Below, in pieces: positions 1 to 64,000 of a stretch of 64,000 bases of DNA (within the stretch, counting starts at the first letter, position 1; each line of letters opens with the position of its first letter). The DNA is from Hyphomicrobiales bacterium. GTDB taxonomy: Bacteria > Pseudomonadota > Alphaproteobacteria > Rhizobiales > Rhizobiaceae. The notes under the pieces are model-generated. The model was not told the DNA's origin. It did not search any database and worked only from the letters and a program-made list of their open reading frames with translations. The position numbers and the translations under genes were made by a program. The stretch spans positions 124,001-188,000 of the forward strand of contig UCNG01000006.1 in assembly GCA_900473915.1 (NCBI GenBank), given 5' to 3'.

Positions 1-618
1 ATGGCCGCACTGGTTCAGCGCAATGCAACGGGGCATGGCGCGACGCTCGATGTTGCCATGTACGACGCGCTGTTTTCGATGTTGACCACCAGCCACGCCC
101 AGCATTTCTACAGCGGCGTTCTGCCAAGCCGTGTTGGCAACCGACATCCGATATCCACGCCTTTCGGCTGTTTCAAGACAAGTGACGGCGAGGTGGTAAT
201 CGCAGTGCTGAACGGAGGGCAGTTCGGAAAACTGGCAAAACTGATGGGCAAACCCGAGATTGCTGACGATCCGCGTTTTGCCAGCGACAGCCGCCGTACC
301 GAGCATGAACCGGCACTCAAGGCACTCATCGAGGAATGGTCGGGCAGCCTGACCACTGAAGACGCGGTGTCTGCGCTGGTAGCGGAAGGTCTGCCAGCGG
401 CGCCAATCTGGAACATCGCGCAGGCCGCCGACAATGAACATGCGGCCGCACGCGGCCTTGTCACCCAGCTTGCCCATTCGGTTCTGGGTCAGGTGCCAGT
501 GGTTGGACAGCCCGTTCGTTTCAATGGACACAAGCCCGTCGCTGCGACCGCCGCACCACGACTTGGCGGCGACATCGCAACGGTGTTGAAGGAATTCGGA
601 CTGAAGGAGCGCGCATGA
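1..618 (+). CDS. CaiB/BaiF family (family III) CoA-transferase, C-terminal part
   Basis: This is the last 205 codons of a family III CoA-transferase, an enzyme that moves CoA between carboxylic acids. Visible family hallmarks are the early DVAMYDALFSML stretch, GNRHP followed by PFGCFKTSDGEVVIAV, and the late G(Q)PVRFNG segment that closes most family members. Complete members are about 380-400 residues, so roughly the N-terminal half, including the catalytic aspartate, lies outside the window; the ATG at base 1 is an internal methionine. The stop codon overlaps the start of the acyl-CoA dehydrogenase gene (ATGA at 615-618), so the two are translationally coupled and probably act in one acyl-CoA degradation route. 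The substrate cannot be told from the sequence. Confidence 0.9.
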   Translation: MAALVQRNATGHGATLDVAMYDALFSMLTTSHAQHFYSGVLPSRVGNRHPISTPFGCFKTSDGEVVIAVLNGGQFGKLAKLMGKPEIADDPRFASDSRRTEHEPALKALIEEWSGSLTTEDAVSALVAEGLPAAPIWNIAQAADNEHAAARGLVTQLAHSVLGQVPVVGQPVRFNGHKPVAATAAPRLGGDIATVLKEFGLKERA

Positions 619-1778
619 CGCAGATCAATGATCCCTGGCATATGCTGGCCGAAGAAGAGAGCATGTTCTGCGATGTGCTGGAGCGGATATGTGCTGACAA
701 AATTGCGCCGCTGGCGGCAGAGACCGACGAGACATCGCGCTTTGTTGACCGGCAGATCGCCACGCTCGGCGAAGCAGGCATGATGGGAGCCAACTTGCCG
801 GAAGCCTATGGCGGCAGCGGCATTTCCGCGCCCGCTCTGTTGCGAGCCGTGTCGATCGTGGCTGCCGCCTGCGGGTCCACCGCCTCGGCACTGACAGCGC
901 ATTATCTGGCAACCGATTCCATTCTGATCGGCGGCACCGAGGCTCAGAAACAGGAGTGGTTGCCCAAAGCTGCCAGCGGGAAAGCGCTCGCCGCCTTCGC
1001 ACTCACCGAGCCGACAGCAGGCTCCGATCCTGCAGACATGAAGACACGTGCCAAGCGAATAGAAGGCGGCTGGCATCTCAAAGGCACAAAGTGCTTTATT
1101 TCGAACGGCGGTGTGGCCGACTTCATTGTGGTTTATGCAGTGACTGATCCTGCAAAGGCGCATCGAGGTATTTCTGCTTTTATTCTGCCGAAGGATACCC
1201 CCGGTTTCGAGGCGGGTCCGGCCGAGAAGACAATGGGCCTCAAAGGCGGCCATGTCTTCACGCTCAATCTGGACTGCACGCTTCCCGAACATGCTTTGCT
1301 CGGTGAAGAGGGTAAGGGCTTTCGCACTGCCATGCAGGTGCTCGACAATGGCCGCATTGAAGTGGCCGCCCAATGTCTCGGCCTTGCTGGCGCGGCGATG
1401 AATGCTGCCATCGCCTATGCGAAAGAACGCATCATCGGCGGCATGCCGCTGTCGGAACGGCAGGGCATTCGATGGATGATTGCCGATATGGCCCTTGCAT
1501 ATCATTCTGCACTTTTGCTGTCGCAGGAGGCCTCGCGCCAGCGCGATCTGGCGCATCACCATGGTGGACGCTTTTCGCTGGCAGCATCCATGGCCAAGCT
1601 CGGCGCTTCTGAAGCAGCCGGGAAAATAGCTGATATAGCGCTGCAAATACATGGCGGTTACGGTTATACGCGTGATTTCCCCATAGAGCGGATCAATCGA
1701 GACCTGCGCATTATGCGTATCTATGAAGGATCCAGCGAAATCCAGCGCATGATCATCTCCGGCAATATGCTGGCCTGA
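615..1778 (+). CDS. acyl-CoA dehydrogenase
   Basis: A 387-residue FAD-dependent acyl-CoA dehydrogenase, full length for the family. It oxidises an acyl-CoA to the trans-2-enoyl-CoA and passes electrons to electron-transfer flavoprotein. Signature segments are AFALTEPTAGSD (about residues 130-141, FAD and substrate loop), KCFISNGGVADF, the QIHGGYGYTRDFPIER segment, and IYEGSSEIQ near the C-terminus, where Glu371 is the expected catalytic base. The start overlaps the CoA-transferase stop by 4 bases. Pairing with a family III CoA-transferase suggests that an acid is first activated by CoA transfer and then dehydrogenated, as in glutarate, carnitine-type or branched-chain acid use. The precise substrate is unknown. 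Confidence 0.93.
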   Translation: MTQINDPWHMLAEEESMFCDVLERICADKIAPLAAETDETSRFVDRQIATLGEAGMMGANLPEAYGGSGISAPALLRAVSIVAAACGSTASALTAHYLATDSILIGGTEAQKQEWLPKAASGKALAAFALTEPTAGSDPADMKTRAKRIEGGWHLKGTKCFISNGGVADFIVVYAVTDPAKAHRGISAFILPKDTPGFEAGPAEKTMGLKGGHVFTLNLDCTLPEHALLGEEGKGFRTAMQVLDNGRIEVAAQCLGLAGAAMNAAIAYAKERIIGGMPLSERQGIRWMIADMALAYHSALLLSQEASRQRDLAHHHGGRFSLAASMAKLGASEAAGKIADIALQIHGGYGYTRDFPIERINRDLRIMRIYEGSSEIQRMIISGNMLA

Positions 1779-1901
1779 CGGGGTCGGTTATCATCTCGCT
1801 CGACTTTTCTGTGAGCGGCCATATCCGGCACCACGTGAAATGTGCTTAATAACGTTCTGTAGGGCGAACATCGCCACGCAGTTTATCTGGGAGAAAATAA
1901 A

Positions 1902-2720
1902 ATGACGTTTTCGGGAACATTGAAATCCGCCCTCCTCGGTATCGCCGTGCTGGGCTTGACCATGCCTGCAATGGCCGATCAGCTGTCGGATATCAAGGCG
2001 AAGGGCAAGATTGAAACAGCCACCGATATGCACTATGCGCCCTTCGACATGCTGACCAACGGCACGTATGAAGGCATGACGAAGGATCTCTTCGACGGCG
2101 TCGCCAAGGAACTCGGCGCGGAGCCGGTTTATCAGGATATTCCGTGGACTGCGGAACTTCCCGGTCTCGAGGTCAAGAAGTTCGATATCGTGATCGCGCC
2201 CGTCACCATCACCCCCGAGCGTCTCGAACGCTACGCCTTCAGCCTGCCGATCGCCGACGCCACGGTGGCGCTGGTGCATGCCGCCAGCAACACCGAAATG
2301 AAGAAGCCAGAGGACATCAAGGGCAAGACCGTCGGCGTCCAGCAGGGCACGGCGCAGTTCAAGCAGTTGCAGGCTTTTGGTGAGAAGCTCGGCGGCGTGA
2401 CCGTTAAGGAATACGGGACCACCGACGAGGCTTATGCCGACCTGGCGGCGGGACGTCTGGATGCCGTCGCCGGCTCCTTGCCCAACCTCACCTATCTGGT
2501 GAAGACACGGCCAGAAACCTTCGCGATGTTTGACAAGCCGACCTTCGGTAATCCGACCTACTTCGCCTGGGTGGCTCGCAAGGACGCCGACAGTGCAAGC
2601 TTCATCAAGGCAGTGAATGACGCGATTCTCAAGATGACGGATGACGGCCGCATCAAGACCATTCAGGAGAAATGGCTGGGCACCTATACCGAACTGCCTC
2701 GCGAAGTTCCGACCAAGTGA
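1902..2720 (+). CDS. amino-acid ABC transporter substrate-binding protein
   Basis: A 272-residue periplasmic solute-binding protein of the family 3 (polar amino acid) type. Residues 1-25 form a signal peptide ending in PAMA, followed by the usual opening DIKAKGKIETATDMHYAPFD. The segments GKTVGVQQGTAQ and DAVAGSLPNLTYLV belong to the second lobe. A GGGAG Shine-Dalgarno lies 8 bases before the ATG. It is the first gene of a four-gene importer (binding protein, two permeases, ATPase) running to 4857. The 123-base gap from the acyl-CoA dehydrogenase makes a separate promoter likely. Ligand specificity cannot be assigned; the family includes cystine, glutamine and arginine binders. Confidence 0.92.
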   Translation: MTFSGTLKSALLGIAVLGLTMPAMADQLSDIKAKGKIETATDMHYAPFDMLTNGTYEGMTKDLFDGVAKELGAEPVYQDIPWTAELPGLEVKKFDIVIAPVTITPERLERYAFSLPIADATVALVHAASNTEMKKPEDIKGKTVGVQQGTAQFKQLQAFGEKLGGVTVKEYGTTDEAYADLAAGRLDAVAGSLPNLTYLVKTRPETFAMFDKPTFGNPTYFAWVARKDADSASFIKAVNDAILKMTDDGRIKTIQEKWLGTYTELPREVPTK

Positions 2721-2769
2721 TACGAGATGCGGGCAGGAGCAATCCTGCCCGCCACCAAACGGAGCAGCG

Positions 2770-3420
2770 ATGTTTTCCACCTCGACCTTTCTGGCCAGCT
2801 TCGGGCCGCTCTTCTGGGCGGCGCGTTTCACGCTGCTGATATCCTTGCTGGGCATCGGACTGGGACTGGTGATCGGTGCGCTGATCTGCGCGGCGGCACT
2901 TTCCCGCAGAGTCTGGCTGCGCAGGTTTGCTGCACTCTGGGTGAGTTTTCTGCGCGGGGTGCCGCTGCTGGTGCAGCTTCTGCTTTGCTATTATCTTCTG
3001 CCCGTCATCGGCATCAATGTTCCCGCGCTGGTCGCCGCCGTGGTTACGGTCGGCATCTGTTCCAGCGCCTATGTTTCGGAAATCTGGCGCGGTGCGATCA
3101 TCGCCTTGCCGCCCGGACAGGCCGAAGCCGCAACCGCCATCGGCATGGGCCCGCGCGACATCTGGACCCGGATCATCCTGCCGCAGGCGGCCCGGCTTTC
3201 ACTGCCTGCCCTTGTCAATGAGATGATCCTGCTGGTCAAGGCTTCGTCGCTGGTTTCCGTGGTCGGCATACTGGAAGTCACACGCGCCAGCCAGGCACAG
3301 GCGGCCACCACTTTCCGTCCTCTTGAAGTGTATGTTGCAGCCGCGTGCATCTATCTGCTCATCAATCTTTGCCTCGCCGCACTGGGGCGCTATCTCGAAC
3401 ACAGGATGAGCGCCACATGA
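2770..3420 (+). CDS. amino-acid ABC transporter permease (first)
   Basis: A 216-residue inner-membrane permease of the HisM/GlnP type. Hydrophobic segments lie near residues 8-45, 55-80, 83-110 and 180-205. The conserved cytoplasmic loop that docks onto the ATPase is visible as PPGQAEAATAIGMGPRD about residues 115-131, and the family signature FLRGVPLLVQL is present. I chose the ATG at 2770 because GGAG stands 6 bases before it; the open frame extends further upstream only through the end of the binding-protein gene. The gene overlaps the next permease by 4 bases (ATGA at 3417-3420), so both halves of the membrane channel are coupled. Confidence 0.9.
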   Translation: MFSTSTFLASFGPLFWAARFTLLISLLGIGLGLVIGALICAAALSRRVWLRRFAALWVSFLRGVPLLVQLLLCYYLLPVIGINVPALVAAVVTVGICSSAYVSEIWRGAIIALPPGQAEAATAIGMGPRDIWTRIILPQAARLSLPALVNEMILLVKASSLVSVVGILEVTRASQAQAATTFRPLEVYVAAACIYLLINLCLAALGRYLEHRMSAT

Positions 3421-4079
3421 GCCTGACGATCCTGCAACAATATTGGCCTATCCTATCGAACGGCTTTGCGCTGACGATCCTGTGCTGGGCGCTGGGTACT
3501 CTCTTTGGCATGGTGCTGGGTCTTGTCATCGCGCTCGTGCAGCGCTACGGGCCGCGCCCAGTGTTCTGGCTGATCCAGGCCTATATCGAGATCATTCGCG
3601 GCACGCCCTTTCTCGTGCAGCTCTTCGTTCTCTATTATGGCGGCCCGCTGATCGGATTGCGGCTCGAGGCGCTGACTGCGGGGCTTGTGGGCCTGACGGT
3701 CTACGGCAGCCCCTATTTCGCCGAAATCTTCCGTGCCGGCTTCCTCGCCGTGCCGGTGGGGCAGCTTGAGGCCGCCCGAGCCATCGGCATGTCGGAACCA
3801 ACCATCGTGCGTCGGATTCTCCTGCCGCTCGGCCTCGTCTCGGCCCTACCTGCACTGGTCAATTTCTCGATCATTCTGACCAAGGAAACAGTGATCCTGT
3901 CGATCATCACGGTGCCTGAACTCATGTATTCTGTTCAGCGCATGTCCACGGAAACCTTCCGCTATCTCGAAGCAAATCTTGTGTTGGCGCTGTTTTTCTG
4001 GGCACTGGTCGAGACAATCTCACGCGCCGGCCGCTGGCTGGAAGCGCGCATAACGAAACATCTGGTTGAAAGGACGTAA
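3417..4079 (+). CDS. amino-acid ABC transporter permease (second)
   Basis: A 220-residue permease, partner of the preceding gene. It shows the same architecture: an N-terminal hydrophobic helix, EIIRGTPFLVQLFVLYYGGP near residues 59-78, and the ATPase-docking loop VPVGQLEAARAIGMSEP. The ATG at 3417 overlaps the TGA of the first permease. The frame is open upstream to about 3345, but that stretch lies inside the upstream gene and has no ribosome-binding site. Together the two permeases form the heterodimeric channel of a polar amino-acid importer. Confidence 0.9.
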   Translation: MSLTILQQYWPILSNGFALTILCWALGTLFGMVLGLVIALVQRYGPRPVFWLIQAYIEIIRGTPFLVQLFVLYYGGPLIGLRLEALTAGLVGLTVYGSPYFAEIFRAGFLAVPVGQLEAARAIGMSEPTIVRRILLPLGLVSALPALVNFSIILTKETVILSIITVPELMYSVQRMSTETFRYLEANLVLALFFWALVETISRAGRWLEARITKHLVERT

Positions 4080-4080
4080 G

Positions 4081-4857
4081 ATGCTTGCCGCGTCATCCGT
4101 TGAGATCCGCAAGGTCAACAAATTCTACGGCCCCTTTCATGCGCTGAAAGATGTGAACTTGTCTATCCTGCCCGGCAAGGTCACCTGTCTGATTGGGCCG
4201 TCAGGCTCGGGCAAGTCCACGCTGCTGCGCTGCATCAATTTTCTGGAGGAATATGATTCCGGCGAGATCAGCATCGATGGGCAGATGATCGGTTATGTCA
4301 GCCCGGGCGGTCGCAAGATGCCGGGCAGCAAGCTGCGGGAGATGCGCCGCTCCATCGGCATGGTGTTCCAGCAGTTCAATCTGTGGCCGCACATGACCGC
4401 GCTTCAGAATGTCGCCGAGGGACTGCTGCGAGTACGTGGCCTGCCGAGGGCGGAAGCAGAGGCCCGCGCCGCCGAGGCATTGAGAAAAGTGGGACTGTCT
4501 GACAAGACAGCCAGCTTTCCTTCCCGCCTGTCCGGCGGCCAGCAGCAGCGGGTGGCCATCGCCCGCGCCATCGCCATGGAGCCGCGGCTGATGTTATTCG
4601 ACGAGCCTACATCGGCGCTCGATCCTGAACTGGTTGGTGAGGTGCTGAGCGTAATGAAGACGCTTGCTGCTGAAGGAATGACCATGATCGTGGTAACCCA
4701 TGAAATGGGGTTTGCGGCCCATGTCGCCGATCAGGTGGCCTTCATGGAAAAGGGTGAACTGGTGGGCGTGGACGCTCCTGCCCGGATTCTGCATCAACCC
4801 GAAGACGCCCGTATTCAGAGCTTCCTGCGCACCTATCACGAACGCAACAGTTTCTGA
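4081..4857 (+). CDS. amino-acid ABC transporter ATP-binding protein
   Basis: A 258-residue ABC ATPase of the HisP/GlnQ group, which powers the importer encoded just upstream. It has Walker A GPSGSGKST, the Q-loop region MVFQQFNLWPHMT typical of polar amino-acid importers, the signature LSGGQQQRVAIARA, Walker B LMLFDEPTSALD and the switch histidine in VVTHEMGFA. The ATG at 4081 has an AAGGA sequence 7 bases upstream; a TTG at 4066 is in frame but less likely. It ends 2 bases before the left tip of the IS fossil, so any genes formerly downstream in the operon may have been lost when that element arrived or rearranged. Confidence 0.93.
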   Translation: MLAASSVEIRKVNKFYGPFHALKDVNLSILPGKVTCLIGPSGSGKSTLLRCINFLEEYDSGEISIDGQMIGYVSPGGRKMPGSKLREMRRSIGMVFQQFNLWPHMTALQNVAEGLLRVRGLPRAEAEARAAEALRKVGLSDKTASFPSRLSGGQQQRVAIARAIAMEPRLMLFDEPTSALDPELVGEVLSVMKTLAAEGMTMIVVTHEMGFAAHVADQVAFMEKGELVGVDAPARILHQPEDARIQSFLRTYHERNSF

Positions 4858-4858
4858 T

Positions 4859-4988
4859 GGTTCTGTTGCAAACTTTTGGTCAAGGACGCGGGTGGTAATA
4901 TTCCAGCTTTTCGGAAGCTGAGTATTTGGAATGTTTAAAGGCCGTCATTTCGATAAATCCGTTATCCTTTTATGTGCGATGGTATCTG
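4859..4988 (+). repeat. left long inverted arm of IS6 fossil
   Basis: This 130-base arm pairs with the reverse complement of 5527-5658. The first 64 bases are identical. Beyond that there are three substitutions and one 2-base gap before similarity stops at GGTATCTG. The arm includes the first 19 or so codons of the transposase, so it is duplicated coding sequence and not only a transposase binding site. Confidence 0.85.
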
Positions 4989-5526
4989 GCTTATAATCTG
5001 AGCCTGCGCGATCTGAAGGAGATGATGGCCGAGCGCGGCATCGTGCTGGATCATTCGACAGTGCATCGTTGGGTTTTGCAGCCCAAGCTGCTTGACTGCT
5101 TCAATCGGAGAAAAGGCGAGGTCACGCGGAAAGGGAACCTCGACGAGACTTCTGTAGAGGTCAAAGGCGCGTGGTTTTATCTGTATCGCGCCATCGACAA
5201 TTATGGCGATACGGTCGAGTTCTACTTCACCGCAAACCGCGATCTCCAGGCCGCGAAGCGCTTTGTGCGCAAGGCTCTGGCGCGCGCCATGGCAAGCCGG
5301 AGCGGATCACCATTGACGGCAGCCAGACCAACCGCATGGCCATCATGCTGGCGATGCGGAAAACCGTTGCGGCAGGCCGGAGGACCCATCGCTATCCGAT
5401 CCAGCAAATACATGAACAATGCCATCGAGCAGGATCACCGCCGTGTCAAGCGCCGGATCCGGTCGATGCTGGACTTCAAAGTCCGAAGCCGCCGCCTGGA
5501 TCAGGCTTGCCGGTATTGAACTGGTT
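4931..5526 (+). pseudogene. IS6-family transposase, frameshifted
   Basis: This is the broken transposase of the IS fossil. The start at 4931 gives MFKGRHFDKSVILL, the family N-terminus. A 2-base deletion at about 4975 (TGTG where the inverted copy has TGTGTG) then moves the frame. The next frame holds VRWYLAYNLSLRDLKEMMAE and the first acidic motif NLDETSVEVKG. A CG duplication near 5283 shifts the frame again before the second motif ITIDGSQTN. A further shift precedes NNAIEQDHRRVKRRI (third acidic residue), and one extra A near 5481 derails the rest. The last 25 or so residues are replaced by the inverted arm. All three catalytic acidic positions are recognisable, but no intact protein can be made. 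Confidence 0.85.
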
Positions 5527-5658
5527 CAGATACCATCGCACACATAAAAGGATAACGGATTTATCGAAATGACGGCCGTTAAACATTCTAAATTCTCAGC
5601 TTCCGAAAAGCTGGAATATTACCACCCGCGTCCTTGACCAAAAGTTTGCAACAGAACC
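5527..5658 (-). repeat. right long inverted arm of IS6 fossil (copy of a left end)
   Basis: Read on the minus strand from 5658, this 132-base arm reproduces an IS6 left end: the tip, the leader, an ATG at the transposase start and the first codons. It keeps the TGTGTG that the left arm has lost, so its N-terminal frame reads on correctly. It replaces the normal right end of the element, which suggests two inversely oriented copies with the middle deleted. Confidence 0.8.
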
Positions 5659-5690
5659 CGCTCATCTGCTCAGACATATCGTCTGATCGG

Positions 5691-6659
5691 CTATATTGTC
5701 TTTGTGACCTCGCGCAGAACGGAGCGCAGCCATGTAACCGCAGGATGCGCACCAAACGTATTATGCGACAGCATATCGATCTGTGTGCCCGGCAGGTGAT
5801 AGGGCGCCTCGTGAAGAACGAGGCCATAGGTATCCCTGTGGGTTTCCGCGACACTGCGCGGCACGAGCGCAATCATATCCGTCGCAGCCACCAGCGGCGG
5901 CACGGCTAGAATAAGGGAGACGGTTGCGCCAATACGGCGTGACAATCCGGCTTCCCGCAGCAGTCCTTCGAGAAAAGGCGGGTTGCTGGTTACGAATGCG
6001 CGTTCCAGCCCTTCCTGTTCCAGCATGCCGGCGGTTTCCATGGCGGCACGTCCGGACAGCAGGACATCGACATGGGGATAATGTCCCAGCGTCTCAATCG
6101 TCATGGGGCGAGATGCGGCGGGATGGTCCGTACGCATGATCCAGACACTGTCGACCGACAGGAGCGGTTCGCGTCTAAAACGGCTGGGAATCCGCCCGAA
6201 AGCACCGACAACCAGATGCAGCGTGCCGCGATCCAGTTCTTCGACCAGATTGAGGTCGTTAAACAGGCGAAGCCATAATCTTATGCCGGGCGCTTCCCGT
6301 TCAAGCCGTTGCAGAACCGCTGGAAAGAGAGCCCCTATGTAAAAATCGGACGTGGCGACCACGAAACTCATATCCGCAGTAGCAGGGTCGAACCGATCAG
6401 GAGAGAGCGCAGCCGATATATCCGCCAAAGCCGCCCGTAACGGCTGAGCCAGTTCCTCGGCCCGGGGCGTCGGGTGCATGCCCTTGGGGCCGCGCACGAA
6501 CAACTCGTCCGACAGCATATAGCGCAGTTTTCCAAGAGCGTGACTGACCGCTGACTGAGTAAGGTTCAGTCTCTCACCGGCTTTCGTCACATTCCGCTCT
6601 TCCATAAGGGCGTTGAAGACACGGATCAGATTAAGATCGATATTATGAATTGCACTCAT
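5691..6659 (-). CDS. LysR-family transcriptional regulator (divergent from efflux genes)
   Basis: A 322-residue LysR regulator. Residues 5-65 carry the winged helix-turn-helix (DLNLIRVFNALMEERNVTKA, then TQSAVSHALGKLR), and residues 95-310 the effector-binding domain; the style resembles the NodD/LeuO branch. It is intact even though the IS fossil ends 32 bases from its stop. It is divergently transcribed from the efflux pair at 6785-9580 with a 125-base shared region containing a perfect inverted repeat that overlaps its own start codon. It therefore probably controls the pump and itself in response to a pump substrate; this is inferred from position. Confidence 0.9.
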   Translation of the reverse strand: MSAIHNIDLNLIRVFNALMEERNVTKAGERLNLTQSAVSHALGKLRYMLSDELFVRGPKGMHPTPRAEELAQPLRAALADISAALSPDRFDPATADMSFVVATSDFYIGALFPAVLQRLEREAPGIRLWLRLFNDLNLVEELDRGTLHLVVGAFGRIPSRFRREPLLSVDSVWIMRTDHPAASRPMTIETLGHYPHVDVLLSGRAAMETAGMLEQEGLERAFVTSNPPFLEGLLREAGLSRRIGATVSLILAVPPLVAATDMIALVPRSVAETHRDTYGLVLHEAPYHLPGTQIDMLSHNTFGAHPAVTWLRSVLREVTKTI

Positions 6660-6681
6660 GATTTGAATTATAACAAATCAT
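6658..6681. promoter_or_regulatory. perfect inverted repeat, candidate LysR operator
   Basis: ATGATTTG and CAAATCAT are separated by 8 bases (AATTATAA), giving a perfect 8-base dyad that includes a T-N11-A core typical of LysR sites. It overlaps the ATG of the LysR gene and lies in the region shared with the divergent efflux operon. Autoregulation and pump control are inferred. Confidence 0.5.
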
Positions 6682-6784
6682 TTCAATCATGGAAGGTGCG
6701 CCATCATATTAGCTTCAACAAACGCCTGCGAGTTCTGTGAGCCGCAGGCGATTCCATAGACAACCAATTCAGGGACCGCGTGTC

Positions 6785-7936
6785 ATGAGCAAGCCGGTTA
6801 TTCTCTTTCAACAGCCAACTCCAGCCACGGAAAAGCAGGAGAGCCCCAAAACAGCCGGAAAGTCCCGCCGCCGGGCCTATCTCAGCCTTGCCCGCGCGTC
6901 GGTGATTGTTGCCGGGATTGGCCTTGCCATTGTCATTCCACTTGGCTGGGGCCAATGGGTTGCGGGCATGACCAACCAGACGACTGATAATGCCTATCTG
7001 CGCGCCGACACAACGCCAGTCAGTGCTGAAGTTGGCGGGCGCATCCTGCGCCTGTTGGTAGAAGACTACCAGCACGTCAAGGCCGGTCAGTTGCTGATGG
7101 AGATCGATCCGACCGAGTATCAGGCAAGGGTGGATCAGGCCGGAGCAAGCGTGGCCGCCGCACAGGCCGCAATCCGTAATGCGCAAAGCAACATTGCCTT
7201 GCAGCAGCGTGTGATCGAACAGGCGGAAGCCGGACTGGCGGCGCTCAATGCCGATCGCGAACGCGTCGCCAGCGAAGGACAGCGCCAGACGTCTCTGACG
7301 AAAAACGGCTGGTCGACAGCACAGAAGCTGGAAGCCGCAATCGCCGACGTCAAGCGCATTGAGGCGCAGGTTGCCGAGAAGCAGGCCGAAATAGCAGCCC
7401 AGCGCCAGAAACTGGATGTTTTGGCGACCCAGTCCGATCAGGCAAAGGCAGAGTTGAGCAATCAGCAGGCCGCCCTAGCTCTCGCGCAGATTGATCTGGA
7501 GCGTACGCATATCACGGCTCCCATCGATGGCGTCGTGGGTGTCAGCGGTGCGCGCGAGGGACAATTTGTGCGGGCTGGTTCGCAGCTCGTTTCCGTGGTG
7601 CCGGTCTCGAAGCTCTACGTGGTCGCCAATTTCAAGGAAACGCAGTTGGCCAAGTTTCGTCCCGGGCAGGTCGTCAGCGTTACGGTCGACACATTTCCCG
7701 GCAAGGAATTGCGGGGTCATGTAGAGCGTCTTTCGCCGGCAACCGGATCGGAGTTCAGTCTCCTCCCGCCGGATAATGCCACGGGCAACTTCACGAAAGT
7801 GGCCCAACGTGTGGGCGTGCGCATTGCGCTTGAGAAGGACGGCGAACTCGATGCCCTCCTTCGACCGGGGATGTCGGTCGTAGCAACGGTGCATACCGAT
7901 CAATATATCGAAACAACAGCCAGGCTCATCCAATAG
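6785..7936 (+). CDS. HlyD-family efflux periplasmic adaptor (EmrA-like)
   Basis: A 383-residue membrane-fusion protein linking an inner-membrane exporter to an outer-membrane channel. It has a short cytoplasmic tail, one membrane helix about residues 36-56, then TTDNAYLRADTTPVSAEVGGRI, the classic start of the EmrA lipoyl domain. An Ala/Gln/Glu-rich coiled coil runs about residues 118-235, followed by THITAPIDGVVG, where the barrel returns. The ATG at 6785 is preferred; the frame is open back to a GTG at 6737, but the extension is basic and outside the family pattern. The neighbour at 7997 is its exporter, so the pair forms an EmrAB-type drug or acid efflux pump. Confidence 0.92.
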   Translation: MSKPVILFQQPTPATEKQESPKTAGKSRRRAYLSLARASVIVAGIGLAIVIPLGWGQWVAGMTNQTTDNAYLRADTTPVSAEVGGRILRLLVEDYQHVKAGQLLMEIDPTEYQARVDQAGASVAAAQAAIRNAQSNIALQQRVIEQAEAGLAALNADRERVASEGQRQTSLTKNGWSTAQKLEAAIADVKRIEAQVAEKQAEIAAQRQKLDVLATQSDQAKAELSNQQAALALAQIDLERTHITAPIDGVVGVSGAREGQFVRAGSQLVSVVPVSKLYVVANFKETQLAKFRPGQVVSVTVDTFPGKELRGHVERLSPATGSEFSLLPPDNATGNFTKVAQRVGVRIALEKDGELDALLRPGMSVVATVHTDQYIETTARLIQ

Positions 7937-7948
7937 CTGGGTAAGCGC

Positions 7949-7978
7949 GTCCCTTCAAAACCATAGTCTTGAAGGGAC
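7949..7978 (+). promoter_or_regulatory. hairpin between adaptor and exporter genes
   Basis: A perfect 10-base stem (GTCCCTTCAA with TTGAAGGGAC) and a 10-base loop lie in the 60-base gap between the two efflux genes. No T-run follows, so it is unlikely to be a strong terminator. It could stabilise the upstream transcript or adjust the ratio of the two proteins; that role is inferred. Confidence 0.5.
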
Positions 7979-7996
7979 GGCGGGAGTTGGAAAATC

Positions 7997-9580
7997 ATGT
8001 CCGCTAGCACGACCATTCAAGGTTCTACACCACCAAAAACCGCCAGTCTTCCGAACGCGCGGGCGCTGATCGGCGTTGCCGCCGTTCTTCTTGGCACCGT
8101 AACATCGTTGCTAAATTCCCGCCTTACCGATATCGGGCTTGCCGATATTCGCGGGGCGCTGGGCGCTGGCATCGATGAGGCGAGCTGGCTGACAACAGCC
8201 TATGTCGTTGCCGAAGTTGCGGCCATACCGTCCGCCGTCTGGTTGCGTTCCATTCTCTCTCCGGCCCGCGGGGTATTGATCGGCGCGCTCATCTTCACGA
8301 TAGCCTCCATGGTGGCTCCCTTCAGCCCCAATATCCAGACATTGATCAGCATTCAGGCCATACGCGGTTTGAGCGCAGGCATTCTGATACCCATGGCTTA
8401 TGCTGTTATCATGCGGCACCTGCCGCAGCACTTGCGGCTTTACGGCTTGTCGCTCTATGCCTTGGCGTCGTCACTGACGCCCAGTCTTGCCGTAAGCATC
8501 GAGGGCTGGGTGATCACCCATCTGTCATGGGAATATCTGTTCTGGATCAATATCGTTCCGGGCAGTCTTACCCTGCTGGCAGGCGCCTATGGCCTTGCGA
8601 ACGACCCCATCAAGTTTTTGCGTTTTCGCCGGCATGACGGGTTCGGGTTGCTGGCATTGTCTCTCGGACTGGCCGCACTGGTAACGGCGCTCGATCAGGG
8701 GAACCGTCTCGACTGGCTTGAATCGGGACTGATCGTCGGACTGTCTGCATCTGCACTGCTCTTGCTGGGGGTCTATATCGTGCACTCATTGCTGCACCGT
8801 GATCCCGTTGTCAGTCTGCGCCTGTTCGCCCGGCGCAATATCGGTTTCAGCCTGTTGCTGATGTTCGCCATGCGCATCGGGCTGATGACCTCCGCTTATC
8901 TTTTGCCGCAATATCTGATCCGTATTCAAGGATATCGCGCGCTGGAAAGCGGCACGATGTTCTGGGTATCGGCCCTGCCCCAGATGGTTTTAACGCCATT
9001 GGTGGCCTGGCTGGTCTACAGAATAGATCCGCGCGGTTTGGCCGCTTTCGGACTGATGCTGTTCGGCGCCGGTGTTCTGATGCTGTCCAATCTTACGCAT
9101 CTTTGGACATCGGACCAGATATTGCCTTCGCTGTTCGTGCAGTCCGTCGCCGCGCCATTCACGGCCATACCGTTGATGGTGCTGATAACGGAAGAAATCA
9201 GCATCCGGGAAATACCGTGGATTGCGTCTCTGGTTCACATCGTGCGCACTGTCGGCACGGCCATCGGCCTTGCTCTGGTCAGCACATTCACGCGCATGCA
9301 GGAGCAATTGCACTCCAATCTGCTTGGCCTTCATCTGGAGCGCGGCGCAGTCGACGTGCAGTCTCGCATAGAAAGATCAGCCGCCATGCTGGAAACGCAC
9401 AACAGCGACTCGGCGGTCGCAACCGCTCAGGCGACGGCTTTGCTGGCCAGAACCGTTCAACGCGAGGCTTTCGTGCTGGCTTACAGCGACATGTTTGTCG
9501 TGATCGGCGTTGTCATTGTGCTGATGGCACTCGTGACGCTTTTCATGCGCCGCCCCACGCTGCCGGGAAAGTTCCTTTAG
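7997..9580 (+). CDS. MFS drug efflux transporter, EmrB/QacA family (14 TM)
   Basis: A 527-residue major-facilitator exporter of the DHA2 group, proton-driven, with about 14 hydrophobic helices. Family features visible are DIRGALGAGIDEASWLTTAY near residues 50-69 and SWEYLFWINIVPG (motif C-like region) near residue 176. The C-terminal helix ends in FMRRPTLPGKF. It is encoded right after its periplasmic adaptor, and the pair would need an outer-membrane TolC-type partner encoded elsewhere. The substrate is unknown, and control by the divergent LysR protein is likely. Confidence 0.93.
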   Translation: MSASTTIQGSTPPKTASLPNARALIGVAAVLLGTVTSLLNSRLTDIGLADIRGALGAGIDEASWLTTAYVVAEVAAIPSAVWLRSILSPARGVLIGALIFTIASMVAPFSPNIQTLISIQAIRGLSAGILIPMAYAVIMRHLPQHLRLYGLSLYALASSLTPSLAVSIEGWVITHLSWEYLFWINIVPGSLTLLAGAYGLANDPIKFLRFRRHDGFGLLALSLGLAALVTALDQGNRLDWLESGLIVGLSASALLLLGVYIVHSLLHRDPVVSLRLFARRNIGFSLLLMFAMRIGLMTSAYLLPQYLIRIQGYRALESGTMFWVSALPQMVLTPLVAWLVYRIDPRGLAAFGLMLFGAGVLMLSNLTHLWTSDQILPSLFVQSVAAPFTAIPLMVLITEEISIREIPWIASLVHIVRTVGTAIGLALVSTFTRMQEQLHSNLLGLHLERGAVDVQSRIERSAAMLETHNSDSAVATAQATALLARTVQREAFVLAYSDMFVVIGVVIVLMALVTLFMRRPTLPGKFL

Positions 9581-9746
9581 TGCAGAAAGTCAGCGAAGCC
9601 GTTCTGTTTTATAGGACACCGGGTCTCCGAAACAGGCACTACTCAACCCCGCGCACCGCAATTACCTTCAAGGACATGAAGCGCCGCTGTTCTTCAAGGC
9701 TTCGCCGCGTTCTTGCCTTAGGGCTAAATCTCGATAGGAAATGGAC

Positions 9747-10313
9747 ATGAGAAAATTTGTACTGCCGATCCTCGCTTCGTTGTTGTCGGTCTCAGCCGCT
9801 CAGGCAGCCGACTACAAACTGGACCCACTGCATACCAAAGCGATCTTCTATATGGATCACTTCAACACATCGACCAACAGCGGCGGCTTTTACGAAATCG
9901 GCGGCAATATCTCTTTCGACGCCAAAACGATGGATGGAAAAATCGATATCTCAATTCCGGTAAAGACGCTGAACACAGGTATTGCCGGGTTTGATAAGCA
10001 CGTAAAAAGTGCCGACATACTGGATGCGGAAAAATTTCCGACCATCGAGTTCAAGTCGACCAAGTGGAATTTCGCCGGAGACAAGCTGGCGTCGGTGGAT
10101 GGCGATCTGACCATAAAGGGAAAGACCCTGCCAATCCAGCTCACGGCCACCAAATTCGGTTGCTACCAAAACCCGATGTTCAAGGCGGAAGTCTGTGGCG
10201 GCGATTTTGAAACAACCATCGATCGTACCCAGTGGGGCGTGGACTTCCTTGTAAAGGAAGGCATGACCAAGATGGTTAAGCTTGAAATTCAGGCCGAAGC
10301 AATCAAGCAGTAA
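9747..10313 (+). CDS. YceI-family periplasmic lipid-binding protein
   Basis: A 188-residue secreted protein of the YceI family, a lipocalin-like barrel that binds polyisoprenoid or other amphiphilic ligands in the periplasm. A signal peptide runs to SAAQAA (about residue 20), followed by DYKLDPLHTKAIFYMDHF, the family opening. Later motifs include GKIDISIPVKTLNTG, FDKHVKSADILDAEKFPTIEF split across residues 76-96, and ITRTQWGVDFL-like DRTQWGVDFLVKEGM. I prefer the ATG at 9747 because AGGAA lies 6 bases before it; the ATG at 9741 abuts that site. It stands 160 bases downstream of the efflux gene and ends in two hairpins, so it is probably monocistronic. Its physiological ligand is unknown. Confidence 0.88.
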   Translation: MRKFVLPILASLLSVSAAQAADYKLDPLHTKAIFYMDHFNTSTNSGGFYEIGGNISFDAKTMDGKIDISIPVKTLNTGIAGFDKHVKSADILDAEKFPTIEFKSTKWNFAGDKLASVDGDLTIKGKTLPIQLTATKFGCYQNPMFKAEVCGGDFETTIDRTQWGVDFLVKEGMTKMVKLEIQAEAIKQ

Positions 10314-10320
10314 GCCGGTC

Positions 10321-10347
10321 GGCAAGCCCTCCTTTATGAGGGCCTGC
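10321..10347 (+). terminator. hairpin after the YceI gene
   Basis: GGCAAGCCCTC pairs with GAGGGCCTGCC around a CTTTAT loop (one mismatch), 7 bases after the stop codon. It is followed by GTGTGATTTGTTTCCC, a weakly T-rich tail, so it is probably the terminator of the YceI gene. Confidence 0.55.
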
Positions 10348-10363
10348 CGTGTGATTTGTTTCC

Positions 10364-10407
10364 CTCATGGTCACCTGCGCCCGGGGTTTGGCAGCGGTGA
10401 TCATGAG
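10364..10407. terminator. long hairpin between convergent genes
   Basis: CTCATGGTCACC pairs with GGTGATCATGAG (12 base pairs counting one G-U pair) around a 20-base loop. It sits between the YceI gene and the end of the convergent lrgB-like gene. There is no clear T-run. It may act as a bidirectional transcript end; this is an inference. Confidence 0.4.
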
Positions 10408-10451
10408 AGACACGTCTGAGGTCAATCGTCCGCGGCAAATGGTGCGTAGCC

Positions 10452-11171
10452 TCAATTGAGAACCAATTTGACAAGCAAAGGAACAACAAGCGACGTTGCG
10501 ATGGCATTCAGCGCCATGGCAATTCCGGCAAAAAGCCCCGCTGTTTCATCAACATCGAAAGCGCGGGCGGTTCCAATACCGTGGGACGTCAATCCGACCG
10601 CAAACCCACGTGCGGCATAGTTTTTTATCCGCATGGCGTTCATCAAAGGGGTTACGACCAGCGCCCCAATGATACCGGTAAGCACGACCAATACGGCAGT
10701 CAGCGACGGTGTGCCGCCAAGAGTGGAAGAGATTGCCATTGCAACCCCTGCGGTCGCTGATTTCGGCAGGAACGAAATCAGCACTTCGTTGGAAAGATTG
10801 GCCCACTCACCCATGACAAGGATGGATAGAACAGCGAAGAAGGACCCCACGATCAGCGCCGCGCCCATTGGAATGAGCGTCTTTCGTACTCGCTGCCATT
10901 GGCGAAATAACGGGACTGCAATGGCAACGGTGGCCGGGCCAAGCAGAAAGTGGATGAACTGGGCTCCCTCAAAAAAGCTCTCGTAGGGAACCTCGAAAAT
11001 CAGAAGCAGACTGGAAAGCAGCACGATTGAAATCAGAACAGGATTGGCCAGCGGATGCCGTTTCAGTCGGACGGAAATATTCGTCGCCAGAATCCATACG
11101 CATAAGGTGAGGGTCAGCCATAGCAACGGTGAAGCGGATAGATAAACCCAGAGTTCGAGCGGGTGTTTCAT
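10452..11171 (-). CDS. lrgB: LrgB-family membrane protein
   Basis: A 239-residue integral membrane protein of the LrgB/CidB family, associated with LrgA/CidA holin-like proteins in control of murein hydrolase activity, cell lysis or carboxylate transport. It has six or more hydrophobic helices and the conserved segments FLLGPATVAIAVPLFRQW (about residues 74-91), LPKSATAGVAMAIS and SHGIGTARAFDVDE near residues 192-205. It lies 4 bases downstream of lrgA on the same strand. What the pair does in Alphaproteobacteria is poorly established; glycolate or lactate/pyruvate efflux has been proposed for relatives. Confidence 0.9.
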   Translation of the reverse strand: MKHPLELWVYLSASPLLWLTLTLCVWILATNISVRLKRHPLANPVLISIVLLSSLLLIFEVPYESFFEGAQFIHFLLGPATVAIAVPLFRQWQRVRKTLIPMGAALIVGSFFAVLSILVMGEWANLSNEVLISFLPKSATAGVAMAISSTLGGTPSLTAVLVVLTGIIGALVVTPLMNAMRIKNYAARGFAVGLTSHGIGTARAFDVDETAGLFAGIAMALNAIATSLVVPLLVKLVLN

Positions 11172-11175
11172 ATGA

Positions 11176-11535
11176 CTATCTCCGCTCCATGAAATGCTGC
11201 ACGAGAACGAATGTCCAAACCGTCACTGCCAATGTGAGAACTGCTGAGACGACGACGATTGCCAGAATTTCGGTGGCTTGGCCCTGTATCTGCTTCCACA
11301 TCGCTACCACCCCGACGCCGGCCGGCACAAAAAGCAGACCGAGATTGGCAAGAAAGCCATCGGCGGCAGTTTCGGCTTCGGCAAAGACGTTCCAGTTGAA
11401 CAGCTTGCATAGCTGCATGGCGACAAACAGAAGCACGAGCCCCACGACGGGGCCCGGTATGGGGAGCCCGCTCATGAAGATGATGCTTTCGCCCAACAGC
11501 TGGAACAACAATAGCAGCGCTATACCCTTGATCAT
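11176..11535 (-). CDS. lrgA: CidA/LrgA-family holin-like protein
   Basis: A 119-residue protein with about four membrane helices, the usual size for CidA/LrgA. The family core is visible as LLGESIIFMSGLPIPGPVVG, cut here to residues 14-33, followed by a loop, LANLGLLFVPAGVGV near residues 63-77 and a basic C-terminus. It is the first gene of an lrgA-lrgB pair read on the minus strand. The 259-base region up to the divergent monooxygenase gene at 11795 must hold its promoter. I see no LytTR-type two-component regulator next to it, unlike in Staphylococcus. Confidence 0.87.
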   Translation of the reverse strand: MIKGIALLLLFQLLGESIIFMSGLPIPGPVVGLVLLFVAMQLCKLFNWNVFAEAETAADGFLANLGLLFVPAGVGVVAMWKQIQGQATEILAIVVVSAVLTLAVTVWTFVLVQHFMERR

Positions 11536-11662
11536 GAAGGCTTCATCTCCGGTTCAAATCTCAAGAGCCAAGGTAACGACCGGCGGTCCTGCCGTCTATA
11601 CGGTCGGCAGTCATAGTGTTTCTGATTTGCAGGAGCCTATGCCCTTGAACGAATTTAAATCA

Positions 11663-11701
11663 AAGGCACTTTCAGAATACCGGGTTTCCAAAAAGTGCCT
11701 T
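11663..11701. promoter_or_regulatory. hairpin and repeated GTA/TACC elements upstream of the monooxygenase gene
   Basis: AAGGCACTTT pairs perfectly with AAAGTGCCTT across a 19-base loop. Just downstream (about 11708-11755), CAGTAAGCAGTACC and CAGTAACTAATAGATACC form imperfect direct repeats. This 259-base region lies between lrgA and the monooxygenase run and must contain both promoters. Operator function is a guess from the repeated pattern; no regulator gene is adjacent. Confidence 0.35.
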
Positions 11702-11794
11702 CTTGTACAGCAGTAAGCAGTACCAATATTATACTCAGTAACTAATAGATACCAATGGCTTGGGCTGTCAGCATGGCCTGAAGGAGAGAATGAT

Positions 11795-12835
11795 ATGGAA
11801 TTGGGCGTATATAGTTTCGGGGATGTGCAGAAGAACGCGGCGACCGGCGAGCTTGGCTCGACAGCGGATGCAACGCGCAACTTGCTTGAGGCTATTCAGC
11901 TCGCCGATGAGGTTGGCCTCGATTACTTCGGTATTGGCGAACATCATACGCGTGAGATGCCTGCTTCTGCTGCGACCGTTATTCTGGGTGCGGCGGCGTC
12001 GACCACGAAGAACATCAAGCTTGGCAGCGCGGTAACCGTGCTGAGCACCGATGATCCGGTGCGTGTTTACCAGCAGTTTGCTACCGTTGACGCGCTGTCC
12101 AATGGCCGCGCTGAAATCACCGCTGGTAGAGGGTCTTCAACCGAATCCTTCCCGCTTTTCGGACATGATCTCAACGATTATGACGAGCTTTATACCGAAA
12201 AGCTCGATCTGCTTTTGAAGATCAATGACAGCGAAAAAGTTACCTGGCAGGGTAAATTTCGCCCGGCGTTGAACGATGCACTTGTTGTGCCGCGTCCCGA
12301 GAGCGGTTCGCTGCCGGTCTGGCTGGCCACCGGAGGCAATCCGCAGTCGTCGGTTCGCGCTGGCCTGCTCGGTCTGCCGATCTCCTATGCGATCATCGGT
12401 GGGCAGGCCTCGCGTTTCGCGCCGCTGGCCGATCTTTATCGGCGTGCCGCCAAGCAGGCGGAAATCGCACCGGAAAGGGTGAAGGTCTCGGTCGCAACGC
12501 CGGGCTTCATCGGTGAGAATGCTGCGGAAGCGAAGGAATTCTTCTGGACTCATTGGCATGCTGTCATGGAGCAACTTGGCAAAATCCGTGGTTTCGCACC
12601 GCCGCCCCGTTCGCATTATGACCGCGAGGCAAGTGGTTCAGGCGCGCTTTTTGCCGGTAGCCCGGAGGAAATCGCCGAACGCATTATCGAGTTGCACAAG
12701 CACCTCGGCCATATGCGGCAGTTTTTGCAGATGGATGTCGGACAAATGCCCCACAAGGCATTCCTGCGTTCGATAGAACTGCTGGGCACCAAGGTAAAGC
12801 CGCTTGTCGATGCGGAACTGGGCTCTGGAAAATAA
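11795..12835 (+). CDS. LLM-class flavin-dependent oxidoreductase
   Basis: A 346-residue bacterial-luciferase-like monooxygenase, probably FMN-dependent. The N-terminus MELGVYSFGDVQKN and DEVGLDYFGIGEHHTREMPASA (split at residues 44-65) form the first strands of the TIM barrel. AEITAGRGSSTESFPLFG (about residues 107-124) is the conserved flavin-site loop. GGAG lies 7 bases before the ATG. It is followed at 17 bases by an NADP-binding protein and then a GNAT protein, all in one direction. The pair monooxygenase plus F420/NADP-reductase-like protein recurs in bacteria, and the partner may supply reduced cofactor. The substrate is unknown. Confidence 0.9.
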   Translation: MELGVYSFGDVQKNAATGELGSTADATRNLLEAIQLADEVGLDYFGIGEHHTREMPASAATVILGAAASTTKNIKLGSAVTVLSTDDPVRVYQQFATVDALSNGRAEITAGRGSSTESFPLFGHDLNDYDELYTEKLDLLLKINDSEKVTWQGKFRPALNDALVVPRPESGSLPVWLATGGNPQSSVRAGLLGLPISYAIIGGQASRFAPLADLYRRAAKQAEIAPERVKVSVATPGFIGENAAEAKEFFWTHWHAVMEQLGKIRGFAPPPRSHYDREASGSGALFAGSPEEIAERIIELHKHLGHMRQFLQMDVGQMPHKAFLRSIELLGTKVKPLVDAELGSGK

Positions 12836-12852
12836 ACAGGAGCAAACGGAAT

Positions 12853-13503
12853 ATGCTCATATCTCAGGTCAAAACTATCGGCATACTGGGTGCTGGCCGT
12901 GTTGGCACCGCCATAGCTCGTCGCGCACTTGCGGCGGGTTATGCAGTGCGAATGGCAACCTCCAAAGCGCCGGAAGAAATCGCGCTCGTACTGGAAATCA
13001 TGGTGCCGGGCGCTCAGGCCGATACAGCAGAAAATGTGATTGCAGCTGCCGATATTGTCGTGCTTGCACTGCCACTTTCCAGATATCGCAGTCTTGTGCC
13101 GGAACAGTTGACCGGTAAGATCGTTATCGATGCCATGAACTACTGGGCACCGACGGACGGAACGATAGCCGAGTTTGAAGGTGAGCGTTCAAGCAGTGAG
13201 ATCGTGCAGGATTTCCTGCCGGGTGCCCGGCTGGTGCGGAGCTTCAACCATATGGGCTATCATGAAATAGATGAGGAGGCCCGTCCGGAAGGTGATCCGG
13301 AGCGACGCGCGCTGGCGGTTGCCGGGAACGATGCCGATGCACGCCAGGCGGTGGCTTCGTTTATCGACCGTATCGGCTTCGATCCTGTCGATGCCGGACC
13401 ATTGGCCTTCAGCCGTGCGTTCGATACCGGCACGCCGCTGTTCGGCGCGATTATCAATCGAGCAGATATGGAACGTGCTTTACAACTGCCGCAAGCTGGC
13501 TAG
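12853..13503 (+). CDS. NADPH-dependent F420-reductase-like NAD(P)-binding protein
   Basis: A 216-residue protein with a Rossmann fold of the NpdG/COG2085 type. The dinucleotide motif GILGAGRVGTAIARRALAAG spans about residues 8-27, followed by VRMATSKAPEE. The mid-part AADIVVLALPLSRY and KIVIDAMNYWAPTDG match the family, and FNHMGYHEI lies in the C-terminal half. An AGGAG site precedes the ATG. Most proteobacteria lack F420, so the acceptor here is probably a flavin or another small molecule. Its place right after the monooxygenase gene suggests a joint reaction. Confidence 0.85.
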   Translation: MLISQVKTIGILGAGRVGTAIARRALAAGYAVRMATSKAPEEIALVLEIMVPGAQADTAENVIAAADIVVLALPLSRYRSLVPEQLTGKIVIDAMNYWAPTDGTIAEFEGERSSSEIVQDFLPGARLVRSFNHMGYHEIDEEARPEGDPERRALAVAGNDADARQAVASFIDRIGFDPVDAGPLAFSRAFDTGTPLFGAIINRADMERALQLPQAG

Positions 13504-13530
13504 CCAACCGTAAATTGGGAGAAGACAGAA

Positions 13531-13854
13531 ATGGCCGACATGATAATGGGCAAGGAAGATACGGGCGTTCGCAACGGACGTTATGTGGCCCGTATAGACG
13601 GCATTGAAGGTGAAACTGAAATCACTTTCACCAAGCGCGGTCCCAACCAGATCAGCGCCGATCACACCGGGGCACCGGACAGCATGAAAGGTACGGGATC
13701 GGCTGCGGCGCTCGTCACTTTCATGATTGAGGATGCGCGCCGGGAGGGAATAAAAATCATACCGCTTTGCCCCTATGTCCGGGCGCAATATCGCAGGCAT
13801 CCTGAGTGGGCCGATGTGATGACCGTGCAGCCGGGAGAAGACCCGGCGGTCTGA
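13531..13854 (+). CDS. small GNAT-family N-acetyltransferase
   Basis: A 107-residue protein of the short GNAT type (YidJ/COG2388-like, 90-110 residues). The start MADMIMGKEDTGVRNGRYVA is followed by the acyl-CoA contact region, here GTGSAAALVTFMIEDARREG about residues 55-74. The usual end is visible as IIPLCPYVRAQYRRHPEWADV. A GGGAG site lies before the ATG at 13531. It is the third gene of the monooxygenase run and ends convergently with the cytochrome gene. The acetylation target is unknown; members of this short group are often simply detoxifying or regulatory. Confidence 0.85.
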   Translation: MADMIMGKEDTGVRNGRYVARIDGIEGETEITFTKRGPNQISADHTGAPDSMKGTGSAAALVTFMIEDARREGIKIIPLCPYVRAQYRRHPEWADVMTVQPGEDPAV

Positions 13855-13905
13855 TTTCTTTTGTGCAATATCTTGGTGAAGGGCACAAAACCCCTGCCCT
13901 GCCGT

Positions 13906-13927
13906 GGGCGAGATTTACATCTCGCCC
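13906..13927. terminator. hairpin spanning the cytochrome gene stop codon
   Basis: GGGCGAGAT pairs perfectly with ATCTCGCCC around TTAC. On the minus strand the loop contains the TAA stop of the cytochrome c gene. It lies between convergent genes and is a plausible transcript end for one or both, although T-runs are short. Confidence 0.45.
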
Positions 13928-15360
13928 TGCTTCCGCCGATATAAAAAATACCAGCCAAGCAAAGCTGACAGGAAGACCAGCCCGCCCGCCAGACCCGGCA
14001 GGATAAAGGGCTGAAGCTTTGCAAGCAAAGGCGTCGGGCCGCCATTGCGCGCTGTCTCGACATCCTCAACAGAAACCTTGACGTCAGAATTGCCGAAACG
14101 GTTCAGGACGTAATTTGCGATCTCCGCGATCTGGGTATCGGAGAGCGCGTTGACATAGGACTGTGGTCCAAACCCTGGCATCAAGATTTCGTGGCCACCG
14201 GTTTCCCGCTCAACACCGTAAAGGATGGTGGAGATGAGATTGGCGGGATTACGCGATCCGATGGTCGTGTTGTTGAACAGGGATGGGTATGCCTGTCCCT
14301 CACTGCCAGCCGCTTCGGGTTGATGGCAGCTCGCGCAATAGCCGCTATAAAGCTCTGCGCCGGTTTTAAGACTGTTATGGGAGTTTTCCGGAAAAAGTCC
14401 GCGAATGGCGGCTTCGTCTGAACCCTTGCCCGTAAACGCATGACGGGCTGTCTTGTCCTGCGGATCGCGCACAGGACTGGTTGATTTCAGATAGACAGCA
14501 AGCGCTTTCAGATCGCTGTCTGGAAGGTGTTGCAAGCTGTTTTGAACGGCCTCCGCCATGCCACCGGCGGCTTGTGCCTTGCCCTCGACATGTCCTGTAC
14601 GGAAATATTGCATCAGTTCCGTTTCAGTCCAGCCGCCAACCCCGCTTACCGGATCTGAGGTGATGTTTGGCGCGTACCATGAACCAACCATGCCACCTGC
14701 CAGTTCCGCATTTGCCGTCTGCCCCATCAGGATATTGCGTGGAGCATGGCACGACGCACAATGGCCCAGCGCGCCAGCCAGATAAGCGCCCCGGTTCAGC
14801 TCATCGCTTTTCGCCGGATCGGGCGCAAATGGCTCACGGTTGGCGAAAGCAAGATTCCAGGCCATCATTGAAATGCGGATATTGAACGGGAAGGGAAGCT
14901 GTGTCTGCGCTTTCGCTGGCTCGTCCACTGGCTCGACGCCATTCATGAAATAGGCGTAGAGAGCGTGAATATCCGCGTCCGTGATCTCGCCATAGGCATC
15001 GTAGGGCATGGCGGGGTAGAGGTGACCGCCATCCTTGCGAATGCCCTTGCGCACAGCGTTGGCAAAATCTTCTTCGGAATAGGTGCCGATGCCGAATTCT
15101 TTCGACGGCGTGATATTGGTCGAATAGATCGTTCCCAGAGGCGATACGATGCCATAGCCGCCAGCGAACGGCTTTCCACCGCGCGGAACCGTGTGGCAGG
15201 CCATGCAATCGGCTGCCGTCGCGACGGCCTTGCCTTGCTCAACCAGCGCATTCGTATCCGGGGACTGGGCATTTGCCGATCCGGACAGAGCCAACAAGGA
15301 GACGGCGCTGATCAGGAGTGTGCGAAGGTGGAACACATTTCTGTTTGTTGCCTTGCCCAT
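13915..15360 (-). CDS. membrane-bound triheme cytochrome c subunit of sugar/alcohol dehydrogenase
   Basis: A 481-residue periplasmic cytochrome c with three CXXCH heme sites (CMACH, CASCH and CASCH), the hallmark of the electron-transfer subunit of gluconate-, 2-ketogluconate-, fructose- or alcohol-dehydrogenase complexes. A signal peptide ends at SANA (about residue 31). A C-terminal helix (about residues 452-474) anchors it before a YRRKQ tail. I place the start at 15360 because the preceding gene ends at 15363 and the extension to 15504 runs backwards into that gene. It takes electrons from the flavoprotein at 15363-17009 and gives them to the quinone pool. Confidence 0.92.
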   Translation of the reverse strand: MGKATNRNVFHLRTLLISAVSLLALSGSANAQSPDTNALVEQGKAVATAADCMACHTVPRGGKPFAGGYGIVSPLGTIYSTNITPSKEFGIGTYSEEDFANAVRKGIRKDGGHLYPAMPYDAYGEITDADIHALYAYFMNGVEPVDEPAKAQTQLPFPFNIRISMMAWNLAFANREPFAPDPAKSDELNRGAYLAGALGHCASCHAPRNILMGQTANAELAGGMVGSWYAPNITSDPVSGVGGWTETELMQYFRTGHVEGKAQAAGGMAEAVQNSLQHLPDSDLKALAVYLKSTSPVRDPQDKTARHAFTGKGSDEAAIRGLFPENSHNSLKTGAELYSGYCASCHQPEAAGSEGQAYPSLFNNTTIGSRNPANLISTILYGVERETGGHEILMPGFGPQSYVNALSDTQIAEIANYVLNRFGNSDVKVSVEDVETARNGGPTPLLAKLQPFILPGLAGGLVFLSALLGWYFLYRRKQGEM

Positions 15361-15362
15361 TT

Positions 15363-17009
15363 TCACGCTCCCAAACGCCTGGAAATGTCGTCTGCTGCCT
15401 TGATGCCGAGTGCCGCCATGGTTAGCGTGCTGTTGACCACGCTCGCCGATGGCATGGCCGAACCGCCGGCAATCCAGAGGTTCTCGTGATCGTGAGCCCG
15501 GCAATTACCATCGACAACGGAGTCCTTCGGATCGCTGCCCATGATGCAGCCGCCCATGATGTGGTTGTTGGCATTGAGCGAGGTGGTGATGTGGAGATCC
15601 GTAGCGTCAAACAGTCCTGCAATATGATTGAGCTGCTGGACGGCTGCGTCATAGCCTTTGCGGACATAATCGCCGACATCATAATAGACATCCGGGCACG
15701 GAATCCCATGGGGGTCCATGCGCGTCTTGCTGAGCGTGACACGATTATCCGGATGCGGAAGCGGCTCCAGGCTGATTGAGAGATCCACCCCGTGGATCGT
15801 GCGCTTGCGGATTTCCGCGTCGAGTTCCGGCCCCACGAGCCCCTTCTTCAAGGCCGCGCTGGCGGCTGATGTGACTTGGGTGATGTTGTTGAGAATCATC
15901 TTGTTGGCGGAGTATTCAGACCGGAATGCTCCGTCTCGCGGCCCGACAAGGCAGCTGGACTGCGCGGGTCCACGGCCAATCCAGAGCGGCTCATTTGCCT
16001 GAAAGAAGCAATGGAAGCCGGAATGATCCATCATGTTGCGCCCGACCTGATCCGACGAATTGGCGATACCGGCCGGGTTGCGTTCGTTGGCGGCGGCAAG
16101 CAGCAGGCGGGGCGATTCCAGCGAGTTGCAGGCAATAACGAAAGCTTGCCCGGTTGCCTTGTGCGAGCGGTGCTGGCTGTCGTACCAGTGAACTGCCGTG
16201 ATGCGGTTGTTTTCATCGGTGTCGATCCGATAAACGACGGATTCCGCCAGAACCACAGCGCCTTTGGCCTCGGCGGACACCACTGAGTGGATGCCGTTAT
16301 ACATGGCGCCTATAGGACATATAGGCTGGCAATTATTGTTGCCGCAGCAGGTGGGACGGCCATTCCAGGGTCTGGTGCTGCGCGCCTGCGGGATAGGCAC
16401 GGAACGATAGCCATGCTGGTTGACGACCTCGGCAAAGCGCTTGTCGCCAAAGCTCCACGGCACCATGTCCATCGGATAAGGACGGCTGCGTTCAGGTGGC
16501 GATTGCAGCGCCGGATCGTTCGGCCCGGCGACGCCCATGGCTTCTTCCGCCCGGCAGTAATAGGGTTCCAGTTCGTCATAGGAGATCGGCCAGTCGCGCC
16601 CCACGCCATAGGTGGAATACATCCTCAGATCGACCGGAAGGTGACGCCAGCTTGACGCCGCCCAATGCCATGTCGTTCCGCCGACCGTTTTCAGATAGCC
16701 CTGCTTGAAGCCTTTTCCGTCCGGCCCCGACAGGCCGACATAGTTGTTCTCCGGCCAGTAGAGCGGGGCCGGAGCCCATTGCGACTGCGGGTAAAGCCCC
16801 TGAAAGTCCGAACCGGCACGGTTTGCGAAGGGCATATTGCGCCAGTTCTCGACAGCCTGTGCGCGGTCGATGCGCAAACCCGCATCAAGCACGAGAACGG
16901 ATTTGCCCTCCCCTGCAAGCTGATCGGCGATCAAAGCGCCGACAACACCCGAACCGACGATCACGACATCTGCGGTGGCGTCACCATTATCAAAGACGGG
17001 GGATTTCAT
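15363..17009 (-). CDS. GMC-type FAD dehydrogenase, large subunit (gluconate 2-dehydrogenase-like)
   Basis: A 548-residue glucose-methanol-choline oxidoreductase. The FAD-binding motif VIVGSGVVGALIADQLAGEG lies about residues 15-34, with the partner acidic residue in LVLDAG. The segment CCGNNNCQPICPIGAMYNG, near residue 221, is typical of the membrane-complex group and may bind an iron-sulfur cluster. The C-terminal NNHIMGGCIMG and STLTMAALGIKAADDI regions carry the active-site and FAD contacts. It oxidises a sugar or sugar acid in the periplasm, carried through the Tat pathway with the small subunit encoded just before it. The exact substrate (gluconate, 2-ketogluconate, fructose, sorbitol) cannot be told from sequence alone. 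Confidence 0.93.
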   Translation of the reverse strand: MKSPVFDNGDATADVVIVGSGVVGALIADQLAGEGKSVLVLDAGLRIDRAQAVENWRNMPFANRAGSDFQGLYPQSQWAPAPLYWPENNYVGLSGPDGKGFKQGYLKTVGGTTWHWAASSWRHLPVDLRMYSTYGVGRDWPISYDELEPYYCRAEEAMGVAGPNDPALQSPPERSRPYPMDMVPWSFGDKRFAEVVNQHGYRSVPIPQARSTRPWNGRPTCCGNNNCQPICPIGAMYNGIHSVVSAEAKGAVVLAESVVYRIDTDENNRITAVHWYDSQHRSHKATGQAFVIACNSLESPRLLLAAANERNPAGIANSSDQVGRNMMDHSGFHCFFQANEPLWIGRGPAQSSCLVGPRDGAFRSEYSANKMILNNITQVTSAASAALKKGLVGPELDAEIRKRTIHGVDLSISLEPLPHPDNRVTLSKTRMDPHGIPCPDVYYDVGDYVRKGYDAAVQQLNHIAGLFDATDLHITTSLNANNHIMGGCIMGSDPKDSVVDGNCRAHDHENLWIAGGSAMPSASVVNSTLTMAALGIKAADDISRRLGA

Positions 17010-17010
17010 C

Positions 17011-17571
17011 TTACAGCACCTTCGGGACGTTGACAGGCATACGGCTGATTTCCGGCGGCAGGTCCGTCCACCAGATCGGTCCCTTGTTGCAATAGGTCGG
17101 GACTACCAGTCCGTCGGCCACGGGCCGATACATGAGCGCATCGTGATAGGCCACAACGACGGGGCCATTGCGGGTCGTGACGGTGCCCGTATACCAGGCG
17201 GTCACGATAGCCATGACGGCATCGCCGAGCCCCTGTTGCGCGGCCGCAGCCTTCAGCATGTTGGGTTGAGGATTTTGCGTGGCGAGGCGACCGAGTTCCT
17301 GAACTGTTTTGGAAAATGTCGGATCGTCACCAAGGAACGCTTCGTAAATTCGCCCGGCGGTGTGTGGGGAAAGGTCTCTCTGCCCGGTCACAGCGTGAGA
17401 AAGGGCAAGAAAGGACGCTTGCTCCCCGTCAGCAGCCGAAGATGGCTGGGCGGCCAGACCCGCATCGTAGCTTGTGATGCCTGTCAGCACGAATGCCGCG
17501 CCGGCCAGCAAAGTGCGACGGGTCATGTACATGGAGTTGGACCGCAATGGAAAAACGGGTTTGTTCGTCAT
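17011..17571 (-). CDS. gluconate 2-dehydrogenase subunit 3-like small subunit with Tat signal
   Basis: A 186-residue small subunit. It has a twin-arginine-type leader (TRRTLLAGAAFVLTG) near residues 17-31, which would carry the folded complex with the FAD subunit across the membrane. The rest is mainly helical, and GTVTTRNGPVVVAYHDALMY with the late CNKGPIWWTDLPPEI, an iron-sulfur or FAD subunit contact, matches sorbitol/gluconate dehydrogenase small subunits. I use the ATG at 17571, which has GGGGA before it, and not the GTG at 17586. It starts a three-gene operon (small subunit, flavoprotein, cytochrome) that delivers electrons from periplasmic sugar oxidation to the respiratory chain. Confidence 0.87.
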   Translation of the reverse strand: MTNKPVFPLRSNSMYMTRRTLLAGAAFVLTGITSYDAGLAAQPSSAADGEQASFLALSHAVTGQRDLSPHTAGRIYEAFLGDDPTFSKTVQELGRLATQNPQPNMLKAAAAQQGLGDAVMAIVTAWYTGTVTTRNGPVVVAYHDALMYRPVADGLVVPTYCNKGPIWWTDLPPEISRMPVNVPKVL

Positions 17572-17718
17572 GAGAGATATCCCCACGCGTTCAGGATTTC
17601 AGATACTCGAATAGAAATTATTCCAAGTAATTCCCTGGTCGGTAATTATGTCTTCTGAATAGGTAAAAGCCGATAAAAATCTTCGGGCCGCCCTTGAAAT
17701 AGGGCGACCCGAATAATG

Positions 17719-18351
17719 TTACTTGGCGCTCTTCGCGTTCACGGTCGTGTAGCTCGTGATCAGGTTGCGGTAGTCCGGGATGTGGTTGGAGAACAACGTT
17801 CCCAGACCTTCCACATCGTTGCGCCAGTCGCGATGCAGTTCGCAGGCAGTACCGAACCAGGTCATGAGCTGAACGCCAGCCGCGCTCATGCGGTCCCAGG
17901 CCGAGTGGCGTGTCACGTCGTTGAAGGTGCCGGAAGCGTCGGTGACGACGAAAACTTCAAAACCGGCTTCGATAGCCGAAAGCGCCGGGAAGGCCACGCA
18001 GACTTCGGTAACGACGCCAGCGATGATGAGCTGCTTCTTGCCGGTCGCCTTGACGGCCTTGACGAAGTCCTCATTGTCCCAGGCATTGATCTGGCCGGGG
18101 CGCGGAATGAAAGGCGCGTCGGGGAAGATTTCCTTCAGTTCCGGCACGAGCGGACCGTTCGGGCCGTCTTCGAAGCTGGTGGTCAGGACCGTAGGCAGGT
18201 TGAAATATTTGGCCAGATCGGCAAGCGCCAGAACGTTGTTCTTGAACTTGTCCGGATCGATGTCGCGAACCAGCGACAGGAGGCCGGTCTGGTGGTCGAC
18301 CAGAAGTACAGCTGCATCGTTCTTGTCCAGTCGAACATAAGGTTTCGTCAT
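17719..18351 (-). CDS. isochorismatase-family cysteine hydrolase (YcaC-like)
   Basis: A 210-residue hydrolase of the isochorismatase-like fold, closest in style to YcaC. The catalytic aspartate lies in AAVLLVDHQTGL (about residues 13-24). Further signs are RPGQINAWDNEDFVKAVKATG and the nucleophilic cysteine in IIAGVVTEVCVAFPALSA near residue 116. The AAAGGAG ribosome-binding site lies 7 bases before the ATG at 18351; the frame upstream to 18429 is not needed. It is transcribed on the same strand as the VOC dioxygenase upstream, 156 bases apart. Substrates of YcaC relatives are unknown. Confidence 0.9.
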   Translation of the reverse strand: MTKPYVRLDKNDAAVLLVDHQTGLLSLVRDIDPDKFKNNVLALADLAKYFNLPTVLTTSFEDGPNGPLVPELKEIFPDAPFIPRPGQINAWDNEDFVKAVKATGKKQLIIAGVVTEVCVAFPALSAIEAGFEVFVVTDASGTFNDVTRHSAWDRMSAAGVQLMTWFGTACELHRDWRNDVEGLGTLFSNHIPDYRNLITSYTTVNAKSAK

Positions 18352-18507
18352 GGTCGTCTCCTTTGAATTACCCGCAAGTGGGGATGCTACGTGAACCATC
18401 GAACGGCCCTTTGCGGGTTTCAGAGCCATTTGGCATGGTTGGTATGCGTTACCGGCCGAACCGGTTCCGGGCCGCTGCCCGGGGGCAGAAGCAGCGGCCC
18501 GCCTGCC

Positions 18508-19455
18508 TCAACCGAGCGGTTTCAGATGCGCCTCGATAGCGGTACGTCTTCCTTCCAGAAACGGTGGCAGGGAAAGGTTTTCGCCCAGGCTTTCCAGCGG
18601 TTCATCGACCGTAAAACCCGGACCGTCCGTTGCGATCTCGAACAGGTTTCCCGCCGGTTCGCGGAAATAGAGCGAGCGGAAATAATAGCGTTCCACCTCA
18701 CCGGAATTCGGGATGCGGAACTGTGACAGCCGGGCGGCCCAGTCACGGCTTGACTGGACGTCAGGCGTGCGGAAGGCGACATGGTGTGCAGCACCGGCAC
18801 CCTGGCGCGCTCGGCCAAGCTCCGGTTGCACGGCGACATGCAGTTCGGATGCCGCGCCGCCCTCCCCCATGCTGTAGACATGGACCTCGCCCTTGCCGTC
18901 CGGCGAGGCATATTGCCGGTCGCGGCTCATTTCGAGCACATGGGTGAGCAACGTATCGGTGGCCTCAAGCTGGGGCACGGAAATGGTGATGGGCCCAAGC
19001 CCGCAGAGTTGATGCTCGGTAGGCACCGGGCTCCGCTCCCATGGCTGCGCCAATCCGGCGCCACCGTCTGCGACCAGCCTGAGACGATGGCCGTCCCCGT
19101 CTTCGAAATCGAGCGAAGCCCTTCCATCGATAATCTGTACCGGACCAGCGGCCACGCCCGCATCTGACAAACGGGCAGCCCAATATTCGAGATTGTTCTC
19201 GTTGCGCACCCGAAGTCCTGTGCGGCTGATGGACGAGGTTCCGCGCCTTTCGCGCTCCACCGGCCAGTCGAAGAAGGTCAGTTCGGTTCCAGGCGTCGCC
19301 GCACCGTCGGAATAGAAAAGGTGATAGGCGCTGGTATCGTCCTGATTGACGGTCTTCTTGACCAGGCGCAGGCCGAGCAGCTCGGTGTAGAAGCGCTTGT
19401 TGGCCGCGACGTCAGCGGTGATCGCAGTCAGATGATGAATGCCCGTCAACTGCAT
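18508..19455 (-). CDS. VOC-family ring-cleaving dioxygenase / glyoxalase-fold protein
   Basis: A 315-residue protein with two vicinal-oxygen-chelate modules, one near residues 1-130 (MQLTGIHHLTAITADVAANK) and one near 150-285. It resembles PcpA/LinE-type ring-cleaving dioxygenases such as MhqO. Metal-ligand candidates are HH in the first module, HHVAF in GAAHHVAFRTPD, and the late glutamate in YFREPAGNLFEIATDGPGF, written here only to show the FREPAGNLFE core. I start at the ATG at 19455, which opens the canonical fold. It is divergent from the LysR gene at 19598, whose 142-base shared region holds a perfect palindrome. In MhqO-type systems such enzymes protect against quinones; that role is inferred here. 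Confidence 0.87.
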   Translation of the reverse strand: MQLTGIHHLTAITADVAANKRFYTELLGLRLVKKTVNQDDTSAYHLFYSDGAATPGTELTFFDWPVERERRGTSSISRTGLRVRNENNLEYWAARLSDAGVAAGPVQIIDGRASLDFEDGDGHRLRLVADGGAGLAQPWERSPVPTEHQLCGLGPITISVPQLEATDTLLTHVLEMSRDRQYASPDGKGEVHVYSMGEGGAASELHVAVQPELGRARQGAGAAHHVAFRTPDVQSSRDWAARLSQFRIPNSGEVERYYFRSLYFREPAGNLFEIATDGPGFTVDEPLESLGENLSLPPFLEGRRTAIEAHLKPLG

Positions 19456-19534
19456 TTGAAAAACTCTCGCATTTGATACATTCACAGCCTGATCGATTTC
19501 GGCAGGCAAAGTAAGCAATCTATCCGGAAACGCA

Positions 19535-19555
19535 GCGTTCGCGATTTGCGAACGC
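19535..19555. promoter_or_regulatory. perfect palindrome between LysR and dioxygenase genes
   Basis: GCGTTCGC and GCGAACGC flank GATTT, giving a perfect 8-base dyad with a TTCGC-N5-GCGAA (T-N11-A) core, 43 bases upstream of the LysR start. It is a strong candidate operator for the divergent LysR regulator. Confidence 0.6.
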
Positions 19556-19597
19556 ATGCATGGTTGCTTCTCGTCGGGTTTCGGCAATAATCGCTAT

Positions 19598-20497
19598 ATG
19601 AGGTGGACAATCGACGAAATCAGGACTTTTCTGGATGTGATGGAGACCGGCACGGTCTCGGGCGCAGCCGCGCGCTCCAATCTTTCCAAATCGGTCGTCA
19701 GCAAGCGTATCGCCGAATTTGAAATGGCGGTGGGAGCGGCTCTTTTCCAGCGCCATGCGGGGCGCATAACCCCGACCGACAGCGCGCAGGAGCTGGCGCT
19801 CCGGCTCCGCCCGTCGCTGGCTGAAATGACCAATGCAGTGGAAAGTGCCGGCTGGGGCATGGCCGGCTTGCGCGGCTCGCTGGCGATTTCAGCGCCGATG
19901 AGTTTCGGTATCCGGCATCTCAGTCCGATCATTGCCGATTTTGCCCGCCAGCATCCCGATCTGGAAATAATGCTCGATTATGACGACCGCCTCATTGATC
20001 TGGTGCGCGGCCGTTTCGATCTTGCAGTCAGAATCGGACAATTGCAGAATTCCGGACTGATGGCGCGCAAACTTTGCGAAGACCCCCGCGTGATGGTCGC
20101 AAGCGCCGACTATCTTCGCCGCCGCGGCACCCCCACCACTCTGGTCGAATTGCAGGACCATGACTGCATTGGTTATCTCAATCTGCAATCGGCGAGCCTT
20201 TGGCAGTTTATGGAGCCGGGCGAAACGCCGGTAGGTTTTGCACCGAAAACCAGAATATCCGCCAATAATGGCGAAGCCATGTGCGATATGGCGATAGCGG
20301 GGCTTGGCATTGCGCTGCTGCCACTGTTTATCGCTTATAAGGCTCTGGAAACCGGGCAGCTTGTGAAGGTTGCAGAAAATCTCCGGCCCATGCCGCTGCC
20401 CATCTCCGCCGTCTGGCATCCGGTGAAACCAATGCCCATGAAATTACGCGCGATTCTCGACCATCTGGCCAAGGGATTTTCGCAACTCCCGATCTGA
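19598..20497 (+). CDS. LysR-family transcriptional regulator (divergent from VOC dioxygenase)
   Basis: A 299-residue LysR regulator. The DNA-binding domain is in residues 1-60 (MRWTIDEIRTFLDVMETGTV, then KSVVSKRIAEFE), with the effector domain after residue 88. The ATG at 19598 gives the standard family start; the open frame continues to 19556, but that part lies in the palindromic control region. It is divergent from the VOC dioxygenase gene and probably controls it together with the isochorismatase-like gene beyond. The inducer is unknown; quinones or aromatic compounds would fit the target. Confidence 0.9.
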   Translation: MRWTIDEIRTFLDVMETGTVSGAAARSNLSKSVVSKRIAEFEMAVGAALFQRHAGRITPTDSAQELALRLRPSLAEMTNAVESAGWGMAGLRGSLAISAPMSFGIRHLSPIIADFARQHPDLEIMLDYDDRLIDLVRGRFDLAVRIGQLQNSGLMARKLCEDPRVMVASADYLRRRGTPTTLVELQDHDCIGYLNLQSASLWQFMEPGETPVGFAPKTRISANNGEAMCDMAIAGLGIALLPLFIAYKALETGQLVKVAENLRPMPLPISAVWHPVKPMPMKLRAILDHLAKGFSQLPI

Positions 20498-20596
20498 ATG
20501 AAATAATCATGCCAAGGACCATCGGCAGCTGAAAACGGCGCCACAAATCCCTTCGTGTTCCGAGGTCGATGACGTGTTGCCGGACAAGCTGGCAGG

Positions 20597-22006
20597 TTAC
20601 GCGCCTATAATGTGCGGAGCTCTGTATCCCAGCTTGCCAAGCACGTTTCTGGTATCCACGATCAGCGCTGCTTCTTTCACGATGCACTCGTAATCGACGG
20701 CGTCGTGGTCAGTGGCTATCAGCACGGCGTCATACTGATTTAACTGTTCTGCCGAAAGAGCGACCGACTTCTTGCCCATCAGGTGGAGGAACTCGCGAGT
20801 GCGTGGTATCTCGTCGACGAACGGGTCGTGATAATCGGTCCGGCCACCGCGTTCTTCGATAAGTTCGATCAGGCGCAGCGACGGGCTTTCCCGGATGTCA
20901 GGCACGTTTTTCTTATAGGCCAGACCGATGATCAGAACGGTCGAGCGGCTGAGAGCCTTGCCGGCGCGCATGTCGAGCGCTTCCGCCAGCCGCCCGATCA
21001 CATAACGCGGCATCGCCGAGTTGATTTCGCCTGCGAGCTCGATGAACCGTGTCGGCAGCTCGAATTCGCGTGATTTCCAGGTCAGGTAGAAGGGATCAAT
21101 CGGGATGCAATGACCGCCGAGCCCAGGGCCGGGATAGAACGGCATATAACCAAAGGGCTTCGTCTTCGCGGCTTCGATGACCTCCCATATATCGATACCC
21201 ATCGCCGTATAAAGGGTCTTGAGTTCGTTCACGAGAGCGATGTTCACGGCGCGGAAGACATTCTCCGTCAGCTTTACGGCTTCCGCGGTTGCGTTGGAGG
21301 AGACGGGCACCACGGTCTTGACGACTGCGCCATAGAAAGCGGCCATCAGTTGCTGCGCTTGCGGGCCGTCGCCGGAAACGACCTTCGGTATTGTCGAGGT
21401 TTCGAAATGGCGGTTGCCCGGATCTTCACGCTCGGGCGAAAAGCCGAGGAAGAAATCCTGGCCGGACTTCAGGCCGGTTTCTTCCAGAATTGGACGCACC
21501 ACGTCATCGGTCGTGCCCGGATAGGTGGTGGATTCCAGCACGACGAGCTGTCCGGGACGCAACGTGGATGCGATGGACCGGCTCGTCGCCACCACAAAGG
21601 AAAGGTCCGGGTCGCGATGCTTGGTCAGCGGCGTGGGTACGCAGATGATAACGACATCGCAGGCAGCCAGCGCGTTGAAATCGGTGGTCGAAGCGAAGCG
21701 GTCGGCCTTGCTGACCCTCGCCAGCACGTCATCCGACACCGCTTCGATATAGGATCGATGTGCATCAAGCGAAACGATCTTTTCCACATCGATGTCAAAA
21801 CCAGTGACACGGAAACCGCTGGCGGCAACGGTGACGGCAAGCGGTAGCCCCACATAACCGAGGCCGATAACGCCGACACGCGCGCTCCGGTCCTGGATGC
21901 GATGGGCTAAATCATGAAAACTGGCCCGGGAAACGGTCAAAGGAGCGTCTTTCTTTAAATGGAAAGCAAGGATCGATGACGGACCGCGCGCAGTCCTTTT
22001 CCCCAC
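20597..22006 (-). CDS. UDP-N-acetyl-hexosamine (nucleotide sugar) 6-dehydrogenase
   Basis: A 469-residue NAD-dependent dehydrogenase of the UDP-glucose/GDP-mannose dehydrogenase family, nearest to WecC/WbpA/TviB-type enzymes that oxidise UDP-HexNAc to a uronic acid. The NAD motif VGVIGLGYVGLPLAV lies about residues 43-57, and the catalytic cysteine in GLGGHCIPIDPFYL near residue 300. IGLAYKKNVPDIRESPSLRL is the C-terminal UDP-sugar domain marker. The first codon is GTG at 22006; the first 40 residues are not conserved-looking, so an internal TTG (about 21937) is possible. It ends convergent with the LysR gene at 20497. It would make a sugar-nucleotide precursor for an acidic surface glycan, in keeping with the genes that follow. 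Confidence 0.9.
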   Translation of the reverse strand: MGKRTARGPSSILAFHLKKDAPLTVSRASFHDLAHRIQDRSARVGVIGLGYVGLPLAVTVAASGFRVTGFDIDVEKIVSLDAHRSYIEAVSDDVLARVSKADRFASTTDFNALAACDVVIICVPTPLTKHRDPDLSFVVATSRSIASTLRPGQLVVLESTTYPGTTDDVVRPILEETGLKSGQDFFLGFSPEREDPGNRHFETSTIPKVVSGDGPQAQQLMAAFYGAVVKTVVPVSSNATAEAVKLTENVFRAVNIALVNELKTLYTAMGIDIWEVIEAAKTKPFGYMPFYPGPGLGGHCIPIDPFYLTWKSREFELPTRFIELAGEINSAMPRYVIGRLAEALDMRAGKALSRSTVLIIGLAYKKNVPDIRESPSLRLIELIEERGGRTDYHDPFVDEIPRTREFLHLMGKKSVALSAEQLNQYDAVLIATDHDAVDYECIVKEAALIVDTRNVLGKLGYRAPHIIGA

Positions 22007-22120
22007 ATCATTTTCATCAAATTAGCAGGTCCTGACCCTAGATGGCTTGATTGCCGAAACCTGTCAAGAATGCCTGACCCTGTTTCCCAATTGCGTCACT
22101 GGCACATCATCGCCTTATCC

Positions 22121-22157
22121 CACGCAAAACTGTTTCGCACCTTTGCCGGAATGCACT
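22121..22157. repeat. dispersed repeat, tail copy 1
   Basis: CACGCAAAACTGTTTCGCAC then CTTTGCCGGAATGCACT resembles the tail part of the repeat found in full at 39552-39650 and 56801-56900. It lies in the 268-base gap between the nucleotide-sugar dehydrogenase and the first cyclase. Confidence 0.6.
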
Positions 22158-22221
22158 AAGCTCAGAATCTCGTGATTTGAATTCTGTTCGCAGCTTCCTA
22201 ACCATCGTTTTTCGCATCTCC

Positions 22222-22257
22222 CATGCAAGGTTTTTTTCACGCTTTGCCGGAAGTGCA
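22222..22257. repeat. dispersed repeat, tail copy 2
   Basis: CATGCAAGG, a T-run, CACGCTTTGCCGGAAGTGCA: a second, more diverged copy of the tail element, 18 bases before the ATG of the cyclase gene, so it may overlap the leader of that transcript. Confidence 0.45.
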
Positions 22258-22274
22258 TTTTATAGGTCACAACC

Positions 22275-23615
22275 ATGCGCAAGACCCAAACCGGCGTATC
22301 GACCGTCCTTCTCGACAAGGCCGCCGAATGGCTGACGCGATCATCGATGGCGGGAGAGACCTTGCAAACCATCCTTCTGGGGTTTTGCGAGCGCCTCGCC
22401 GCCGCTGGCCTGCCGGTCGCGCGGGCGCATATGACATTCTCGATGTTGCATCCCCTTTATGATGCCGTCGGTTTTACATGGCATCGTACACAAGGCCTGA
22501 CCATTGAGGGGTACAGGCACAGGCAAGGCGAAAATTCCGAACGTTTTCGCGCAAGTCCGTACTACTATCTGCTTTCCAACAAGCTCGACCATCTGCGTCG
22601 TCGCTTCACACCGGATTCCGTCGATGAATTTCCGGTCTTTACAGAGCTGAAACAGCAGGGCATGACCGATTATCTGGCATTCATCCAGCCATTCGGCGCT
22701 CATTCTATGCAGGGCATGATGGGATCGTGGGCAACGGACAGCCGTTCCGGCTTCGATGACGACATGATTGGCGCTCTTTTGAAACTGCAAAGTCATCTGG
22801 CGGTTGCGGCGAAAATCGCTGTGCTCAGCAAACTGACGGACAGCATGCTGACCACCTATCTGGGCGGCGATGCTGGCCGGCGCGTTCTCAACGGCCAGAT
22901 CAAGCGTGGCGATGGCGAAACCATACGAGCAGCACTTGTCATGGGCGATATGCGCCAATCCACCGCGCTTGCGGAGAAAGAGGGGCGGCAGGTCTATATC
23001 GACACGCTCAATCAGTTCTTCGATGCTCTGGCGGCTCCGTTCAACCGCAATGGCGGCGAGATTCTCAGTTTCATCGGCGACGGCTTTCTGGCCGTTTATC
23101 CGTGTGGCCGCCACCGTGAACCTTCGGTTGTTGCCTGTCAGGCGGCGCTGTCGGCACTGGCTCAGGCGCAAGCCAATGTGGCCAGTCTGAACCGGGAGCG
23201 CCGAAAGAACGGCAAGTCTGCCATTCGTTACGGTGTCGGGCTGCATGTGGGCAATGTGATGTTCGGAAATGTCGGCCTGCGAGACCGGTTGACCTTCTCG
23301 GCCTTCGGTTCCGCCGTCAATGAGGCGCAGCGCCTGCAAGCCTTGACGAAGCGATTTTCGTCGGAAATTATCGCCAGCGGAAATTTCGTGAATTATAGCG
23401 GCGGGGACTGGGTAAAGCTTGGGGACGAAAAGTTGCGCGGTGTGGGGCAGAAAGTGACGGTCTATCGTCCGAACTCGCTGACATGTTGTAATGCGGACGA
23501 ACTGGCGGACGGCTTCAACGCAGGCGGGTTGTCCGAAGCGGAACAGATCATGCTGCTCTATCGCGACGCGGATTCAAAGGTCTCCCAAAACGCGGGGGAG
23601 AAAGCCACAAAATGA
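22275..23615 (+). CDS. class III nucleotide cyclase domain protein (cytosolic)
   Basis: A 446-residue soluble protein. Residues 1-200 form an N-terminal sensory region without recognised motifs or membrane helices, and residues 215-400 a class III cyclase catalytic domain. Metal ligands are present (Asp225 in VMGDMRQST and Asp269 in SFIGDGFLAVYP), as are the transition-state Asn349 and Arg353 (AVNEAQRL). The two base-recognition positions are not the usual Lys and Asp: they read Ser265 and Ser346. Product specificity is therefore uncertain. The TGA overlaps the ATG of a polysaccharide lyase gene by 4 bases. It opens a plus-strand run of 12 genes that ends at 39553. Confidence 0.85.
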   Translation: MRKTQTGVSTVLLDKAAEWLTRSSMAGETLQTILLGFCERLAAAGLPVARAHMTFSMLHPLYDAVGFTWHRTQGLTIEGYRHRQGENSERFRASPYYYLLSNKLDHLRRRFTPDSVDEFPVFTELKQQGMTDYLAFIQPFGAHSMQGMMGSWATDSRSGFDDDMIGALLKLQSHLAVAAKIAVLSKLTDSMLTTYLGGDAGRRVLNGQIKRGDGETIRAALVMGDMRQSTALAEKEGRQVYIDTLNQFFDALAAPFNRNGGEILSFIGDGFLAVYPCGRHREPSVVACQAALSALAQAQANVASLNRERRKNGKSAIRYGVGLHVGNVMFGNVGLRDRLTFSAFGSAVNEAQRLQALTKRFSSEIIASGNFVNYSGGDWVKLGDEKLRGVGQKVTVYRPNSLTCCNADELADGFNAGGLSEAEQIMLLYRDADSKVSQNAGEKATK

Positions 23616-24562
23616 AGCGTGTCGTCCTTTCGCTGGCTGCGCTCCTGTTCATCTCCATTCCGGCGGCGGCGGTAGCAATGGAGTCCTGGAATACACCTCG
23701 CGGCGATGATTTCGAGGGCACCGATTTTTCTCCGTCAGGCGGTCTTTATTATCGTCGCAATTTCGAGCAAAGCGCAGGCACTGTCGAGTTTCAGTCAGAC
23801 GTCACCTTCAAGGGCAACAAGGCGCTGAAACTGAGCGTCAAACCCCTTTGCCCTCAAACCAAGAAAAATTGCAGCGAACGCGCGGAAATATGGGAGAAGA
23901 CCGATCAACGCGTGCCTTACGATCAGGGTATCTGGTACGGATTTGCCGTCCGGTTCGCCGACCCCATTCCCAGTGGCGACCACCGCTATCTGATAGCGCA
24001 GTGGAAACGTGAGATCGTACCGGGCGCGGAGGGTGATTTCAGCCCGTTTCTGGCGCTTCGGCTGAACAACGGCAAGCTTTTCGCGACGGTCGAGACCAAT
24101 TATATCACGTTCGCCGAAGTAAACGCCAAACCTTCCAAGCCTGAAGGCACGCCGGTCTGGTTTCGCCCGGATGTCAACCAGATGCGTGCTCTGGTCGCCA
24201 GTCAGGAGGGCTGGACCACGCAGGACGATCCGCGTTTCGATAGCAGGACGAGCGCGATGACCGTCATCGATCGCGGCAATAAACTACCGTCGCCGCAGTC
24301 CGGCTGGATCGACTTTGCGATCTTTACGAAACCCGGTCCTGACGGGTCCGGGCACATAGAGATATTTGCCAACAACAAATGGGTTGTCACGGTGAAGGGC
24401 CGCATCGGTCACAATGATCCGGGACTGGGCGCCAACCAGTATTTCAAGTTCGGGCCTTACCGGGCTGCCGACAAGACGGACTGGACGCTTTACTACGATC
24501 ATTTTCGTCGTTCCTCCCGCTGCGAGGACGTGATGGAGGCAAAATTCTGCCCGGTTTTTTGA
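23612..24562 (+). CDS. secreted polysaccharide lyase (heparin-lyase-I-like family)
   Basis: A 316-residue exported protein. A signal peptide spans residues 1-23 (ending AAVAM). The mature part has the jelly-roll style of the Polysacc_lyase family (PF14099): DFEGTDFSPSGGLYYRRNFE near the start, ERAEIWEK, then WYGFAVRFADPIPSGDHRYL (about residues 110-129), QWKRE, and the closing KFGPYRAADKTDWTLYYDHF region. It would cleave an acidic polysaccharide by beta-elimination in the periplasm or outside. Its start overlaps the cyclase stop (ATGA at 23612-23615), so it is translationally coupled to a signalling enzyme. That suggests glycan trimming or turnover under the same control as synthesis. Confidence 0.85.
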   Translation: MKRVVLSLAALLFISIPAAAVAMESWNTPRGDDFEGTDFSPSGGLYYRRNFEQSAGTVEFQSDVTFKGNKALKLSVKPLCPQTKKNCSERAEIWEKTDQRVPYDQGIWYGFAVRFADPIPSGDHRYLIAQWKREIVPGAEGDFSPFLALRLNNGKLFATVETNYITFAEVNAKPSKPEGTPVWFRPDVNQMRALVASQEGWTTQDDPRFDSRTSAMTVIDRGNKLPSPQSGWIDFAIFTKPGPDGSGHIEIFANNKWVVTVKGRIGHNDPGLGANQYFKFGPYRAADKTDWTLYYDHFRRSSRCEDVMEAKFCPVF

Positions 24563-24663
24563 TCGGGTCGCAGGGGACGGTGGACTGCTCTGGACACGTC
24601 GCCGACGCTGCGCTAGGCTCAATTCGTGGCCGCGAAAGACGCTTTGGGGATCGGTAATTTCGC

Positions 24664-26544
24664 ATGAAGTCGAGTACGGATCTGTTACGCGTCGAGGGTC
24701 TGGATATTTCCTTTTCCACGCTGGGCAACAAGTGGAGCGTCGTCAACGATGCCAATCTGCGCATTCTGCCCGGCAAGGTGACAGCGCTCGTTGGCGAATC
24801 CGGCTCCGGTAAATCCGTTATCAGCCAGTCGATCATGGGAATTCTGCCTCGCAACGGCCAGGCCGAAGGGAAGATCCTGTTCACCGATCCGGTGAATGGC
24901 GAGACGACGGATATTCTCAAGCTGGTGAATGACGGGCCTGAAATTCGCGCCCTGCGCGGCAGCCGTATCGCCAAGATATTCCAGGAGCCGATGACGTCGC
25001 TGTCACCGCTCCATACGGTTGGCAACCAGATCAGCGAAGTGCTGACGATCCATGCCGAGATGACGAAGGCCGAGCGGCGCGCTCGCACGGAGGAAATGCT
25101 GGGGCTGGTTGGCTTCTCCAACCCGTCGCGGACGTTCGACATGTATCCCTTCGAGCTTTCCGGCGGGATGCGCCAGCGCGCCATGATCGCCATGGCGTTG
25201 ATCTGCCGCCCGGCGCTTCTGATCGCCGATGAGCCGACGACGGCGCTGGACGTGACGATTCAGGCGCAGATTCTCGAATTGCTTCGCGATTTGCAGCATA
25301 AGCTCAACATGGCGATGCTGTTGATCACACATGATCTTGGCGTGGTGGCCAATCTGGCCAATGAAGTGGTGGTCATCTATCACGGACGAATTCTGGAAGC
25401 TGGGCCGGTGGAGGAAATTTTCCGCAATCCGCAGCATCCCTATCTGAAAGGTCTGATGGCTGCTGTTCCGCATTTCAGCATGCGCCCCGGCGAGCGCCTG
25501 AAGGCCCTGCGCGAAGTTCCGGTTCAGGCCGAAACGCTATGGAAGAAGAAGCCGCCTAAGGGCGACGCGCCGGAAATCTTGCTGTCCGTGCGCAATCTCA
25601 CCAAGGAATACACCATTCGCAAGGCGGGCCTGTTCGGCGATGACAAGGCAGCTTCGGTGCGCGCCGTCGATGGTGTCAGTTTCGATATAAAGCGCGGCGA
25701 ATGTCTGGGCCTCGTCGGCGAAAGCGGCTCGGGAAAAACGACAGTCAGCAAAATTTTGATGCGGGCCGTCACGCCCGATCAGGGTTCGGTTACCTTCGAT
25801 GATGGCGACGGACCGGTGGATGTGCTTGCCGCTGAGGGCGCGCAGCTGATGGATCTGCGCACAAAAATCCAGATGATATTTCAGGATCCGGTCTCGTCGC
25901 TTTCGCCGCGCATGACTGTCGGCAGCATCCTGAGCGAGCCGCTTGAAATCCACAAGCGCGGCGACAAAGCCTATTGTCAGCAGAAAGTGCGGGCGCTGAT
26001 ACAGGCGATCGGCCTCGATGAGCGCTATCTCAGCCGCTATCCGCACAGCTTTTCCGGCGGTCAGCGCCAGCGGATCGGCATTGCGCGCGCGCTGGCGCTT
26101 GGACCGCAGCTTGTGGTCTGCGACGAACCTGTTTCGGCGCTCGACGTTTCGGTGCAGGCCCAGATTCTCAATCTTCTGAAGGATCTTCAGAAGGAACTCG
26201 GCCTGACCTATCTTTTCATCTCGCACAATCTGGCGGTGGTCGATTACATGGCCGACCGGATCGCCGTCATGTGCGGCGGACGGATTGTCGAACTGGCGCC
26301 AAGCGAAATCATTCTGCGCAGGCCGGTTCATCCCTATACGCAGGCCCTGCTTGCCGCCATACCTTTCCCGGACCTCGACAGGCCGCTGGATTTCGATACC
26401 CTGCGTGGCAGCGGGGCGTCGGATCGGCGTGGCTGGGGGCCGCATTTTTCCGGGGAGACGGGCGATCTGGCGTCGGTCGATCTTGGCAACGGCCATCTGG
26501 TTCTGGCGAGCAGCTCAGCGACGATCGGGGAGTTGAGAAATTGA
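24664..26544 (+). CDS. peptide/nickel-type ABC transporter, fused double ATP-binding protein
   Basis: A 626-residue protein with two complete ABC ATPase modules in one chain (DppD-DppF style, like YejF). Module 1 has GESGSGKSV, LSGGMRQRAMIAMAL and LLIADEPTTALD; module 2 has GESGSGKTT, FSGGQRQRIGIARAL and LVVCDEPVSALD. Each is followed by the HPY loop (NPQHPYLKGL and RPVHPYTQAL) typical of oligopeptide importers. It heads a set with binding protein (26541), permease (28480) and permease (29475), all overlapping or 1 base apart. The set sits inside a glycan and cyclase cluster, so oligosaccharide or murein-peptide uptake should be considered as well as peptides. Confidence 0.92.
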   Translation: MKSSTDLLRVEGLDISFSTLGNKWSVVNDANLRILPGKVTALVGESGSGKSVISQSIMGILPRNGQAEGKILFTDPVNGETTDILKLVNDGPEIRALRGSRIAKIFQEPMTSLSPLHTVGNQISEVLTIHAEMTKAERRARTEEMLGLVGFSNPSRTFDMYPFELSGGMRQRAMIAMALICRPALLIADEPTTALDVTIQAQILELLRDLQHKLNMAMLLITHDLGVVANLANEVVVIYHGRILEAGPVEEIFRNPQHPYLKGLMAAVPHFSMRPGERLKALREVPVQAETLWKKKPPKGDAPEILLSVRNLTKEYTIRKAGLFGDDKAASVRAVDGVSFDIKRGECLGLVGESGSGKTTVSKILMRAVTPDQGSVTFDDGDGPVDVLAAEGAQLMDLRTKIQMIFQDPVSSLSPRMTVGSILSEPLEIHKRGDKAYCQQKVRALIQAIGLDERYLSRYPHSFSGGQRQRIGIARALALGPQLVVCDEPVSALDVSVQAQILNLLKDLQKELGLTYLFISHNLAVVDYMADRIAVMCGGRIVELAPSEIILRRPVHPYTQALLAAIPFPDLDRPLDFDTLRGSGASDRRGWGPHFSGETGDLASVDLGNGHLVLASSSATIGELRN

Positions 26545-28478
26545 TCACCCGCAGAACATTGCTGGGCGGCGTAGCCGCCTCTCTTCTCCCGCTTCCAGCT
26601 CTTGCCGACTGGGACCTTGAGCCGGATTTTTTTGACGCGCATCTGCTCGCCCGCAGCCTGCCGCCGATTGGCGAACGGATTCCCGCGCAGCCGCGTGTCG
26701 TTCGCATGAAAGACATGGGGCGCCAGCCGGGCCGTTATGGCGGAGAGCTGCGCACGATCATCGGCAGCCAGAAAGATATCCGCTACATGACCATCAACGG
26801 TTATGCGCGTCTGGTGGGCTATAATGAGCGGCTTGAATTGCAGGCCGACATTCTGGAATCCTGGGAGGCGCAGGACGACCGGATTTTCACCTTTCATCTG
26901 CGCGCAGGGCATCGATGGTCGGATGGCCAACCGTTTACAGCCCTGGATTTTGCCTATTGGTGGAATGATGTCATTCTCAACCCGGATCTGACGCCGGATG
27001 GCGGTGCGCTCGAACTGCGCATCGATGGCAAGCTGCCGCAATTTGAGCTGATTGATGAGCGGACTGTGCGTTATAGCTGGCAATCGCCGAACCCGGATTT
27101 TTTACCCAGTCTGGCGGCCACACAGCCCATAGTCCTTGCCGGGCCGTTTCATTATCTGCGCCAGTTCCATCCGAAATATCAGGATCCGTTCCGCCTCTCG
27201 TCGCTCATGAATCTGTATCGCGTCAAGAAATGGACCGAGCTTCACACGAAGGTTTCACGCCAGTATCGACCGGAAAATCCTGAACTGCCGGTTCTCGATC
27301 CATGGCGCAACATGACAGCACCACCAGCCGAACAATTCGTGTTCGAGCGCAATCCCTATTTCCATCGCATTGATGAGAACGGGCGGCAATTGCCCTATAT
27401 CGACCGGGTTATCCTCAATGTCAGCTCATCCTCCATCATCCCGGCCAAGGCCGGTGCCGGAGAAAGTGATCTTCAGGCAACGAATATCGATTTTACGGAC
27501 TATGCCTTCCTGAAGGATGCCGAAAAACGCTATCCCGTGAAAGTCCATTTATGGAAGCTGATACGCGGATCACGTCTCGCGATCCTGCCCAATCTCAACT
27601 GCGCGGATGATGTGTGGCGCGGTCTTTTCAGGGACGTCCGCGTCAGGCGGGCTCTTTCTCTTGGCATTGACCGGCATGAGATCAATATGGCGGTTTTTTA
27701 TGGACTGGGCACGCCCAGCGCCGACACCTTGCTGCCAGAAAGCCCGCTCTATAAGCCTGAATATGCCAATGCGTGGATTCAACACGATCCCGATCAGGCC
27801 AATGCGTTGCTCGATGAAGCCGGTCTGCAAAAGCGCGATGCGAACGGCATCCGCCTGTTGCCGGACGGGCGGCTCGCGGAGATCACGATTGAATCGGCAG
27901 GTGAAAGCACGCTGGATACGGACGTGCTGGAACTGGTCACGGATCATTGGCGCAAGATCGGCATAGCGCTGTTCACCCGCACCAGCCAGCGTGATATTTT
28001 CCGGTCCCGCGCCATGGGCGGGCGGATCATGATGTCCATATGGTTCGGGCTTGAGAACGCCGTTGCCACCGCAGATATGAATCCTGCCCAACTGGCGCCA
28101 AGCTCCGACGATCAGCTGCAATGGCCGCTCTGGGGCATGTATCAGCTGTCGCTCGGCGCAAAGGGCAAGGCACCTGATCTGCCCGAAGCGGTCGAGCTTT
28201 GTACGCTACAGAAGCAATGGCGCTCCTCCGCGCATATGAGCGAGCGCTCCGAAATCTGGCACAAAATGCTTTCGATCTTCACCGATCAGGTGTTCTCGAT
28301 CGGTCTGGTCAATGGCACGCCGCAGCCGATCCTGCATACATCCTATCTGCGCAATGTCCCGGAAAAAGGATTATGGGGCTTCAATCCGACTTCGTTTCTG
28401 GGCGTCTATATGCCGGATACGTTCTGGTTGGCCGACACGCCCGAGAGCCCGAAGCAAAAACTGGCGGGAGAGGGCTGA
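26541..28478 (+). CDS. ABC transporter substrate-binding protein, family 5
   Basis: A 645-residue periplasmic binding protein of the oligopeptide/YejA type. The start is a TTG at 26541 overlapping the ATPase stop (TTGA), giving the leader ITRRTLLGGVAASLLPLPAL, with a twin-arginine-like pair and a cut near ALA. The body has FTFHLRAGHRWSDGQPFTAL (about residues 115-134) and the late family pattern FRDVRVRRALSLGIDRHEIN. The frame is open further upstream, but only inside the ATPase gene. It would deliver a large ligand to the two permeases. The ligand cannot be named from the sequence; relatives bind peptides, murein fragments or sugars. Confidence 0.88.
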   Translation: MITRRTLLGGVAASLLPLPALADWDLEPDFFDAHLLARSLPPIGERIPAQPRVVRMKDMGRQPGRYGGELRTIIGSQKDIRYMTINGYARLVGYNERLELQADILESWEAQDDRIFTFHLRAGHRWSDGQPFTALDFAYWWNDVILNPDLTPDGGALELRIDGKLPQFELIDERTVRYSWQSPNPDFLPSLAATQPIVLAGPFHYLRQFHPKYQDPFRLSSLMNLYRVKKWTELHTKVSRQYRPENPELPVLDPWRNMTAPPAEQFVFERNPYFHRIDENGRQLPYIDRVILNVSSSSIIPAKAGAGESDLQATNIDFTDYAFLKDAEKRYPVKVHLWKLIRGSRLAILPNLNCADDVWRGLFRDVRVRRALSLGIDRHEINMAVFYGLGTPSADTLLPESPLYKPEYANAWIQHDPDQANALLDEAGLQKRDANGIRLLPDGRLAEITIESAGESTLDTDVLELVTDHWRKIGIALFTRTSQRDIFRSRAMGGRIMMSIWFGLENAVATADMNPAQLAPSSDDQLQWPLWGMYQLSLGAKGKAPDLPEAVELCTLQKQWRSSAHMSERSEIWHKMLSIFTDQVFSIGLVNGTPQPILHTSYLRNVPEKGLWGFNPTSFLGVYMPDTFWLADTPESPKQKLAGEG

Positions 28479-28479
28479 G

Positions 28480-29478
28480 ATGCTGCGCTATATTCTCTGG
28501 CGCATCGCCGCCATGGTCCCGACCTTGCTGATTATCTCGGCGCTTATCTTCACGATCATTGAGCTGCCGCCGGGAAATTTCTTCGAAAGCCAGATTGCCG
28601 AGCTTCAGGCGCAGGGCGAAACGGTCAATCTTCAGGAAATCGAGGCGATGCGCCGCCAGTACGGTTTCGACAAGCCACCGGTCGTGCGCTATTTTTACTG
28701 GCTGGGCGGAATGCTCCAGGGAGACTTCGGCTATTCGTTCGAATATCAGCTGCCGGTCAGCGAGGTGGTCGGCGACCGGCTGTGGCTGACGATCCTCGTC
28801 TCATTCTGTACCATCGTCCTGACCTGGCTGATTGCCTTTCCCATCGGCATGTATTCGGCGACGCATCAGTATAGCTGGGGCGATTACGGGTTTTCACTGT
28901 TCGGGCTGCTCGGCATCGCCATTCCGAACTTCATGCTGGCGCTGATCCTGATGTATTTCGCCAATATCTGGTTCGGGACGTCCATCGGTCACCTGATGGA
29001 TCAGAAATATATTGCCGAACCCATGAGCTGGGCGAAGGCGAAATCCATTCTGGAACATCTGTGGATTCCGGTGATCATCGTCGGAACGGCTGGAACCGCT
29101 GGCATGATCCGACGGCTGCGCGCCAATCTTCTGGACGAGTTGCAGAAGCAATATGTCATGACGGCGCGGGCCAAGGGCCTGCATCCGTTCCGCGCACTGG
29201 TGAAATATCCGCTGCGCATGGCGCTCAATTTCTTTGTGGCCGACATCGGCTCCATATTGCCGACGATCATATCGGGCGCCGAAATCACGGCAATCGTGCT
29301 GTCGCTGGAAACCACGGGGCCGATGCTGATCAAGGCGCTGCAAAGCCAGGACATGTATCTGGCCGGGTCTTTCCTGATGTTCCTTGCGTTTCTGACGGTT
29401 ATCGGAATGCTCATATCCGACATCGCCCTGGCGATCCTGGATCCACGCATCCGGCTGCAAGGGGGGCATAGAAAATGA
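28480..29478 (+). CDS. peptide-type ABC transporter permease (DppB-like)
   Basis: A 332-residue inner-membrane permease. The start at 28480 (MLRYILWRIAAMVPTLLIIS) is the family N-terminal helix, 1 base after the binding-protein stop. The coupling loop near residues 218-240 (MTARAKGLHPFRAL) contacts the ATPase. Six hydrophobic segments are visible. The stop overlaps the next permease (ATGA at 29475-29478). It forms one half of the channel of the importer encoded by 24664-30650. Confidence 0.9.
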   Translation: MLRYILWRIAAMVPTLLIISALIFTIIELPPGNFFESQIAELQAQGETVNLQEIEAMRRQYGFDKPPVVRYFYWLGGMLQGDFGYSFEYQLPVSEVVGDRLWLTILVSFCTIVLTWLIAFPIGMYSATHQYSWGDYGFSLFGLLGIAIPNFMLALILMYFANIWFGTSIGHLMDQKYIAEPMSWAKAKSILEHLWIPVIIVGTAGTAGMIRRLRANLLDELQKQYVMTARAKGLHPFRALVKYPLRMALNFFVADIGSILPTIISGAEITAIVLSLETTGPMLIKALQSQDMYLAGSFLMFLAFLTVIGMLISDIALAILDPRIRLQGGHRK

Positions 29479-30650
29479 GCACCATGCTTCCGCCGCCGGG
29501 CGCGCCGCTTCCGCATTTCGTGTCAGACGCGCCGTTCGATCCATATTCCGTCGAGAAGATGACGGATGCGCAGGCGAAAATCCATCTCGCGTCCAACCGC
29601 CAGTTGATGTGGTGGAAGTTCAGGCGTCACAAGCTTGCGCTTGTATCCGGCATTTTCCTGATCCTGCTCTATGGCGCCATCGTCATCGCGGAATTTCTCG
29701 CGCCGTATAATCTGCATACGCGCAACGTCGATTTCATCCATGCCCCTCCGCAAAGGGTGCATCTGTTTCACGAAGGAAAATTCGTCGGGCCATTCGTTTA
29801 TGGTCGCCAGATGACCCTCAATATCGATACGCTGCGGCGCGTCTACACTGAAAACAGAGCGGATGTGCAGCGGCTGCGTTTCTTCTGCCGGGGCGACAAT
29901 TATCGGTTCTGGGGGCTGTTCAGCAGCAATTTTCATCTGGTCTGTCCGGCACCGGATGGGCAGATGTTTCTTTTTGGCACTGATCGCCTTGGCCGTGACG
30001 TGCTGTCCCGTATCATTTATGGCGCGCGGATTTCGCTGACCATCGGCCTTTTGGGCGTCACTATCAGCTTCGTGCTCGGCATTATCATCGGCGGCATTGC
30101 GGGTTATCGCGGCGGCTGGTTCGATCTGATCGTCCAGCGGATCATCGAAGTCTTGCAGGCCTTGCCGAGCCTGCCATTGTGGATGGCGCTTTCAGCGGTG
30201 ATGCCGATTTCATGGAGCCCGATCCTGATCTATTTCGGCATTACCACCATTCTGGGCATGCTGGACTGGACCGGACTTGCGCGCGCCGTTCGCTCGAAAA
30301 TCCTTGCGCTGCGCGAGGAGGACTACGTTCTGGCTGCCCAACTGATGGGGGCAAGCAGCCCGCGCATCATCGGTCGGCATCTCGTGCCCGGCTTCATGTC
30401 GCATCTGATTGCGGCGGCCACCATATCGATCCCCGGAATGATTCTTGGGGAAACAGCGTTGAGTTTTCTAGGACTTGGGCTTAGACCTCCTATAACGAGC
30501 TGGGGAATCCTTTTAACCGAGGCCCGTAACGTCAGTGTCATCGCGTTCTATCCTTGGCTGCTTCTGCCCATGGTTCCCGTCATTCTAGTCATTCTCGCGT
30601 TCAATTTTTTGGGAGATGGCTTGCGCGATGCAGCTGATCCTTACAGATAA
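29475..30650 (+). CDS. peptide-type ABC transporter permease (DppC-like)
   Basis: A 391-residue permease, the partner of the gene at 28480. It has a longer N-terminal cytoplasmic part and first helix (residues 45-75) with an extended periplasmic loop to about residue 160, as in YejE-type permeases. Core motifs are FGTDRLGRDVLSRIIYGARI (about residues 166-185), the coupling loop VLAAQLMGASSPRIIGRHLV, and GETALSFLGLGLRPP close to the end. It completes the importer set. An 88- to 115-base gap separates it from the first glycosyltransferase. Confidence 0.9.
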   Translation: MSTMLPPPGAPLPHFVSDAPFDPYSVEKMTDAQAKIHLASNRQLMWWKFRRHKLALVSGIFLILLYGAIVIAEFLAPYNLHTRNVDFIHAPPQRVHLFHEGKFVGPFVYGRQMTLNIDTLRRVYTENRADVQRLRFFCRGDNYRFWGLFSSNFHLVCPAPDGQMFLFGTDRLGRDVLSRIIYGARISLTIGLLGVTISFVLGIIIGGIAGYRGGWFDLIVQRIIEVLQALPSLPLWMALSAVMPISWSPILIYFGITTILGMLDWTGLARAVRSKILALREEDYVLAAQLMGASSPRIIGRHLVPGFMSHLIAAATISIPGMILGETALSFLGLGLRPPITSWGILLTEARNVSVIAFYPWLLLPMVPVILVILAFNFLGDGLRDAADPYR

Positions 30651-30765
30651 ACGCAATCATGAGGCCACACCGCGTGCATTTTCCCAGCATCGCCGTCTTT
30701 ACCGGTTCTGAATATTTCACCTTGAATGAGCTGCAAGCATGTCCTGCACCGGAAAGGTTTTGAAC

Positions 30766-31986
30766 ATGATGCGCCGTTTTGAGGATGCGCGTATTCTTAT
30801 GTACAGTCACGATACGTTCGGGCTGGGGCATTTAAGGCGTTGCAGAACCATCGCGCATGCGTTGGTCGAGGATTATCGTGGACTGAATGTTCTGATCATG
30901 TCGGGCGCCACGATCGCGGGCGCTTTCGATTATCGCGCCCGCGTCGATTTCGTGAAAGTGCCGAGCGTCATCAAGCTGCGCAACGGCGAATATACGTCGA
31001 TGGCCCGCCATATCGACCTCCATGAAACGCTGAAGATGCGCCAGTCGATCATTCGCCATACGGCGGAGACCTTCCAGCCCGATATCTTCATCGTCGACAA
31101 GGAGCCGATGGGGCTAAAGGGCGAGGTGGAGGAGACGCTGGCCTATCTCAAGGCCCGCGGCACCAAGCTTGTTCTCGGTCTGCGCGAGGTGATGGATGCG
31201 CCGCATCTTCTGGAAGCGGAGTGGAAGAAGAACGACGTCATCGAGAAGATCGACCGGTATTACGACAATATCTGGGTTTACGGGCCGCCGGATTTCTACG
31301 ATCCGCTGGTGGACATGGACGTGCCGGAGAGCGTTCGCCGCAAGATGAATTTCGTTGGTTTTCTCCAGCGCAGCCTCGCACAGGACAAGACATCGTCGCC
31401 GCATGTTCCGGAAGGGGACTATATTCTTGTCACGACCGGGGGTGGCGGCGATGGCGCCGATCTGGTGCGCAATGTCATCAATGCCTATCGACAAGTGCCG
31501 GAACTCAACCATCGCGCCTTCATCGTTCTCGGCCCCTATATGCCTGCAAAGGAACGGACGAGGCTGCGTAAAAGCGCCCAGAATATTCCCCATCTCGAAG
31601 TGATCGAGTTCGATAACCGCATGGAAGACCTGATCGCCGGTGCAAAAGCCGTGGTCGCCATGGGCGGCTACAACACCTATTGCGAGATCTTGTCGTTCGA
31701 CAAGCCGGCGCTGATTGTTCCGCGCACTGAACCGCGGGAGGAACAATTGATCCGCGCCAGCCGGGCGGCCGAGCTCAATCTGATCGAAATGCTGCTTCCG
31801 GAGGAAGCCGCCAATCCGCAACGTCTGGCGGATGTTCTGCAACGTCTGCCCGACCGGGTGCCGCCATCGGAGGGCAATAGCGATATGCGTCTGGAAGGGC
31901 TATCGCATATTTCCCAAATTGTCGGGAAATGGCTGGATGAGAGCGAGCAGAAGGCAGCTCCGGAGATACTCATTGCTGCAAAATAA
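30766..31986 (+). CDS. glycosyltransferase, GT28/MurG-like (first)
   Basis: A 406-residue GT-B-fold glycosyltransferase of the family-28 C-terminal type. The N-terminal MYSHDTFGLGHLRRCRTIAH (residues 10-29) is the GHLRR-type acceptor loop. The C-terminal VAMGGYNTYCEILSFDKPAL (about residues 305-324) is the donor-nucleotide site, with VPRTEPREEQLIRA following. I chose the ATG at 30766, which has GGAAAGG 8 bases upstream, over an ATG at 30739 without one. It overlaps or abuts the next glycosyltransferase gene. Similar proteins sit in glycan clusters of Rhizobiales; the sugar and acceptor are unknown. Confidence 0.85.
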   Translation: MMRRFEDARILMYSHDTFGLGHLRRCRTIAHALVEDYRGLNVLIMSGATIAGAFDYRARVDFVKVPSVIKLRNGEYTSMARHIDLHETLKMRQSIIRHTAETFQPDIFIVDKEPMGLKGEVEETLAYLKARGTKLVLGLREVMDAPHLLEAEWKKNDVIEKIDRYYDNIWVYGPPDFYDPLVDMDVPESVRRKMNFVGFLQRSLAQDKTSSPHVPEGDYILVTTGGGGDGADLVRNVINAYRQVPELNHRAFIVLGPYMPAKERTRLRKSAQNIPHLEVIEFDNRMEDLIAGAKAVVAMGGYNTYCEILSFDKPALIVPRTEPREEQLIRASRAAELNLIEMLLPEEAANPQRLADVLQRLPDRVPPSEGNSDMRLEGLSHISQIVGKWLDESEQKAAPEILIAAK

Positions 31987-31996
31987 TCCGGCATCC

Positions 31997-33241
31997 ATGC
32001 CTGTTCGTCGAAAATTGCTTGTGGTGTTGAAGGGCTATCCGCGCCTTTCGGAAACTTTTATCGCGCAAGAACTTCTGGGGCTGGAGCGCGCCGGCTTTGA
32101 CCTGACGCTCATTTCGATGCGCCGTCCGACCGACAAGAAACGGCACCCGATCCATGACGAAATCAAGGCCCGCGTCGTCTATCTGCCGGAATATCTTTAT
32201 GAAGAGCCGTTGCGGGTCTGGCGTGGATTTCTGGCGGCTTGGCGTCGCCCCGGCTTCCGTCCGCTTTTGCGCCAGTTCTGGAAGGATTTGCGGCGGGATT
32301 TAACGCCCAACCGCGTGCGGCGGCTGGGACAGGCGATGGTGCTTGCCCATGAATGGCCGGACCGGGGCGAATGGCTGCATGCGCATTTCATCCACACACC
32401 GGCCTCGGTGACGGCCTATGCAAGCCTTCTGACCGGCGTGCCATGGACATGCTCCGCCCATGCCAAGGATATCTGGACTTCGCCGGACTGGGAGCTGGCG
32501 GAAAAGCTCGGGCGCGCCCGCTGGAGCGTCACCTGCACGCGTACCGGCTATGAGCATATGCGCGGCCTCACCCCGCGCAAGGAAGCGGTTCATCTGAGCT
32601 ATCACGGGCTTGATCTCGACCGCTTTGGCCTCTTCGAGATGCCGCGCTCGTCGCGAGACGGAACCGACGCCCGCGATCCGCTGCGTATCCTCAGCGTCGG
32701 GCGGGCGGTGCCCAAGAAGGGCTATGACGTGCTTTTGCATGCGCTGGCATTGTTGCCGCCCGATCTCCACTGGCGCTTTACACATATTGGCGGCGGCGAT
32801 GAACTGGCTCGTTTGAAGCCACTGGCTGAAACCCTTGGCCTCGCCGACCGGATCGAATGGAAAGGCGCGCTGGCGCAGGAAGAAGTGCTGGAGCATTACC
32901 GTCAATCGGACATCTTCGCGCTTGCATGCCGCATCACGGCCGATGGCGACCGCGACGGGCTGCCGAATGTGATTGTCGAAGCCTCAAGCCAGAATCTTGT
33001 CTGTGTCTCGACCAACATATCCGGTGTCCCGGAACTGTTGAGCGATGGTGAAAACGGTCTTTTGGTGCCTTCCGAAGACGCGCAAGCTTTTGCTGCCGCG
33101 CTGGCCCGGCTTGCGGCAGACCCACAATTGCGCCATCGGCTGGGGGCGGCGGCAGAGCATCGTGTTCGCCACCATTTCGATCACCACGCCAGCATTCGCC
33201 AGCTGACGGATCTGTTCGAGCGGGAATGGATGAAAGCATGA
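31997..33241 (+). CDS. glycosyltransferase family 4
   Basis: A 414-residue GT-B retaining glycosyltransferase. The start region VVLKGYPRLSETFIAQELLG (about residues 9-28) is the usual GT4 opening, with H in HAHFIHTPASV and the donor site GRAVPKKGYDVLLHAL (about residues 235-250). NVIVEASSQNLVCVSTNISG matches the EX7E area in the C-terminal half. I give the ATG at 31997; a TTG at 31973 is in frame, overlaps the previous gene and has GGAG 7 bases upstream, so it may be the real start. It is coupled to the next gene, whose start overlaps its stop. Confidence 0.88.
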   Translation: MPVRRKLLVVLKGYPRLSETFIAQELLGLERAGFDLTLISMRRPTDKKRHPIHDEIKARVVYLPEYLYEEPLRVWRGFLAAWRRPGFRPLLRQFWKDLRRDLTPNRVRRLGQAMVLAHEWPDRGEWLHAHFIHTPASVTAYASLLTGVPWTCSAHAKDIWTSPDWELAEKLGRARWSVTCTRTGYEHMRGLTPRKEAVHLSYHGLDLDRFGLFEMPRSSRDGTDARDPLRILSVGRAVPKKGYDVLLHALALLPPDLHWRFTHIGGGDELARLKPLAETLGLADRIEWKGALAQEEVLEHYRQSDIFALACRITADGDRDGLPNVIVEASSQNLVCVSTNISGVPELLSDGENGLLVPSEDAQAFAAALARLAADPQLRHRLGAAAEHRVRHHFDHHASIRQLTDLFEREWMKA

Positions 33242-34383
33242 GCGGCAGCCCTGAAACGCCCGGCCCGAAAGTCCTGTTTTATGTGCAGCACCTTCTGGGG
33301 ATCGGGCACATTGCGCGGGCAAGCCGCATTGCGTCGGCAATGAAGGATGACGGTTTCGACGTGACCGTGGTGACAGGTGGCCTTCCCGTTCCGGGGTTTC
33401 CGGCGGATGGTATTCCGGCAATTGCGCTGCCTCCGGTCGTTGCCAGCAATGCCGGTTTTTCCGGTCTTGCCGACGAAAATGGCCAGCCTGCGGACGAAGC
33501 TTTTCTGGCGCGGCGGCGGGATCAGCTGCTGGAGATATTTCGCCGGTTGAAGCCGGATATGGTCATTATCGAGGCCTTTCCGTTCGGGCGGCGGCAGATG
33601 CGGTTTGAGCTTGTTCCGCTGATCGAGGCCATCGAAAATTCCACGCCGCGCCCGAAGCTCATCACGTCCGTGCGCGACATTGTTCAGCAGCGGACAAAAC
33701 CGGGCCGCAACGAGGAAACCGTTGCTCTCGTCCAGGCCCATTTCGACCGTGTTCTGGTGCATGGCGACGAGAATTTCGTGCCTTTGTCCTATAGTTTTCC
33801 GCTGGCGGAAGAGATTGCCGACCGTATCGTCCATACGGGTCTGGTTGCGGCTCCGCCCGCGCCTGCCAGCGCAGAAAAATTCGATATTGTCGTCTCCGCA
33901 GGCGGCGGAGCGGTGGGAGCGGCATTGGTGAATGCCGCGATTGGCGCTGCCCGACAGCACACGCAGCGCAGCTGGTGTGTCATCGCTGGCCCCAACCTGC
34001 CGGAAGCCGATTTCCAGAAGCTCCTGCAAGATAGCCCGTCCAATGTGCAGGTCGTGCGCTTCCGCAAGGATTTTCCATCGCTATTGCAGGGAGCCGAGGT
34101 TTCGGTATCGCAGGCCGGATATAACACGGTCTGCGATCTGTTGCAGGCGAGATGCCGGGCCATTCTGGTGCCGTTCACGCAAGGCGGGGAAACGGAGCAG
34201 GCGGTAAGGGCTGAGCGCCTTGAGGAAATGGGGTTTGCCATTGCCATTTCCGAAGATCGTCTTGATGTTCAGGTTTTGAGCGACGCCATTGCTGAGGCGC
34301 TTGAAAATCCGCCGCCGCCCGCCGCCGCGCTGGATCTCGACGGAGCCCGAAAAACGGCCCGCTACCTTCGTTCTCTCCGATAA
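33238..34383 (+). CDS. glycosyltransferase, GT28/MurG-like (second)
   Basis: A 381-residue GT-B glycosyltransferase related in layout to the one at 30766. It opens with VLFYVQHLLGIGHIARASRI (the GIGHIARA loop), and has VSAGGGAVGAALVNAAIG near residues 216-233 and the donor-site SQAGYNTVCDLLQARCRAIL with VPFTQGGETEQAVRAERL. I use the ATG at 33238, which overlaps the previous stop (ATGA); the ATG at 33226 is an alternative. Three glycosyltransferases in a row, two of one type, suggest stepwise assembly of one glycan repeat or glycolipid. Confidence 0.85.
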   Translation: MSGSPETPGPKVLFYVQHLLGIGHIARASRIASAMKDDGFDVTVVTGGLPVPGFPADGIPAIALPPVVASNAGFSGLADENGQPADEAFLARRRDQLLEIFRRLKPDMVIIEAFPFGRRQMRFELVPLIEAIENSTPRPKLITSVRDIVQQRTKPGRNEETVALVQAHFDRVLVHGDENFVPLSYSFPLAEEIADRIVHTGLVAAPPAPASAEKFDIVVSAGGGAVGAALVNAAIGAARQHTQRSWCVIAGPNLPEADFQKLLQDSPSNVQVVRFRKDFPSLLQGAEVSVSQAGYNTVCDLLQARCRAILVPFTQGGETEQAVRAERLEEMGFAIAISEDRLDVQVLSDAIAEALENPPPPAAALDLDGARKTARYLRSLR

Positions 34384-34475
34384 GATATACGCGAATGCGG
34401 ATCCCCCGTCGGGCAGACATGCTATAAGATGACTGCCAATATGCGCGGCCTACCAGAAACCGGTTCAAAGCCTGA

Positions 34476-36167
34476 ATGACAGCACCGACAAAAGCCCGTT
34501 TTCCATCCGAGCGTCTGTTGCGAAAAGCTCGGCTGGCATCCGGCCTTGTCATGGTGACGTTCCTCGCGCTGCACATGAGCAATCACGCGCTGAATCTGAT
34601 TTCGCTGAATGCGGCGGAAAAAGGCAGGCTGCTCTTTCTGCTTGTTTGGCGCAATCCGGTTGGAACAACGCTGCTCTACGGCGCTATTTTCATCCATCTG
34701 AGCCTTGTGCTGCGCTCGCTCTACAAGCGGCGCTCGCTGAAATTGCCATTCGGCGAAACCATGCAGATTCTCTTGGGCCTGCTGATCCCGCTTCTGATCA
34801 TGGAGCATGTGATCGGCACCCGCATCCGGCATGAGCTGGTGGGCTATAGCGATACCTATCGAAGTGTCATTCATACGCTGTGGGTGGCGTCGCCTTTCAA
34901 CGGTATGAAGCAGAGCGTCGCTCTTCTCGTCGCGTGGACGCACGGATGTATCGGCATCTATTTCTGGCTTCGCCCGCGCCGCTGGTTTCAACGCACCGCG
35001 CCGCTTTTGTTGAGCATGGCCATTCTGTTGCCCGTCCTTGCTTTGCTAGGATTTGCAAATTCCGGACGGTTGCTTGCCAGTATTCCGGTGGAAGCGGCCT
35101 CCTTGTCCGGCGGCGAGACCACGCGGCTTTCGCGCGCCATTGACGCGGCAAGCCAGTTTCAAATCAGGCTGGCGCTTTACGGCCTGTTCGGCGCGGCTTT
35201 GGCGCTGCTGTTTATGTGCCGTGCCATGCGCAGCCGGCGGGAATGGGCAAACCAGATCAGGGTCACTTATCCCAGCGGCGAAATCGTAGCTGTTCCACGC
35301 GGCTTCAGCATTCTTGAAGCCAGCCGGTCTGCCGGGATTCCGCATTACTCGATATGCGGCGGCAAAGGCCGTTGCTCCACCTGCCGCGTCAGGGTGGTCA
35401 AGGGTGGCGACGAATTGCCGGAACCCGGTTCCATCGAACAGGAAACGCTGCATCGTATCGGTGCAGACGGCGATGTTCGCCTCGGTTGCCAGTTGCGTCC
35501 GGAAAAAGATGTCAGCGTGGTGCCCCTGCTCATGCCGGACCCCGACATCGCTTCGGAGGGCGCGGCGCAATTGACCGTCGCCGGGCAGGAGCGGGACATT
35601 ACGGTTCTGTTTTGCGACTTGCGCAGCTTCACACAGCTGGCAGAAACCAAGCTGCCTTACGATGTCGTTTTCCTTCTGAACCGATATTTTGCAATTGTCG
35701 GGCAGGCGGTTCAGCAGGTTGATGGCAGGCTGGATAAATTCATCGGGGATGGCGCCATGGCGCTGTTCGGGTTGCGCGGATCAAGCGAGGATGGTTGCCG
35801 GAATGCCCTTGCCGCCGCAGCGCAGATCGTGCGGGATATAGAGCGCCTCAACGAGGAAATGGCGGATGAACTTTCGCTGCCATTGCGGGTCGCCATCGGC
35901 ATCCATACCGGCCCTGCCATTGTCGGAACCATGGGCTACGACAAGGTGAAGGGGCTGACGGCGGTGGGCGATACCGTCAACGTTGCCAGCAGGCTGGAAA
36001 GCGTCGCCAAGGAACAACAGGCGGCAATCGTCCTGTCGGAACCCGTCGCAACCCGCGCCGGCATGCCGGTCGAAGATCTGGAGGCGGAAGATATTGCAAT
36101 TCGCGGGCGATCAAATCCGCTTCGGGTCTATGTGGTTTCAGCCGAACAAGCAGCCTTGCTGGCGTGA
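34476..36167 (+). CDS. membrane adenylate cyclase with histidine-rich (cytochrome b-like) anchor and 2Fe-2S domain
   Basis: A 563-residue fusion. Residues 1-250 hold about six membrane helices with histidines at 33, 37, 74, 111 and 156, placed as in diheme cytochrome b anchors of succinate dehydrogenase. Residues 260-355 form a plant-type ferredoxin with Cys294, Cys300, Cys303 and Cys338. Residues 372-555 are a class III cyclase with both metal aspartates (381 and 425), Lys421, Asp499, Asn502 and Arg506, a full adenylate-cyclase set. This layout matches CyaC of Sinorhizobium meliloti, described as a quinone/redox-responsive adenylate cyclase. It would convert respiratory redox state into cAMP. 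It lies between glycosyltransferases and an ABC-like protein, with a cyclic-nucleotide-binding protein two genes on. Confidence 0.88.
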   Translation: MTAPTKARFPSERLLRKARLASGLVMVTFLALHMSNHALNLISLNAAEKGRLLFLLVWRNPVGTTLLYGAIFIHLSLVLRSLYKRRSLKLPFGETMQILLGLLIPLLIMEHVIGTRIRHELVGYSDTYRSVIHTLWVASPFNGMKQSVALLVAWTHGCIGIYFWLRPRRWFQRTAPLLLSMAILLPVLALLGFANSGRLLASIPVEAASLSGGETTRLSRAIDAASQFQIRLALYGLFGAALALLFMCRAMRSRREWANQIRVTYPSGEIVAVPRGFSILEASRSAGIPHYSICGGKGRCSTCRVRVVKGGDELPEPGSIEQETLHRIGADGDVRLGCQLRPEKDVSVVPLLMPDPDIASEGAAQLTVAGQERDITVLFCDLRSFTQLAETKLPYDVVFLLNRYFAIVGQAVQQVDGRLDKFIGDGAMALFGLRGSSEDGCRNALAAAAQIVRDIERLNEEMADELSLPLRVAIGIHTGPAIVGTMGYDKVKGLTAVGDTVNVASRLESVAKEQQAAIVLSEPVATRAGMPVEDLEAEDIAIRGRSNPLRVYVVSAEQAALLA

Positions 36168-36324
36168 CGCCAGCCGATGTTTAACCCGATGAAAATCGCG
36201 TGCTTGTTTGCCGTATACTGTGCCAAGCGAACGATTTTACCGGTATAAACAAAAAGATAGAGTAGTTTTCATTAATCGCATATAGGAAGAAAAAGCATCC
36301 TGTTGATCTGACGTCTGGTGCCCC

Positions 36325-39042
36325 ATGGAAAAAAGCCTAGCCCGCTATATCTGGTCCTCGACACGTCTTCAGCAGGCATGGATTCTTTTGGTCGTCGCAC
36401 TATCGATGATCCCCTATTTCCTGTCGTTCGACCTGCCCAAGCAGATTATCAACGGGCCCATTCAGGGCAGCGGGTTCGAGACGCCGGGTGCGACGCAGAC
36501 CTTCATGCGCATCGCCTATAACATCCCCTATTTCGGAGAGGTGGTGTTCTTTGGCGGCTTGCAGCTCAACCGGATCGAGATGCTGGTGGGCCTCAGCCTG
36601 GTGTTCCTGCTTCTCGTCGTCGTCAATGGCCTCTTCAAGCTCTATATCAACACCTATAAAGGTCGCCTTGGCGAGCGCATGCTGCGACGCATTCGCTTCG
36701 AGCTGATCGACCGGGTTCTGCGTTTTCCGCCCCATCATTTCAAGCGGGTCCGCTCGGCGGAAATCGCGACGATGATCAAGGACGAAGTGGAGCCGATGGG
36801 CGGTTTCACCGGCGATGCGTTCGTGCAGCCCGCTCTTCTGGGCGGGCAGGCGCTGACGGCGCTGATCTTCATCGTGATGCAGAATTTCTGGCTCGGTATG
36901 ATCGCAGCCGCCATCGTCGCGGTGCAGGGCATCATCATCCCCAGAATGCGCAAGCGCCTGCTGGAGCTGGGACGCCAGCGCCAGCTTACGGCCCGTCAGC
37001 TTTCGGGGCGGGTGGGTGAGATTGTCGACGGCATCAGCACCATTCACAGCAATGATACGTCCAATTTCGAGCGCGCCGATATCGCCGAGCGGCTGGGGCG
37101 CATCTTCAAGATCCGCTACGATCTTTACCAGTGGAAGTTTCTGGTCAAATTCATCAATAACTTCCTGGCGCAGGTCACGCCGTTCCTTTTCTACATGCTC
37201 GGCGGCATCTTTGCCCTGCAAGGCCGTCTCGATATCGGTCAGCTTGTGGCAGTGATCAATGCCTACAAGGACCTTCCGGGACCCTTGAAGGAACTGATCG
37301 ACTGGGACCAGTCGCGGCAGGACGTGCAGGTTAAATATGCGCAGGTCGTCGAGCAGTTCAGCGTCGATAATCTGATCGATCCGAAAATCCATGCGGTCGA
37401 GTACCAGACGACCCCGCCGCTGAACCATTCAATCGTTGCATCCAATGTGACGGTTCTGGATGATAGTGGCGGACGCCTGCTCGAAAATCTCAATATCGAA
37501 ATCCGCCCGACCGAGACGGTTGCCGTCATCGGACCGGCTGGCAGCGGCACCGAGGTTTTCGCCGAGCTTCTGGCGCGGCTTGTCTGGCCCGATTCAGGAC
37601 GGCTGACCATTGACGGGCACGATATTTTTGCCCTGCCGGAATCGGTCACGGGTCGCCGCATCGCCTATGCCTCGTCAGATGCCTATTTCTTCAGCGGGTC
37701 GCTGCGCGACAATCTGCTCTACGGCCTCAAGCACGCGCCATTGACCGAAGTCCAGTACGACGGGGCTGCGGCGATGGAGCGACACTGGCAGGTCCAAGAG
37801 GCGAAGAGAGCGAAGAATCCGGCCTTCGATCTGAATAGCGATTGGGTCGATTACGGGTCGATGGGCATATCGGACGCATCCGAACTCTACAAGGTCGTAC
37901 GCCCCGTGCTGGAGGCCGTGATGATCAAGCAGGACATCATCGATCTGGCGCTGCGCTCACAGGTCGATACGATTGCGCATCCGGCGCTGGTGGATCGTAT
38001 CGTGGAATTCCGGCAGGCCTTGCGCGACAGGCTTGAACAGGAAGAGCTTGCCGATCTTGTCGTTCCATTCGAGCCGGATATTTATAACCCGCAGGCAACT
38101 GTCGGCGAAAATATGCTTTTCGGCGTGCTCGACCGTTCGTCAATGACGATCCGGCAACTGGCGGCGCATCCTTTCTTCAAAAAGGTCATGAGCGAAAACG
38201 ATCTCCATGTGGATCTCTATCATATGGGCCGCGAAATTGCGGAGAACGCGATCGAGCTTTTCCGGGATCTGCCGCCCGACCACCCGTTCTTTCAGCAGCT
38301 GACATTCATGCGTCCGGAGGATATTCCAGACTACCAGCTGCTGCTGCAGAAATTGAAAGATGTCGAGGTGGGAGCCGTTTCACCGGAGGACTGGGGCAGC
38401 ATCGCTCGCCTGAGCTTCGCCTATATCGAACCGCGCCATCGCTTCGGCTTGCTGACCGATGCCCTGAAAGCCAAGATCGTTGCGGCAAGAAAACAGGTGG
38501 CGCAGGACATGCCGCCCGACCTGCAAGCCGTCATCGAGACCTATCATCCGGACAGGTTTATTTCGAGCGCTAGCCTGCTCGACAATCTGCTTTTCGGCAA
38601 GGTGAGCTACGGGCAGGCGGACGCCATGGGGCGCATCCGGGCGATCCTGATCGACCTTTTCGAGGATCTGGGCCAGTCCGAGGCAATCCTTTCGATAGGG
38701 CTGGATTTCGACGTCGGCTCAGGCGGAAAACGCCTGACTAGCGTCCAGCGCCAGAAGATCAACGTGGCGCGCGCCCTGCTCAAGCATGCGGATTACGTGA
38801 TCTTCAGCAGACCCTTACCGGCGCTGGACCAGCGGATACAAATTCAGATCGCGGAAAATATTATGCAAAATCTCCATAAAGAGGGACATACTCCCGCTAT
38901 AATATGGGCTTTGAGTAATTTTCCTCTCGCCAGTAATTTTGATCGCGTTATCGTATTCAAAGGCGGTCGTCTGGTTCAGGACGGCACCTACGAGGCGCTG
39001 CTCGCGGAGGGTGGCGTGTTCAAGGAGCTGGTGGCGCAATAG
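36325..39042 (+). CDS. ABC-exporter-like fusion protein with degenerate ATPase motifs
   Basis: A 905-residue protein. Residues 15-330 resemble an ABC exporter membrane domain. Residues 365-905 follow the ABC ATPase layout but with destroyed catalytic motifs. Walker A reads GPAGSGTE (403-410), so the lysine is replaced by Thr409. The signature reads KRLTSVQRQKINVARAL (802-818), not LSGGQ. Walker B reads VIFSRPLPALD, with Ser828 and Arg829 where Asp and Glu belong. The switch histidine is absent (WALSNFP). About 300 extra residues lie between Q-loop and signature, and the NLLYG motif occurs three times (463, 596 and 754). Binding without hydrolysis, or a hydrolysis-independent scaffold, is inferred. 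It precedes the cyclic-nucleotide-binding protein by 61 bases. Confidence 0.85.
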   Translation: MEKSLARYIWSSTRLQQAWILLVVALSMIPYFLSFDLPKQIINGPIQGSGFETPGATQTFMRIAYNIPYFGEVVFFGGLQLNRIEMLVGLSLVFLLLVVVNGLFKLYINTYKGRLGERMLRRIRFELIDRVLRFPPHHFKRVRSAEIATMIKDEVEPMGGFTGDAFVQPALLGGQALTALIFIVMQNFWLGMIAAAIVAVQGIIIPRMRKRLLELGRQRQLTARQLSGRVGEIVDGISTIHSNDTSNFERADIAERLGRIFKIRYDLYQWKFLVKFINNFLAQVTPFLFYMLGGIFALQGRLDIGQLVAVINAYKDLPGPLKELIDWDQSRQDVQVKYAQVVEQFSVDNLIDPKIHAVEYQTTPPLNHSIVASNVTVLDDSGGRLLENLNIEIRPTETVAVIGPAGSGTEVFAELLARLVWPDSGRLTIDGHDIFALPESVTGRRIAYASSDAYFFSGSLRDNLLYGLKHAPLTEVQYDGAAAMERHWQVQEAKRAKNPAFDLNSDWVDYGSMGISDASELYKVVRPVLEAVMIKQDIIDLALRSQVDTIAHPALVDRIVEFRQALRDRLEQEELADLVVPFEPDIYNPQATVGENMLFGVLDRSSMTIRQLAAHPFFKKVMSENDLHVDLYHMGREIAENAIELFRDLPPDHPFFQQLTFMRPEDIPDYQLLLQKLKDVEVGAVSPEDWGSIARLSFAYIEPRHRFGLLTDALKAKIVAARKQVAQDMPPDLQAVIETYHPDRFISSASLLDNLLFGKVSYGQADAMGRIRAILIDLFEDLGQSEAILSIGLDFDVGSGGKRLTSVQRQKINVARALLKHADYVIFSRPLPALDQRIQIQIAENIMQNLHKEGHTPAIIWALSNFPLASNFDRVIVFKGGRLVQDGTYEALLAEGGVFKELVAQ

Positions 39043-39103
39043 ACCTGTCCGGCGGTTGCCGTGGGATCGATCTGGAGAGCAGGGGGAAGGAAATGGTGAG
39101 TTC

Positions 39104-39553
39104 ATGCTTCTAAAAGACGAAGTGGAGATGTTGCGACGCATTCCGCTTTTTGCTGGTGTAGCGCCGGCGAAGCTGAAGCTTCTCGCCTTTACCTCCGACC
39201 GGGTCAGCTACAAGGCCAACCAGTCGCTGTTTCAACAGGGTGATGTGGCGGATGCAGCCTATGTCATTCTTTCGGGCAATGCCGATATTCTTGTCGACAC
39301 GCCGGACGGAGCGATCAAGATCGCGGAAGCGCAGCATGATTCAATCGTGGGCGAGATCGGCATTTTGTGCGACGTATCGCGCACCGCAACGGTGACGGCG
39401 TCCACAGCGCTTGAGGCCCTGCGCATCAACAAGGAAAACTTCCTGAAGCTGCTGGCCGATTATCCCGAAATGACGATCGAAATCATGCGGGTTCTGGCCA
39501 ACAGGCTAAGCCAGACCACGGCAGAACTGACGCAGGAGCGCAGTCGGCATTAG
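39104..39553 (+). CDS. cyclic nucleotide-binding domain protein
   Basis: A 149-residue protein consisting almost only of one CNB domain. It opens with EMLRRIPLFAGVAPAKLKLL and the first barrel strands, and has the phosphate-binding cassette GEIGILCDVSRTATV at residues 83-97, with the two key residues Glu84 and Arg93 in place, so cAMP or cGMP binding is likely. There is no DNA-binding helix-turn-helix, so it is not a Crp-type regulator; it would act through protein contacts. The ATG at 39104 has GGGGAAGGAAA upstream. It lies just after the degenerate ABC gene and ends in a hairpin. Its natural partner may be that ABC-like protein, with the two cyclases as the cAMP source. Confidence 0.87.
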   Translation: MLLKDEVEMLRRIPLFAGVAPAKLKLLAFTSDRVSYKANQSLFQQGDVADAAYVILSGNADILVDTPDGAIKIAEAQHDSIVGEIGILCDVSRTATVTASTALEALRINKENFLKLLADYPEMTIEIMRVLANRLSQTTAELTQERSRH

Positions 39554-39586
39554 AGCGCCGATCTGATTGGATCAGATCGGCGCTCT
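39552..39586 (+). terminator. perfect 16-bp hairpin at the end of the plus-strand cluster
   Basis: AGAGCGCCGATCTGAT pairs perfectly with ATCAGATCGGCGCTCT around TGG, starting within the TAG stop of the cyclic-nucleotide-binding gene. The following AACTATTTATTTTA is T-rich. It is part of the dispersed repeat and very likely ends the long transcript. Confidence 0.7.
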
Positions 39587-39650
39587 AACTATTTATTTTA
39601 CCGCGCATTTTTTCCGAAAACCGTTTCACACTTTTCGGAATGCACTCTAG
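39552..39650. repeat. dispersed hairpin-plus-tail repeat, full copy A
   Basis: After the hairpin come CTAACTATTTATTTTA, CGCATTTTTTCCGAAAACC, GTTTCACACTTTTCGG and AATGCACTCTAG. The same order is seen at 56801-56900. The right end overlaps the stop codon of the convergent metallophosphoesterase gene. Dispersed intergenic repeats with palindromes are known in Brucella and relatives. Confidence 0.7.
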
Positions 39651-41413
39651 GCAGAATGGATGGAGCCGTCGCTGAGCGCGATCCGAAAATTACGTGAAGG
39701 CTGGCCGCCCAGATAAGCCTCCATCATGCGCAACAGAATGCCCATTTTTTCCTGCAAACTGCCCGGCTCGTCGGTTCTCAACGCAAAAAGCGCGATGAAT
39801 GTCTTGTAGATGCGCAACCGGTGCGGACATATCCACTCAAGCGCCAGTTCGCTTGCCTTGCGCAGGCGGTACCAGTCGCCCAGCAAATCCACAAACGAAA
39901 GGGTACGAAGTGTCTCGTCATGCAGGGCATGTTCGGCACAGAAAGCCCTGATTTCGTCCTCTGAAACACGATCTTTCCGTATAGCGATGAATATGCCGGT
40001 CGCCTCGTCCATGCCCATGGATGAGGTCTGCCTTGCCAGAGGCACCAAGTCGGTCAGCATCAGAGATTTGGCGACCGCAGCCAGATCTTCCGGCCATTCC
40101 TTGCGCAGATAGCGGTGAATGACGAGCTGCCGCACGTGTTCGGATAAAAACGAACCATAGTCGGGCGTATCGAGAATGGCGCCGACGTCCTTGCGGGAAA
40201 CCGCCAGTTCCGTTCGGTATTGCGCGTCAAGGTCTGCGTCCCGGGCAAGCCCGTCGAGCATGACCGTTTCGATATGGATGTCGCTGCCGTTTGCCTTGAC
40301 GATCTTGAAGGCGGGCGGAAAGGCCACAAGCGACGGCACGCCGACATTGATCAGCCAATTCTGGTCGATTATCGCTTTTGCCGTATCGTTAATATGCAGG
40401 TGGCCGCTGAAATGAACACCAATTCCGGTCTTCGCAACAGCTTCCACCGTTGCCGGTGCGGGCGTTCTTTTGACAGCTCCGGTCGGGCCGAGGAGCGAAA
40501 ATTCATCCGCACTCGTGCCGTTCAGCATGTCGATGGCCGGATAGTGCGAAAAGGCAAGCAGGCATTTGCCGCTTTCGCGCGCGCGTCGGGCCACGTCCTG
40601 CATCCATTGAAAGAGAAACTGCTTATGCTCCATCATGGCGTTCCAGCCAGCATTGGTGCTGTCCACGAAGGCTCGCGCTTCTCCGTCCGCAAAGTCTCCA
40701 TCGCGTGGCGCAAAGACATTGGCGTCGAGCATAAGCAGCCAGAGACCGGGTGCAGGTTCCACCAGATAGGATGCATCCATGAGGGTGTAGCGATTGCGAC
40801 CGTCCGGCGAGGTTACATGATAAAGTCGGCTATCGGGCGCATCGTCTGTTCCAAAAGGCGTTTCCCAATGCAGGTCGTTTTCCCTGCGAAAAAAGCCGAG
40901 ACCGCTTACGGCCTGCAAGCCTTCAGGATAGCCCTTGCAGTACATTTTGGGCGTAAGAACAAAGCCATTCGCCTCGTTGTCGATGAACTCTGTGCTGCTT
41001 GCCACGAAAGTGTAGCTGCCGTCAGCGTTTAGCAGGCGCTTGCCGTGATGGCGCCCGGCGGGGCCGAAAATATCGTGATTGCCGGGAACCGCGGTGAAAA
41101 CCATTCCATGGGCATGCCGATAGGAATCGAGCACGCGCCGAAGCGCGGCAAGCGTCGAGACCTGGCCATCGTCGGAATAATCACCCAGAAGGACAACCTG
41201 CTTGATCTGGCGTCTGGCAACCTCATCGAGTGCTGCGCTGAGCGCATGATAGCTTTCGTTGAAAACGCGTGTCGAGCGGACCGTATCAGTCAGCCGCCGC
41301 GCGGTCATGAGGCCGTTTTCGGTTTCAATTCCCTTGAAATCATAGTCGCCATAGAGATCGTGGAAATGTGCGTCGGCGATGACGGCAATGGTCGGCAACA
41401 TGGCAAGGGACAT
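39647..41413 (-). CDS. metallophosphoesterase (calcineurin-like)
   Basis: A 588-residue protein, long for the family. Residues 1-370 carry a calcineurin-like phosphoesterase: DAHFHD (residues 14-19), VVLLGDYSDDGQ, VPGNHDIFG, AFSHYPAI and FSGHLHIND are the five conserved blocks with the metal-binding Asp, His and Asn residues. The C-terminal 200 residues have no recognised motif and are mostly helical. No signal peptide is clear, so it may be cytosolic. Its end converges on the cluster terminator. Substrates could be phosphodiesters, including cyclic nucleotides: some members of this family hydrolyse cAMP, which would fit its place beside two cyclases, but that is an inference. Confidence 0.88.
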   Translation of the reverse strand: MSLAMLPTIAVIADAHFHDLYGDYDFKGIETENGLMTARRLTDTVRSTRVFNESYHALSAALDEVARRQIKQVVLLGDYSDDGQVSTLAALRRVLDSYRHAHGMVFTAVPGNHDIFGPAGRHHGKRLLNADGSYTFVASSTEFIDNEANGFVLTPKMYCKGYPEGLQAVSGLGFFRRENDLHWETPFGTDDAPDSRLYHVTSPDGRNRYTLMDASYLVEPAPGLWLLMLDANVFAPRDGDFADGEARAFVDSTNAGWNAMMEHKQFLFQWMQDVARRARESGKCLLAFSHYPAIDMLNGTSADEFSLLGPTGAVKRTPAPATVEAVAKTGIGVHFSGHLHINDTAKAIIDQNWLINVGVPSLVAFPPAFKIVKANGSDIHIETVMLDGLARDADLDAQYRTELAVSRKDVGAILDTPDYGSFLSEHVRQLVIHRYLRKEWPEDLAAVAKSLMLTDLVPLARQTSSMGMDEATGIFIAIRKDRVSEDEIRAFCAEHALHDETLRTLSFVDLLGDWYRLRKASELALEWICPHRLRIYKTFIALFALRTDEPGSLQEKMGILLRMMEAYLGGQPSRNFRIALSDGSIHSA

Positions 41414-41557
41414 GAAGGAGGAATTCCTGTTCGGGTGGGCAGTGGATAATAGATGTCATAAAGTTTAAAAAACAGATTGCTATCGCCTGCCAGTGGATTG
41501 AATGTGGCATTTGCACCCGGCCGAACGCAGGCGGGGCTATATTGAGTGGCGAGTACG

Positions 41558-42388
41558 ATGACGGATAGTGAAATAACGGTCCGATTCTGGGGAACGCGCG
41601 GGAGCCTTCCTGTTTCGGGCCCTGATTTCGAGCGCTATGGTGGAAATACGTCCTGCATAGAGTTGCAGTGCGGTTCGCGCAGGCTGATCTTCGATGCCGG
41701 TTCGGGTATCCGGGAAGCCGGAGAGGCGATGACTGCGGAAGGCATATTGCAGTACGACCTGTTTTTCACGCATTCGCACTACGATCACATCATGGGCCTG
41801 CCATACTTCCACCCGGTCTTTAATCCTGCGGCGCGGGTGAAATTCTGGTCCGGCCATCTGCATGGCCAAATGACAACCCGCGAGCTGCTCAATCAGTTCA
41901 TGCGGCCGCCATTCTTTCCCGTCGCGCCGGATATCTGGAAAGCCACAGTCGAATTTCAGGATTTTCAAACCGGCGACACCTTGTCCCCATGCGATGGCGT
42001 GACGATACGCACGGGCAAGCTTAATCACCCCGACGGCGGCGTGGGTTATCGCATTGAATGGGCGGGAAAGTCGGTGGCGCTCATTTACGATACGGAGCAT
42101 GTCGGGGATCAGCTCGATCCCAATGTGCTGGCTCTGATCGAAAATGCCGATCTGATGGTCTATGACTGCACCTATACCGACGACGAAATGAAACGCTGCT
42201 TCGGCTATGGTCATTCGACCTGGCGTCACGGTGCGCGGCTTGCAAAGGTCGCGGGCGTGAAGCGCTTTGCGCTGTTTCACCACGCGCCTACCCGCACGGA
42301 CGACGCACTGGATGAATGCGAGCGGGCAACGCAGGAACTGTTTCCCATGGCCTTCGCAGCCCGCGACCGTCAGCTTGTAATTGTCTGA
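41558..42388 (+). CDS. MBL-fold metallo-hydrolase
   Basis: A 276-residue metallo-beta-lactamase-fold protein. VRFWGTRGSLPVSGPDFERY near the N-terminus is typical of the RNase Z-like/phosphonate-type group. The metal motif FFTHSHYDHIMGLPYF (HxHxDH) lies about residues 72-87, with further ligands in YDTEH and CTYTDDEM, and a late HHAPTRTDD. The ATG at 41558 is used; a GTG at 41546 is in frame. It is divergent from the metallophosphoesterase gene and overlaps the convergent polysaccharide deacetylase gene by 19 bases at the 3' ends. The role may be phosphodiester hydrolysis, as in cAMP phosphodiesterases of this fold; this is unproven. Confidence 0.85.
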   Translation: MTDSEITVRFWGTRGSLPVSGPDFERYGGNTSCIELQCGSRRLIFDAGSGIREAGEAMTAEGILQYDLFFTHSHYDHIMGLPYFHPVFNPAARVKFWSGHLHGQMTTRELLNQFMRPPFFPVAPDIWKATVEFQDFQTGDTLSPCDGVTIRTGKLNHPDGGVGYRIEWAGKSVALIYDTEHVGDQLDPNVLALIENADLMVYDCTYTDDEMKRCFGYGHSTWRHGARLAKVAGVKRFALFHHAPTRTDDALDECERATQELFPMAFAARDRQLVIV

Positions 42389-43134
42389 ACCTCGTCGGGC
42401 AAACGCTTCCAGACGATCCCCGGCTTGTGTGTGGTGATGCCGAACAGCGCGTCCAGAAAATCCCACGCCGCTTCATCGTGCACGAGATGATGCGCCAGAA
42501 TGCCGATTGGTTCATCATCGCCGTCGAAGCGCTGTTTCATTTGCGTCACGATGTCGGCCACCAGATCGCCATGCGGACGGCAACCGCGTGTTCCATGCCA
42601 GTCCATAAGATCGACATGGGTATTGATGCACGGGATTTCGCCCGGCTCGGTCGTGGCCGGGCCAAAAACCGAAAGCGCGGCGAAGCCTGATTTTTCCAGC
42701 TCAATGCGAATGCTCTGATCGATCCGGTTCCACGGCGGAACCAGAACCGGCGAAAGCTGCCCGCGATAGAGCGTTTCCAGTTTGGAAAGCCCTGCTTCCA
42801 ACTGCCCCAGAACCGTCGCAAGTGGCCGTTCCGGCCCAAGCTCCTGCTTTTTCCGACCAGCGGCGGCATGGCTTTCATGGGACCATCCGTGGACGGTGAC
42901 CGTGACAAGATTTTTGCCGGAAAGATGGTCTACCAGCGCCTGACCCGTTGGCGCAGGTATGACCGCAAGGACAAGCGGTACATGGTAGCGGTCAGAAAGC
43001 GCGATCAGTCGATCCAGCGCGGGTGTCGGCTCCACCGCATCGTCATCGCGCAGCCAGAACCGGACAATCCGTCCAGCATCCGACCATCGTTGCATTTCGG
43101 ACAGCAGGGGTTCCCAAGTGGATTGATCCATCAT
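42370..43134 (-). CDS. polysaccharide deacetylase (NodB-like fold)
   Basis: A 254-residue protein of the divergent polysaccharide-deacetylase group. Metal and catalytic residues are seen in FWLRDDDAVEPTP (about residues 26-38) and VTVHGWSHESHAAAG, which carries the HxxxH-type pair. Later WNRIDQSI and the ILAHHLVHDE segment (late histidine) match the catalytic pocket. Its start overlaps the stop of the glycosyltransferase gene (ATGA at 43131-43134), so the two are coupled. No signal peptide is seen, so it acts on a cytosolic sugar intermediate or uses another route. It would remove acetyl groups from HexNAc units of the glycan. Confidence 0.85.
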   Translation of the reverse strand: MMDQSTWEPLLSEMQRWSDAGRIVRFWLRDDDAVEPTPALDRLIALSDRYHVPLVLAVIPAPTGQALVDHLSGKNLVTVTVHGWSHESHAAAGRKKQELGPERPLATVLGQLEAGLSKLETLYRGQLSPVLVPPWNRIDQSIRIELEKSGFAALSVFGPATTEPGEIPCINTHVDLMDWHGTRGCRPHGDLVADIVTQMKQRFDGDDEPIGILAHHLVHDEAAWDFLDALFGITTHKPGIVWKRLPDEVQTITS

Positions 43135-44225
43135 CCCTTCGCCTTCTCGTGTTCGCGCATAAGACCCTGCAGAAGCCCGTTTATCCTGATTGCCGCCTGC
43201 TCAAGCGACCGTTCGTCATGTACAAAACGCCGGGCTGCTTGTCCAAGCGCCAAGGCGTCCTGTGGATTGTCGAGAAGCGATCGGATGGCGTTGGCATAGG
43301 CTTCAATGTCGCCTTCCCCGACCAGAAGACCAGTCGTGCCCGATTTGACGACTGCGGGGACGCCGGCTGTCGCCTGCGCAATAACGGGCAACCCGGCAGC
43401 CTGAGCTTCCAGATAGGCTATGCCATAGGCTTCTCCGACGCCGGGCCACACATAGATGCCGCCCGCCTGCAACAGGGCGGCGATTTCCGTTTCATTTTTC
43501 TGCCCGACCCATTCGATACGATCCCCGAACGGGGAAAAAAGCGCTTGGACAGCCGCTTTTTCGGGGCCGTCGCCGATAATGCTCAAGGTCCAGTCCCGGT
43601 CATCCATTTGCGCCAGTGCCGATGCAAGCATGTCAAAACTCGCAAATTTATCGCCTTTTCGCATCATGGCGATGGTTACAAGCCGGACGGGATTGCGGTT
43701 GGGGGGCTGTCGATAGGGTGCAACATCGATAAATGGCGGCAGAAGCGCAAGCGAAGCCTCGGGCATCAGGGTTGCAAGACCATCCCGGTCGCGCGCGGTA
43801 AAGCAGAGGTTGAGGGCGGCAGTTGCAACCGCGTCCCGGACACTTTCCTGCTCGGCCTGCCAGCCATCGGCATCGCGCTTTGCGGCATAGGAGGCTTCGG
43901 CCGTCACATAGGGTATGTCCAGTTCCTTGCAGATCGTTGGCCCAAGGAGATCGGGCGACTTGTAATAGACGTGATATGCAAACCAGAGGTCCGGCTTGGG
44001 CGTATTTTTCCAGCGTTGGCGAAGCAGCTGCAACTCATCCTCGGCTTCATTGCGCAATGCCGCGTAGGCATCAGGCGTTCTGTGAAAGCTTCTCAGATGC
44101 GAGACGACCTCCACTTCATGCCCGGCCATCTCCAGCGCCCGGATCAGCAAACGCGCCATCATCCGATCTCCTGAAGGCACAGGATGATCAGGGGACTTCA
44201 GCGGTGCATAAAAACATATCTTCAT
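43131..44225 (-). CDS. glycosyltransferase family 4 (fourth of the cluster)
   Basis: A 364-residue GT-B glycosyltransferase. It opens MKICFYAPLKSPDHPVPSGD, with GDRMMARLLIRALEMAGHEV as the usual GT4 N-terminal site and PGVGEAYGIAYLEAQAAGLP near residues 275-294 for the donor-binding EX7E region. I use the ATG at 44225; a TTG at 44234 is in frame. It starts a two-gene minus-strand unit with the deacetylase. Its acceptor is unknown, but the neighbourhood points to the same glycan as the plus-strand cluster. Confidence 0.88.
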   Translation of the reverse strand: MKICFYAPLKSPDHPVPSGDRMMARLLIRALEMAGHEVEVVSHLRSFHRTPDAYAALRNEAEDELQLLRQRWKNTPKPDLWFAYHVYYKSPDLLGPTICKELDIPYVTAEASYAAKRDADGWQAEQESVRDAVATAALNLCFTARDRDGLATLMPEASLALLPPFIDVAPYRQPPNRNPVRLVTIAMMRKGDKFASFDMLASALAQMDDRDWTLSIIGDGPEKAAVQALFSPFGDRIEWVGQKNETEIAALLQAGGIYVWPGVGEAYGIAYLEAQAAGLPVIAQATAGVPAVVKSGTTGLLVGEGDIEAYANAIRSLLDNPQDALALGQAARRFVHDERSLEQAAIRINGLLQGLMREHEKAKG

Positions 44226-44386
44226 AGTTACCAATCGTAGCCAGAATCACGAGGGCACCTTGCAACCATTTGCCGGAGGCCGCCAGACACAATAGGCGGC
44301 AAAAGCGGATCGCCGATACTTGGACTTGCTTCGGAAAAGCGGAGAAGTTTTCCACGGTGCGAGGCGCATCAACAAGGGGCTGCATC

Positions 44387-44665
44387 GTCAATGCTTTCAT
44401 CAGGTCGCTGAACTGGATTCACAAGGCTTCCCCCGGCGAAGTGGCCAATGCTGTGCCGGAGGAATATCTGCTAGGCGACCGCGCGCTTTACAAAACCGGA
44501 TTCGAGAAATCCCGCGCCATGTATTCCGAAAAGGGTCTTATTGCGGAAGACGGGTTCAAAAGCCTGTATGAAATGCTGAAGGCGCTTGATCCGGAACTGG
44601 CAAATGCAGATATCTCTTTTGCGCAGACCTTCGATCCGCGTTTCGTGGATGCCGCCAAGGCATGA
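44387..44665 (+). pseudogene. C-terminal remnant of an NMT1/SsuA-type ABC substrate-binding protein
   Basis: Only the last 90 or so residues of a nitrate/sulfonate/taurine-type binding protein remain (VNAFIRSLNWIHKASPGEVA, then AVPEEYLLGDRALYKTGFEK and the closing DPELANADISFAQTFD region). Family members are about 330 residues with a signal peptide, and nothing recognisable precedes residue VNAF. The upstream 150 bases back to the glycosyltransferase gene at 44225 show no coding sense. This is a deletion remnant, and the cut lies near 44385. The permease and ATPase partners are not in the window. Confidence 0.7.
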
Positions 44666-44743
44666 TCCCGCTTGGTGCCAACTGCCTTGACCAGAAAGGT
44701 TGCGGCAGCAAGATTTGCAACATCTGGCTGCCATTCATCCAAC

Positions 44744-46288
44744 TCAGGCTTCTGGCGAGTAACCGAAGGTCACAGCCGGGTTTTCGGCTGTTTCCACCCA
44801 GATACTCTTTGCCTGCGTATAGGCCATCAAAGCATCCTTACCGCTCGAGCGACCGTAGCCGCTGCGTCCGAAACCGCCGAACGGCGACATGACCGAAATG
44901 GTCTTATACCCATTGATCCAGAAGGTTCCGGCCCGCACGCTGGCCGCAACACGGTGAGCCCGCGCGACATTCTCGGTCCAGACAGCACCGGCCAGCCCGT
45001 AGGCATTGTCGTTGGCAAGTGCAATTGCTTCCGCTTCGTCATCGAAAGGCATCACGGCCACGACCGGGCCAAACACTTCCTCCCTGGCAATCGTCATTGC
45101 GGGATCGACACGATCGAGGATTGTCGGAGCGTAATAGTAGCCTCCAGTTTCCCGCAAAGCTTCCGGCTTTCCGCCTCCCGCCGCGAGCACCGCACCATCT
45201 GTCACGCCGTCGCGCACCATCTGGTCGATCTTCGACCATTGCCGTGCATTGTTGATCGGTCCGATATGCGAATTATCGTCATAGGGATCGCCCACAACGA
45301 TACGGCTTGCAGCATCGGCGTAACGCTCCACGAACTCCTGATGAATGGAGCGGTGAACCAGCAAACGCGAACCTGAGACGCAGCTCTGCCCCGCTCCACT
45401 GAAGATCGCCGATTGCGCGCCGATCAATGCACGGTCCATATTGGCGTCAGGGAAGACAATATTGCCGGATTTTCCGCCCAATTCGAGAATGCACGGAACA
45501 ACGTTCTTCGCGGCTGTCGCCGCGATCGCAGAACCGGCCTGCACCGAACCGACGAAAACGACGAGACCGGTGCGCGGATGGGAAATCGCAGCCTGCCCGG
45601 CAGTTGGCCCCCGCCCCGCGATTACATTCACCAGACCACGCGGCGCACCGCCCAGTTCGCACATCAAGCCGAGGATAAGCGTGGAGAGCGGTGTCAGCTC
45701 GGATGGCTTGATGACAACGCCATTGCCTGCGCAGATTGCCGGTGCGATCTGCCATCCGCCGGTAAACAGAGGCGCATTCCACGGCGTGATCTGCGTGACG
45801 ACGCCAATGGGCTCATGGCGCGTATAATTGAGATGGCTGCTCGGCACCGGAATCACATCGCCATAGAGCTTGTCGCACCAGCCAGCGTAATATTCGAACA
45901 TCTCGGCAACGCGCACGGCTTCGCCACGAATGTCGCGGATAGGACGCCCGGCAGAACGGCTTTCGATTTCGGCGATCAAAGGAGCGTGTTCGCGAATGCG
46001 CCGGGCGATCTCATTCATCACGCGACCGCGTGCCGATGCCGTCAGGGCCATCCATTCCTTTTGCGCGCGGGCGGCGCTATCCATCGCGGCATCGATAATC
46101 GACTGGTCGGCATCCTTGAAGGAAGCGAATACCTTGCCGGTTGCCGGATCGGTCAGCTTCTGTTCGTCACCGCTTCCGACGACGATTTCACCATTCACGA
46201 AACTGCCGATCTCACTCTTCGGAAAGAAGCTCTGGAAAATTTCGGCAATGCGCGCGGCCTGTACTTGGGGGTCAATTGGGTGCGTCAT
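44744..46288 (-). CDS. aldehyde dehydrogenase (NAD(P)-dependent)
   Basis: A 514-residue aldehyde dehydrogenase, full length. Visible are the N-terminal GEIVVGSGDEQKLTDPATGK oligomerisation arm, QITPWNAPL, the cofactor loop FVGSVQAGSAIA, the general base in LELGGKSGNIVF (about residues 265-276) and the nucleophile in GAGQSCVSGSRLLV. FGPVVAVMPF and the C-terminal GFGRSGYGRSSGKDALMAY complete the fold. It oxidises an aldehyde to its acid. The gene starts 12 bases after the end of the 3-hydroxyisobutyrate-dehydrogenase-like gene, so they share a transcript and probably a pathway. Confidence 0.93.
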   Translation of the reverse strand: MTHPIDPQVQAARIAEIFQSFFPKSEIGSFVNGEIVVGSGDEQKLTDPATGKVFASFKDADQSIIDAAMDSAARAQKEWMALTASARGRVMNEIARRIREHAPLIAEIESRSAGRPIRDIRGEAVRVAEMFEYYAGWCDKLYGDVIPVPSSHLNYTRHEPIGVVTQITPWNAPLFTGGWQIAPAICAGNGVVIKPSELTPLSTLILGLMCELGGAPRGLVNVIAGRGPTAGQAAISHPRTGLVVFVGSVQAGSAIAATAAKNVVPCILELGGKSGNIVFPDANMDRALIGAQSAIFSGAGQSCVSGSRLLVHRSIHQEFVERYADAASRIVVGDPYDDNSHIGPINNARQWSKIDQMVRDGVTDGAVLAAGGGKPEALRETGGYYYAPTILDRVDPAMTIAREEVFGPVVAVMPFDDEAEAIALANDNAYGLAGAVWTENVARAHRVAASVRAGTFWINGYKTISVMSPFGGFGRSGYGRSSGKDALMAYTQAKSIWVETAENPAVTFGYSPEA

Positions 46289-46299
46289 TATTCTGGCCT

Positions 46300-47187
46300 T
46301 TACTTCGATGAGACGGGTTGGAAAGCGCCCATGCGGGTGAAGTCGTCGCGGTCCTCAAGATGGCCCGAGCCAGCCCAGAGCTTCGCCACAACGGATGTCA
46401 GAGGGATGTCTGCGCCGGTGCGTTCGGCCAGTTCCTGCGCCAAGCGCACATCCTTGCGCATCAAGCCCATCGTGAAACCACTGTCGAAACGGTCGTTCAT
46501 TATCCATGTCGGAAAGTGAACCTCGCTGATCATGGATTTTCCTGACGCCGCATTCAGAACACGAAGGGCGGATTCAGGGCTTATTCCGGCGGCAAGCGCC
46601 AGTTTCAGGCCCTCGCTGGTTGTCACCATATGAGCTGCGGCAAGCAGATTGTTGACGAGCTTTGCAACATTGCCTGCACCGCTCGGTCCCACATGCAATG
46701 CCTTGGCCGCCATGGCTTCGATAACGGGTTGGGCGAGCGACAGATCCGCATCGCTGCCACCGATCATCATTGTCAGTTGGCCCGACGCAGCACCGGCCGG
46801 GCCGCCGCTCACGGGAGCGTCGAGGAAGCCATGACCAAGCGCATCGAGCTTCTGCGCGAGCGCCCGGCTGACATCCGGTTCGGACGTGGATGTATCGATA
46901 ATGACGACGCGGCTGCGCCCGGCGCCCAACTGGTGGATATGCGCATTGACGACGTTCTCGACATCACGCGCGGTTGGAAGAGAAAAAACCAGAAAATCGG
47001 ATTTTTCGAACAGCAGGTCGAGCGTGTCTGCGGGCGTCACATTCACCTTCTGAGCCAATGCCTTACGCTCTTCGGACAAATCGAATCCGAACGTAGCAAA
47101 CCCCTTTGCCGCCAGGGTCTGCGCCATGCCGAGACCCATGCTGCCGAGGCCGACCACACCGATCACCGGCGGTTCCTGTTGCGCCAT
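46300..47187 (-). CDS. 3-hydroxyisobutyrate-dehydrogenase-family NAD(P)-dependent reductase
   Basis: A 295-residue beta-hydroxyacid dehydrogenase. The Rossmann motif GVVGLGSMGLGMAQTLAAKG lies about residues 9-28, substrate-binding DAPVSGGPAGAASGQLTMMI near 123-142, and the catalytic lysine in GNVAKLVNNLLAA. I start at the ATG at 47187; upstream codons to 47325 are not family-like. The gene sits between a LysR regulator and an aldehyde dehydrogenase. An oxidation route from a 3-hydroxy acid to a semialdehyde and on to an acid is plausible, but the compound is not identified. Confidence 0.9.
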   Translation of the reverse strand: MAQQEPPVIGVVGLGSMGLGMAQTLAAKGFATFGFDLSEERKALAQKVNVTPADTLDLLFEKSDFLVFSLPTARDVENVVNAHIHQLGAGRSRVVIIDTSTSEPDVSRALAQKLDALGHGFLDAPVSGGPAGAASGQLTMMIGGSDADLSLAQPVIEAMAAKALHVGPSGAGNVAKLVNNLLAAAHMVTTSEGLKLALAAGISPESALRVLNAASGKSMISEVHFPTWIMNDRFDSGFTMGLMRKDVRLAQELAERTGADIPLTSVVAKLWAGSGHLEDRDDFTRMGAFQPVSSK

Positions 47188-47328
47188 TCCAAATCTCCAT
47201 TGTTCCTTGATCGCCTCTTTGGCAGATCGCGTTTCGAATGGAGAAAAGCTCGCACCAAAGCGCCCGGTCGCATAGCCGGTTTGCAGACAACGCTGCGTCC
47301 CGTCATGCGCAACAGCAATTCGCAAAAC

Positions 47329-48234
47329 CTATCGAAACGCTGTCATGTTGTTGGCGAGAAACCCGCTCAACCGTTCCACCGACAGCGGCAATCGGCGGCG
47401 CGCCCGCACCATGAGATGTGCACTTGCTTCCGCCAGAAGCGGGTCGGACAGTTCGCGTATGGCGACGGCCTCGCGCGCCAGTTCGGTGGATACGGCGAAG
47501 CGGGGCAGAAACGATATGCCAAGTCCCGCAATCACGAACCGCCTCAAGACATCGATCGACGTCGTTTCGACCAGAGGCGAAATCGCAAAACCGCGATCGG
47601 CTGCAACCCGCGTGACAAGCTGGGTAATGCCATGGCCCGGTCCCAGCAGCGCGTTGGGCAAGCCCGCGCAATCGGCCAGTTCCAGCCGTTCCTTTGCCAA
47701 TACCGGATGGCCCGGCGGCGCGATCACGCAGAGCGGCTGTTTGGAAATGGCAAGCGACCGAACCCGGGCGTCCGTCAGCGGATTATAGGCGATGCCAATA
47801 TCAGCGTCTCCGTTGGCAATCCCATCCAGAACGCTCTGCGTGCCGCCAAGCTGCAGATCGTACTGCACGTCTGGATAGATTCCGACGAAGGAACCGAGAC
47901 CATGTTGCAGAATATCAGCGAGAAACCCTTCGCCGCACAAAATGCGGACACGTCTTTGCTGCACGCCCTTAAGGAAGCCCAGTTGCTCTCTCAGGAGACC
48001 ATGCTCTTCCAGAACCCGTCTGCTATGTTCCAAAACCAGCTCGCCAGCTTCGGTCAAAGCCATGCCGCGTGCGTTTCGTTCAAACAGGGGCAAACCAATC
48101 TTGCGCTCTGTTTCGGCAATCTGACGGCTCACCACTGAAGGCGCAACATTCACATGCTCGGCGGCACCTCGAATCGACCCGATCCGGACCACCGCCATGA
48201 ACATGCGCAATTCTTTCGCATCAAGTGTTTCCAT
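47329..48234 (-). CDS. LysR-family transcriptional regulator (in amidohydrolase-dehydrogenase run)
   Basis: A 301-residue LysR regulator. The N-terminal helix-turn-helix is in METLDAKELRMFMAVVRIGS, followed by VNVAPSVVSRQIAETERKIG (about residues 24-43), with the effector domain after residue 90. Unlike the other LysR genes in the window it is not divergent; it lies 63 bases after the amidohydrolase gene and 141 bases before the dehydrogenase gene on the same strand. It may regulate the whole minus-strand run. No palindrome stood out in the two gaps. Confidence 0.9.
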   Translation of the reverse strand: METLDAKELRMFMAVVRIGSIRGAAEHVNVAPSVVSRQIAETERKIGLPLFERNARGMALTEAGELVLEHSRRVLEEHGLLREQLGFLKGVQQRRVRILCGEGFLADILQHGLGSFVGIYPDVQYDLQLGGTQSVLDGIANGDADIGIAYNPLTDARVRSLAISKQPLCVIAPPGHPVLAKERLELADCAGLPNALLGPGHGITQLVTRVAADRGFAISPLVETTSIDVLRRFVIAGLGISFLPRFAVSTELAREAVAIRELSDPLLAEASAHLMVRARRRLPLSVERLSGFLANNMTAFR

Positions 48235-48297
48235 GGCACTATGTTGCCTGGTTGGTATCCGGGATCAAGGGAAGGTGCGAACAAGGCCGGGCAGCCA

Positions 48298-49458
48298 TCA
48301 GCTTGACGCCAGTTCACTCGCGACCAGCTTGATCCAGAAATTGGCGCCTATCGGCAGGAGGACGTCATTGAAATCGTAATATGGCGAATGCAGACCCGGA
48401 TTGCGTCCCTCACGACGGCTGCCGAGCCAGAAGTAACAACCCGGCTTCTCTTGCAGCATGAAAGCGAAATCTTCAGCGGCCATGCTTGGCGCCACATCAA
48501 GAACCTTGAGGCCAAGATCGGGTGAACCGGCGAGTTCACGGATTTTGCGGGCATTGCCTGCCGTATTGATCGTTGAAGGATAACGTTTTTCGTAATCGAC
48601 ACGTGCCGTACAGCCAAAACCTTCGGCGATAGAAGTGGCAAGTTCCTGCATCCGGCGGGCAATCATTTCCCCGACATCGGGCAAGAACCAGCGGGTGGTT
48701 CCACGGATAATCATGCTTTCCGGGATGACGTTCCAAGCGTCCCCGCCATGCATCTGCGTCACGGAAACAACGGCGGATTCGAGCGGCGAAACATTGCGGC
48801 TGGCAATCGTCTGCAATGCCGTGACCAACTGCGCGGCGGCGACAACAGGGTCGGCGCCTTCATGCGGCATCGCCCCGTGCGCTCCCTTGCCAGTCAGCTC
48901 AATCTCGAATGTTCCGAAAGCTGCCATCATCGCATCGTCGCGGGCCACGCAGGTCCCGACGTCGAGTGCCGGCCAGTTGTGCAAGCCGTAAACCGCGTCG
49001 ACTGGAAAGTCCGTGAACAGCCCCTCCCGCACCATCTCGCGGCCACCGCCTTCGTTTTCCTCTGCCGGTTGGAAAATGAAGCGTACGGTACCGTCAAATT
49101 CAAGCTTGCTGACAGCTTTTGCTGCAGCCAGAGCCATGGTTACGTGTCCGTCATGACCGCAGGCGTGCATTTTGCCGGGCTTCTCCGACGCGTAAGCAAC
49201 ACCGCTCTTTTCCGTGATCGGCAAAGCATCCATATCCGCCCGGATGCCGATAGCGCGTTTCGATGTTCCGCGCGTCAGGCTGCCGATCACGCCCGTTCCC
49301 GCATAGCCCGGGCGAACATCGAAACCCCAGAGTTGAAGCTTTTCCGCAATAAAGGCAGCAGTGCGATTTTCCTCGAAAGCTAGCTCGGGGTGCCGATGCA
49401 GATCATGCCGCCAGTCCGTTGCTTCCGCAATGTCGGCTTCACTGAGAAAAACAGCCAT
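48298..49458 (-). CDS. M20-family metallo-amidohydrolase (hippurate hydrolase-like)
   Basis: A 386-residue zinc amidohydrolase of the M20D group. The start has WRHDLHRHPELAFEENRTAA, then the metal ligands in GIRADMDALPI (about residues 72-82), MHACGHDGHVTMALAAAKA (with the catalytic-site histidines), and EENEGGGREMVREGLF. It hydrolyses N-acyl amino acids or similar amides. The gene precedes the LysR and two dehydrogenases and follows two membrane proteins on the same strand. The suggested logic is import of an acylated compound, cleavage, then oxidation of the product; the transported compound is inferred. Confidence 0.92.
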   Translation of the reverse strand: MAVFLSEADIAEATDWRHDLHRHPELAFEENRTAAFIAEKLQLWGFDVRPGYAGTGVIGSLTRGTSKRAIGIRADMDALPITEKSGVAYASEKPGKMHACGHDGHVTMALAAAKAVSKLEFDGTVRFIFQPAEENEGGGREMVREGLFTDFPVDAVYGLHNWPALDVGTCVARDDAMMAAFGTFEIELTGKGAHGAMPHEGADPVVAAAQLVTALQTIASRNVSPLESAVVSVTQMHGGDAWNVIPESMIIRGTTRWFLPDVGEMIARRMQELATSIAEGFGCTARVDYEKRYPSTINTAGNARKIRELAGSPDLGLKVLDVAPSMAAEDFAFMLQEKPGCYFWLGSRREGRNPGLHSPYYDFNDVLLPIGANFWIKLVASELASS

Positions 49459-49478
49459 AGAACAATTCCCTATATATT

Positions 49479-49500
49479 AGAGCGGCTCCGGAAATGCTCC
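49479..49500. repeat. dispersed repeat, short remnant
   Basis: AGAGCGGCTCCGGAAATGCTCC joins the first half-stem start and the last bases of the repeat seen at 39552-39650 and 56801-56900, as if the middle had been deleted. It lies upstream of the amidohydrolase start. Confidence 0.4.
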
Positions 49501-49536
49501 AGGCAGGCCCGCTGATCGGGCCTGCCATGAAGCAGT

Positions 49537-50052
49537 TTAGCCCGTGATACGCAATGTCAGATCGGCGACGACCACCGAACCGAGATAGGTGCCGATCATC
49601 ACGCAGATAGCGACAACGACAATCTTCCAGCCGGAACGGCGGGCAATCTCGAATTCGTTGCGTGTCAATGCCAGGCCACCATAGGCCAGCGCCGGTGTTG
49701 CCAGGGCCAGAAAGTTCAGTTCTCCCACCTTCGCCAGAACAAACTCCGATCCGGGAACGCCAGGAATGGTGATGACAATGGCAATGAGGGAAACCCAGGC
49801 TACACTCGGCAGATAGAAAGGCATATAGCGCGCAAGGATCAAGCCGCCGATAGACGCAGCATAAAGCACCGCCATGCCCGGTAGGGCCTGAGCGGGTGTC
49901 ACTCCCGTTCCGACCCAGTTCGCGACCAGTCCGAGAAAGCAGGCAATCACCAGAAGCAAGGCATTTTCGGCAATATCGATCTTGCGCTCGTCAGTCGTCT
50001 CGACAGACAGGGTCAGATTGTCGATCGTGTTCTTCACTGATTTCGAAGTCAT
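49537..50052 (-). CDS. small integral membrane protein, partner of DUF3100 protein
   Basis: A 171-residue membrane protein with a 25-residue hydrophilic head (MTSKSVKNTIDNLTLSVETT, then DERKID) and about five hydrophobic helices from residue 27 to the end. I do not recognise a named family with confidence. The ATG at 50052 has GGGAG upstream (AGGGAGAGACTG) and follows the DUF3100 stop by 11 bases. The two membrane proteins and the M20 amidohydrolase form a conserved-looking operon, so this protein may be the second subunit of a carrier for the hydrolase's substrate. No catalytic motif is visible. Confidence 0.75.
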   Translation of the reverse strand: MTSKSVKNTIDNLTLSVETTDERKIDIAENALLLVIACFLGLVANWVGTGVTPAQALPGMAVLYAASIGGLILARYMPFYLPSVAWVSLIAIVITIPGVPGSEFVLAKVGELNFLALATPALAYGGLALTRNEFEIARRSGWKIVVVAICVMIGTYLGSVVVADLTLRITG

Positions 50053-50063
50053 CAGTCTCTCCC

Positions 50064-50882
50064 TTACGCCGCGTCGCGATATTCTTCGGGGCGGCATTTT
50101 TTATAGAGCCATTCCGTCAACGGCAACGCCACAAACAGGCCGACATAGAGTCCCGTCGCATAGGTGAGGATGTTGCTGGCAGCGGCCAGGGCCAGAATGA
50201 GGTCCTTCTGTTCCGGCAAGACACTGACCAGACCGCCCGTGCAGGCCGCGAGCATGCTGCCCGAACCGACACCGCATGACATGGCCAAGGCGCGAAAATC
50301 AAAAAGCCCCAGACTGTTGACGAGCGGCGGCATCAAGGCAAAAACGAACGTCCCAATCAGCGTTCCGGTAGCGTAGACGCCCATCACGCCTGCACCTTCC
50401 GGACTGTCCAGGCCATATTTATCGGCAATCAGCGCCAGATTGGGCTCCCGGTCAATCGAATAGGTCGCGCCGATGGTTTCGCGTCCCATGCGCAGCAGGA
50501 AAACGGCGATAGGAAAGGCGACGGCAATGGTTCCTAGATTGCCGATTTCCTGCAGAATGAGAGCCGGTCCGGCAGCAATGATGTTCTCGATCTGAGGGCC
50601 GACAGTCGTGCCGAACTTGGCAATGAACGGCATGATGGCAATGGTGATCATAGTGCCTGACAGCTTAACGGAGTCAGATTTCAGAACTTTCCCCGTCGCC
50701 TTCAGAATATTCGGATTGAGAATGACGCCAAGAGCAAAGGCGTAGAGCATCGGCAGGAAGATTACGGAACCGATGCCGATGGATATTTTCTGAATGCCGA
50801 TCAGTTCCGAAATACAGATGATTGCCAGTACGAACGCGTGCAACCAGATATGGCGCATCGCAAATATATTGTTCCCCTTCAC
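50064..50882 (-). CDS. DUF3100-family integral membrane protein
   Basis: A 272-residue membrane protein with eight or so hydrophobic helices. Conserved-looking segments are FLPMLYAFALGVILNPNILK (about residues 43-62), FGTTVGPQIENIIAAGPALI, the GRETIGATYSIDREPNLALI loop, and SCGVGSGSMLAACTGGLVSV with CGVGSGSM in the C-terminal half. It probably belongs to the DUF3100 family. I place the start at the GTG at 50882 because a perfect AAGGAGG stands 5 bases upstream; the ATG in IFAMRHIW would be too late. It heads the minus-strand run to 44744 and is 180 bases from the divergent AraC gene. Transport of an N-acyl compound is inferred from its hydrolase neighbour. Confidence 0.75.
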   Translation of the reverse strand: MKGNNIFAMRHIWLHAFVLAIICISELIGIQKISIGIGSVIFLPMLYAFALGVILNPNILKATGKVLKSDSVKLSGTMITIAIMPFIAKFGTTVGPQIENIIAAGPALILQEIGNLGTIAVAFPIAVFLLRMGRETIGATYSIDREPNLALIADKYGLDSPEGAGVMGVYATGTLIGTFVFALMPPLVNSLGLFDFRALAMSCGVGSGSMLAACTGGLVSVLPEQKDLILALAAASNILTYATGLYVGLFVALPLTEWLYKKCRPEEYRDAA

Positions 50883-51062
50883 GCGGGCCTCCTTGTTTTT
50901 CTCATACGCGCTATGCTTCAGTATGATGAGTTTGGATCGAAGTACCAGCCTCAGGGGTAGGAACACAGCGTTGCTCTTGCAACAACGGCGGCGAGCTGCC
51001 GAGCGCTCGCGGCCCCAAAGCCGCCCTTTACGAGACGGATTCGCAGACGATATATCTCCCCC

Positions 51063-51869
51063 ATGCAACGCAATCGGTATCACCATTTGGGCTGGCTCCA
51101 TGGTATCGAGCTTTTCGAAGCCGCTCTCAGCAGCCAGACCTTTGCCCGCCACGCCCATGAGGGTTTTGCCATCGGTGCGATCGCCGAGGGGACTGGCGGC
51201 TATTATTGTCGGGGCGAAAGCATGGTGCTGCCCGCCGGCTCGCTGTCCCTCATGAACCCCGGGGAACCGCACACCGGCCACGCGCCAGCCGGCAGGGTGC
51301 GATACAATATGCTTTATGCGTCCGAAGAGGCGGTGCGCGCTGTACTGGGGCTGCGTGACCTGCGCGGTTTTGCAGAGATCGCGCCCCGGGATCGTGGACT
51401 TAAGTTGACGAAGGCATTGACGCGGCTCGCTCTCTACCTGAATGGCGCGCTGCCGTCCGACGCCCGGCTGGGAGCCGAAGAGTCCGTCCACGCGGTGTTG
51501 GCGCAGGCCTTCGCCCGTTACGGCCGGGCGGAATTGCGCAAACCGGGTGACGAGCCTGCTGCTATTCGGGTTCTGCTGGAGCGGATCGAGGCCGGTGTCG
51601 CTGCGGGCGAAGAACTCAGCCTGTCCCGCCTGGCGGATCAGGTTGGGCTCAATCCATCTTACCTGATCCGCAGCACCAGCCGCGCCACTGGACTGACGCC
51701 GCATGGTCACGTGTTGCGCGCTCGCGTGGATCACGCCCGCCGCCTGTTGTTGAACGGCTTTTCCGCTGCCGAGGCAGCCGTCGCTGCCGGGTTCTGCGAT
51801 CAGGCCCACCTGATCCGGCAATTCCGCCGCTACTATGGGGTGACGCCCGGGGCATTGATCCGGCATTAG
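51063..51869 (+). CDS. AraC-family transcriptional regulator
   Basis: A 268-residue regulator. Residues 5-160 are a cupin-like sensor (HLGWLHGIELFEAALSSQTF, with SLMNPGEPHTGHAPAGRVRY) and residues 165-268 the double helix-turn-helix, seen in LSLSRLADQVGLNPSYLIRS and FCDQAHLIRQFRRYYGVTPG. It is divergent from the DUF3100 gene and 80 bases before a DUF2000 gene on its own strand. AraC-DUF2000 pairs are common in bacteria. It could control both the DUF2000 gene and the divergent amidohydrolase operon. Confidence 0.9.
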   Translation: MQRNRYHHLGWLHGIELFEAALSSQTFARHAHEGFAIGAIAEGTGGYYCRGESMVLPAGSLSLMNPGEPHTGHAPAGRVRYNMLYASEEAVRAVLGLRDLRGFAEIAPRDRGLKLTKALTRLALYLNGALPSDARLGAEESVHAVLAQAFARYGRAELRKPGDEPAAIRVLLERIEAGVAAGEELSLSRLADQVGLNPSYLIRSTSRATGLTPHGHVLRARVDHARRLLLNGFSAAEAAVAAGFCDQAHLIRQFRRYYGVTPGALIRH

Positions 51870-51949
51870 AGCCGCATCCCTAAGGTCAATTTTGTCCAAG
51901 ACGGCCCGCCATGCGGCATGGCATGGCATGGCTCGAAAGGACCCATGGA

Positions 51950-52351
51950 ATGCCCCTGAAACCTGTCATTATTCTGGATGAAACCCTGCCTACCGGCCTA
52001 AAGGCCAACTTCGCTGCTGTACTGGGCATGAGCTTGGGGCGGCTTTGTCCTGACCTCATCGGCGCCGACACGCCCACGCAAAGCGGCGAGACGCTGGCCG
52101 GGATCACGACAGTCGCGCTACCAATCCTCGGTGCCCGGGCGACCGACCTGCCGGCGCTGTTTGCAGCCGCTGCCGAATTGCCGGTGAAGCTCGCTTACAT
52201 GCGCGCGGCCTTCGAAGCCCGCGATTATGCTGACTATACAAACCGCATCGCCGCCGCGCCGCTGACCGGCCACGCTCCGCAGGCGATCCTCCTGGCGGGG
52301 CCGCGAAAGGCTGTGGACCGGATTTGCGGCAGCCTGCCGCTCCTGCGCTGA
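51950..52351 (+). CDS. DUF2000 family protein
   Basis: A 133-residue cytosolic protein that opens PVIILDETLPTGLKANFAAV, the DUF2000 start, and ends CGSLPLLR, with LPKLPV-type mid-part LPVKLAYMRAAFEARDYADY. AAAGGA lies 9 bases before the ATG at 51950. Structure and reaction are unknown; the fold is thought to resemble peptidyl-tRNA hydrolase 2. It is the partner gene of the AraC regulator just upstream. The downstream 600 bases are gene-poor. Confidence 0.8.
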   Translation: MPLKPVIILDETLPTGLKANFAAVLGMSLGRLCPDLIGADTPTQSGETLAGITTVALPILGARATDLPALFAAAAELPVKLAYMRAAFEARDYADYTNRIAAAPLTGHAPQAILLAGPRKAVDRICGSLPLLR

Positions 52352-52978
52352 TGCGCGACGTGAAATGCCTCACGCCATACGGTCAGAAGGGGTTTTGAAG
52401 GTCATCATACGCGAGGCGGTAATACGGGATGATTGTCAACATTCGACCGCATGACCTTCGCGAAATCCACGAAGGCCAGCAGTCCTGGCGCTTTCAACTC
52501 TTTCAGACGAGCGCTTGCGCCTAGCTATCGACGCGTAGCGCTCGCTGCTTCATGTCGGTCCCAGCAATCACCAAGTTCCTTTGACAGTTTGTGCTTCATG
52601 ATACGCTGGCTGGGCGTGCGCTCAAACTCGTCGATCACCGCGATGTGACGGTTGGTCTCCGTGACATTATCGAATTGCCTCTCGAGACGATCCTACCCCC
52701 CGTTCTCATTCAATTTCGACGTTATCCGAAGCGGATTGTTGCCGCGGATAAATGCAACCCACTAAAAGTTGTATAATCGCCACACCCAGCCCATTGCTTT
52801 TTCCGATTACTGTTTATATGAGGTCTGCGATTTCTCCCCCTAAAAGGGGGGATAAACCAACGCATTTCAGGAACATGTTCAGGCTCGGTTCATCTTAGGT
52901 GTTCCAAGAGCCGTTAGGGAACTGGAGCCTCTTTGAGGCGCCGGTTGATCGCATCACGTTAATCACTATGAGCTCAGA
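52352..52978. other. 627-base gene-poor region
   Basis: Between the DUF2000 gene and the next coding region there is no intact gene. The stretch contains a decayed minus-strand acyl-CoA-ligase end (52525-52692), an AT-richer part from about 52770, and a small GC hairpin CCCCC-TAAAA-GGGGG at 52836-52850. The last 150 bases must hold the promoter for the zinc-ribbon/glycosyltransferase locus, but I could not settle on a -35/-10 pair. Confidence 0.6.
52525..52692 (-). pseudogene. C-terminal remnant of an AMP-forming acyl-CoA ligase
   Basis: A 55-codon open stretch bounded by stop codons reads, on the minus strand, HIAVIDEFERTPSQRIMKHK, then LSKELGDCWDRHEA. This matches the end of CaiC-type acyl-CoA ligases, which carry a TPTxKVxKxxL motif with the catalytic-domain lysine and a closing WDRE. 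Everything upstream is lost or scrambled. It indicates an eroded catabolic gene at this junction. The call rests on motif memory, not on an alignment. Confidence 0.5.
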
Positions 52979-53085
52979 ATGACTCTTCCTACGACTGGCC
53001 ACGAACGTCTGGCACATGGCGGGTTCGCCACCCCCGAGCAACTTGCCAACCAGATCCGCGCCGTCTGGCGCGAAAATGGCCTGAC

Positions 53086-54327
53086 GTGGAAACCACAGCC
53101 CGCTGGTTTCCACGAATGCCCGCACATCTGGACGAGATATTCGGCCTGCTATTCAATACGGACGCCAACGGCCATGTCGATGCAATTCTATTTGCCGATG
53201 AGCGCCGTTCGTCGCCTCTGCATAACATTCGCGATTTTGTCGGCTCGCTTCAGTCACCGCTTATAGACCTTAAAGGACGTGCCGGGGACTTTGCTGACGC
53301 GCATTTCGACCTGCAGGAGCCCCGGACCTGGGCGGAAACTGCCCGGCGTGTCCTCAAGTTTCGCCAGCAGCGGGACGCACTGCCGCCACAGTTCCGTCAG
53401 TCGGTCGACGCCGAGATTCAGTTGCTGGCGCATATGTATGTTTCGAACAAAGAACTGCGAGCAATGCGCTATCCGCTAGCGCCGGAAGCCATCTGCTATC
53501 CGGGGTTCTATTCGGCCGGGAAGATCGTTCCGCTTGCCGAAAGCCTTGTGTTGCGCGGGTTCCTCAAAAGGCGCTTCTTCGACCGGTTGCACGAGTGCCC
53601 AAGCTGCCATTCGCGCCGTCTGTCCGTCCGTGAGGAATGCCCGTCCTGCCGTTCGGCCGATCTGCGCCAAAGCCCGCTCATTCATCATTTTCATTGCGCG
53701 ACCATATTGCCGCAAGAGCAATTCCGGCAGGGAATGTCGCTGGTCTGCCCCAAATGCCAGCGTCAGCTTCGCAACTACGGGAAAGACTATGATCGCCCGG
53801 GCGAAGCGTATACGTGCAACACCTGTGAAGCTACGTCGTCTGAAGTCGAGGTCGGATTCGTCTGCCTGGATTGCAATGCCCGCACGAATGGGGAGGCAAT
53901 CAAGCAAGTCGATCTCCACAGCTATCTCCTGACGGATGCCGGAGCGGCATTTCTGGAGGGCAGGCATTCCGCGATCGGCTCTTCGTTGCCAGCCCCGCTG
54001 CAAAGAGAGATCGACCGCATCAATGCGTCCGCAGGTGCGAATGCAGCCCTGGCCGAAATTCGGTTCGCCGATGGCGAGCAGGTAATCTCGGTCAATGGCC
54101 GCCCCACATTCGACAAGTCCCGGGATCTGTTTTTCGAGAACTTGCGTAACCGACTGGGTGTTGCTGCTTCGCTCTTTGTAGATGGCGATATGGCCTATCT
54201 TCTGGCTGAACGCTTTGACACGGCCCTTGAGCGCGAATTGCAGGAAACCGTGAGAAGCAGTGGGGAAATCCTCCGTGTCAAACTGTCTCCCGTGCTGACG
54301 GTGAAACAACGTCTCGGAAGAGCCTGA
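53086..54327 (+). CDS. TackOD1-like zinc-ribbon protein
   Basis: A 413-residue soluble protein with five CxxC pairs: Cys171/174, 185/188, 221/224, 244/247 and 260/263, in ribbon-like settings (HECPSCHSRRLSV, EECPSCRSADLR, VCPKCQRQLRNYGKDYDRPG and others) with histidines in LIHHFHC between them. This matches the TackOD1 output domain. Residues 280-413 form a second region with no motif I recognise. The start is uncertain: the GTG at 53086 has no good ribosome-binding site, and a coding-looking stretch in another frame begins at 52979. The gene is followed 2 bases later by a processive glycosyltransferase and then a HlyD-like adaptor, so it is probably a regulatory component of that glycan system. 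Confidence 0.7.
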   Translation: METTARWFPRMPAHLDEIFGLLFNTDANGHVDAILFADERRSSPLHNIRDFVGSLQSPLIDLKGRAGDFADAHFDLQEPRTWAETARRVLKFRQQRDALPPQFRQSVDAEIQLLAHMYVSNKELRAMRYPLAPEAICYPGFYSAGKIVPLAESLVLRGFLKRRFFDRLHECPSCHSRRLSVREECPSCRSADLRQSPLIHHFHCATILPQEQFRQGMSLVCPKCQRQLRNYGKDYDRPGEAYTCNTCEATSSEVEVGFVCLDCNARTNGEAIKQVDLHSYLLTDAGAAFLEGRHSAIGSSLPAPLQREIDRINASAGANAALAEIRFADGEQVISVNGRPTFDKSRDLFFENLRNRLGVAASLFVDGDMAYLLAERFDTALERELQETVRSSGEILRVKLSPVLTVKQRLGRA

Positions 54328-54329
54328 TC

Positions 54330-55610
54330 GTGAACACGCTGGAACTGGGCTTCGCATTTCTGCTGAGCCAGACGACCCTTAGTATCATGTCGGTCTTCTG
54401 GTACACGTTGATCTTCGAATTTCCGCGCTACATCCTGCCATTTCTCGTGGCGGGGATGGCCATGCGTTCTCCGGATATCGAAGCGCTGATTGATGAAGAC
54501 GGCACGGCCAGTGAGCATCCGAGCGTCAGCGTCATTCTCGTCGGGCATAACGAGGAGGATGCGCTTGAGGCTTGCGTCCGCTCCCTGCACGAGCAGTCCC
54601 TACACAATTTTGAGATTGTGATCGTCAGCGACGGTTCTACCGACCGCATGGTCGAGGTTGCCCAATCCCTCGTCAAACAGGGACTGGCAACGAAAGTGCT
54701 TTCGACCAGTCTGCGTGGCGGCAAGTCCAGCGGCATCAATCTGGCCTGCGCCTACGCTTCGGGCGATATCATAATCAATGTCGACTGTGACTGTTCGTTC
54801 GACCGATACGCATTCGAATATCTGCTCAGACCGTTTTCTGATCCTGCCGTGGGCGCTGTCTGCGGGGATATCGCGCCTCGCAACAGCGATGCGAGTATCA
54901 TCAGCCAGTTTCAGGAAATCGAGTATCTGCAATCGATCGCGGTCGGCAAGCGCATTGCCAGTGCGGTCAATCAGGTCGTTTGTGCATCGGGCGCCTTCAG
55001 CGCTTTCCGGCGCAAGGCTCTGGACGACATCCATGGCTTTGATGTCGGCGGCGGAGAAGATCTCGATACGACAATCAGGCTTCGCCTGAAGGGGTGGCGG
55101 ATCGAATACGCCCCCGAGGCAGTGTGTTATACCGATGTGCCCACGACGGTTTATCAATATATACGGCAACGCTTGCGGTGGGAGCGCGATGCAATCTGGA
55201 TTCGCTATCGCAAGCACGTTCAATTGATGAACCCGCTATCGCCCGCATTCCGCATCACGGAGGCCGTTCATCAGTGGGATTTCCTGCTCTTTAACGTCGC
55301 GGGAGCTTTTATCTTCCCGGTTTATCTGGTCTGGCTTTTCATTCAGTACGGAGCCTTCACACCGGCAATCCTGATTGCGATGCAGATCGGCCTGCTGGCT
55401 ATCGACGTGCTCATTCTGGCGGCTTCCGCCTGGTGTACTGGTCGCCATGTGTTCCTGCGCAACCTCTTGTTCCTGCCGGGTTATTCCCTGTTCATGACCT
55501 ATGTCATGCGCCCCGTCAGGCTCATTGCCTATATCGACGAATGGGTGTTCTCCGGCTCTCACCGTGACAATTACACACCGGTGAAAGTCCGCATGCAACG
55601 TCCCTGGTAA
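54330..55610 (+). CDS. processive glycosyltransferase family 2 (cellulose/hyaluronan synthase-like)
   Basis: A 426-residue membrane glycosyltransferase. An N-terminal helix region (about residues 10-45) is followed by the GT2 domain, with all processive-synthase motifs: Asp101 (VSDGSTDR), Asp152-x-Asp154 (NVDCDCS), Glu243-Asp244 (GGGEDLDTT) and Gln280-RLRW284 (IRQRLRWER). Three or more helices follow between about residues 310 and 400 and form the polymer channel. The GTG at 54330 has GGAAGAG about 8 bases upstream. It lies 2 bases after the zinc-ribbon gene and 14 bases before a HlyD-like adaptor gene. It is a synthase for an unknown exopolysaccharide. No PilZ domain is fused, so regulation must come from a partner. 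Confidence 0.9.
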   Translation: MNTLELGFAFLLSQTTLSIMSVFWYTLIFEFPRYILPFLVAGMAMRSPDIEALIDEDGTASEHPSVSVILVGHNEEDALEACVRSLHEQSLHNFEIVIVSDGSTDRMVEVAQSLVKQGLATKVLSTSLRGGKSSGINLACAYASGDIIINVDCDCSFDRYAFEYLLRPFSDPAVGAVCGDIAPRNSDASIISQFQEIEYLQSIAVGKRIASAVNQVVCASGAFSAFRRKALDDIHGFDVGGGEDLDTTIRLRLKGWRIEYAPEAVCYTDVPTTVYQYIRQRLRWERDAIWIRYRKHVQLMNPLSPAFRITEAVHQWDFLLFNVAGAFIFPVYLVWLFIQYGAFTPAILIAMQIGLLAIDVLILAASAWCTGRHVFLRNLLFLPGYSLFMTYVMRPVRLIAYIDEWVFSGSHRDNYTPVKVRMQRPW

Positions 55611-55624
55611 AAACGGAAAATCAA

Positions 55625-56635
55625 GTGAAACGTCTACGCAAACAAACTCGCATCGATGTTCTCGATGCTCAGAAGCGCTCGTCGTCCGGAAAACTCGGGC
55701 GTATGATCTATCTCGGCCTGGTCTTCGTTTTTCTGGGTTCGCTCGCCTATTACCTCATCGGCAACATGTTCGTCCTGTCTATCGACGGAACTGTGTTGAA
55801 GGAGCGCTACCTGGTTAGCGCCAATTATCCTGGCAAGGTGACAGAGGTTTTTGTCAAGGAAGGTGACGAAGTGCAGGCCGGCACGCAGCTTGCTCGCATC
55901 GAGTCATTCGAGATGATTCAGGAACTCGCCAATATCGCTTTCCGGGACAGCGATCTCGCTATTCGCGAGGGTCAGCTTCAGGGCAAGCTGGCCTCCATCG
56001 CCGCGGTCTTTCCTCTGGCTGAGCGCACCGCACGCGAGACGAAAGGCACTTCCAGCCAGTTCGACACCATCTCGGGGAAAGGCATCGTGTCTTCGCTTGC
56101 CAAGGACGATGCGCTTCGCAACAGCCTGCAAGCCGCTGAACGCGTTGCCCAGTTGCAAAGCGAAAAGGCAGCGACTGAGAACGAACTGAAGCTGCTTCAG
56201 CAATCGCGTGCGATCTATCGTCAGGCGATGGACAAGCTGAATGGAATTTATGACCAGGGTTTCCTGCGCGCCAGCATGGCTGGAACCGTGGGCGCCAAGG
56301 TGCCGCTTCCCGGCCAGGTGGTGAAGTTCAGCGACGAACTTATGCAGATCAATGGCGGAGAGTCCTATATTCTCGCCTACCTGCCGGACGAATATCTGTT
56401 CAACGTCCGCAAGGGCATGACCGTGAATGTTTCCGGGGGAGCGCAGTCTGCCAAGGGTGAAATCGAAACTATATTGACCGTTGCCGATGCCCTGCCCGCG
56501 GAGTTCCAGAACATGTTCCGTCCGCGTGACCGGTCCCGGCTGATCCGCATCGCGCTTGAGAACGAAAATCCCTTCGCAGTATCCCAGAAAGTAACGATTT
56601 CCGGCTGCGCTTTCGGATATTGCTGGGCCAAATAG
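55625..56635 (+). CDS. HlyD-like membrane-fusion/adaptor protein of the glycan locus
   Basis: A 336-residue protein with a basic cytoplasmic head (MKRLRKQTRIDVLDAQKRSS), one membrane helix about residues 28-50, and the HlyD/biotinyl-lipoyl beginning VSANYPGKVTEVFVKEGDEV (about residues 64-83). A coiled coil runs about residues 95-200, and MAGTVGAKVPLPGQVVKFSD forms the returning lipoyl strand. The GTG at 55625 is used. It resembles the periplasmic part of Alg44-type export proteins. With the synthase before it, it would guide a polymer through the periplasm; no outer-membrane component is in the window. Confidence 0.87.
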   Translation: MKRLRKQTRIDVLDAQKRSSSGKLGRMIYLGLVFVFLGSLAYYLIGNMFVLSIDGTVLKERYLVSANYPGKVTEVFVKEGDEVQAGTQLARIESFEMIQELANIAFRDSDLAIREGQLQGKLASIAAVFPLAERTARETKGTSSQFDTISGKGIVSSLAKDDALRNSLQAAERVAQLQSEKAATENELKLLQQSRAIYRQAMDKLNGIYDQGFLRASMAGTVGAKVPLPGQVVKFSDELMQINGGESYILAYLPDEYLFNVRKGMTVNVSGGAQSAKGEIETILTVADALPAEFQNMFRPRDRSRLIRIALENENPFAVSQKVTISGCAFGYCWAK

Positions 56636-56946
56636 CAGTTACAATCTGCCGCTTTCCATAGCAACTGTGCCGACGCGACGGGTTCGTTCGCCGAGGCACG
56701 GTTGCCAGGAGATACTGTTTGACAGCTTGACTTGATCATTTCTGCGCAATCAGGAACCTGCTTGCCTCTATTACGAAAAGTTATTATTTCAGATCGTCCC
56801 AGAGCGGTTCTTTTAACAGAATCGACAGAACCGCTCTAACTATTTGTTTTGTCGCATTTTCCAACGCAAAACCGTTTCACACTTTTGCTGGAAATGCTCT
56901 CGTTTCAATGAAAGCCGCGTGAACTTTGCCGGAACAGAATTCGAGA
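56636..56946. other. intergenic region with the dispersed repeat
   Basis: The 311 bases between the adaptor gene and the siderophore ATPase gene contain no coding sense. They hold the full repeat copy at 56801-56900. The AT-rich part just before (about 56755-56795) may hold a promoter, but no convincing iron box was seen here. Confidence 0.6.
56801..56900. repeat. dispersed hairpin-plus-tail repeat, full copy B
   Basis: The stem AGAGCGGTTC/GAACCGCTCT (17-base loop) is followed by CTAACTATTTGTTTTGTCGC, ATTTTCCAACGCAAAACC, GTTTCACACTTTTGCTGG and AAATGCTCT. The tail matches copy A at 39587-39650 closely while the stem sequence differs. This is the mark of a repeat family in which hairpin pairing, not stem sequence, is conserved. 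It may terminate the upstream glycan operon. Confidence 0.7.
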
Positions 56947-57765
56947 ATGGAGACGCAGCCGGCGGTCATTCAGGTCAACGATTTATCCGTCGACTATGAC
57001 GGTTCGCCTGCGCTGACATCCGTTGACGTTTCCGTCAGCGCCGGTCGGATAACCGCGATATGCGGCGCCAACGGTTCGGGCAAAAGCACATTGTTGCGCT
57101 GCATGGCGCGCCTGCAAAAGCCTTCGCGCGGCGTAGTGCTTTTTGAGGGGCATGACATAAGCCGCATGCGCCGCAACGAACTCGCCAGAAAGGTCGCGGT
57201 GCTGGGGCAGATGCCCGAAGTTCCTGCGGACCTTACGGTCGAGGAACTCGTTGAAAATGGCCGCCATCCCCACCGGGGATTGCTCTCGCGTCTTGGGCAG
57301 GCGGATCGGGCCATAATCGCGCAGTCGATTGCACAGGTCGGTCTGGAGAATCTTCGGCACCGGCAGGTCGCTTCACTGTCGGGTGGTGAGCGGCAGCGAG
57401 CCTGGGTGGCTCTTGCGCTCGCGCAGAACCCTTCGGTGCTCTTCCTTGATGAGCCGACGAACTTTCTCGATATCCGCCATCAGTCCGAGCTGCTCACACT
57501 TCTGAAAAAGCTGAACAAAGAGCGCAACCTCACCATCATTGCCGTGCTCCACGATCTCAATCAGGTATTGGAACTGGCGGACGATGTCATTTTGATGCGC
57601 AAGGGACAGCTTATGGCCTCGGGCACCCCGCAAAACGTTCTGACGAAACAGCACCTCAAGCAAGCCTTCGAGTTCGACATGGACGTTATCGCTCATCCGG
57701 TCCTGCCGATCTCCTTCTGCCTGCCGCGCTGGATTGTCGATGATCACGATCAGGCCGCGCGATGA
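56947..57765 (+). CDS. iron-siderophore ABC transporter ATP-binding protein (FhuC/FecE-like)
   Basis: A 272-residue ABC ATPase of the iron-chelate importer group. It has GANGSGKST (Walker A, about residues 43-51), VAVLGQMPEVPADLTVEELV (Q-loop region), LSGGERQRAWVALAL, VLFLDEPTNFLD and the switch histidine in AVLHDLNQVL. The ATG at 56947 gives the family start; a TTG at 56926 is in frame. The stop overlaps the start of the fused permease gene by 4 bases. It powers uptake of a ferric siderophore with the permease at 57762 and the binding protein at 59750. Confidence 0.92.
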   Translation: METQPAVIQVNDLSVDYDGSPALTSVDVSVSAGRITAICGANGSGKSTLLRCMARLQKPSRGVVLFEGHDISRMRRNELARKVAVLGQMPEVPADLTVEELVENGRHPHRGLLSRLGQADRAIIAQSIAQVGLENLRHRQVASLSGGERQRAWVALALAQNPSVLFLDEPTNFLDIRHQSELLTLLKKLNKERNLTIIAVLHDLNQVLELADDVILMRKGQLMASGTPQNVLTKQHLKQAFEFDMDVIAHPVLPISFCLPRWIVDDHDQAAR

Positions 57766-59741
57766 CGCCACGGCATGCCGTCGCGGAAGCCGCGAAGCCA
57801 AGGATCCATGTTTTCAGCCTTTTCATACTGGCGACAGTGCTCCTGCTGGGGCTGATTATCGCCGAACTTGTCGTCGGCAGCGGCAACATCGCGCTCTCCG
57901 ATGTTTTGCAGGCGCCATCGCGTCCGCATTCGCTGCCGCAGATCATTATCGAAACCATCCGCCTGCCGAGGGCTCTTGCCGCCGTTCTGGTCGGCGCCGC
58001 ACTCGCGGCAGCAGGTACGGTCATGCAGACGGTGTTGCGGAATCCCCTTGCCGCACCTGACATCCTGGCTGTGACCAGCGGTGCGCAACTGGCTCTCATC
58101 GTTGCAAGCCTGTTGCTTCCATTCGCTTTTCCGGGTTTTCTCGCGACCATCCTCGGTGGAGCCATCGGCGGCGGTCTCTGTCTTCTGGTGGGTGGCGGAT
58201 TGCGTGCGCAGCCGGTCCGGCTTGCGCTCGCTGGGGTAGCTATCTCCCTCGCTTTCTCAGCGCTGTCATCCGCGATTGTTCTTATGGCCGACGATCGGGC
58301 ATCGGGCGTTCTTCTATGGTCGTCAGGTCTTCTGGAGCAATCCGGCTGGACCAAGGTTGCTTCACTGGCGCCCGCAATATTGGGCGGAATATTGTTGCTT
58401 GCCCTTTTGGGACGGCAGTTCGACGTGATGGCGCTCGGCAATGATATGGCCTCGGGCCTCGGATTGGGGAAAGCACCCGCCATTATCGGTTTGCTGGCTA
58501 CGGTTGTTCTTTCCGGCGCCGCGGTTTCCATTGCGGGACCGATTGGCTTCATTGGCCTTGCGGTCCCGAATTTCCTGCGGGCCGTGGGTTTCCACAAACA
58601 TGGTATGCTGCTGCCCGCCGCTGGCCTTCTGGGGGCAATCGCACTTCTCGCAGCCGATGTTTCAGCGCAACTGTTGAGCAATAATGGCACGATCATTCCA
58701 ACCGGCGTTCTTGCCGCCTGTCTCGCGGCCCCTGTCCTCATTCTGGTTCTGCGCAGGATCAAGGGGGAGATGCGCACGCGCGCAAACGTCGTTTCGGAAA
58801 AGGTTCTGTTTCAGCGGAAAACTGTGCTCTATTCTGCTCTCGTCGGAATGATGCTGGCGGCTTTCCTGCTCGGCCTGCTCTTCGGCGATGGAGTTGCCGG
58901 TTGGCAAACCGATTGGGACACCGTCTCCGCACTGCGTATGCCCCGCGTGTTGATTGCCATGGGAGCGGGAGCGTTGCTGGCATGCGCCGGCCTGCTGCTT
59001 CAGCTCGTCACACGCAATCCGCTTTCAGGTCCGGAAACTCTGGGCTTGTCGCAAGGGGCAGCGCTTGCCGGACTTGCCGGCCTTTTGATCGGTGTCGTGC
59101 CCGGCAGCCCGCAATTCGCGCTTCTCGCGGTGCTTGGGGCAGGTCTGGTCGTCTTGTGCATTTCCCTCCTTTCGGCCCGCATGTCGCCGGAGCGCACGGC
59201 GCTGACCGGCATCGCGGTTGCCGCCAGTCTCTCCGCAGTCAGCACCATCATTGTCATTGAAGCCAAATTACAGGTCGCGGAAGCGCTTTCCTGGCTGGCA
59301 GGGTCCACGCATGGGCGCAACTGGCAGGATGTGACGGCGCTCGCACCCTGGCTCGTCCTCATTCCGTTGATGATGGTGCTGGCAAGGCGGTTCGATATTC
59401 TGGCGATGGGGCGGGATGAAGCGGAATCCCTCGGTCTCAATACAATGTCCGCCCGCCTCTGGACGATGCTTTTGGCCTCGCTGGCGGTGGCCGGTGCCGT
59501 GGCGACGGTCGGTGCAATAGGCTTCGTGGGGTTGATAGCGCCGCATGCTGCCCGTTTGTGCGCTGGCGCGCGCTATCGCCAGCTCGTGCCGGTTACAGCC
59601 CTTGTGGGAGCCATTCTCACCGCTTTCGCGGATATGTTCGGAAGGACGCTTATCGCACCGCAGGAAATTCCGGCAGGGATCGTTACCGCCTTCATCGGCG
59701 CGCCTTTGTTCATTCTATTGATGCGCCGTCAATCGCGTTGA
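57762..59741 (+). CDS. iron-siderophore ABC permease, fused double FecCD (FhuB-like)
   Basis: A 659-residue permease made of two FecCD halves in one chain, the FhuB arrangement (FhuB is about 660 residues). The halves are about residues 1-335 and 345-659. Each carries a family signature: RLPRALAAVLVGAALAAAGT with RNPLAAPDILAVTSGAQLAL, and RMPRVLIAMGAGALLACAGL with RNPLSGPETLGLSQGAALAG. About 20 helices are expected. It starts inside the ATPase stop (ATGA) and ends 8 bases from the stop of the convergent binding-protein gene. It imports a ferric hydroxamate-type siderophore, inferred from the fused form. Confidence 0.92.
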   Translation: MTPRHAVAEAAKPRIHVFSLFILATVLLLGLIIAELVVGSGNIALSDVLQAPSRPHSLPQIIIETIRLPRALAAVLVGAALAAAGTVMQTVLRNPLAAPDILAVTSGAQLALIVASLLLPFAFPGFLATILGGAIGGGLCLLVGGGLRAQPVRLALAGVAISLAFSALSSAIVLMADDRASGVLLWSSGLLEQSGWTKVASLAPAILGGILLLALLGRQFDVMALGNDMASGLGLGKAPAIIGLLATVVLSGAAVSIAGPIGFIGLAVPNFLRAVGFHKHGMLLPAAGLLGAIALLAADVSAQLLSNNGTIIPTGVLAACLAAPVLILVLRRIKGEMRTRANVVSEKVLFQRKTVLYSALVGMMLAAFLLGLLFGDGVAGWQTDWDTVSALRMPRVLIAMGAGALLACAGLLLQLVTRNPLSGPETLGLSQGAALAGLAGLLIGVVPGSPQFALLAVLGAGLVVLCISLLSARMSPERTALTGIAVAASLSAVSTIIVIEAKLQVAEALSWLAGSTHGRNWQDVTALAPWLVLIPLMMVLARRFDILAMGRDEAESLGLNTMSARLWTMLLASLAVAGAVATVGAIGFVGLIAPHAARLCAGARYRQLVPVTALVGAILTAFADMFGRTLIAPQEIPAGIVTAFIGAPLFILLMRRQSR

Positions 59742-59749
59742 CCGCCCCT

Positions 59750-60616
59750 TCAGATGGGCAAAGCGCTTTCCAGCCGGTCAAGCAGACGCAACATCGACCG
59801 TGTGGAGCCGAAGGGCCAGATATCGGGGCCGACAGCGTGCACCTGATTGCTCGCGACCATCGGCAGGACCGGCCAAAGGGCACTTTCCGTCAACTCGCGC
59901 GGCGGCTCATCGCCAAGAAGGCAGAGATGCGTGTCGGCGCCCAGCGTGGCGAGATCTTCCAGCCCCAATGTCGTAAAGCCGAAGGACTGGCTGCCCAGAT
60001 CGACAGCCGGTGAAAATCCGGATTTCGCCAGCGTCATCATCACAGCGGAATTGGTTGTGAAGACGCGCAGACGGGCAACCCCCGGCAATGGCTGCGCGAT
60101 AACGATCCTCGTTTCCTGCGGCGAGCGCTTCGCCCTCGCAGCGGAAAGACGGTCTACAAAAGAGACCCATTCCTTACGCGCTTCCGCATCCCGCCCGACC
60201 GCCTTGCCAGCGGTCGATAACCCGGCTTCCATGTTGCTGTAGAAATCGGACTTCTCGGAACCCGTATCGATCAGCAAGGTTGGCGAAATTTCGTTCAGGC
60301 GAGCCGCAATGGCGCCATGGCGCAGCGCGGACGTGATAATAAGATCGGGCTTCAGCCGCATCAGGGCTTCAAGGCTTGGCTGCTGACGTCCGCCGACATC
60401 GACCGCTTCGGAAAGCTTACCGTTCTCAATGTTCACCCATTGGCGATATCCCGCCAGATCGGCAACACCGACCGGGACAATATCGAGCGAGAGAAGAATC
60501 TCGGTCGCAGCCCATTCGAGCGTTACAATTTTCAACGGCTCCGCACGGGCGACAGAAGTGAGGGCAGCCATGGCGGCCCCCACAAGAATATCACGCCGCG
60601 AAAAAACTGTTACCAT
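59750..60616 (-). CDS. iron-siderophore ABC substrate-binding protein (FhuD-like)
   Basis: A 288-residue periplasmic protein of the FhuD/BtuF class. The start MVTVFSRRDILVGAAMAALT has a twin-arginine pair and a hydrophobic stretch, so the folded protein may leave by Tat. The opening PLKIVTLEWAATEILLSLDI and LMRLKPDLIITSALRHG are typical of the class. I start at the ATG at 60616, which overlaps the TonB-receptor stop (ATGGTAA), so the two are translationally coupled. It hands the ferric siderophore to the permease encoded on the opposite strand. Ligand identity is unknown. Confidence 0.9.
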   Translation of the reverse strand: MVTVFSRRDILVGAAMAALTSVARAEPLKIVTLEWAATEILLSLDIVPVGVADLAGYRQWVNIENGKLSEAVDVGGRQQPSLEALMRLKPDLIITSALRHGAIAARLNEISPTLLIDTGSEKSDFYSNMEAGLSTAGKAVGRDAEARKEWVSFVDRLSAARAKRSPQETRIVIAQPLPGVARLRVFTTNSAVMMTLAKSGFSPAVDLGSQSFGFTTLGLEDLATLGADTHLCLLGDEPPRELTESALWPVLPMVASNQVHAVGPDIWPFGSTRSMLRLLDRLESALPI

Positions 60617-62814
60617 CGAACGCTCGTCGTCGCCACGATGGAACGACCCTGGCCATAATAGCACTGGCTTGTGGAATTGCAGCCAGCCACATATTTCTTG
60701 TCGCCGAGATTATAGGCGTTGACCTGCAGGCGATAGTTGCCGAAGTCGTAGCGCAGAAACGCATCGACCAGCGTATAGGACGGCACATAGAAGGTGTTGA
60801 GCGTGTCGCCCGCCGTCTTTCCGATGCGGCGCACGCCGCCTCCAACGACAAGGTTGCCTTCGATATTGCCCGGCAGCGGCATGTCGTAGCTGAGGAACAG
60901 GGATTGCTGGTTCTTCGGCACGGTATAAGGCAATTTGCCGATCTGGGCGGGATTCTGGCTTTCGCTGACTTCCGGGTCCTGAAAGCTCAATGCGCCGGTG
61001 ACGTTGAGCCTGTTCCAAAGACGTGCGGTTCCCTCAAGCTCGACCCCGCGAACCCGCACCTCGTCGGTCTGGTAATAAACGCCGGAGATGCGGTTCACGA
61101 CATTTTGCTGCTCGGCTTCGAAAGCCGAAAGCGTGACAGTGTAATCCTCTCCCTCCGGTGCATATTTCAAGCCCACTTCCTTCAGGGTGCCGGTCGTGGG
61201 TTTGAGCGGCGTATCGGCGAGCGTCAATGTCGGCAGGAAGGAAGTCGAGTACAGGGCATATGGCACGAAGCCTGAATCGAACAGATATGCCACGCCGACG
61301 CGGCCGGTGAACTTGTCGGGGTCCTGTTCGTAATCCGTGGTCTTCCCCGATGAAAGTGCGGTCTGCTCGGAACGGATGCTGACGAAATCCTTGCGGCCGC
61401 CCAGCGTGACGCGAAGCTTGCCCGCTTCGATCTGGTCCTGGACATAAAGGCCGGTCTGGTACTGTTTCTGCAAAAGCCGTGTCGTCGGAGACAGCTCGGC
61501 GAGAGGCTGGTCGTAGGTCGGATTGAAAAGATCCTGCGACGGGCCGCTTGCCGAAGCGGTATAATTATCGAGGCGTTGCCATTGCTGGTCGACGCCCACA
61601 AGCAGCGTGTGCGCCAACGGCCCCGTATCGAAACGCGACTCCAGTTGCGTATCGAAGGCTATCGCATCAAGTTCGGGCTGGGCCAGATAGTTGGTGCGCG
61701 GGATCGTATGACCATCCCAGCCCTTGGTCGGAATGACACCGGTGAACAGATTGCGGTAATCCGTCTTCATATGCGAATAGCGAAAATTCTGGCGCACGGT
61801 GAACGTGTCGTTGAAGCGGTGTTCGAAATCATAGCCCACATAACCGATCTCTTTCTTGTAGATCGCATTGCGCGGGTCGCCATCGGAAAAGTCGCGTGAG
61901 ATCGTCTGTCCAGTCGGGTTTGGCAATACGCTGCCATAGGCCGGGATGATGACGCCAGCCTGCCCCATATTGTCCTTCAGGTAGCCGCCGGAAACCACAA
62001 GGCTGGTATCCGCATCGGGCCGCCAGGCAAAACTGGGATTGATCGCAATGCGATCGTTCTTGCCCAGATCGTAAGACGTGTTGCTATCGCGGAAAATTCC
62101 GTTCAGGCGATAGGTGAAGCGGGGATCGTTGTTGATCGGCCCTGTAATATCGACACCGAATTCCTTGCGTTCAAAGCTTCCGCCGCGCAAATAAATCTCG
62201 CGCGAAGCTTCGGCCTGCGGCTGCTTGCTGACCATATTGACGATGCCGCCGACATTGCTCTGGCCAAACAGGGCGGAACTCGGGCCGCGCAGGATTTCCA
62301 CGCTTTCCAGAGAATAGGGTTCGACAACAAAGCCCGAATAGCCGCCGGATTGGCTGGCAATCTGGGGAATGCGCAGGCCATCCAGATAAAGGTCAGCCGG
62401 AAAGCCGCGCACGGTAAAATAGTCAGAACGAACATCGGCACCATAACGCTGTGCGTTCACATTGGCGCTATAGAGCATCGCTTCGCTGACCGACTGCACC
62501 GCGCGGTCATTCATATTATCACGCGTGACGACCGAAATAGACTGCGGCGTTTCGCGGATTGGCACGTCACTTTTGGTTGCCGCACGGCTGTACTCGGCAA
62601 TGTAACCTTCCACAGGCGCACGCGGGCCTTTCCCACCGGACGTCTGTATCTCAATCGTGTCGAGCTTGAGGATTCCAGCCTCTTGCGCTGCTGATGGCGC
62701 CGCGATTGCGATGGAAGCCGCGCCACCAAGAATTGCGGTTTCCAGCAGACATTTGACGCTCGTCCGTCGCGACTTCTTTGTGCCCTGTTTGCGCGCAGCA
62801 CCACTCGTATTCAA
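60610..62814 (-). CDS. TonB-dependent siderophore receptor
   Basis: A 734-residue outer-membrane receptor. A signal peptide lies about residues 20-43 (ending SAAQ), with a short arginine-rich head. The TonB box and plug come next (LDTIEIQT, TPQSISVVTRDNMNDRAVQS, then RGFPADLYLDGLRIPQ and VEILRGPSSALFGQSNVGGI), and the beta barrel ends in VATTSVRW with a C-terminal aromatic residue. I choose the TTG at 62814 because AAGGAGA lies 6 bases upstream; the ATG at 62871 has none. A candidate Irr-type palindrome lies about 100 bases upstream, in the region shared with the AraC gene. It imports a ferric siderophore using TonB energy. Confidence 0.9.
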   Translation of the reverse strand: MNTSGAARKQGTKKSRRTSVKCLLETAILGGAASIAIAAPSAAQEAGILKLDTIEIQTSGGKGPRAPVEGYIAEYSRAATKSDVPIRETPQSISVVTRDNMNDRAVQSVSEAMLYSANVNAQRYGADVRSDYFTVRGFPADLYLDGLRIPQIASQSGGYSGFVVEPYSLESVEILRGPSSALFGQSNVGGIVNMVSKQPQAEASREIYLRGGSFERKEFGVDITGPINNDPRFTYRLNGIFRDSNTSYDLGKNDRIAINPSFAWRPDADTSLVVSGGYLKDNMGQAGVIIPAYGSVLPNPTGQTISRDFSDGDPRNAIYKKEIGYVGYDFEHRFNDTFTVRQNFRYSHMKTDYRNLFTGVIPTKGWDGHTIPRTNYLAQPELDAIAFDTQLESRFDTGPLAHTLLVGVDQQWQRLDNYTASASGPSQDLFNPTYDQPLAELSPTTRLLQKQYQTGLYVQDQIEAGKLRVTLGGRKDFVSIRSEQTALSSGKTTDYEQDPDKFTGRVGVAYLFDSGFVPYALYSTSFLPTLTLADTPLKPTTGTLKEVGLKYAPEGEDYTVTLSAFEAEQQNVVNRISGVYYQTDEVRVRGVELEGTARLWNRLNVTGALSFQDPEVSESQNPAQIGKLPYTVPKNQQSLFLSYDMPLPGNIEGNLVVGGGVRRIGKTAGDTLNTFYVPSYTLVDAFLRYDFGNYRLQVNAYNLGDKKYVAGCNSTSQCYYGQGRSIVATTSVRW

Positions 62815-62901
62815 TTCGGCTCTCCTTGCCGACCGGCAAGCGGGCGGCACGTTACCCCGCTGGCTGATCATGGCTGCGGGCTATGCAATGATTTTGGCGT
62901 T

Positions 62902-62938
62902 GCGCAAATTTGAATTTCAGAATAATTCTAATTTGTGC
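62902..62938. promoter_or_regulatory. long AT-rich palindrome containing an ICE-like (Irr) box
   Basis: A 37-base dyad (GCGCAAATTTGAATT to AATTCTAATTTGTGC) with 13 of its 15 outer positions paired. Within it, 62916-62932 reads TTCAGAA-TAA-TTCTAAT, close to the iron control element TTTAGAA-N3-TTCTAAA bound by Irr in Rhizobiales. It lies between the TonB-receptor and AraC genes, so it probably makes one or both iron-responsive. Confidence 0.6.
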
Positions 62939-63015
62939 TTATCAATGAACGCGTTACGCGGCTGAATATATTTCAGCAACCTTGATGGAGTCAGGCCAAA
63001 CTCCGTTGCAATCGG

Positions 63016-63061
63016 GTCAAAATTCTGCAATTTCCGTCAAATATGACAATTTCAGTCAAAT
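63016..63061 (+). promoter_or_regulatory. phased direct repeats, candidate AraC operator
   Basis: CAATTTCCGTCAAAT (63028-63042) and CAATTTCAGTCAAAT (63047-63061) are 15-base direct repeats with one mismatch. A third GTCAAA lies at 63016-63021, so the GTCAAA cores are 19-20 bases apart, about two helical turns, as AraC-type proteins prefer. The block overlaps the first possible ATG of the AraC gene (63043), which favours the later start at 63082. Confidence 0.55.
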
Positions 63062-63081
63062 TGGGCCAAACGGAAATTTGC

Positions 63082-63825
63082 ATGCGACCGAAACACGCCA
63101 TCGACTATCAGAATTTACCGCGGCCTTTGGCGGTCATGCGGCGTGAATACAAAACCGGCATGAATTTTGGCTGGCATAGTCATCGGCGCGGACAATTGCT
63201 CTACGGGAATTCCGGTTACATGACGGCGCTCACCGAAGAGGGCGCTTTCATGCTCCCCACAGGCTACGCCGTGTTATTGGGACCGGATCTGCCCCATGCG
63301 GTGGAAACGTTCGGTGAAACGGAAATGTACTCGGTCTATGTGGAAGAGAACATTTCGCGGGATTTGTGGGAAGAAACGCGCGTCCTCAAAGTCTCGGCAT
63401 TGCTCGACGCCAGCATTCAGGCGCTTGCGAATGAGCCCGTGCTTTACGACGAAAACGGGCGCGGTCGGCATCTTTCCGCTCTCATTCTGGACGAAATCCG
63501 CTGTGCGGACAGACAACCGCTGACAGTACCGCTTCCAGCAGAAAAACAGCTGCGAAAACTGTGCCGGAATCTACTGGATGATCCGGGTCTGGACCTTACC
63601 ATCGATGATTGGGCCGAACAGGTGGGTATGAGTCGGCGGACGATGACACGCAAATTTCGCCAGGAAACGGGCATGAGCTTTATCGAATGGCGTCAGCGCC
63701 TGCGCGCTTCCCACGCCATGCGCCGACAGGCTGAAGGGGTCCCATTGGCCGTGGCGAGCGTGGAAGCGGGCTATCAAAGCGTTTCAACGCTGCGCAAAGT
63801 CATGAAAAACCTCAGTCTGGCATGA
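63082..63825 (+). CDS. AraC-family transcriptional regulator (siderophore locus)
   Basis: A 247-residue regulator from the ATG at 63082 (MRPKHAIDYQNLPRPLAVMR). An in-frame ATG at 63043 exists but would place the operator-like repeats inside the gene. The N-terminal half is a small cupin sensor with GWHSHRRGQLLYG and LPTGYAVLLGPDLPHAVETF. The C-terminal half holds LTIDDWAEQVGMSRRTMTRK and the second helix-turn-helix with EAGYQSVSTLRKVMKN. It is divergent from the TonB receptor and probably switches that operon on when its siderophore is present, as PchR or AlcR do; this is inferred from position. Confidence 0.88.
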   Translation: MRPKHAIDYQNLPRPLAVMRREYKTGMNFGWHSHRRGQLLYGNSGYMTALTEEGAFMLPTGYAVLLGPDLPHAVETFGETEMYSVYVEENISRDLWEETRVLKVSALLDASIQALANEPVLYDENGRGRHLSALILDEIRCADRQPLTVPLPAEKQLRKLCRNLLDDPGLDLTIDDWAEQVGMSRRTMTRKFRQETGMSFIEWRQRLRASHAMRRQAEGVPLAVASVEAGYQSVSTLRKVMKNLSLA

Positions 63826-63836
63826 CAGCTCCACGT

Positions 63837-64000
63837 TCATCGAATACCCACAAAGGCTTCAACTTCGCGCAACGACCTGGCAATGATTTCAAACATCTCA
63901 TCTGCTTGATGGCGCGTGATAATCAGCGGCGGGCAAAAGGCAACAGCATCGGTCATATTGCGCGAAATCAGACCGTTGCGCTGCATTGCTGAATTCATCA
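63837..64000 (-). CDS. class III aminotransferase, C-terminal end (cut by the window)
   Basis: The minus strand from the window end to 63837 encodes the last 53 residues of a class III (omega) aminotransferase: NGLISRNMTDAVAFCPPLII, then TRHQADEMFEIIARSLREVE, ending FVGIR. The FCPPLIIT segment is the usual C-terminal marker of beta-alanine/omega-amino acid:pyruvate aminotransferases. The rest, including the PLP lysine, lies outside the window. It converges on the AraC gene with 11 bases between stops. Confidence 0.8.
   Translation of the reverse strand, partial: MNSAMQRNGLISRNMTDAVAFCPPLIITRHQADEMFEIIARSLREVEAFVGIR

What the first reader, a model, noticed from the sequence alone, without database searches (positions are those of the whole stretch)
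22275..39553. Twelve-gene run joining two nucleotide cyclases, a cyclic-nucleotide receptor, glycosyltransferases and a polysaccharide lyase
Seen: all genes lie on one strand, mostly overlapping or within 160 bases, ending in a perfect hairpin. The order is cyclase, lyase, four importer genes, three glycosyltransferases, redox-type cyclase, degenerate ABC protein, CNB protein. Established: class III cyclases make cAMP or cGMP, and CNB domains bind them. Inference: a glycan synthesis, export and turnover system with a built-in cyclic-nucleotide circuit, cut off from the usual Crp-type transcriptional route because the CNB protein lacks a helix-turn-helix. I do not know a described system with this set.
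Basis: partly seen in the sequence, partly recalled or inferred. Interest (0 to 1): 0.8.

Follow-up and report, generated by a model that had tools for sequence, protein, structure and literature searches.

The report
Dead ABC exporter paired with cAMP-binder
A transporter-like membrane protein that seems to have lost its ATP-burning machinery is kept beside, or fused to, a cyclic-nucleotide-binding protein in many alphaproteobacteria, often among sugar-polymer genes, which suggests an undescribed membrane target for cAMP-type signals.

Summary
The twelve-gene run is real and ends in an 18-pair hairpin. It is not a random mix. Its core is the last two genes: a 905-aa ABC-exporter-like protein and a 149-aa cyclic-nucleotide-binding (CNB) protein. 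CNB follows within 26-112 bases in 80 of 80 close relatives. In sampled alphaproteobacterial genomes it is adjacent downstream in 109, fused to the ABC C-terminus in 10 and not seen in 11 of 130. The ABC protein looks like a pseudo-ATPase: all 84 close copies lack the Walker A lysine, the Walker B aspartate and the signature serine (distant copies are less extreme). Its NBD fold is kept, its membrane part is the best conserved, and its Q-loop unit seems triplicated. Three glycosyltransferases, an Opp-type importer and cyclases recur around the pair in varying order. One cyclase is CyaC-type. Best reading: a cyclic-nucleotide-controlled, ATP-independent membrane switch acting on a surface glycan. 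The unit is well supported; the control step and the glycan output are inferred. My literature searches showed no description of it.

The parts
20597..22006 (-). UDP-glucose/GDP-mannose dehydrogenase (UGD), divergent from the run
   Evidence: Pfam PF03721/PF00984/PF03720; beside cyc1 in R. etli, R. johnstonii, S. meliloti and other loci
22275..23615 (+). cyc1: class III cyclase, probably soluble (membrane anchor not tested), with a non-canonical substrate pair (Ser265/Ser342)
   Evidence: PF00211; metal Asp225 and Asp269 in 19 of 19 homologues, usual substrate Lys replaced by Ser in 16 of 19
23612..24562 (+). polysaccharide lyase (PF14099) with a signal-peptide-like N-terminus; optional member
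   Evidence: present in S. meliloti, R. daejeonense, two Mesorhizobium and four Ochrobactrum-group loci, absent from the R. etli and R. johnstonii clusters
24664..26544 (+). Opp/Dpp-type importer ATPase with two ABC_tran domains (oppDF)
   Evidence: 71-81% identical copies in rhizobial clusters, 50-58% in six distant loci
26541..28478 (+). SBP_bac_5 solute-binding protein (oppA); start codon not settled
   Evidence: PF00496
28480..29478 (+). importer permease oppB (start chosen from the translation)
   Evidence: PF00528, PF19300
29475..30650 (+). importer permease oppC
   Evidence: PF00528, PF12911
30739..31986 (+). gtA: MurG/MJ1255-like glycosyltransferase
   Evidence: PF04101, TIGR00661 below cut-off; recurs beside ABC-CNB
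31997..33241 (+). gtB: GT4-type glycosyltransferase (start inferred)
   Evidence: PF00534; EpsE-like below cut-off
33226..34383 (+). gtC: MurG-like glycosyltransferase
   Evidence: PF04101
34476..36167 (+). cyc2: CyaC-type membrane adenylate cyclase (N-terminal hydrophobic region, 2Fe-2S ferredoxin domain, class III catalytic domain)
   Evidence: Fer2 + Guanylate_cyc; conserved His33/37/74/111/156 and Cys294/300/303/338 over 13 homologues, Lys421 in 12 of 13, Thr495 in 13 of 13; CyaC described in PMC10463352 (passages)
36325..39042 (+). pseudo-ABC: ABC-exporter-fold membrane protein with a degenerate NBD and a ~260-aa insertion
39104..39553 (+). stand-alone CNB protein with a phosphate-binding cassette (GEIGILCDVSRTATV), no HTH found
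   Evidence: PF00027, alignment A3
39550..39588 (+). 18-pair hairpin, intrinsic-terminator-like, overlapping the CNB stop codon
39647..41413 (-). convergent calcineurin-like metallophosphoesterase; optional; possible cNMP phosphodiesterase (inference)
   Evidence: PF00149; beside CNB in several Phyllobacterium loci and in B. daejeonensis; only weak matches to solved structures, best E 0.0062

Best explanation
The core is a two-protein membrane module: an ABC-exporter-fold protein that no longer hydrolyses ATP, and a CNB subunit bound to it. Cyclic nucleotide, made by the redox-responsive CyaC-type cyclase (cyc2) and by cyc1 or other cellular cyclases, binds CNB. CNB then changes the state of the pseudo-NBD dimer and through it the transmembrane domain, so a cyclic nucleotide takes over the switching role that ATP plays in normal ABC exporters. 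The likely target is the glycan made by the neighbouring glycosyltransferases with UDP-sugar dehydrogenase: the module gates its passage or controls its assembly at the inner membrane. Where present, the lyase trims the glycan outside and the Opp-type importer takes fragments back. Shown by computation: the pairing, the fusions, the degenerate motifs, the NBD fold of the model and the recurrence of the glycosyltransferases. Inferred: physical complex (about 0.85), cNMP control (about 0.65), action on the neighbouring glycan (about 0.5), ATP-free gating (about 0.4).
Against: No experiment, expression data or predicted complex. 11 of 130 genomes show no CNB in the fetched stretch (two flagged as cut off, some others short), nor does the named Methylobacterium bullatum locus. 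The strict CNB pattern fails in 6 of 30 separate and 4 of 10 fused copies. The 10 fused loci have none of the three GTs in about 20 kb or less, so the glycan link is not universal, although Azospirillum's fused locus has importer genes plus gtA and gtB. A cyclase match lies in the locus in only 9 of 136 distant genomes, at varying flank lengths; three of the nine were checked by Pfam and are cyclases. cyc1's substrate residues are non-canonical, so its product is unknown. 21 of 39 distant copies keep the Walker A Lys, so ATP binding is possible there; two of the three control exporters themselves have Asp at the Walker B Glu position. The AF2 membrane domain is poorly predicted (whole model mean pLDDT 70.9, pTM 0.54).
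Confidence: 0.4

Rival explanations
1. The protein is the degenerate half of a heterodimeric ATP-driven exporter whose active half is encoded elsewhere; CNB regulates that pump.
For: Heterodimeric exporters are among the best structural matches (TmrAB, TM287/288, IrtAB); that they have one degenerate site is recalled. Exporter-type ABC genes lie about 12-16 kb away in R. etli and Sinorhizobium sp. B11. One of 40 wide distant loci (L147) has an exporter-length ABC gene (576 aa) nearby.
Against: Walker A, Walker B and signature are all degenerate in the close copies, so neither composite site would be complete even with an intact partner (composite-site logic recalled). In the other 39 wide loci a comparison with three control exporters found only importer-type or ATPase-only ORFs besides the family itself, so no partner gene is conserved in the neighbourhood.
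Confidence: 0.23
2. The ABC fold is a receptor or scaffold, not a passage: it senses a glycan or lipid intermediate and passes the signal to CNB and the cyclases, or holds CNB at the membrane.
For: Loss of ATPase motifs with strong conservation of the membrane domain; SUR (KATP channel) entries are among the structural matches.
Against: The CNB protein has no output domain that could carry a signal further; cyclases are not consistently adjacent.
Confidence: 0.2
3. It is a Pycsar-like defence module: a class III pyrimidine cyclase plus a CNB effector.
For: PADLOC PycC models hit cyc1 (1.5e-15) and cyc2 (6e-25); a Pycsar TIR-effector model hits the CNB protein (3.7e-15). cyc1 lacks the usual adenine-specific residues (which residues are specific is recalled).
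Against: The hits cover only the shared cyclase and CNB domains; the pseudo-ABC has no PADLOC hit. The pair recurs with glycan genes. cyc2 has CyaC-type, adenylate-type residues.
Confidence: 0.05
4. Co-localisation without functional unity: separate importer, glycan and signalling units that happen to be neighbours.
For: Cyclases, lyase and importer come and go; fused loci lack the GTs.
Against: 119 of 130 pairings or fusions; pseudo-ABC, CNB, cyc2, lyase, GTs and permeases together in rearranged order in R. daejeonense.
Confidence: 0.06

Closest known systems
MsbA/NdvA-type (ABCB) exporters
   Same: TMD and NBD families; matches to MsbA, BSEP/ABCB and NdvA, below NCBIfam cut-offs
   Different: Walker A, Walker B and signature degenerate; Q-loop unit apparently triplicated with about 260 extra residues; CNB partner
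CyaC redox adenylate cyclase of Sinorhizobium meliloti (PMC10463352, passages read)
   Same: cyc2: conserved histidines in the N-terminal hydrophobic region, 2Fe-2S ferredoxin domain, class III catalytic domain with AC-type residues
   Different: CyaC is reported to signal through the regulators Clr and CycR; here a CNB protein without HTH lies in the same gene run
MsbA2 operon SMb21188-21191 of S. meliloti (PMC3687685, passages read)
   Same: ABC exporter plus glycosyltransferases proposed to make and export an unknown polysaccharide
   Different: separate locus on pSymB (about 938 kb against about 827-845 kb); no CNB gene in the passages seen
ABC proteins turned to other uses, SUR and CFTR (roles recalled; SUR entries)
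   Same: ABC-exporter fold whose switch no longer drives ordinary transport
   Different: those still use ATP (recalled); here the motifs are lost and a CNB is attached
CNB-linked bacteriocin-type export systems (cyc_nuc_ocin TIGR03896, hit by the CNB protein at 48.3 bits against a cut-off of 161; association recalled)
   Same: a CNB domain tied to an ABC-type export system
   Different: this family has lost ATPase motifs and has a C-terminal or downstream CNB
Pycsar (PADLOC PycC and TIR effector)
   Same: class III cyclase and CNB receptor in one locus
   Different: no TIR effector; glycan-gene context

Membership tests
ABC exporter, ATP-driven (MsbA/ABCB type) | ABC_membrane TMD and NBD fold | tested here: met
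ABC exporter, ATP-driven (MsbA/ABCB type) | Walker A lysine | tested here: not met
   0 of 84 close copies; 21 of 39 distant copies keep Lys
ABC exporter, ATP-driven (MsbA/ABCB type) | Walker B Asp and catalytic Glu | tested here: not met
   Asp in 0 of 84 and 4 of 39; Glu position is Arg in 84 of 84 close copies and Glu in 20 of 39 distant ones
ABC exporter, ATP-driven (MsbA/ABCB type) | LSGGQ signature | tested here: not met
   Ser replaced by Thr in 84 of 84 and second Gly lost in 83 of 84 close copies; 19 of 39 distant copies keep Ser, 2 of 39 the second Gly
CyaC-type redox cyclase (cyc2) | four or more conserved membrane His for diheme B | tested here: met
   His33, 37, 74, 111, 156 conserved over 13 homologues; heme binding itself not testable
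CyaC-type redox cyclase (cyc2) | 2Fe-2S ferredoxin cysteines and class III AC residues | tested here: met
   Cys294/300/303/338 conserved; Asp381 and Asp425 13 of 13, Lys421 12 of 13, Thr495 13 of 13, Asn502 11 of 12, Arg506 12 of 12
CyaC-type redox cyclase (cyc2) | cAMP synthesis that responds to quinone redox state | not testable with these tools
   biochemical property reported for CyaC
CRP/FNR transcription factor (CNB protein) | C-terminal helix-turn-helix | tested here: not met
   149 aa, only PF00027 above its Pfam cut-off; CRP-type NCBIfam models match the CNB part only, below cut-off
cNMP receptor (CNB domain) | phosphate-binding cassette with Gly-Glu and Arg | tested here: met
   Gly83, Glu84, Arg93 invariant in A3, 15 sequences; strict pattern in 24 of 30 separate and 6 of 10 fused distant copies
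cNMP receptor (CNB domain) | binds cAMP, cGMP or another cNMP | not testable with these tools
   needs a binding assay
Pycsar defence system | pyrimidine-specific cyclase | tested here: inconclusive
   cyc1 Ser265/Ser342 instead of Lys/Thr; PycC models hit the domain only
Pycsar defence system | CNB effector with a killing domain (TIR, TM) | tested here: not met
   the CNB protein carries no second domain; Pycsar effector models match it only over the CNB part; the pseudo-ABC, a separate or fused membrane partner, has no PADLOC hit

The most novel reading that the evidence does not exclude
A new class of cyclic-nucleotide effector: ABC-exporter-fold membrane proteins in which ATP hydrolysis has been given up and a docked or fused CNB domain gates the transmembrane domain, so that cAMP or another cNMP directly opens or closes a glycan or lipid path in alphaproteobacterial inner membranes, in some lineages coupled to the respiratory-chain redox state through CyaC-type cyclases.
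Probability: 0.3. Interest if true: 0.9.

Novelty: new variant of a known kind. Interest (0 to 1): 0.72.

Why it matters
Most known bacterial cAMP effectors are transcription factors (recalled). A membrane-embedded effector present in about a third of the sampled genomes of the class (131 of 385), often tied to glycan genes and in some genomes near a redox-responsive cyclase, would give a direct route from respiratory state to the cell envelope. It would also show that an ABC exporter can be rebuilt into a non-ATPase switch. S. meliloti 2011 carries a copy with open cyc1 and ABC genes, so the idea can be tested in a laboratory strain. In R. leguminosarum 3841 two genes that by gene order fall in or next to this locus (pRL110056, pRL110043; my inference) were reported as needed for root colonisation or attachment (passages; order).

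Tried and rejected
Own-genome search: no genome is held for the window. One transcript: promoter scan at chance level, undecided. Metallophosphoesterase as a cNMP phosphodiesterase: only weak matches to solved structures, left as a guess. Apparent 'cyc2' hits in L130 and L133: the one checked (L130) is a RACo-type ferredoxin protein, not a cyclase; the two belong to one family and neither is counted. MsbA2 as this gene: rejected by position. SMb21190-21196 were guessed from memory as locus tags of this cluster; the passages show other genes. Structural absence: no family is excluded by the VIA list. The fold of the insertion alone was not tested.

Literature: ten searches were made. Five aimed at the pair or its setting (two of them returned no paper, the others 14, 6 and 1, judged from titles and abstract starts, not opened). 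Five aimed at named genes. None of the listings shows the pseudo-ABC/CNB pair; the library is open-access only. Eleven papers were seen as passages, none in full.

Flaws in my own work: the oppB query in the scripts was translated out of frame, so its rows are ignored here; importer permeases are judged from oppC and from annotation. The distant genomes were reached with a profile built from 21 close copies, and flank lengths differ (about 3-20 kb in all). Close-relative flanks of 10 kb cut off cyc1 in many Rhizobium loci: a cyclase is seen in 17 of 80, a lower bound. The class tally leaves out G002 (R. johnstonii 3841). Of the phylum search's genomes, six not met before were fetched wide and are not in the 130; nine more came as short loci (L154-L162), and the rest were not examined. 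The 39 distant ABC copies leave out L124, whose gene is split in two. The three control exporters include two close relatives of each other. In the repeat test the profile of copy 2 found copy 1 in no sequence below 0.1, and one shuffled sequence passed 0.1.

A first wording that no second exporter gene lies near the pair was corrected after a recheck: one of 40 loci has one. The odds of the heterodimer rival were raised slightly for this.
Full report
What is there. The run ends in an 18-pair hairpin. Upstream and divergent lies a UDP-sugar dehydrogenase; downstream and convergent a calcineurin-like phosphoesterase. The nearest relative found is Brucella daejeonensis (ABC protein 90% identical), so the window probably comes from the Ochrobactrum/Brucella group. 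No whole genome is held for it.

The core pair. I used the 905-aa ABC protein to find relatives. In 80 of 80 best loci a CNB gene follows within 26-112 bases. A profile of the unusual insertion (residues 470-789, alignment A2) found the family in 131 of 385 genomes of the class and in 31 of 398 sampled from the phylum. Of the 130 class genomes other than R. johnstonii 3841, CNB is adjacent downstream in 109, fused to the C-terminus in 10, and not seen in 11. In 40 wide loci covering 787 kb the CNB profile hits once per locus: in the ABC gene, next to it, or in L121 one gene away. That is far from chance. The fusions (also Azospirillum sp. B510 and Tritonibacter mobilis) are classical evidence that the two parts work together. 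A Methylobacterium bullatum locus has the ABC gene but no CNB hit.

A pseudo-ATPase. The alignment holds 84 close copies, 39 distant copies and three control exporters. The Walker A lysine is absent from all 84 close copies, the Walker B aspartate from all 84 (Asn in 83), the catalytic Glu is Arg in all 84, and the signature Ser is Thr in all 84. Distant copies are less extreme: Lys in 21 of 39, Walker B Asp in 4, Glu in 20, signature Ser in 19. One close copy (L083) lacks five residues of the Walker A loop. Yet the NBD fold is kept in the AlphaFold2 model: block pLDDT is mostly 74-93 there, with low stretches at about 451-520 and 641-670, and it aligns to all 239 residues of the ComA NBD. The insertion contains what look like two further copies of the Q-loop-to-helix unit: profile comparison gives probability 96.9 for copies 2 and 3, 90.8 for 1 and 3, 89.4 for 1 and 2; single-profile searches are weaker. 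The membrane domain is the most conserved part, whereas in ordinary ABC proteins the NBD is usually the more conserved (recalled). The model of the membrane domain itself is poor, so I draw no structural claim from it.

The second ring: glycan genes. At least two of gtA, gtB and gtC lie by the pair in 69 of 80 close loci and in 74 of 130 class genomes at mixed flank lengths. In the wide distant loci the figure is 25 of 30 unfused and 0 of 10 fused, often on the opposite strand. Importer ATPase homologues (50-58%) occur in six of the 40 wide loci. S. meliloti USDA1106 has the window's order without cyc2: UGD, cyc1, lyase, importer, three GTs, ABC, CNB. R. daejeonense has pseudo-ABC, CNB, cyc2, lyase and, on the other strand, three GTs and importer permeases. 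The same content in a different order is the best sign of a functional set.

The signal. cyc2 has the features of CyaC, whose heme-bearing anchor makes its activity redox sensitive (PMC10463352, passages): five conserved histidines in the N-terminal region, four ferredoxin cysteines, and adenylate-cyclase residues in 11 or more of the 12 or 13 aligned homologues. cyc1 keeps the metal residues in 19 of 19 but has Ser for the substrate Lys in 16 of 19, so its product is open. The CNB protein has a phosphate-binding cassette and no HTH was found. In distant loci a cyclase match is nearby in only 9 of 136 genomes (three of the nine confirmed by Pfam), so the messenger need not be made locally.

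How it probably works. cNMP binds CNB, CNB acts on the pseudo-NBD dimer, and the TMD changes state; the neighbouring glycan pathway is the most likely beneficiary. The pairing and the loss of ATPase motifs are shown by sequence; binding, gating and the glycan output are inference. Rivals are a hidden heterodimer partner, a receptor or scaffold role, a Pycsar-like role (PADLOC domain hits), and simple co-location.

Literature. The searches told in Tried and rejected gave no description of the pair. A 2024 paper names SMb20813 as the msbA homologue of S. meliloti (PMC10945364, passage); by position this is probably the same gene (inference; in the 1021 record the locus lies at about 827-845 kb of pSymB). 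[quoted passage not shown] this speaks against a strong symbiotic role. In R. leguminosarum 3841 pRL110056 was reported as needed for root colonisation (PMC11103875, passage) and pRL110043 for root attachment at pH 6.5 and 7.0 (PMC11406972, passages). Counting genes these would be the UDP-sugar dehydrogenase and the MFS gene next to the cluster. That mapping is my inference, because the record does not show these names.

Verdict. Observation confirmed; interpretation partly supported. The interesting thing is not the twelve-gene operon but the pseudo-ABC/CNB module at its end.

Noticed in passing
L253 (S. meliloti 1021 pSymB, about 827-845 kb) against L163 and L254: The S. meliloti 1021 record differs from USDA1106 by two single-base indels, one in cyc1 and one in the ABC gene, over 18.5 kb, while S. 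meliloti 2011 shows no difference from USDA1106 over the 17,001 bases compared. It may be a strain difference or a sequencing error, and may have hidden the locus from study in the reference strain.
   Followed up: partly
window 39647-44234: Block of convergent phosphoesterase, metallo-beta-lactamase-fold protein (41546-42388), a 254-aa ORF without Pfam hit and a GT4 glycosyltransferase (43131-44234), resembling the annotated block downstream of CNB in Phyllobacterium.
   Followed up: partly
window 53086-54327: Protein with a TackOD1 domain (Thaumarchaeal output domain 1, PF18551, E 1.9e-46), unusual by its name in a proteobacterium.
   Followed up: no
window 50064-51929: 621-aa protein with DUF3100 (PF11299) at residues 373-610.
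   Followed up: no
L002, L003, L167: A cytochrome o ubiquinol oxidase operon lies about 2-5 kb beyond the CNB gene in R. etli, Sinorhizobium sp. B11 and R. johnstonii; suggestive next to redox-responsive cyclases.
   Followed up: no
G003 and G004 (genomes of L075 and L080): Each has a second, more divergent copy of the family on another contig.
   Followed up: no
40 wide loci L114-L153: Two protein families of about 270 and 173 aa (18 loci each; the one representative scanned of each has no Pfam hit) and a histidine phosphatase family (13 loci) travel with the GT genes in distant genomes.
   Followed up: partly
S. meliloti smb20804, smb20805: A genome-wide sensitivity paper links these genes, near in number to this cluster, to KPS capsule and NCR247 sensitivity (PMC5539429, passage); whether they touch the cluster was not determined.
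   Followed up: no
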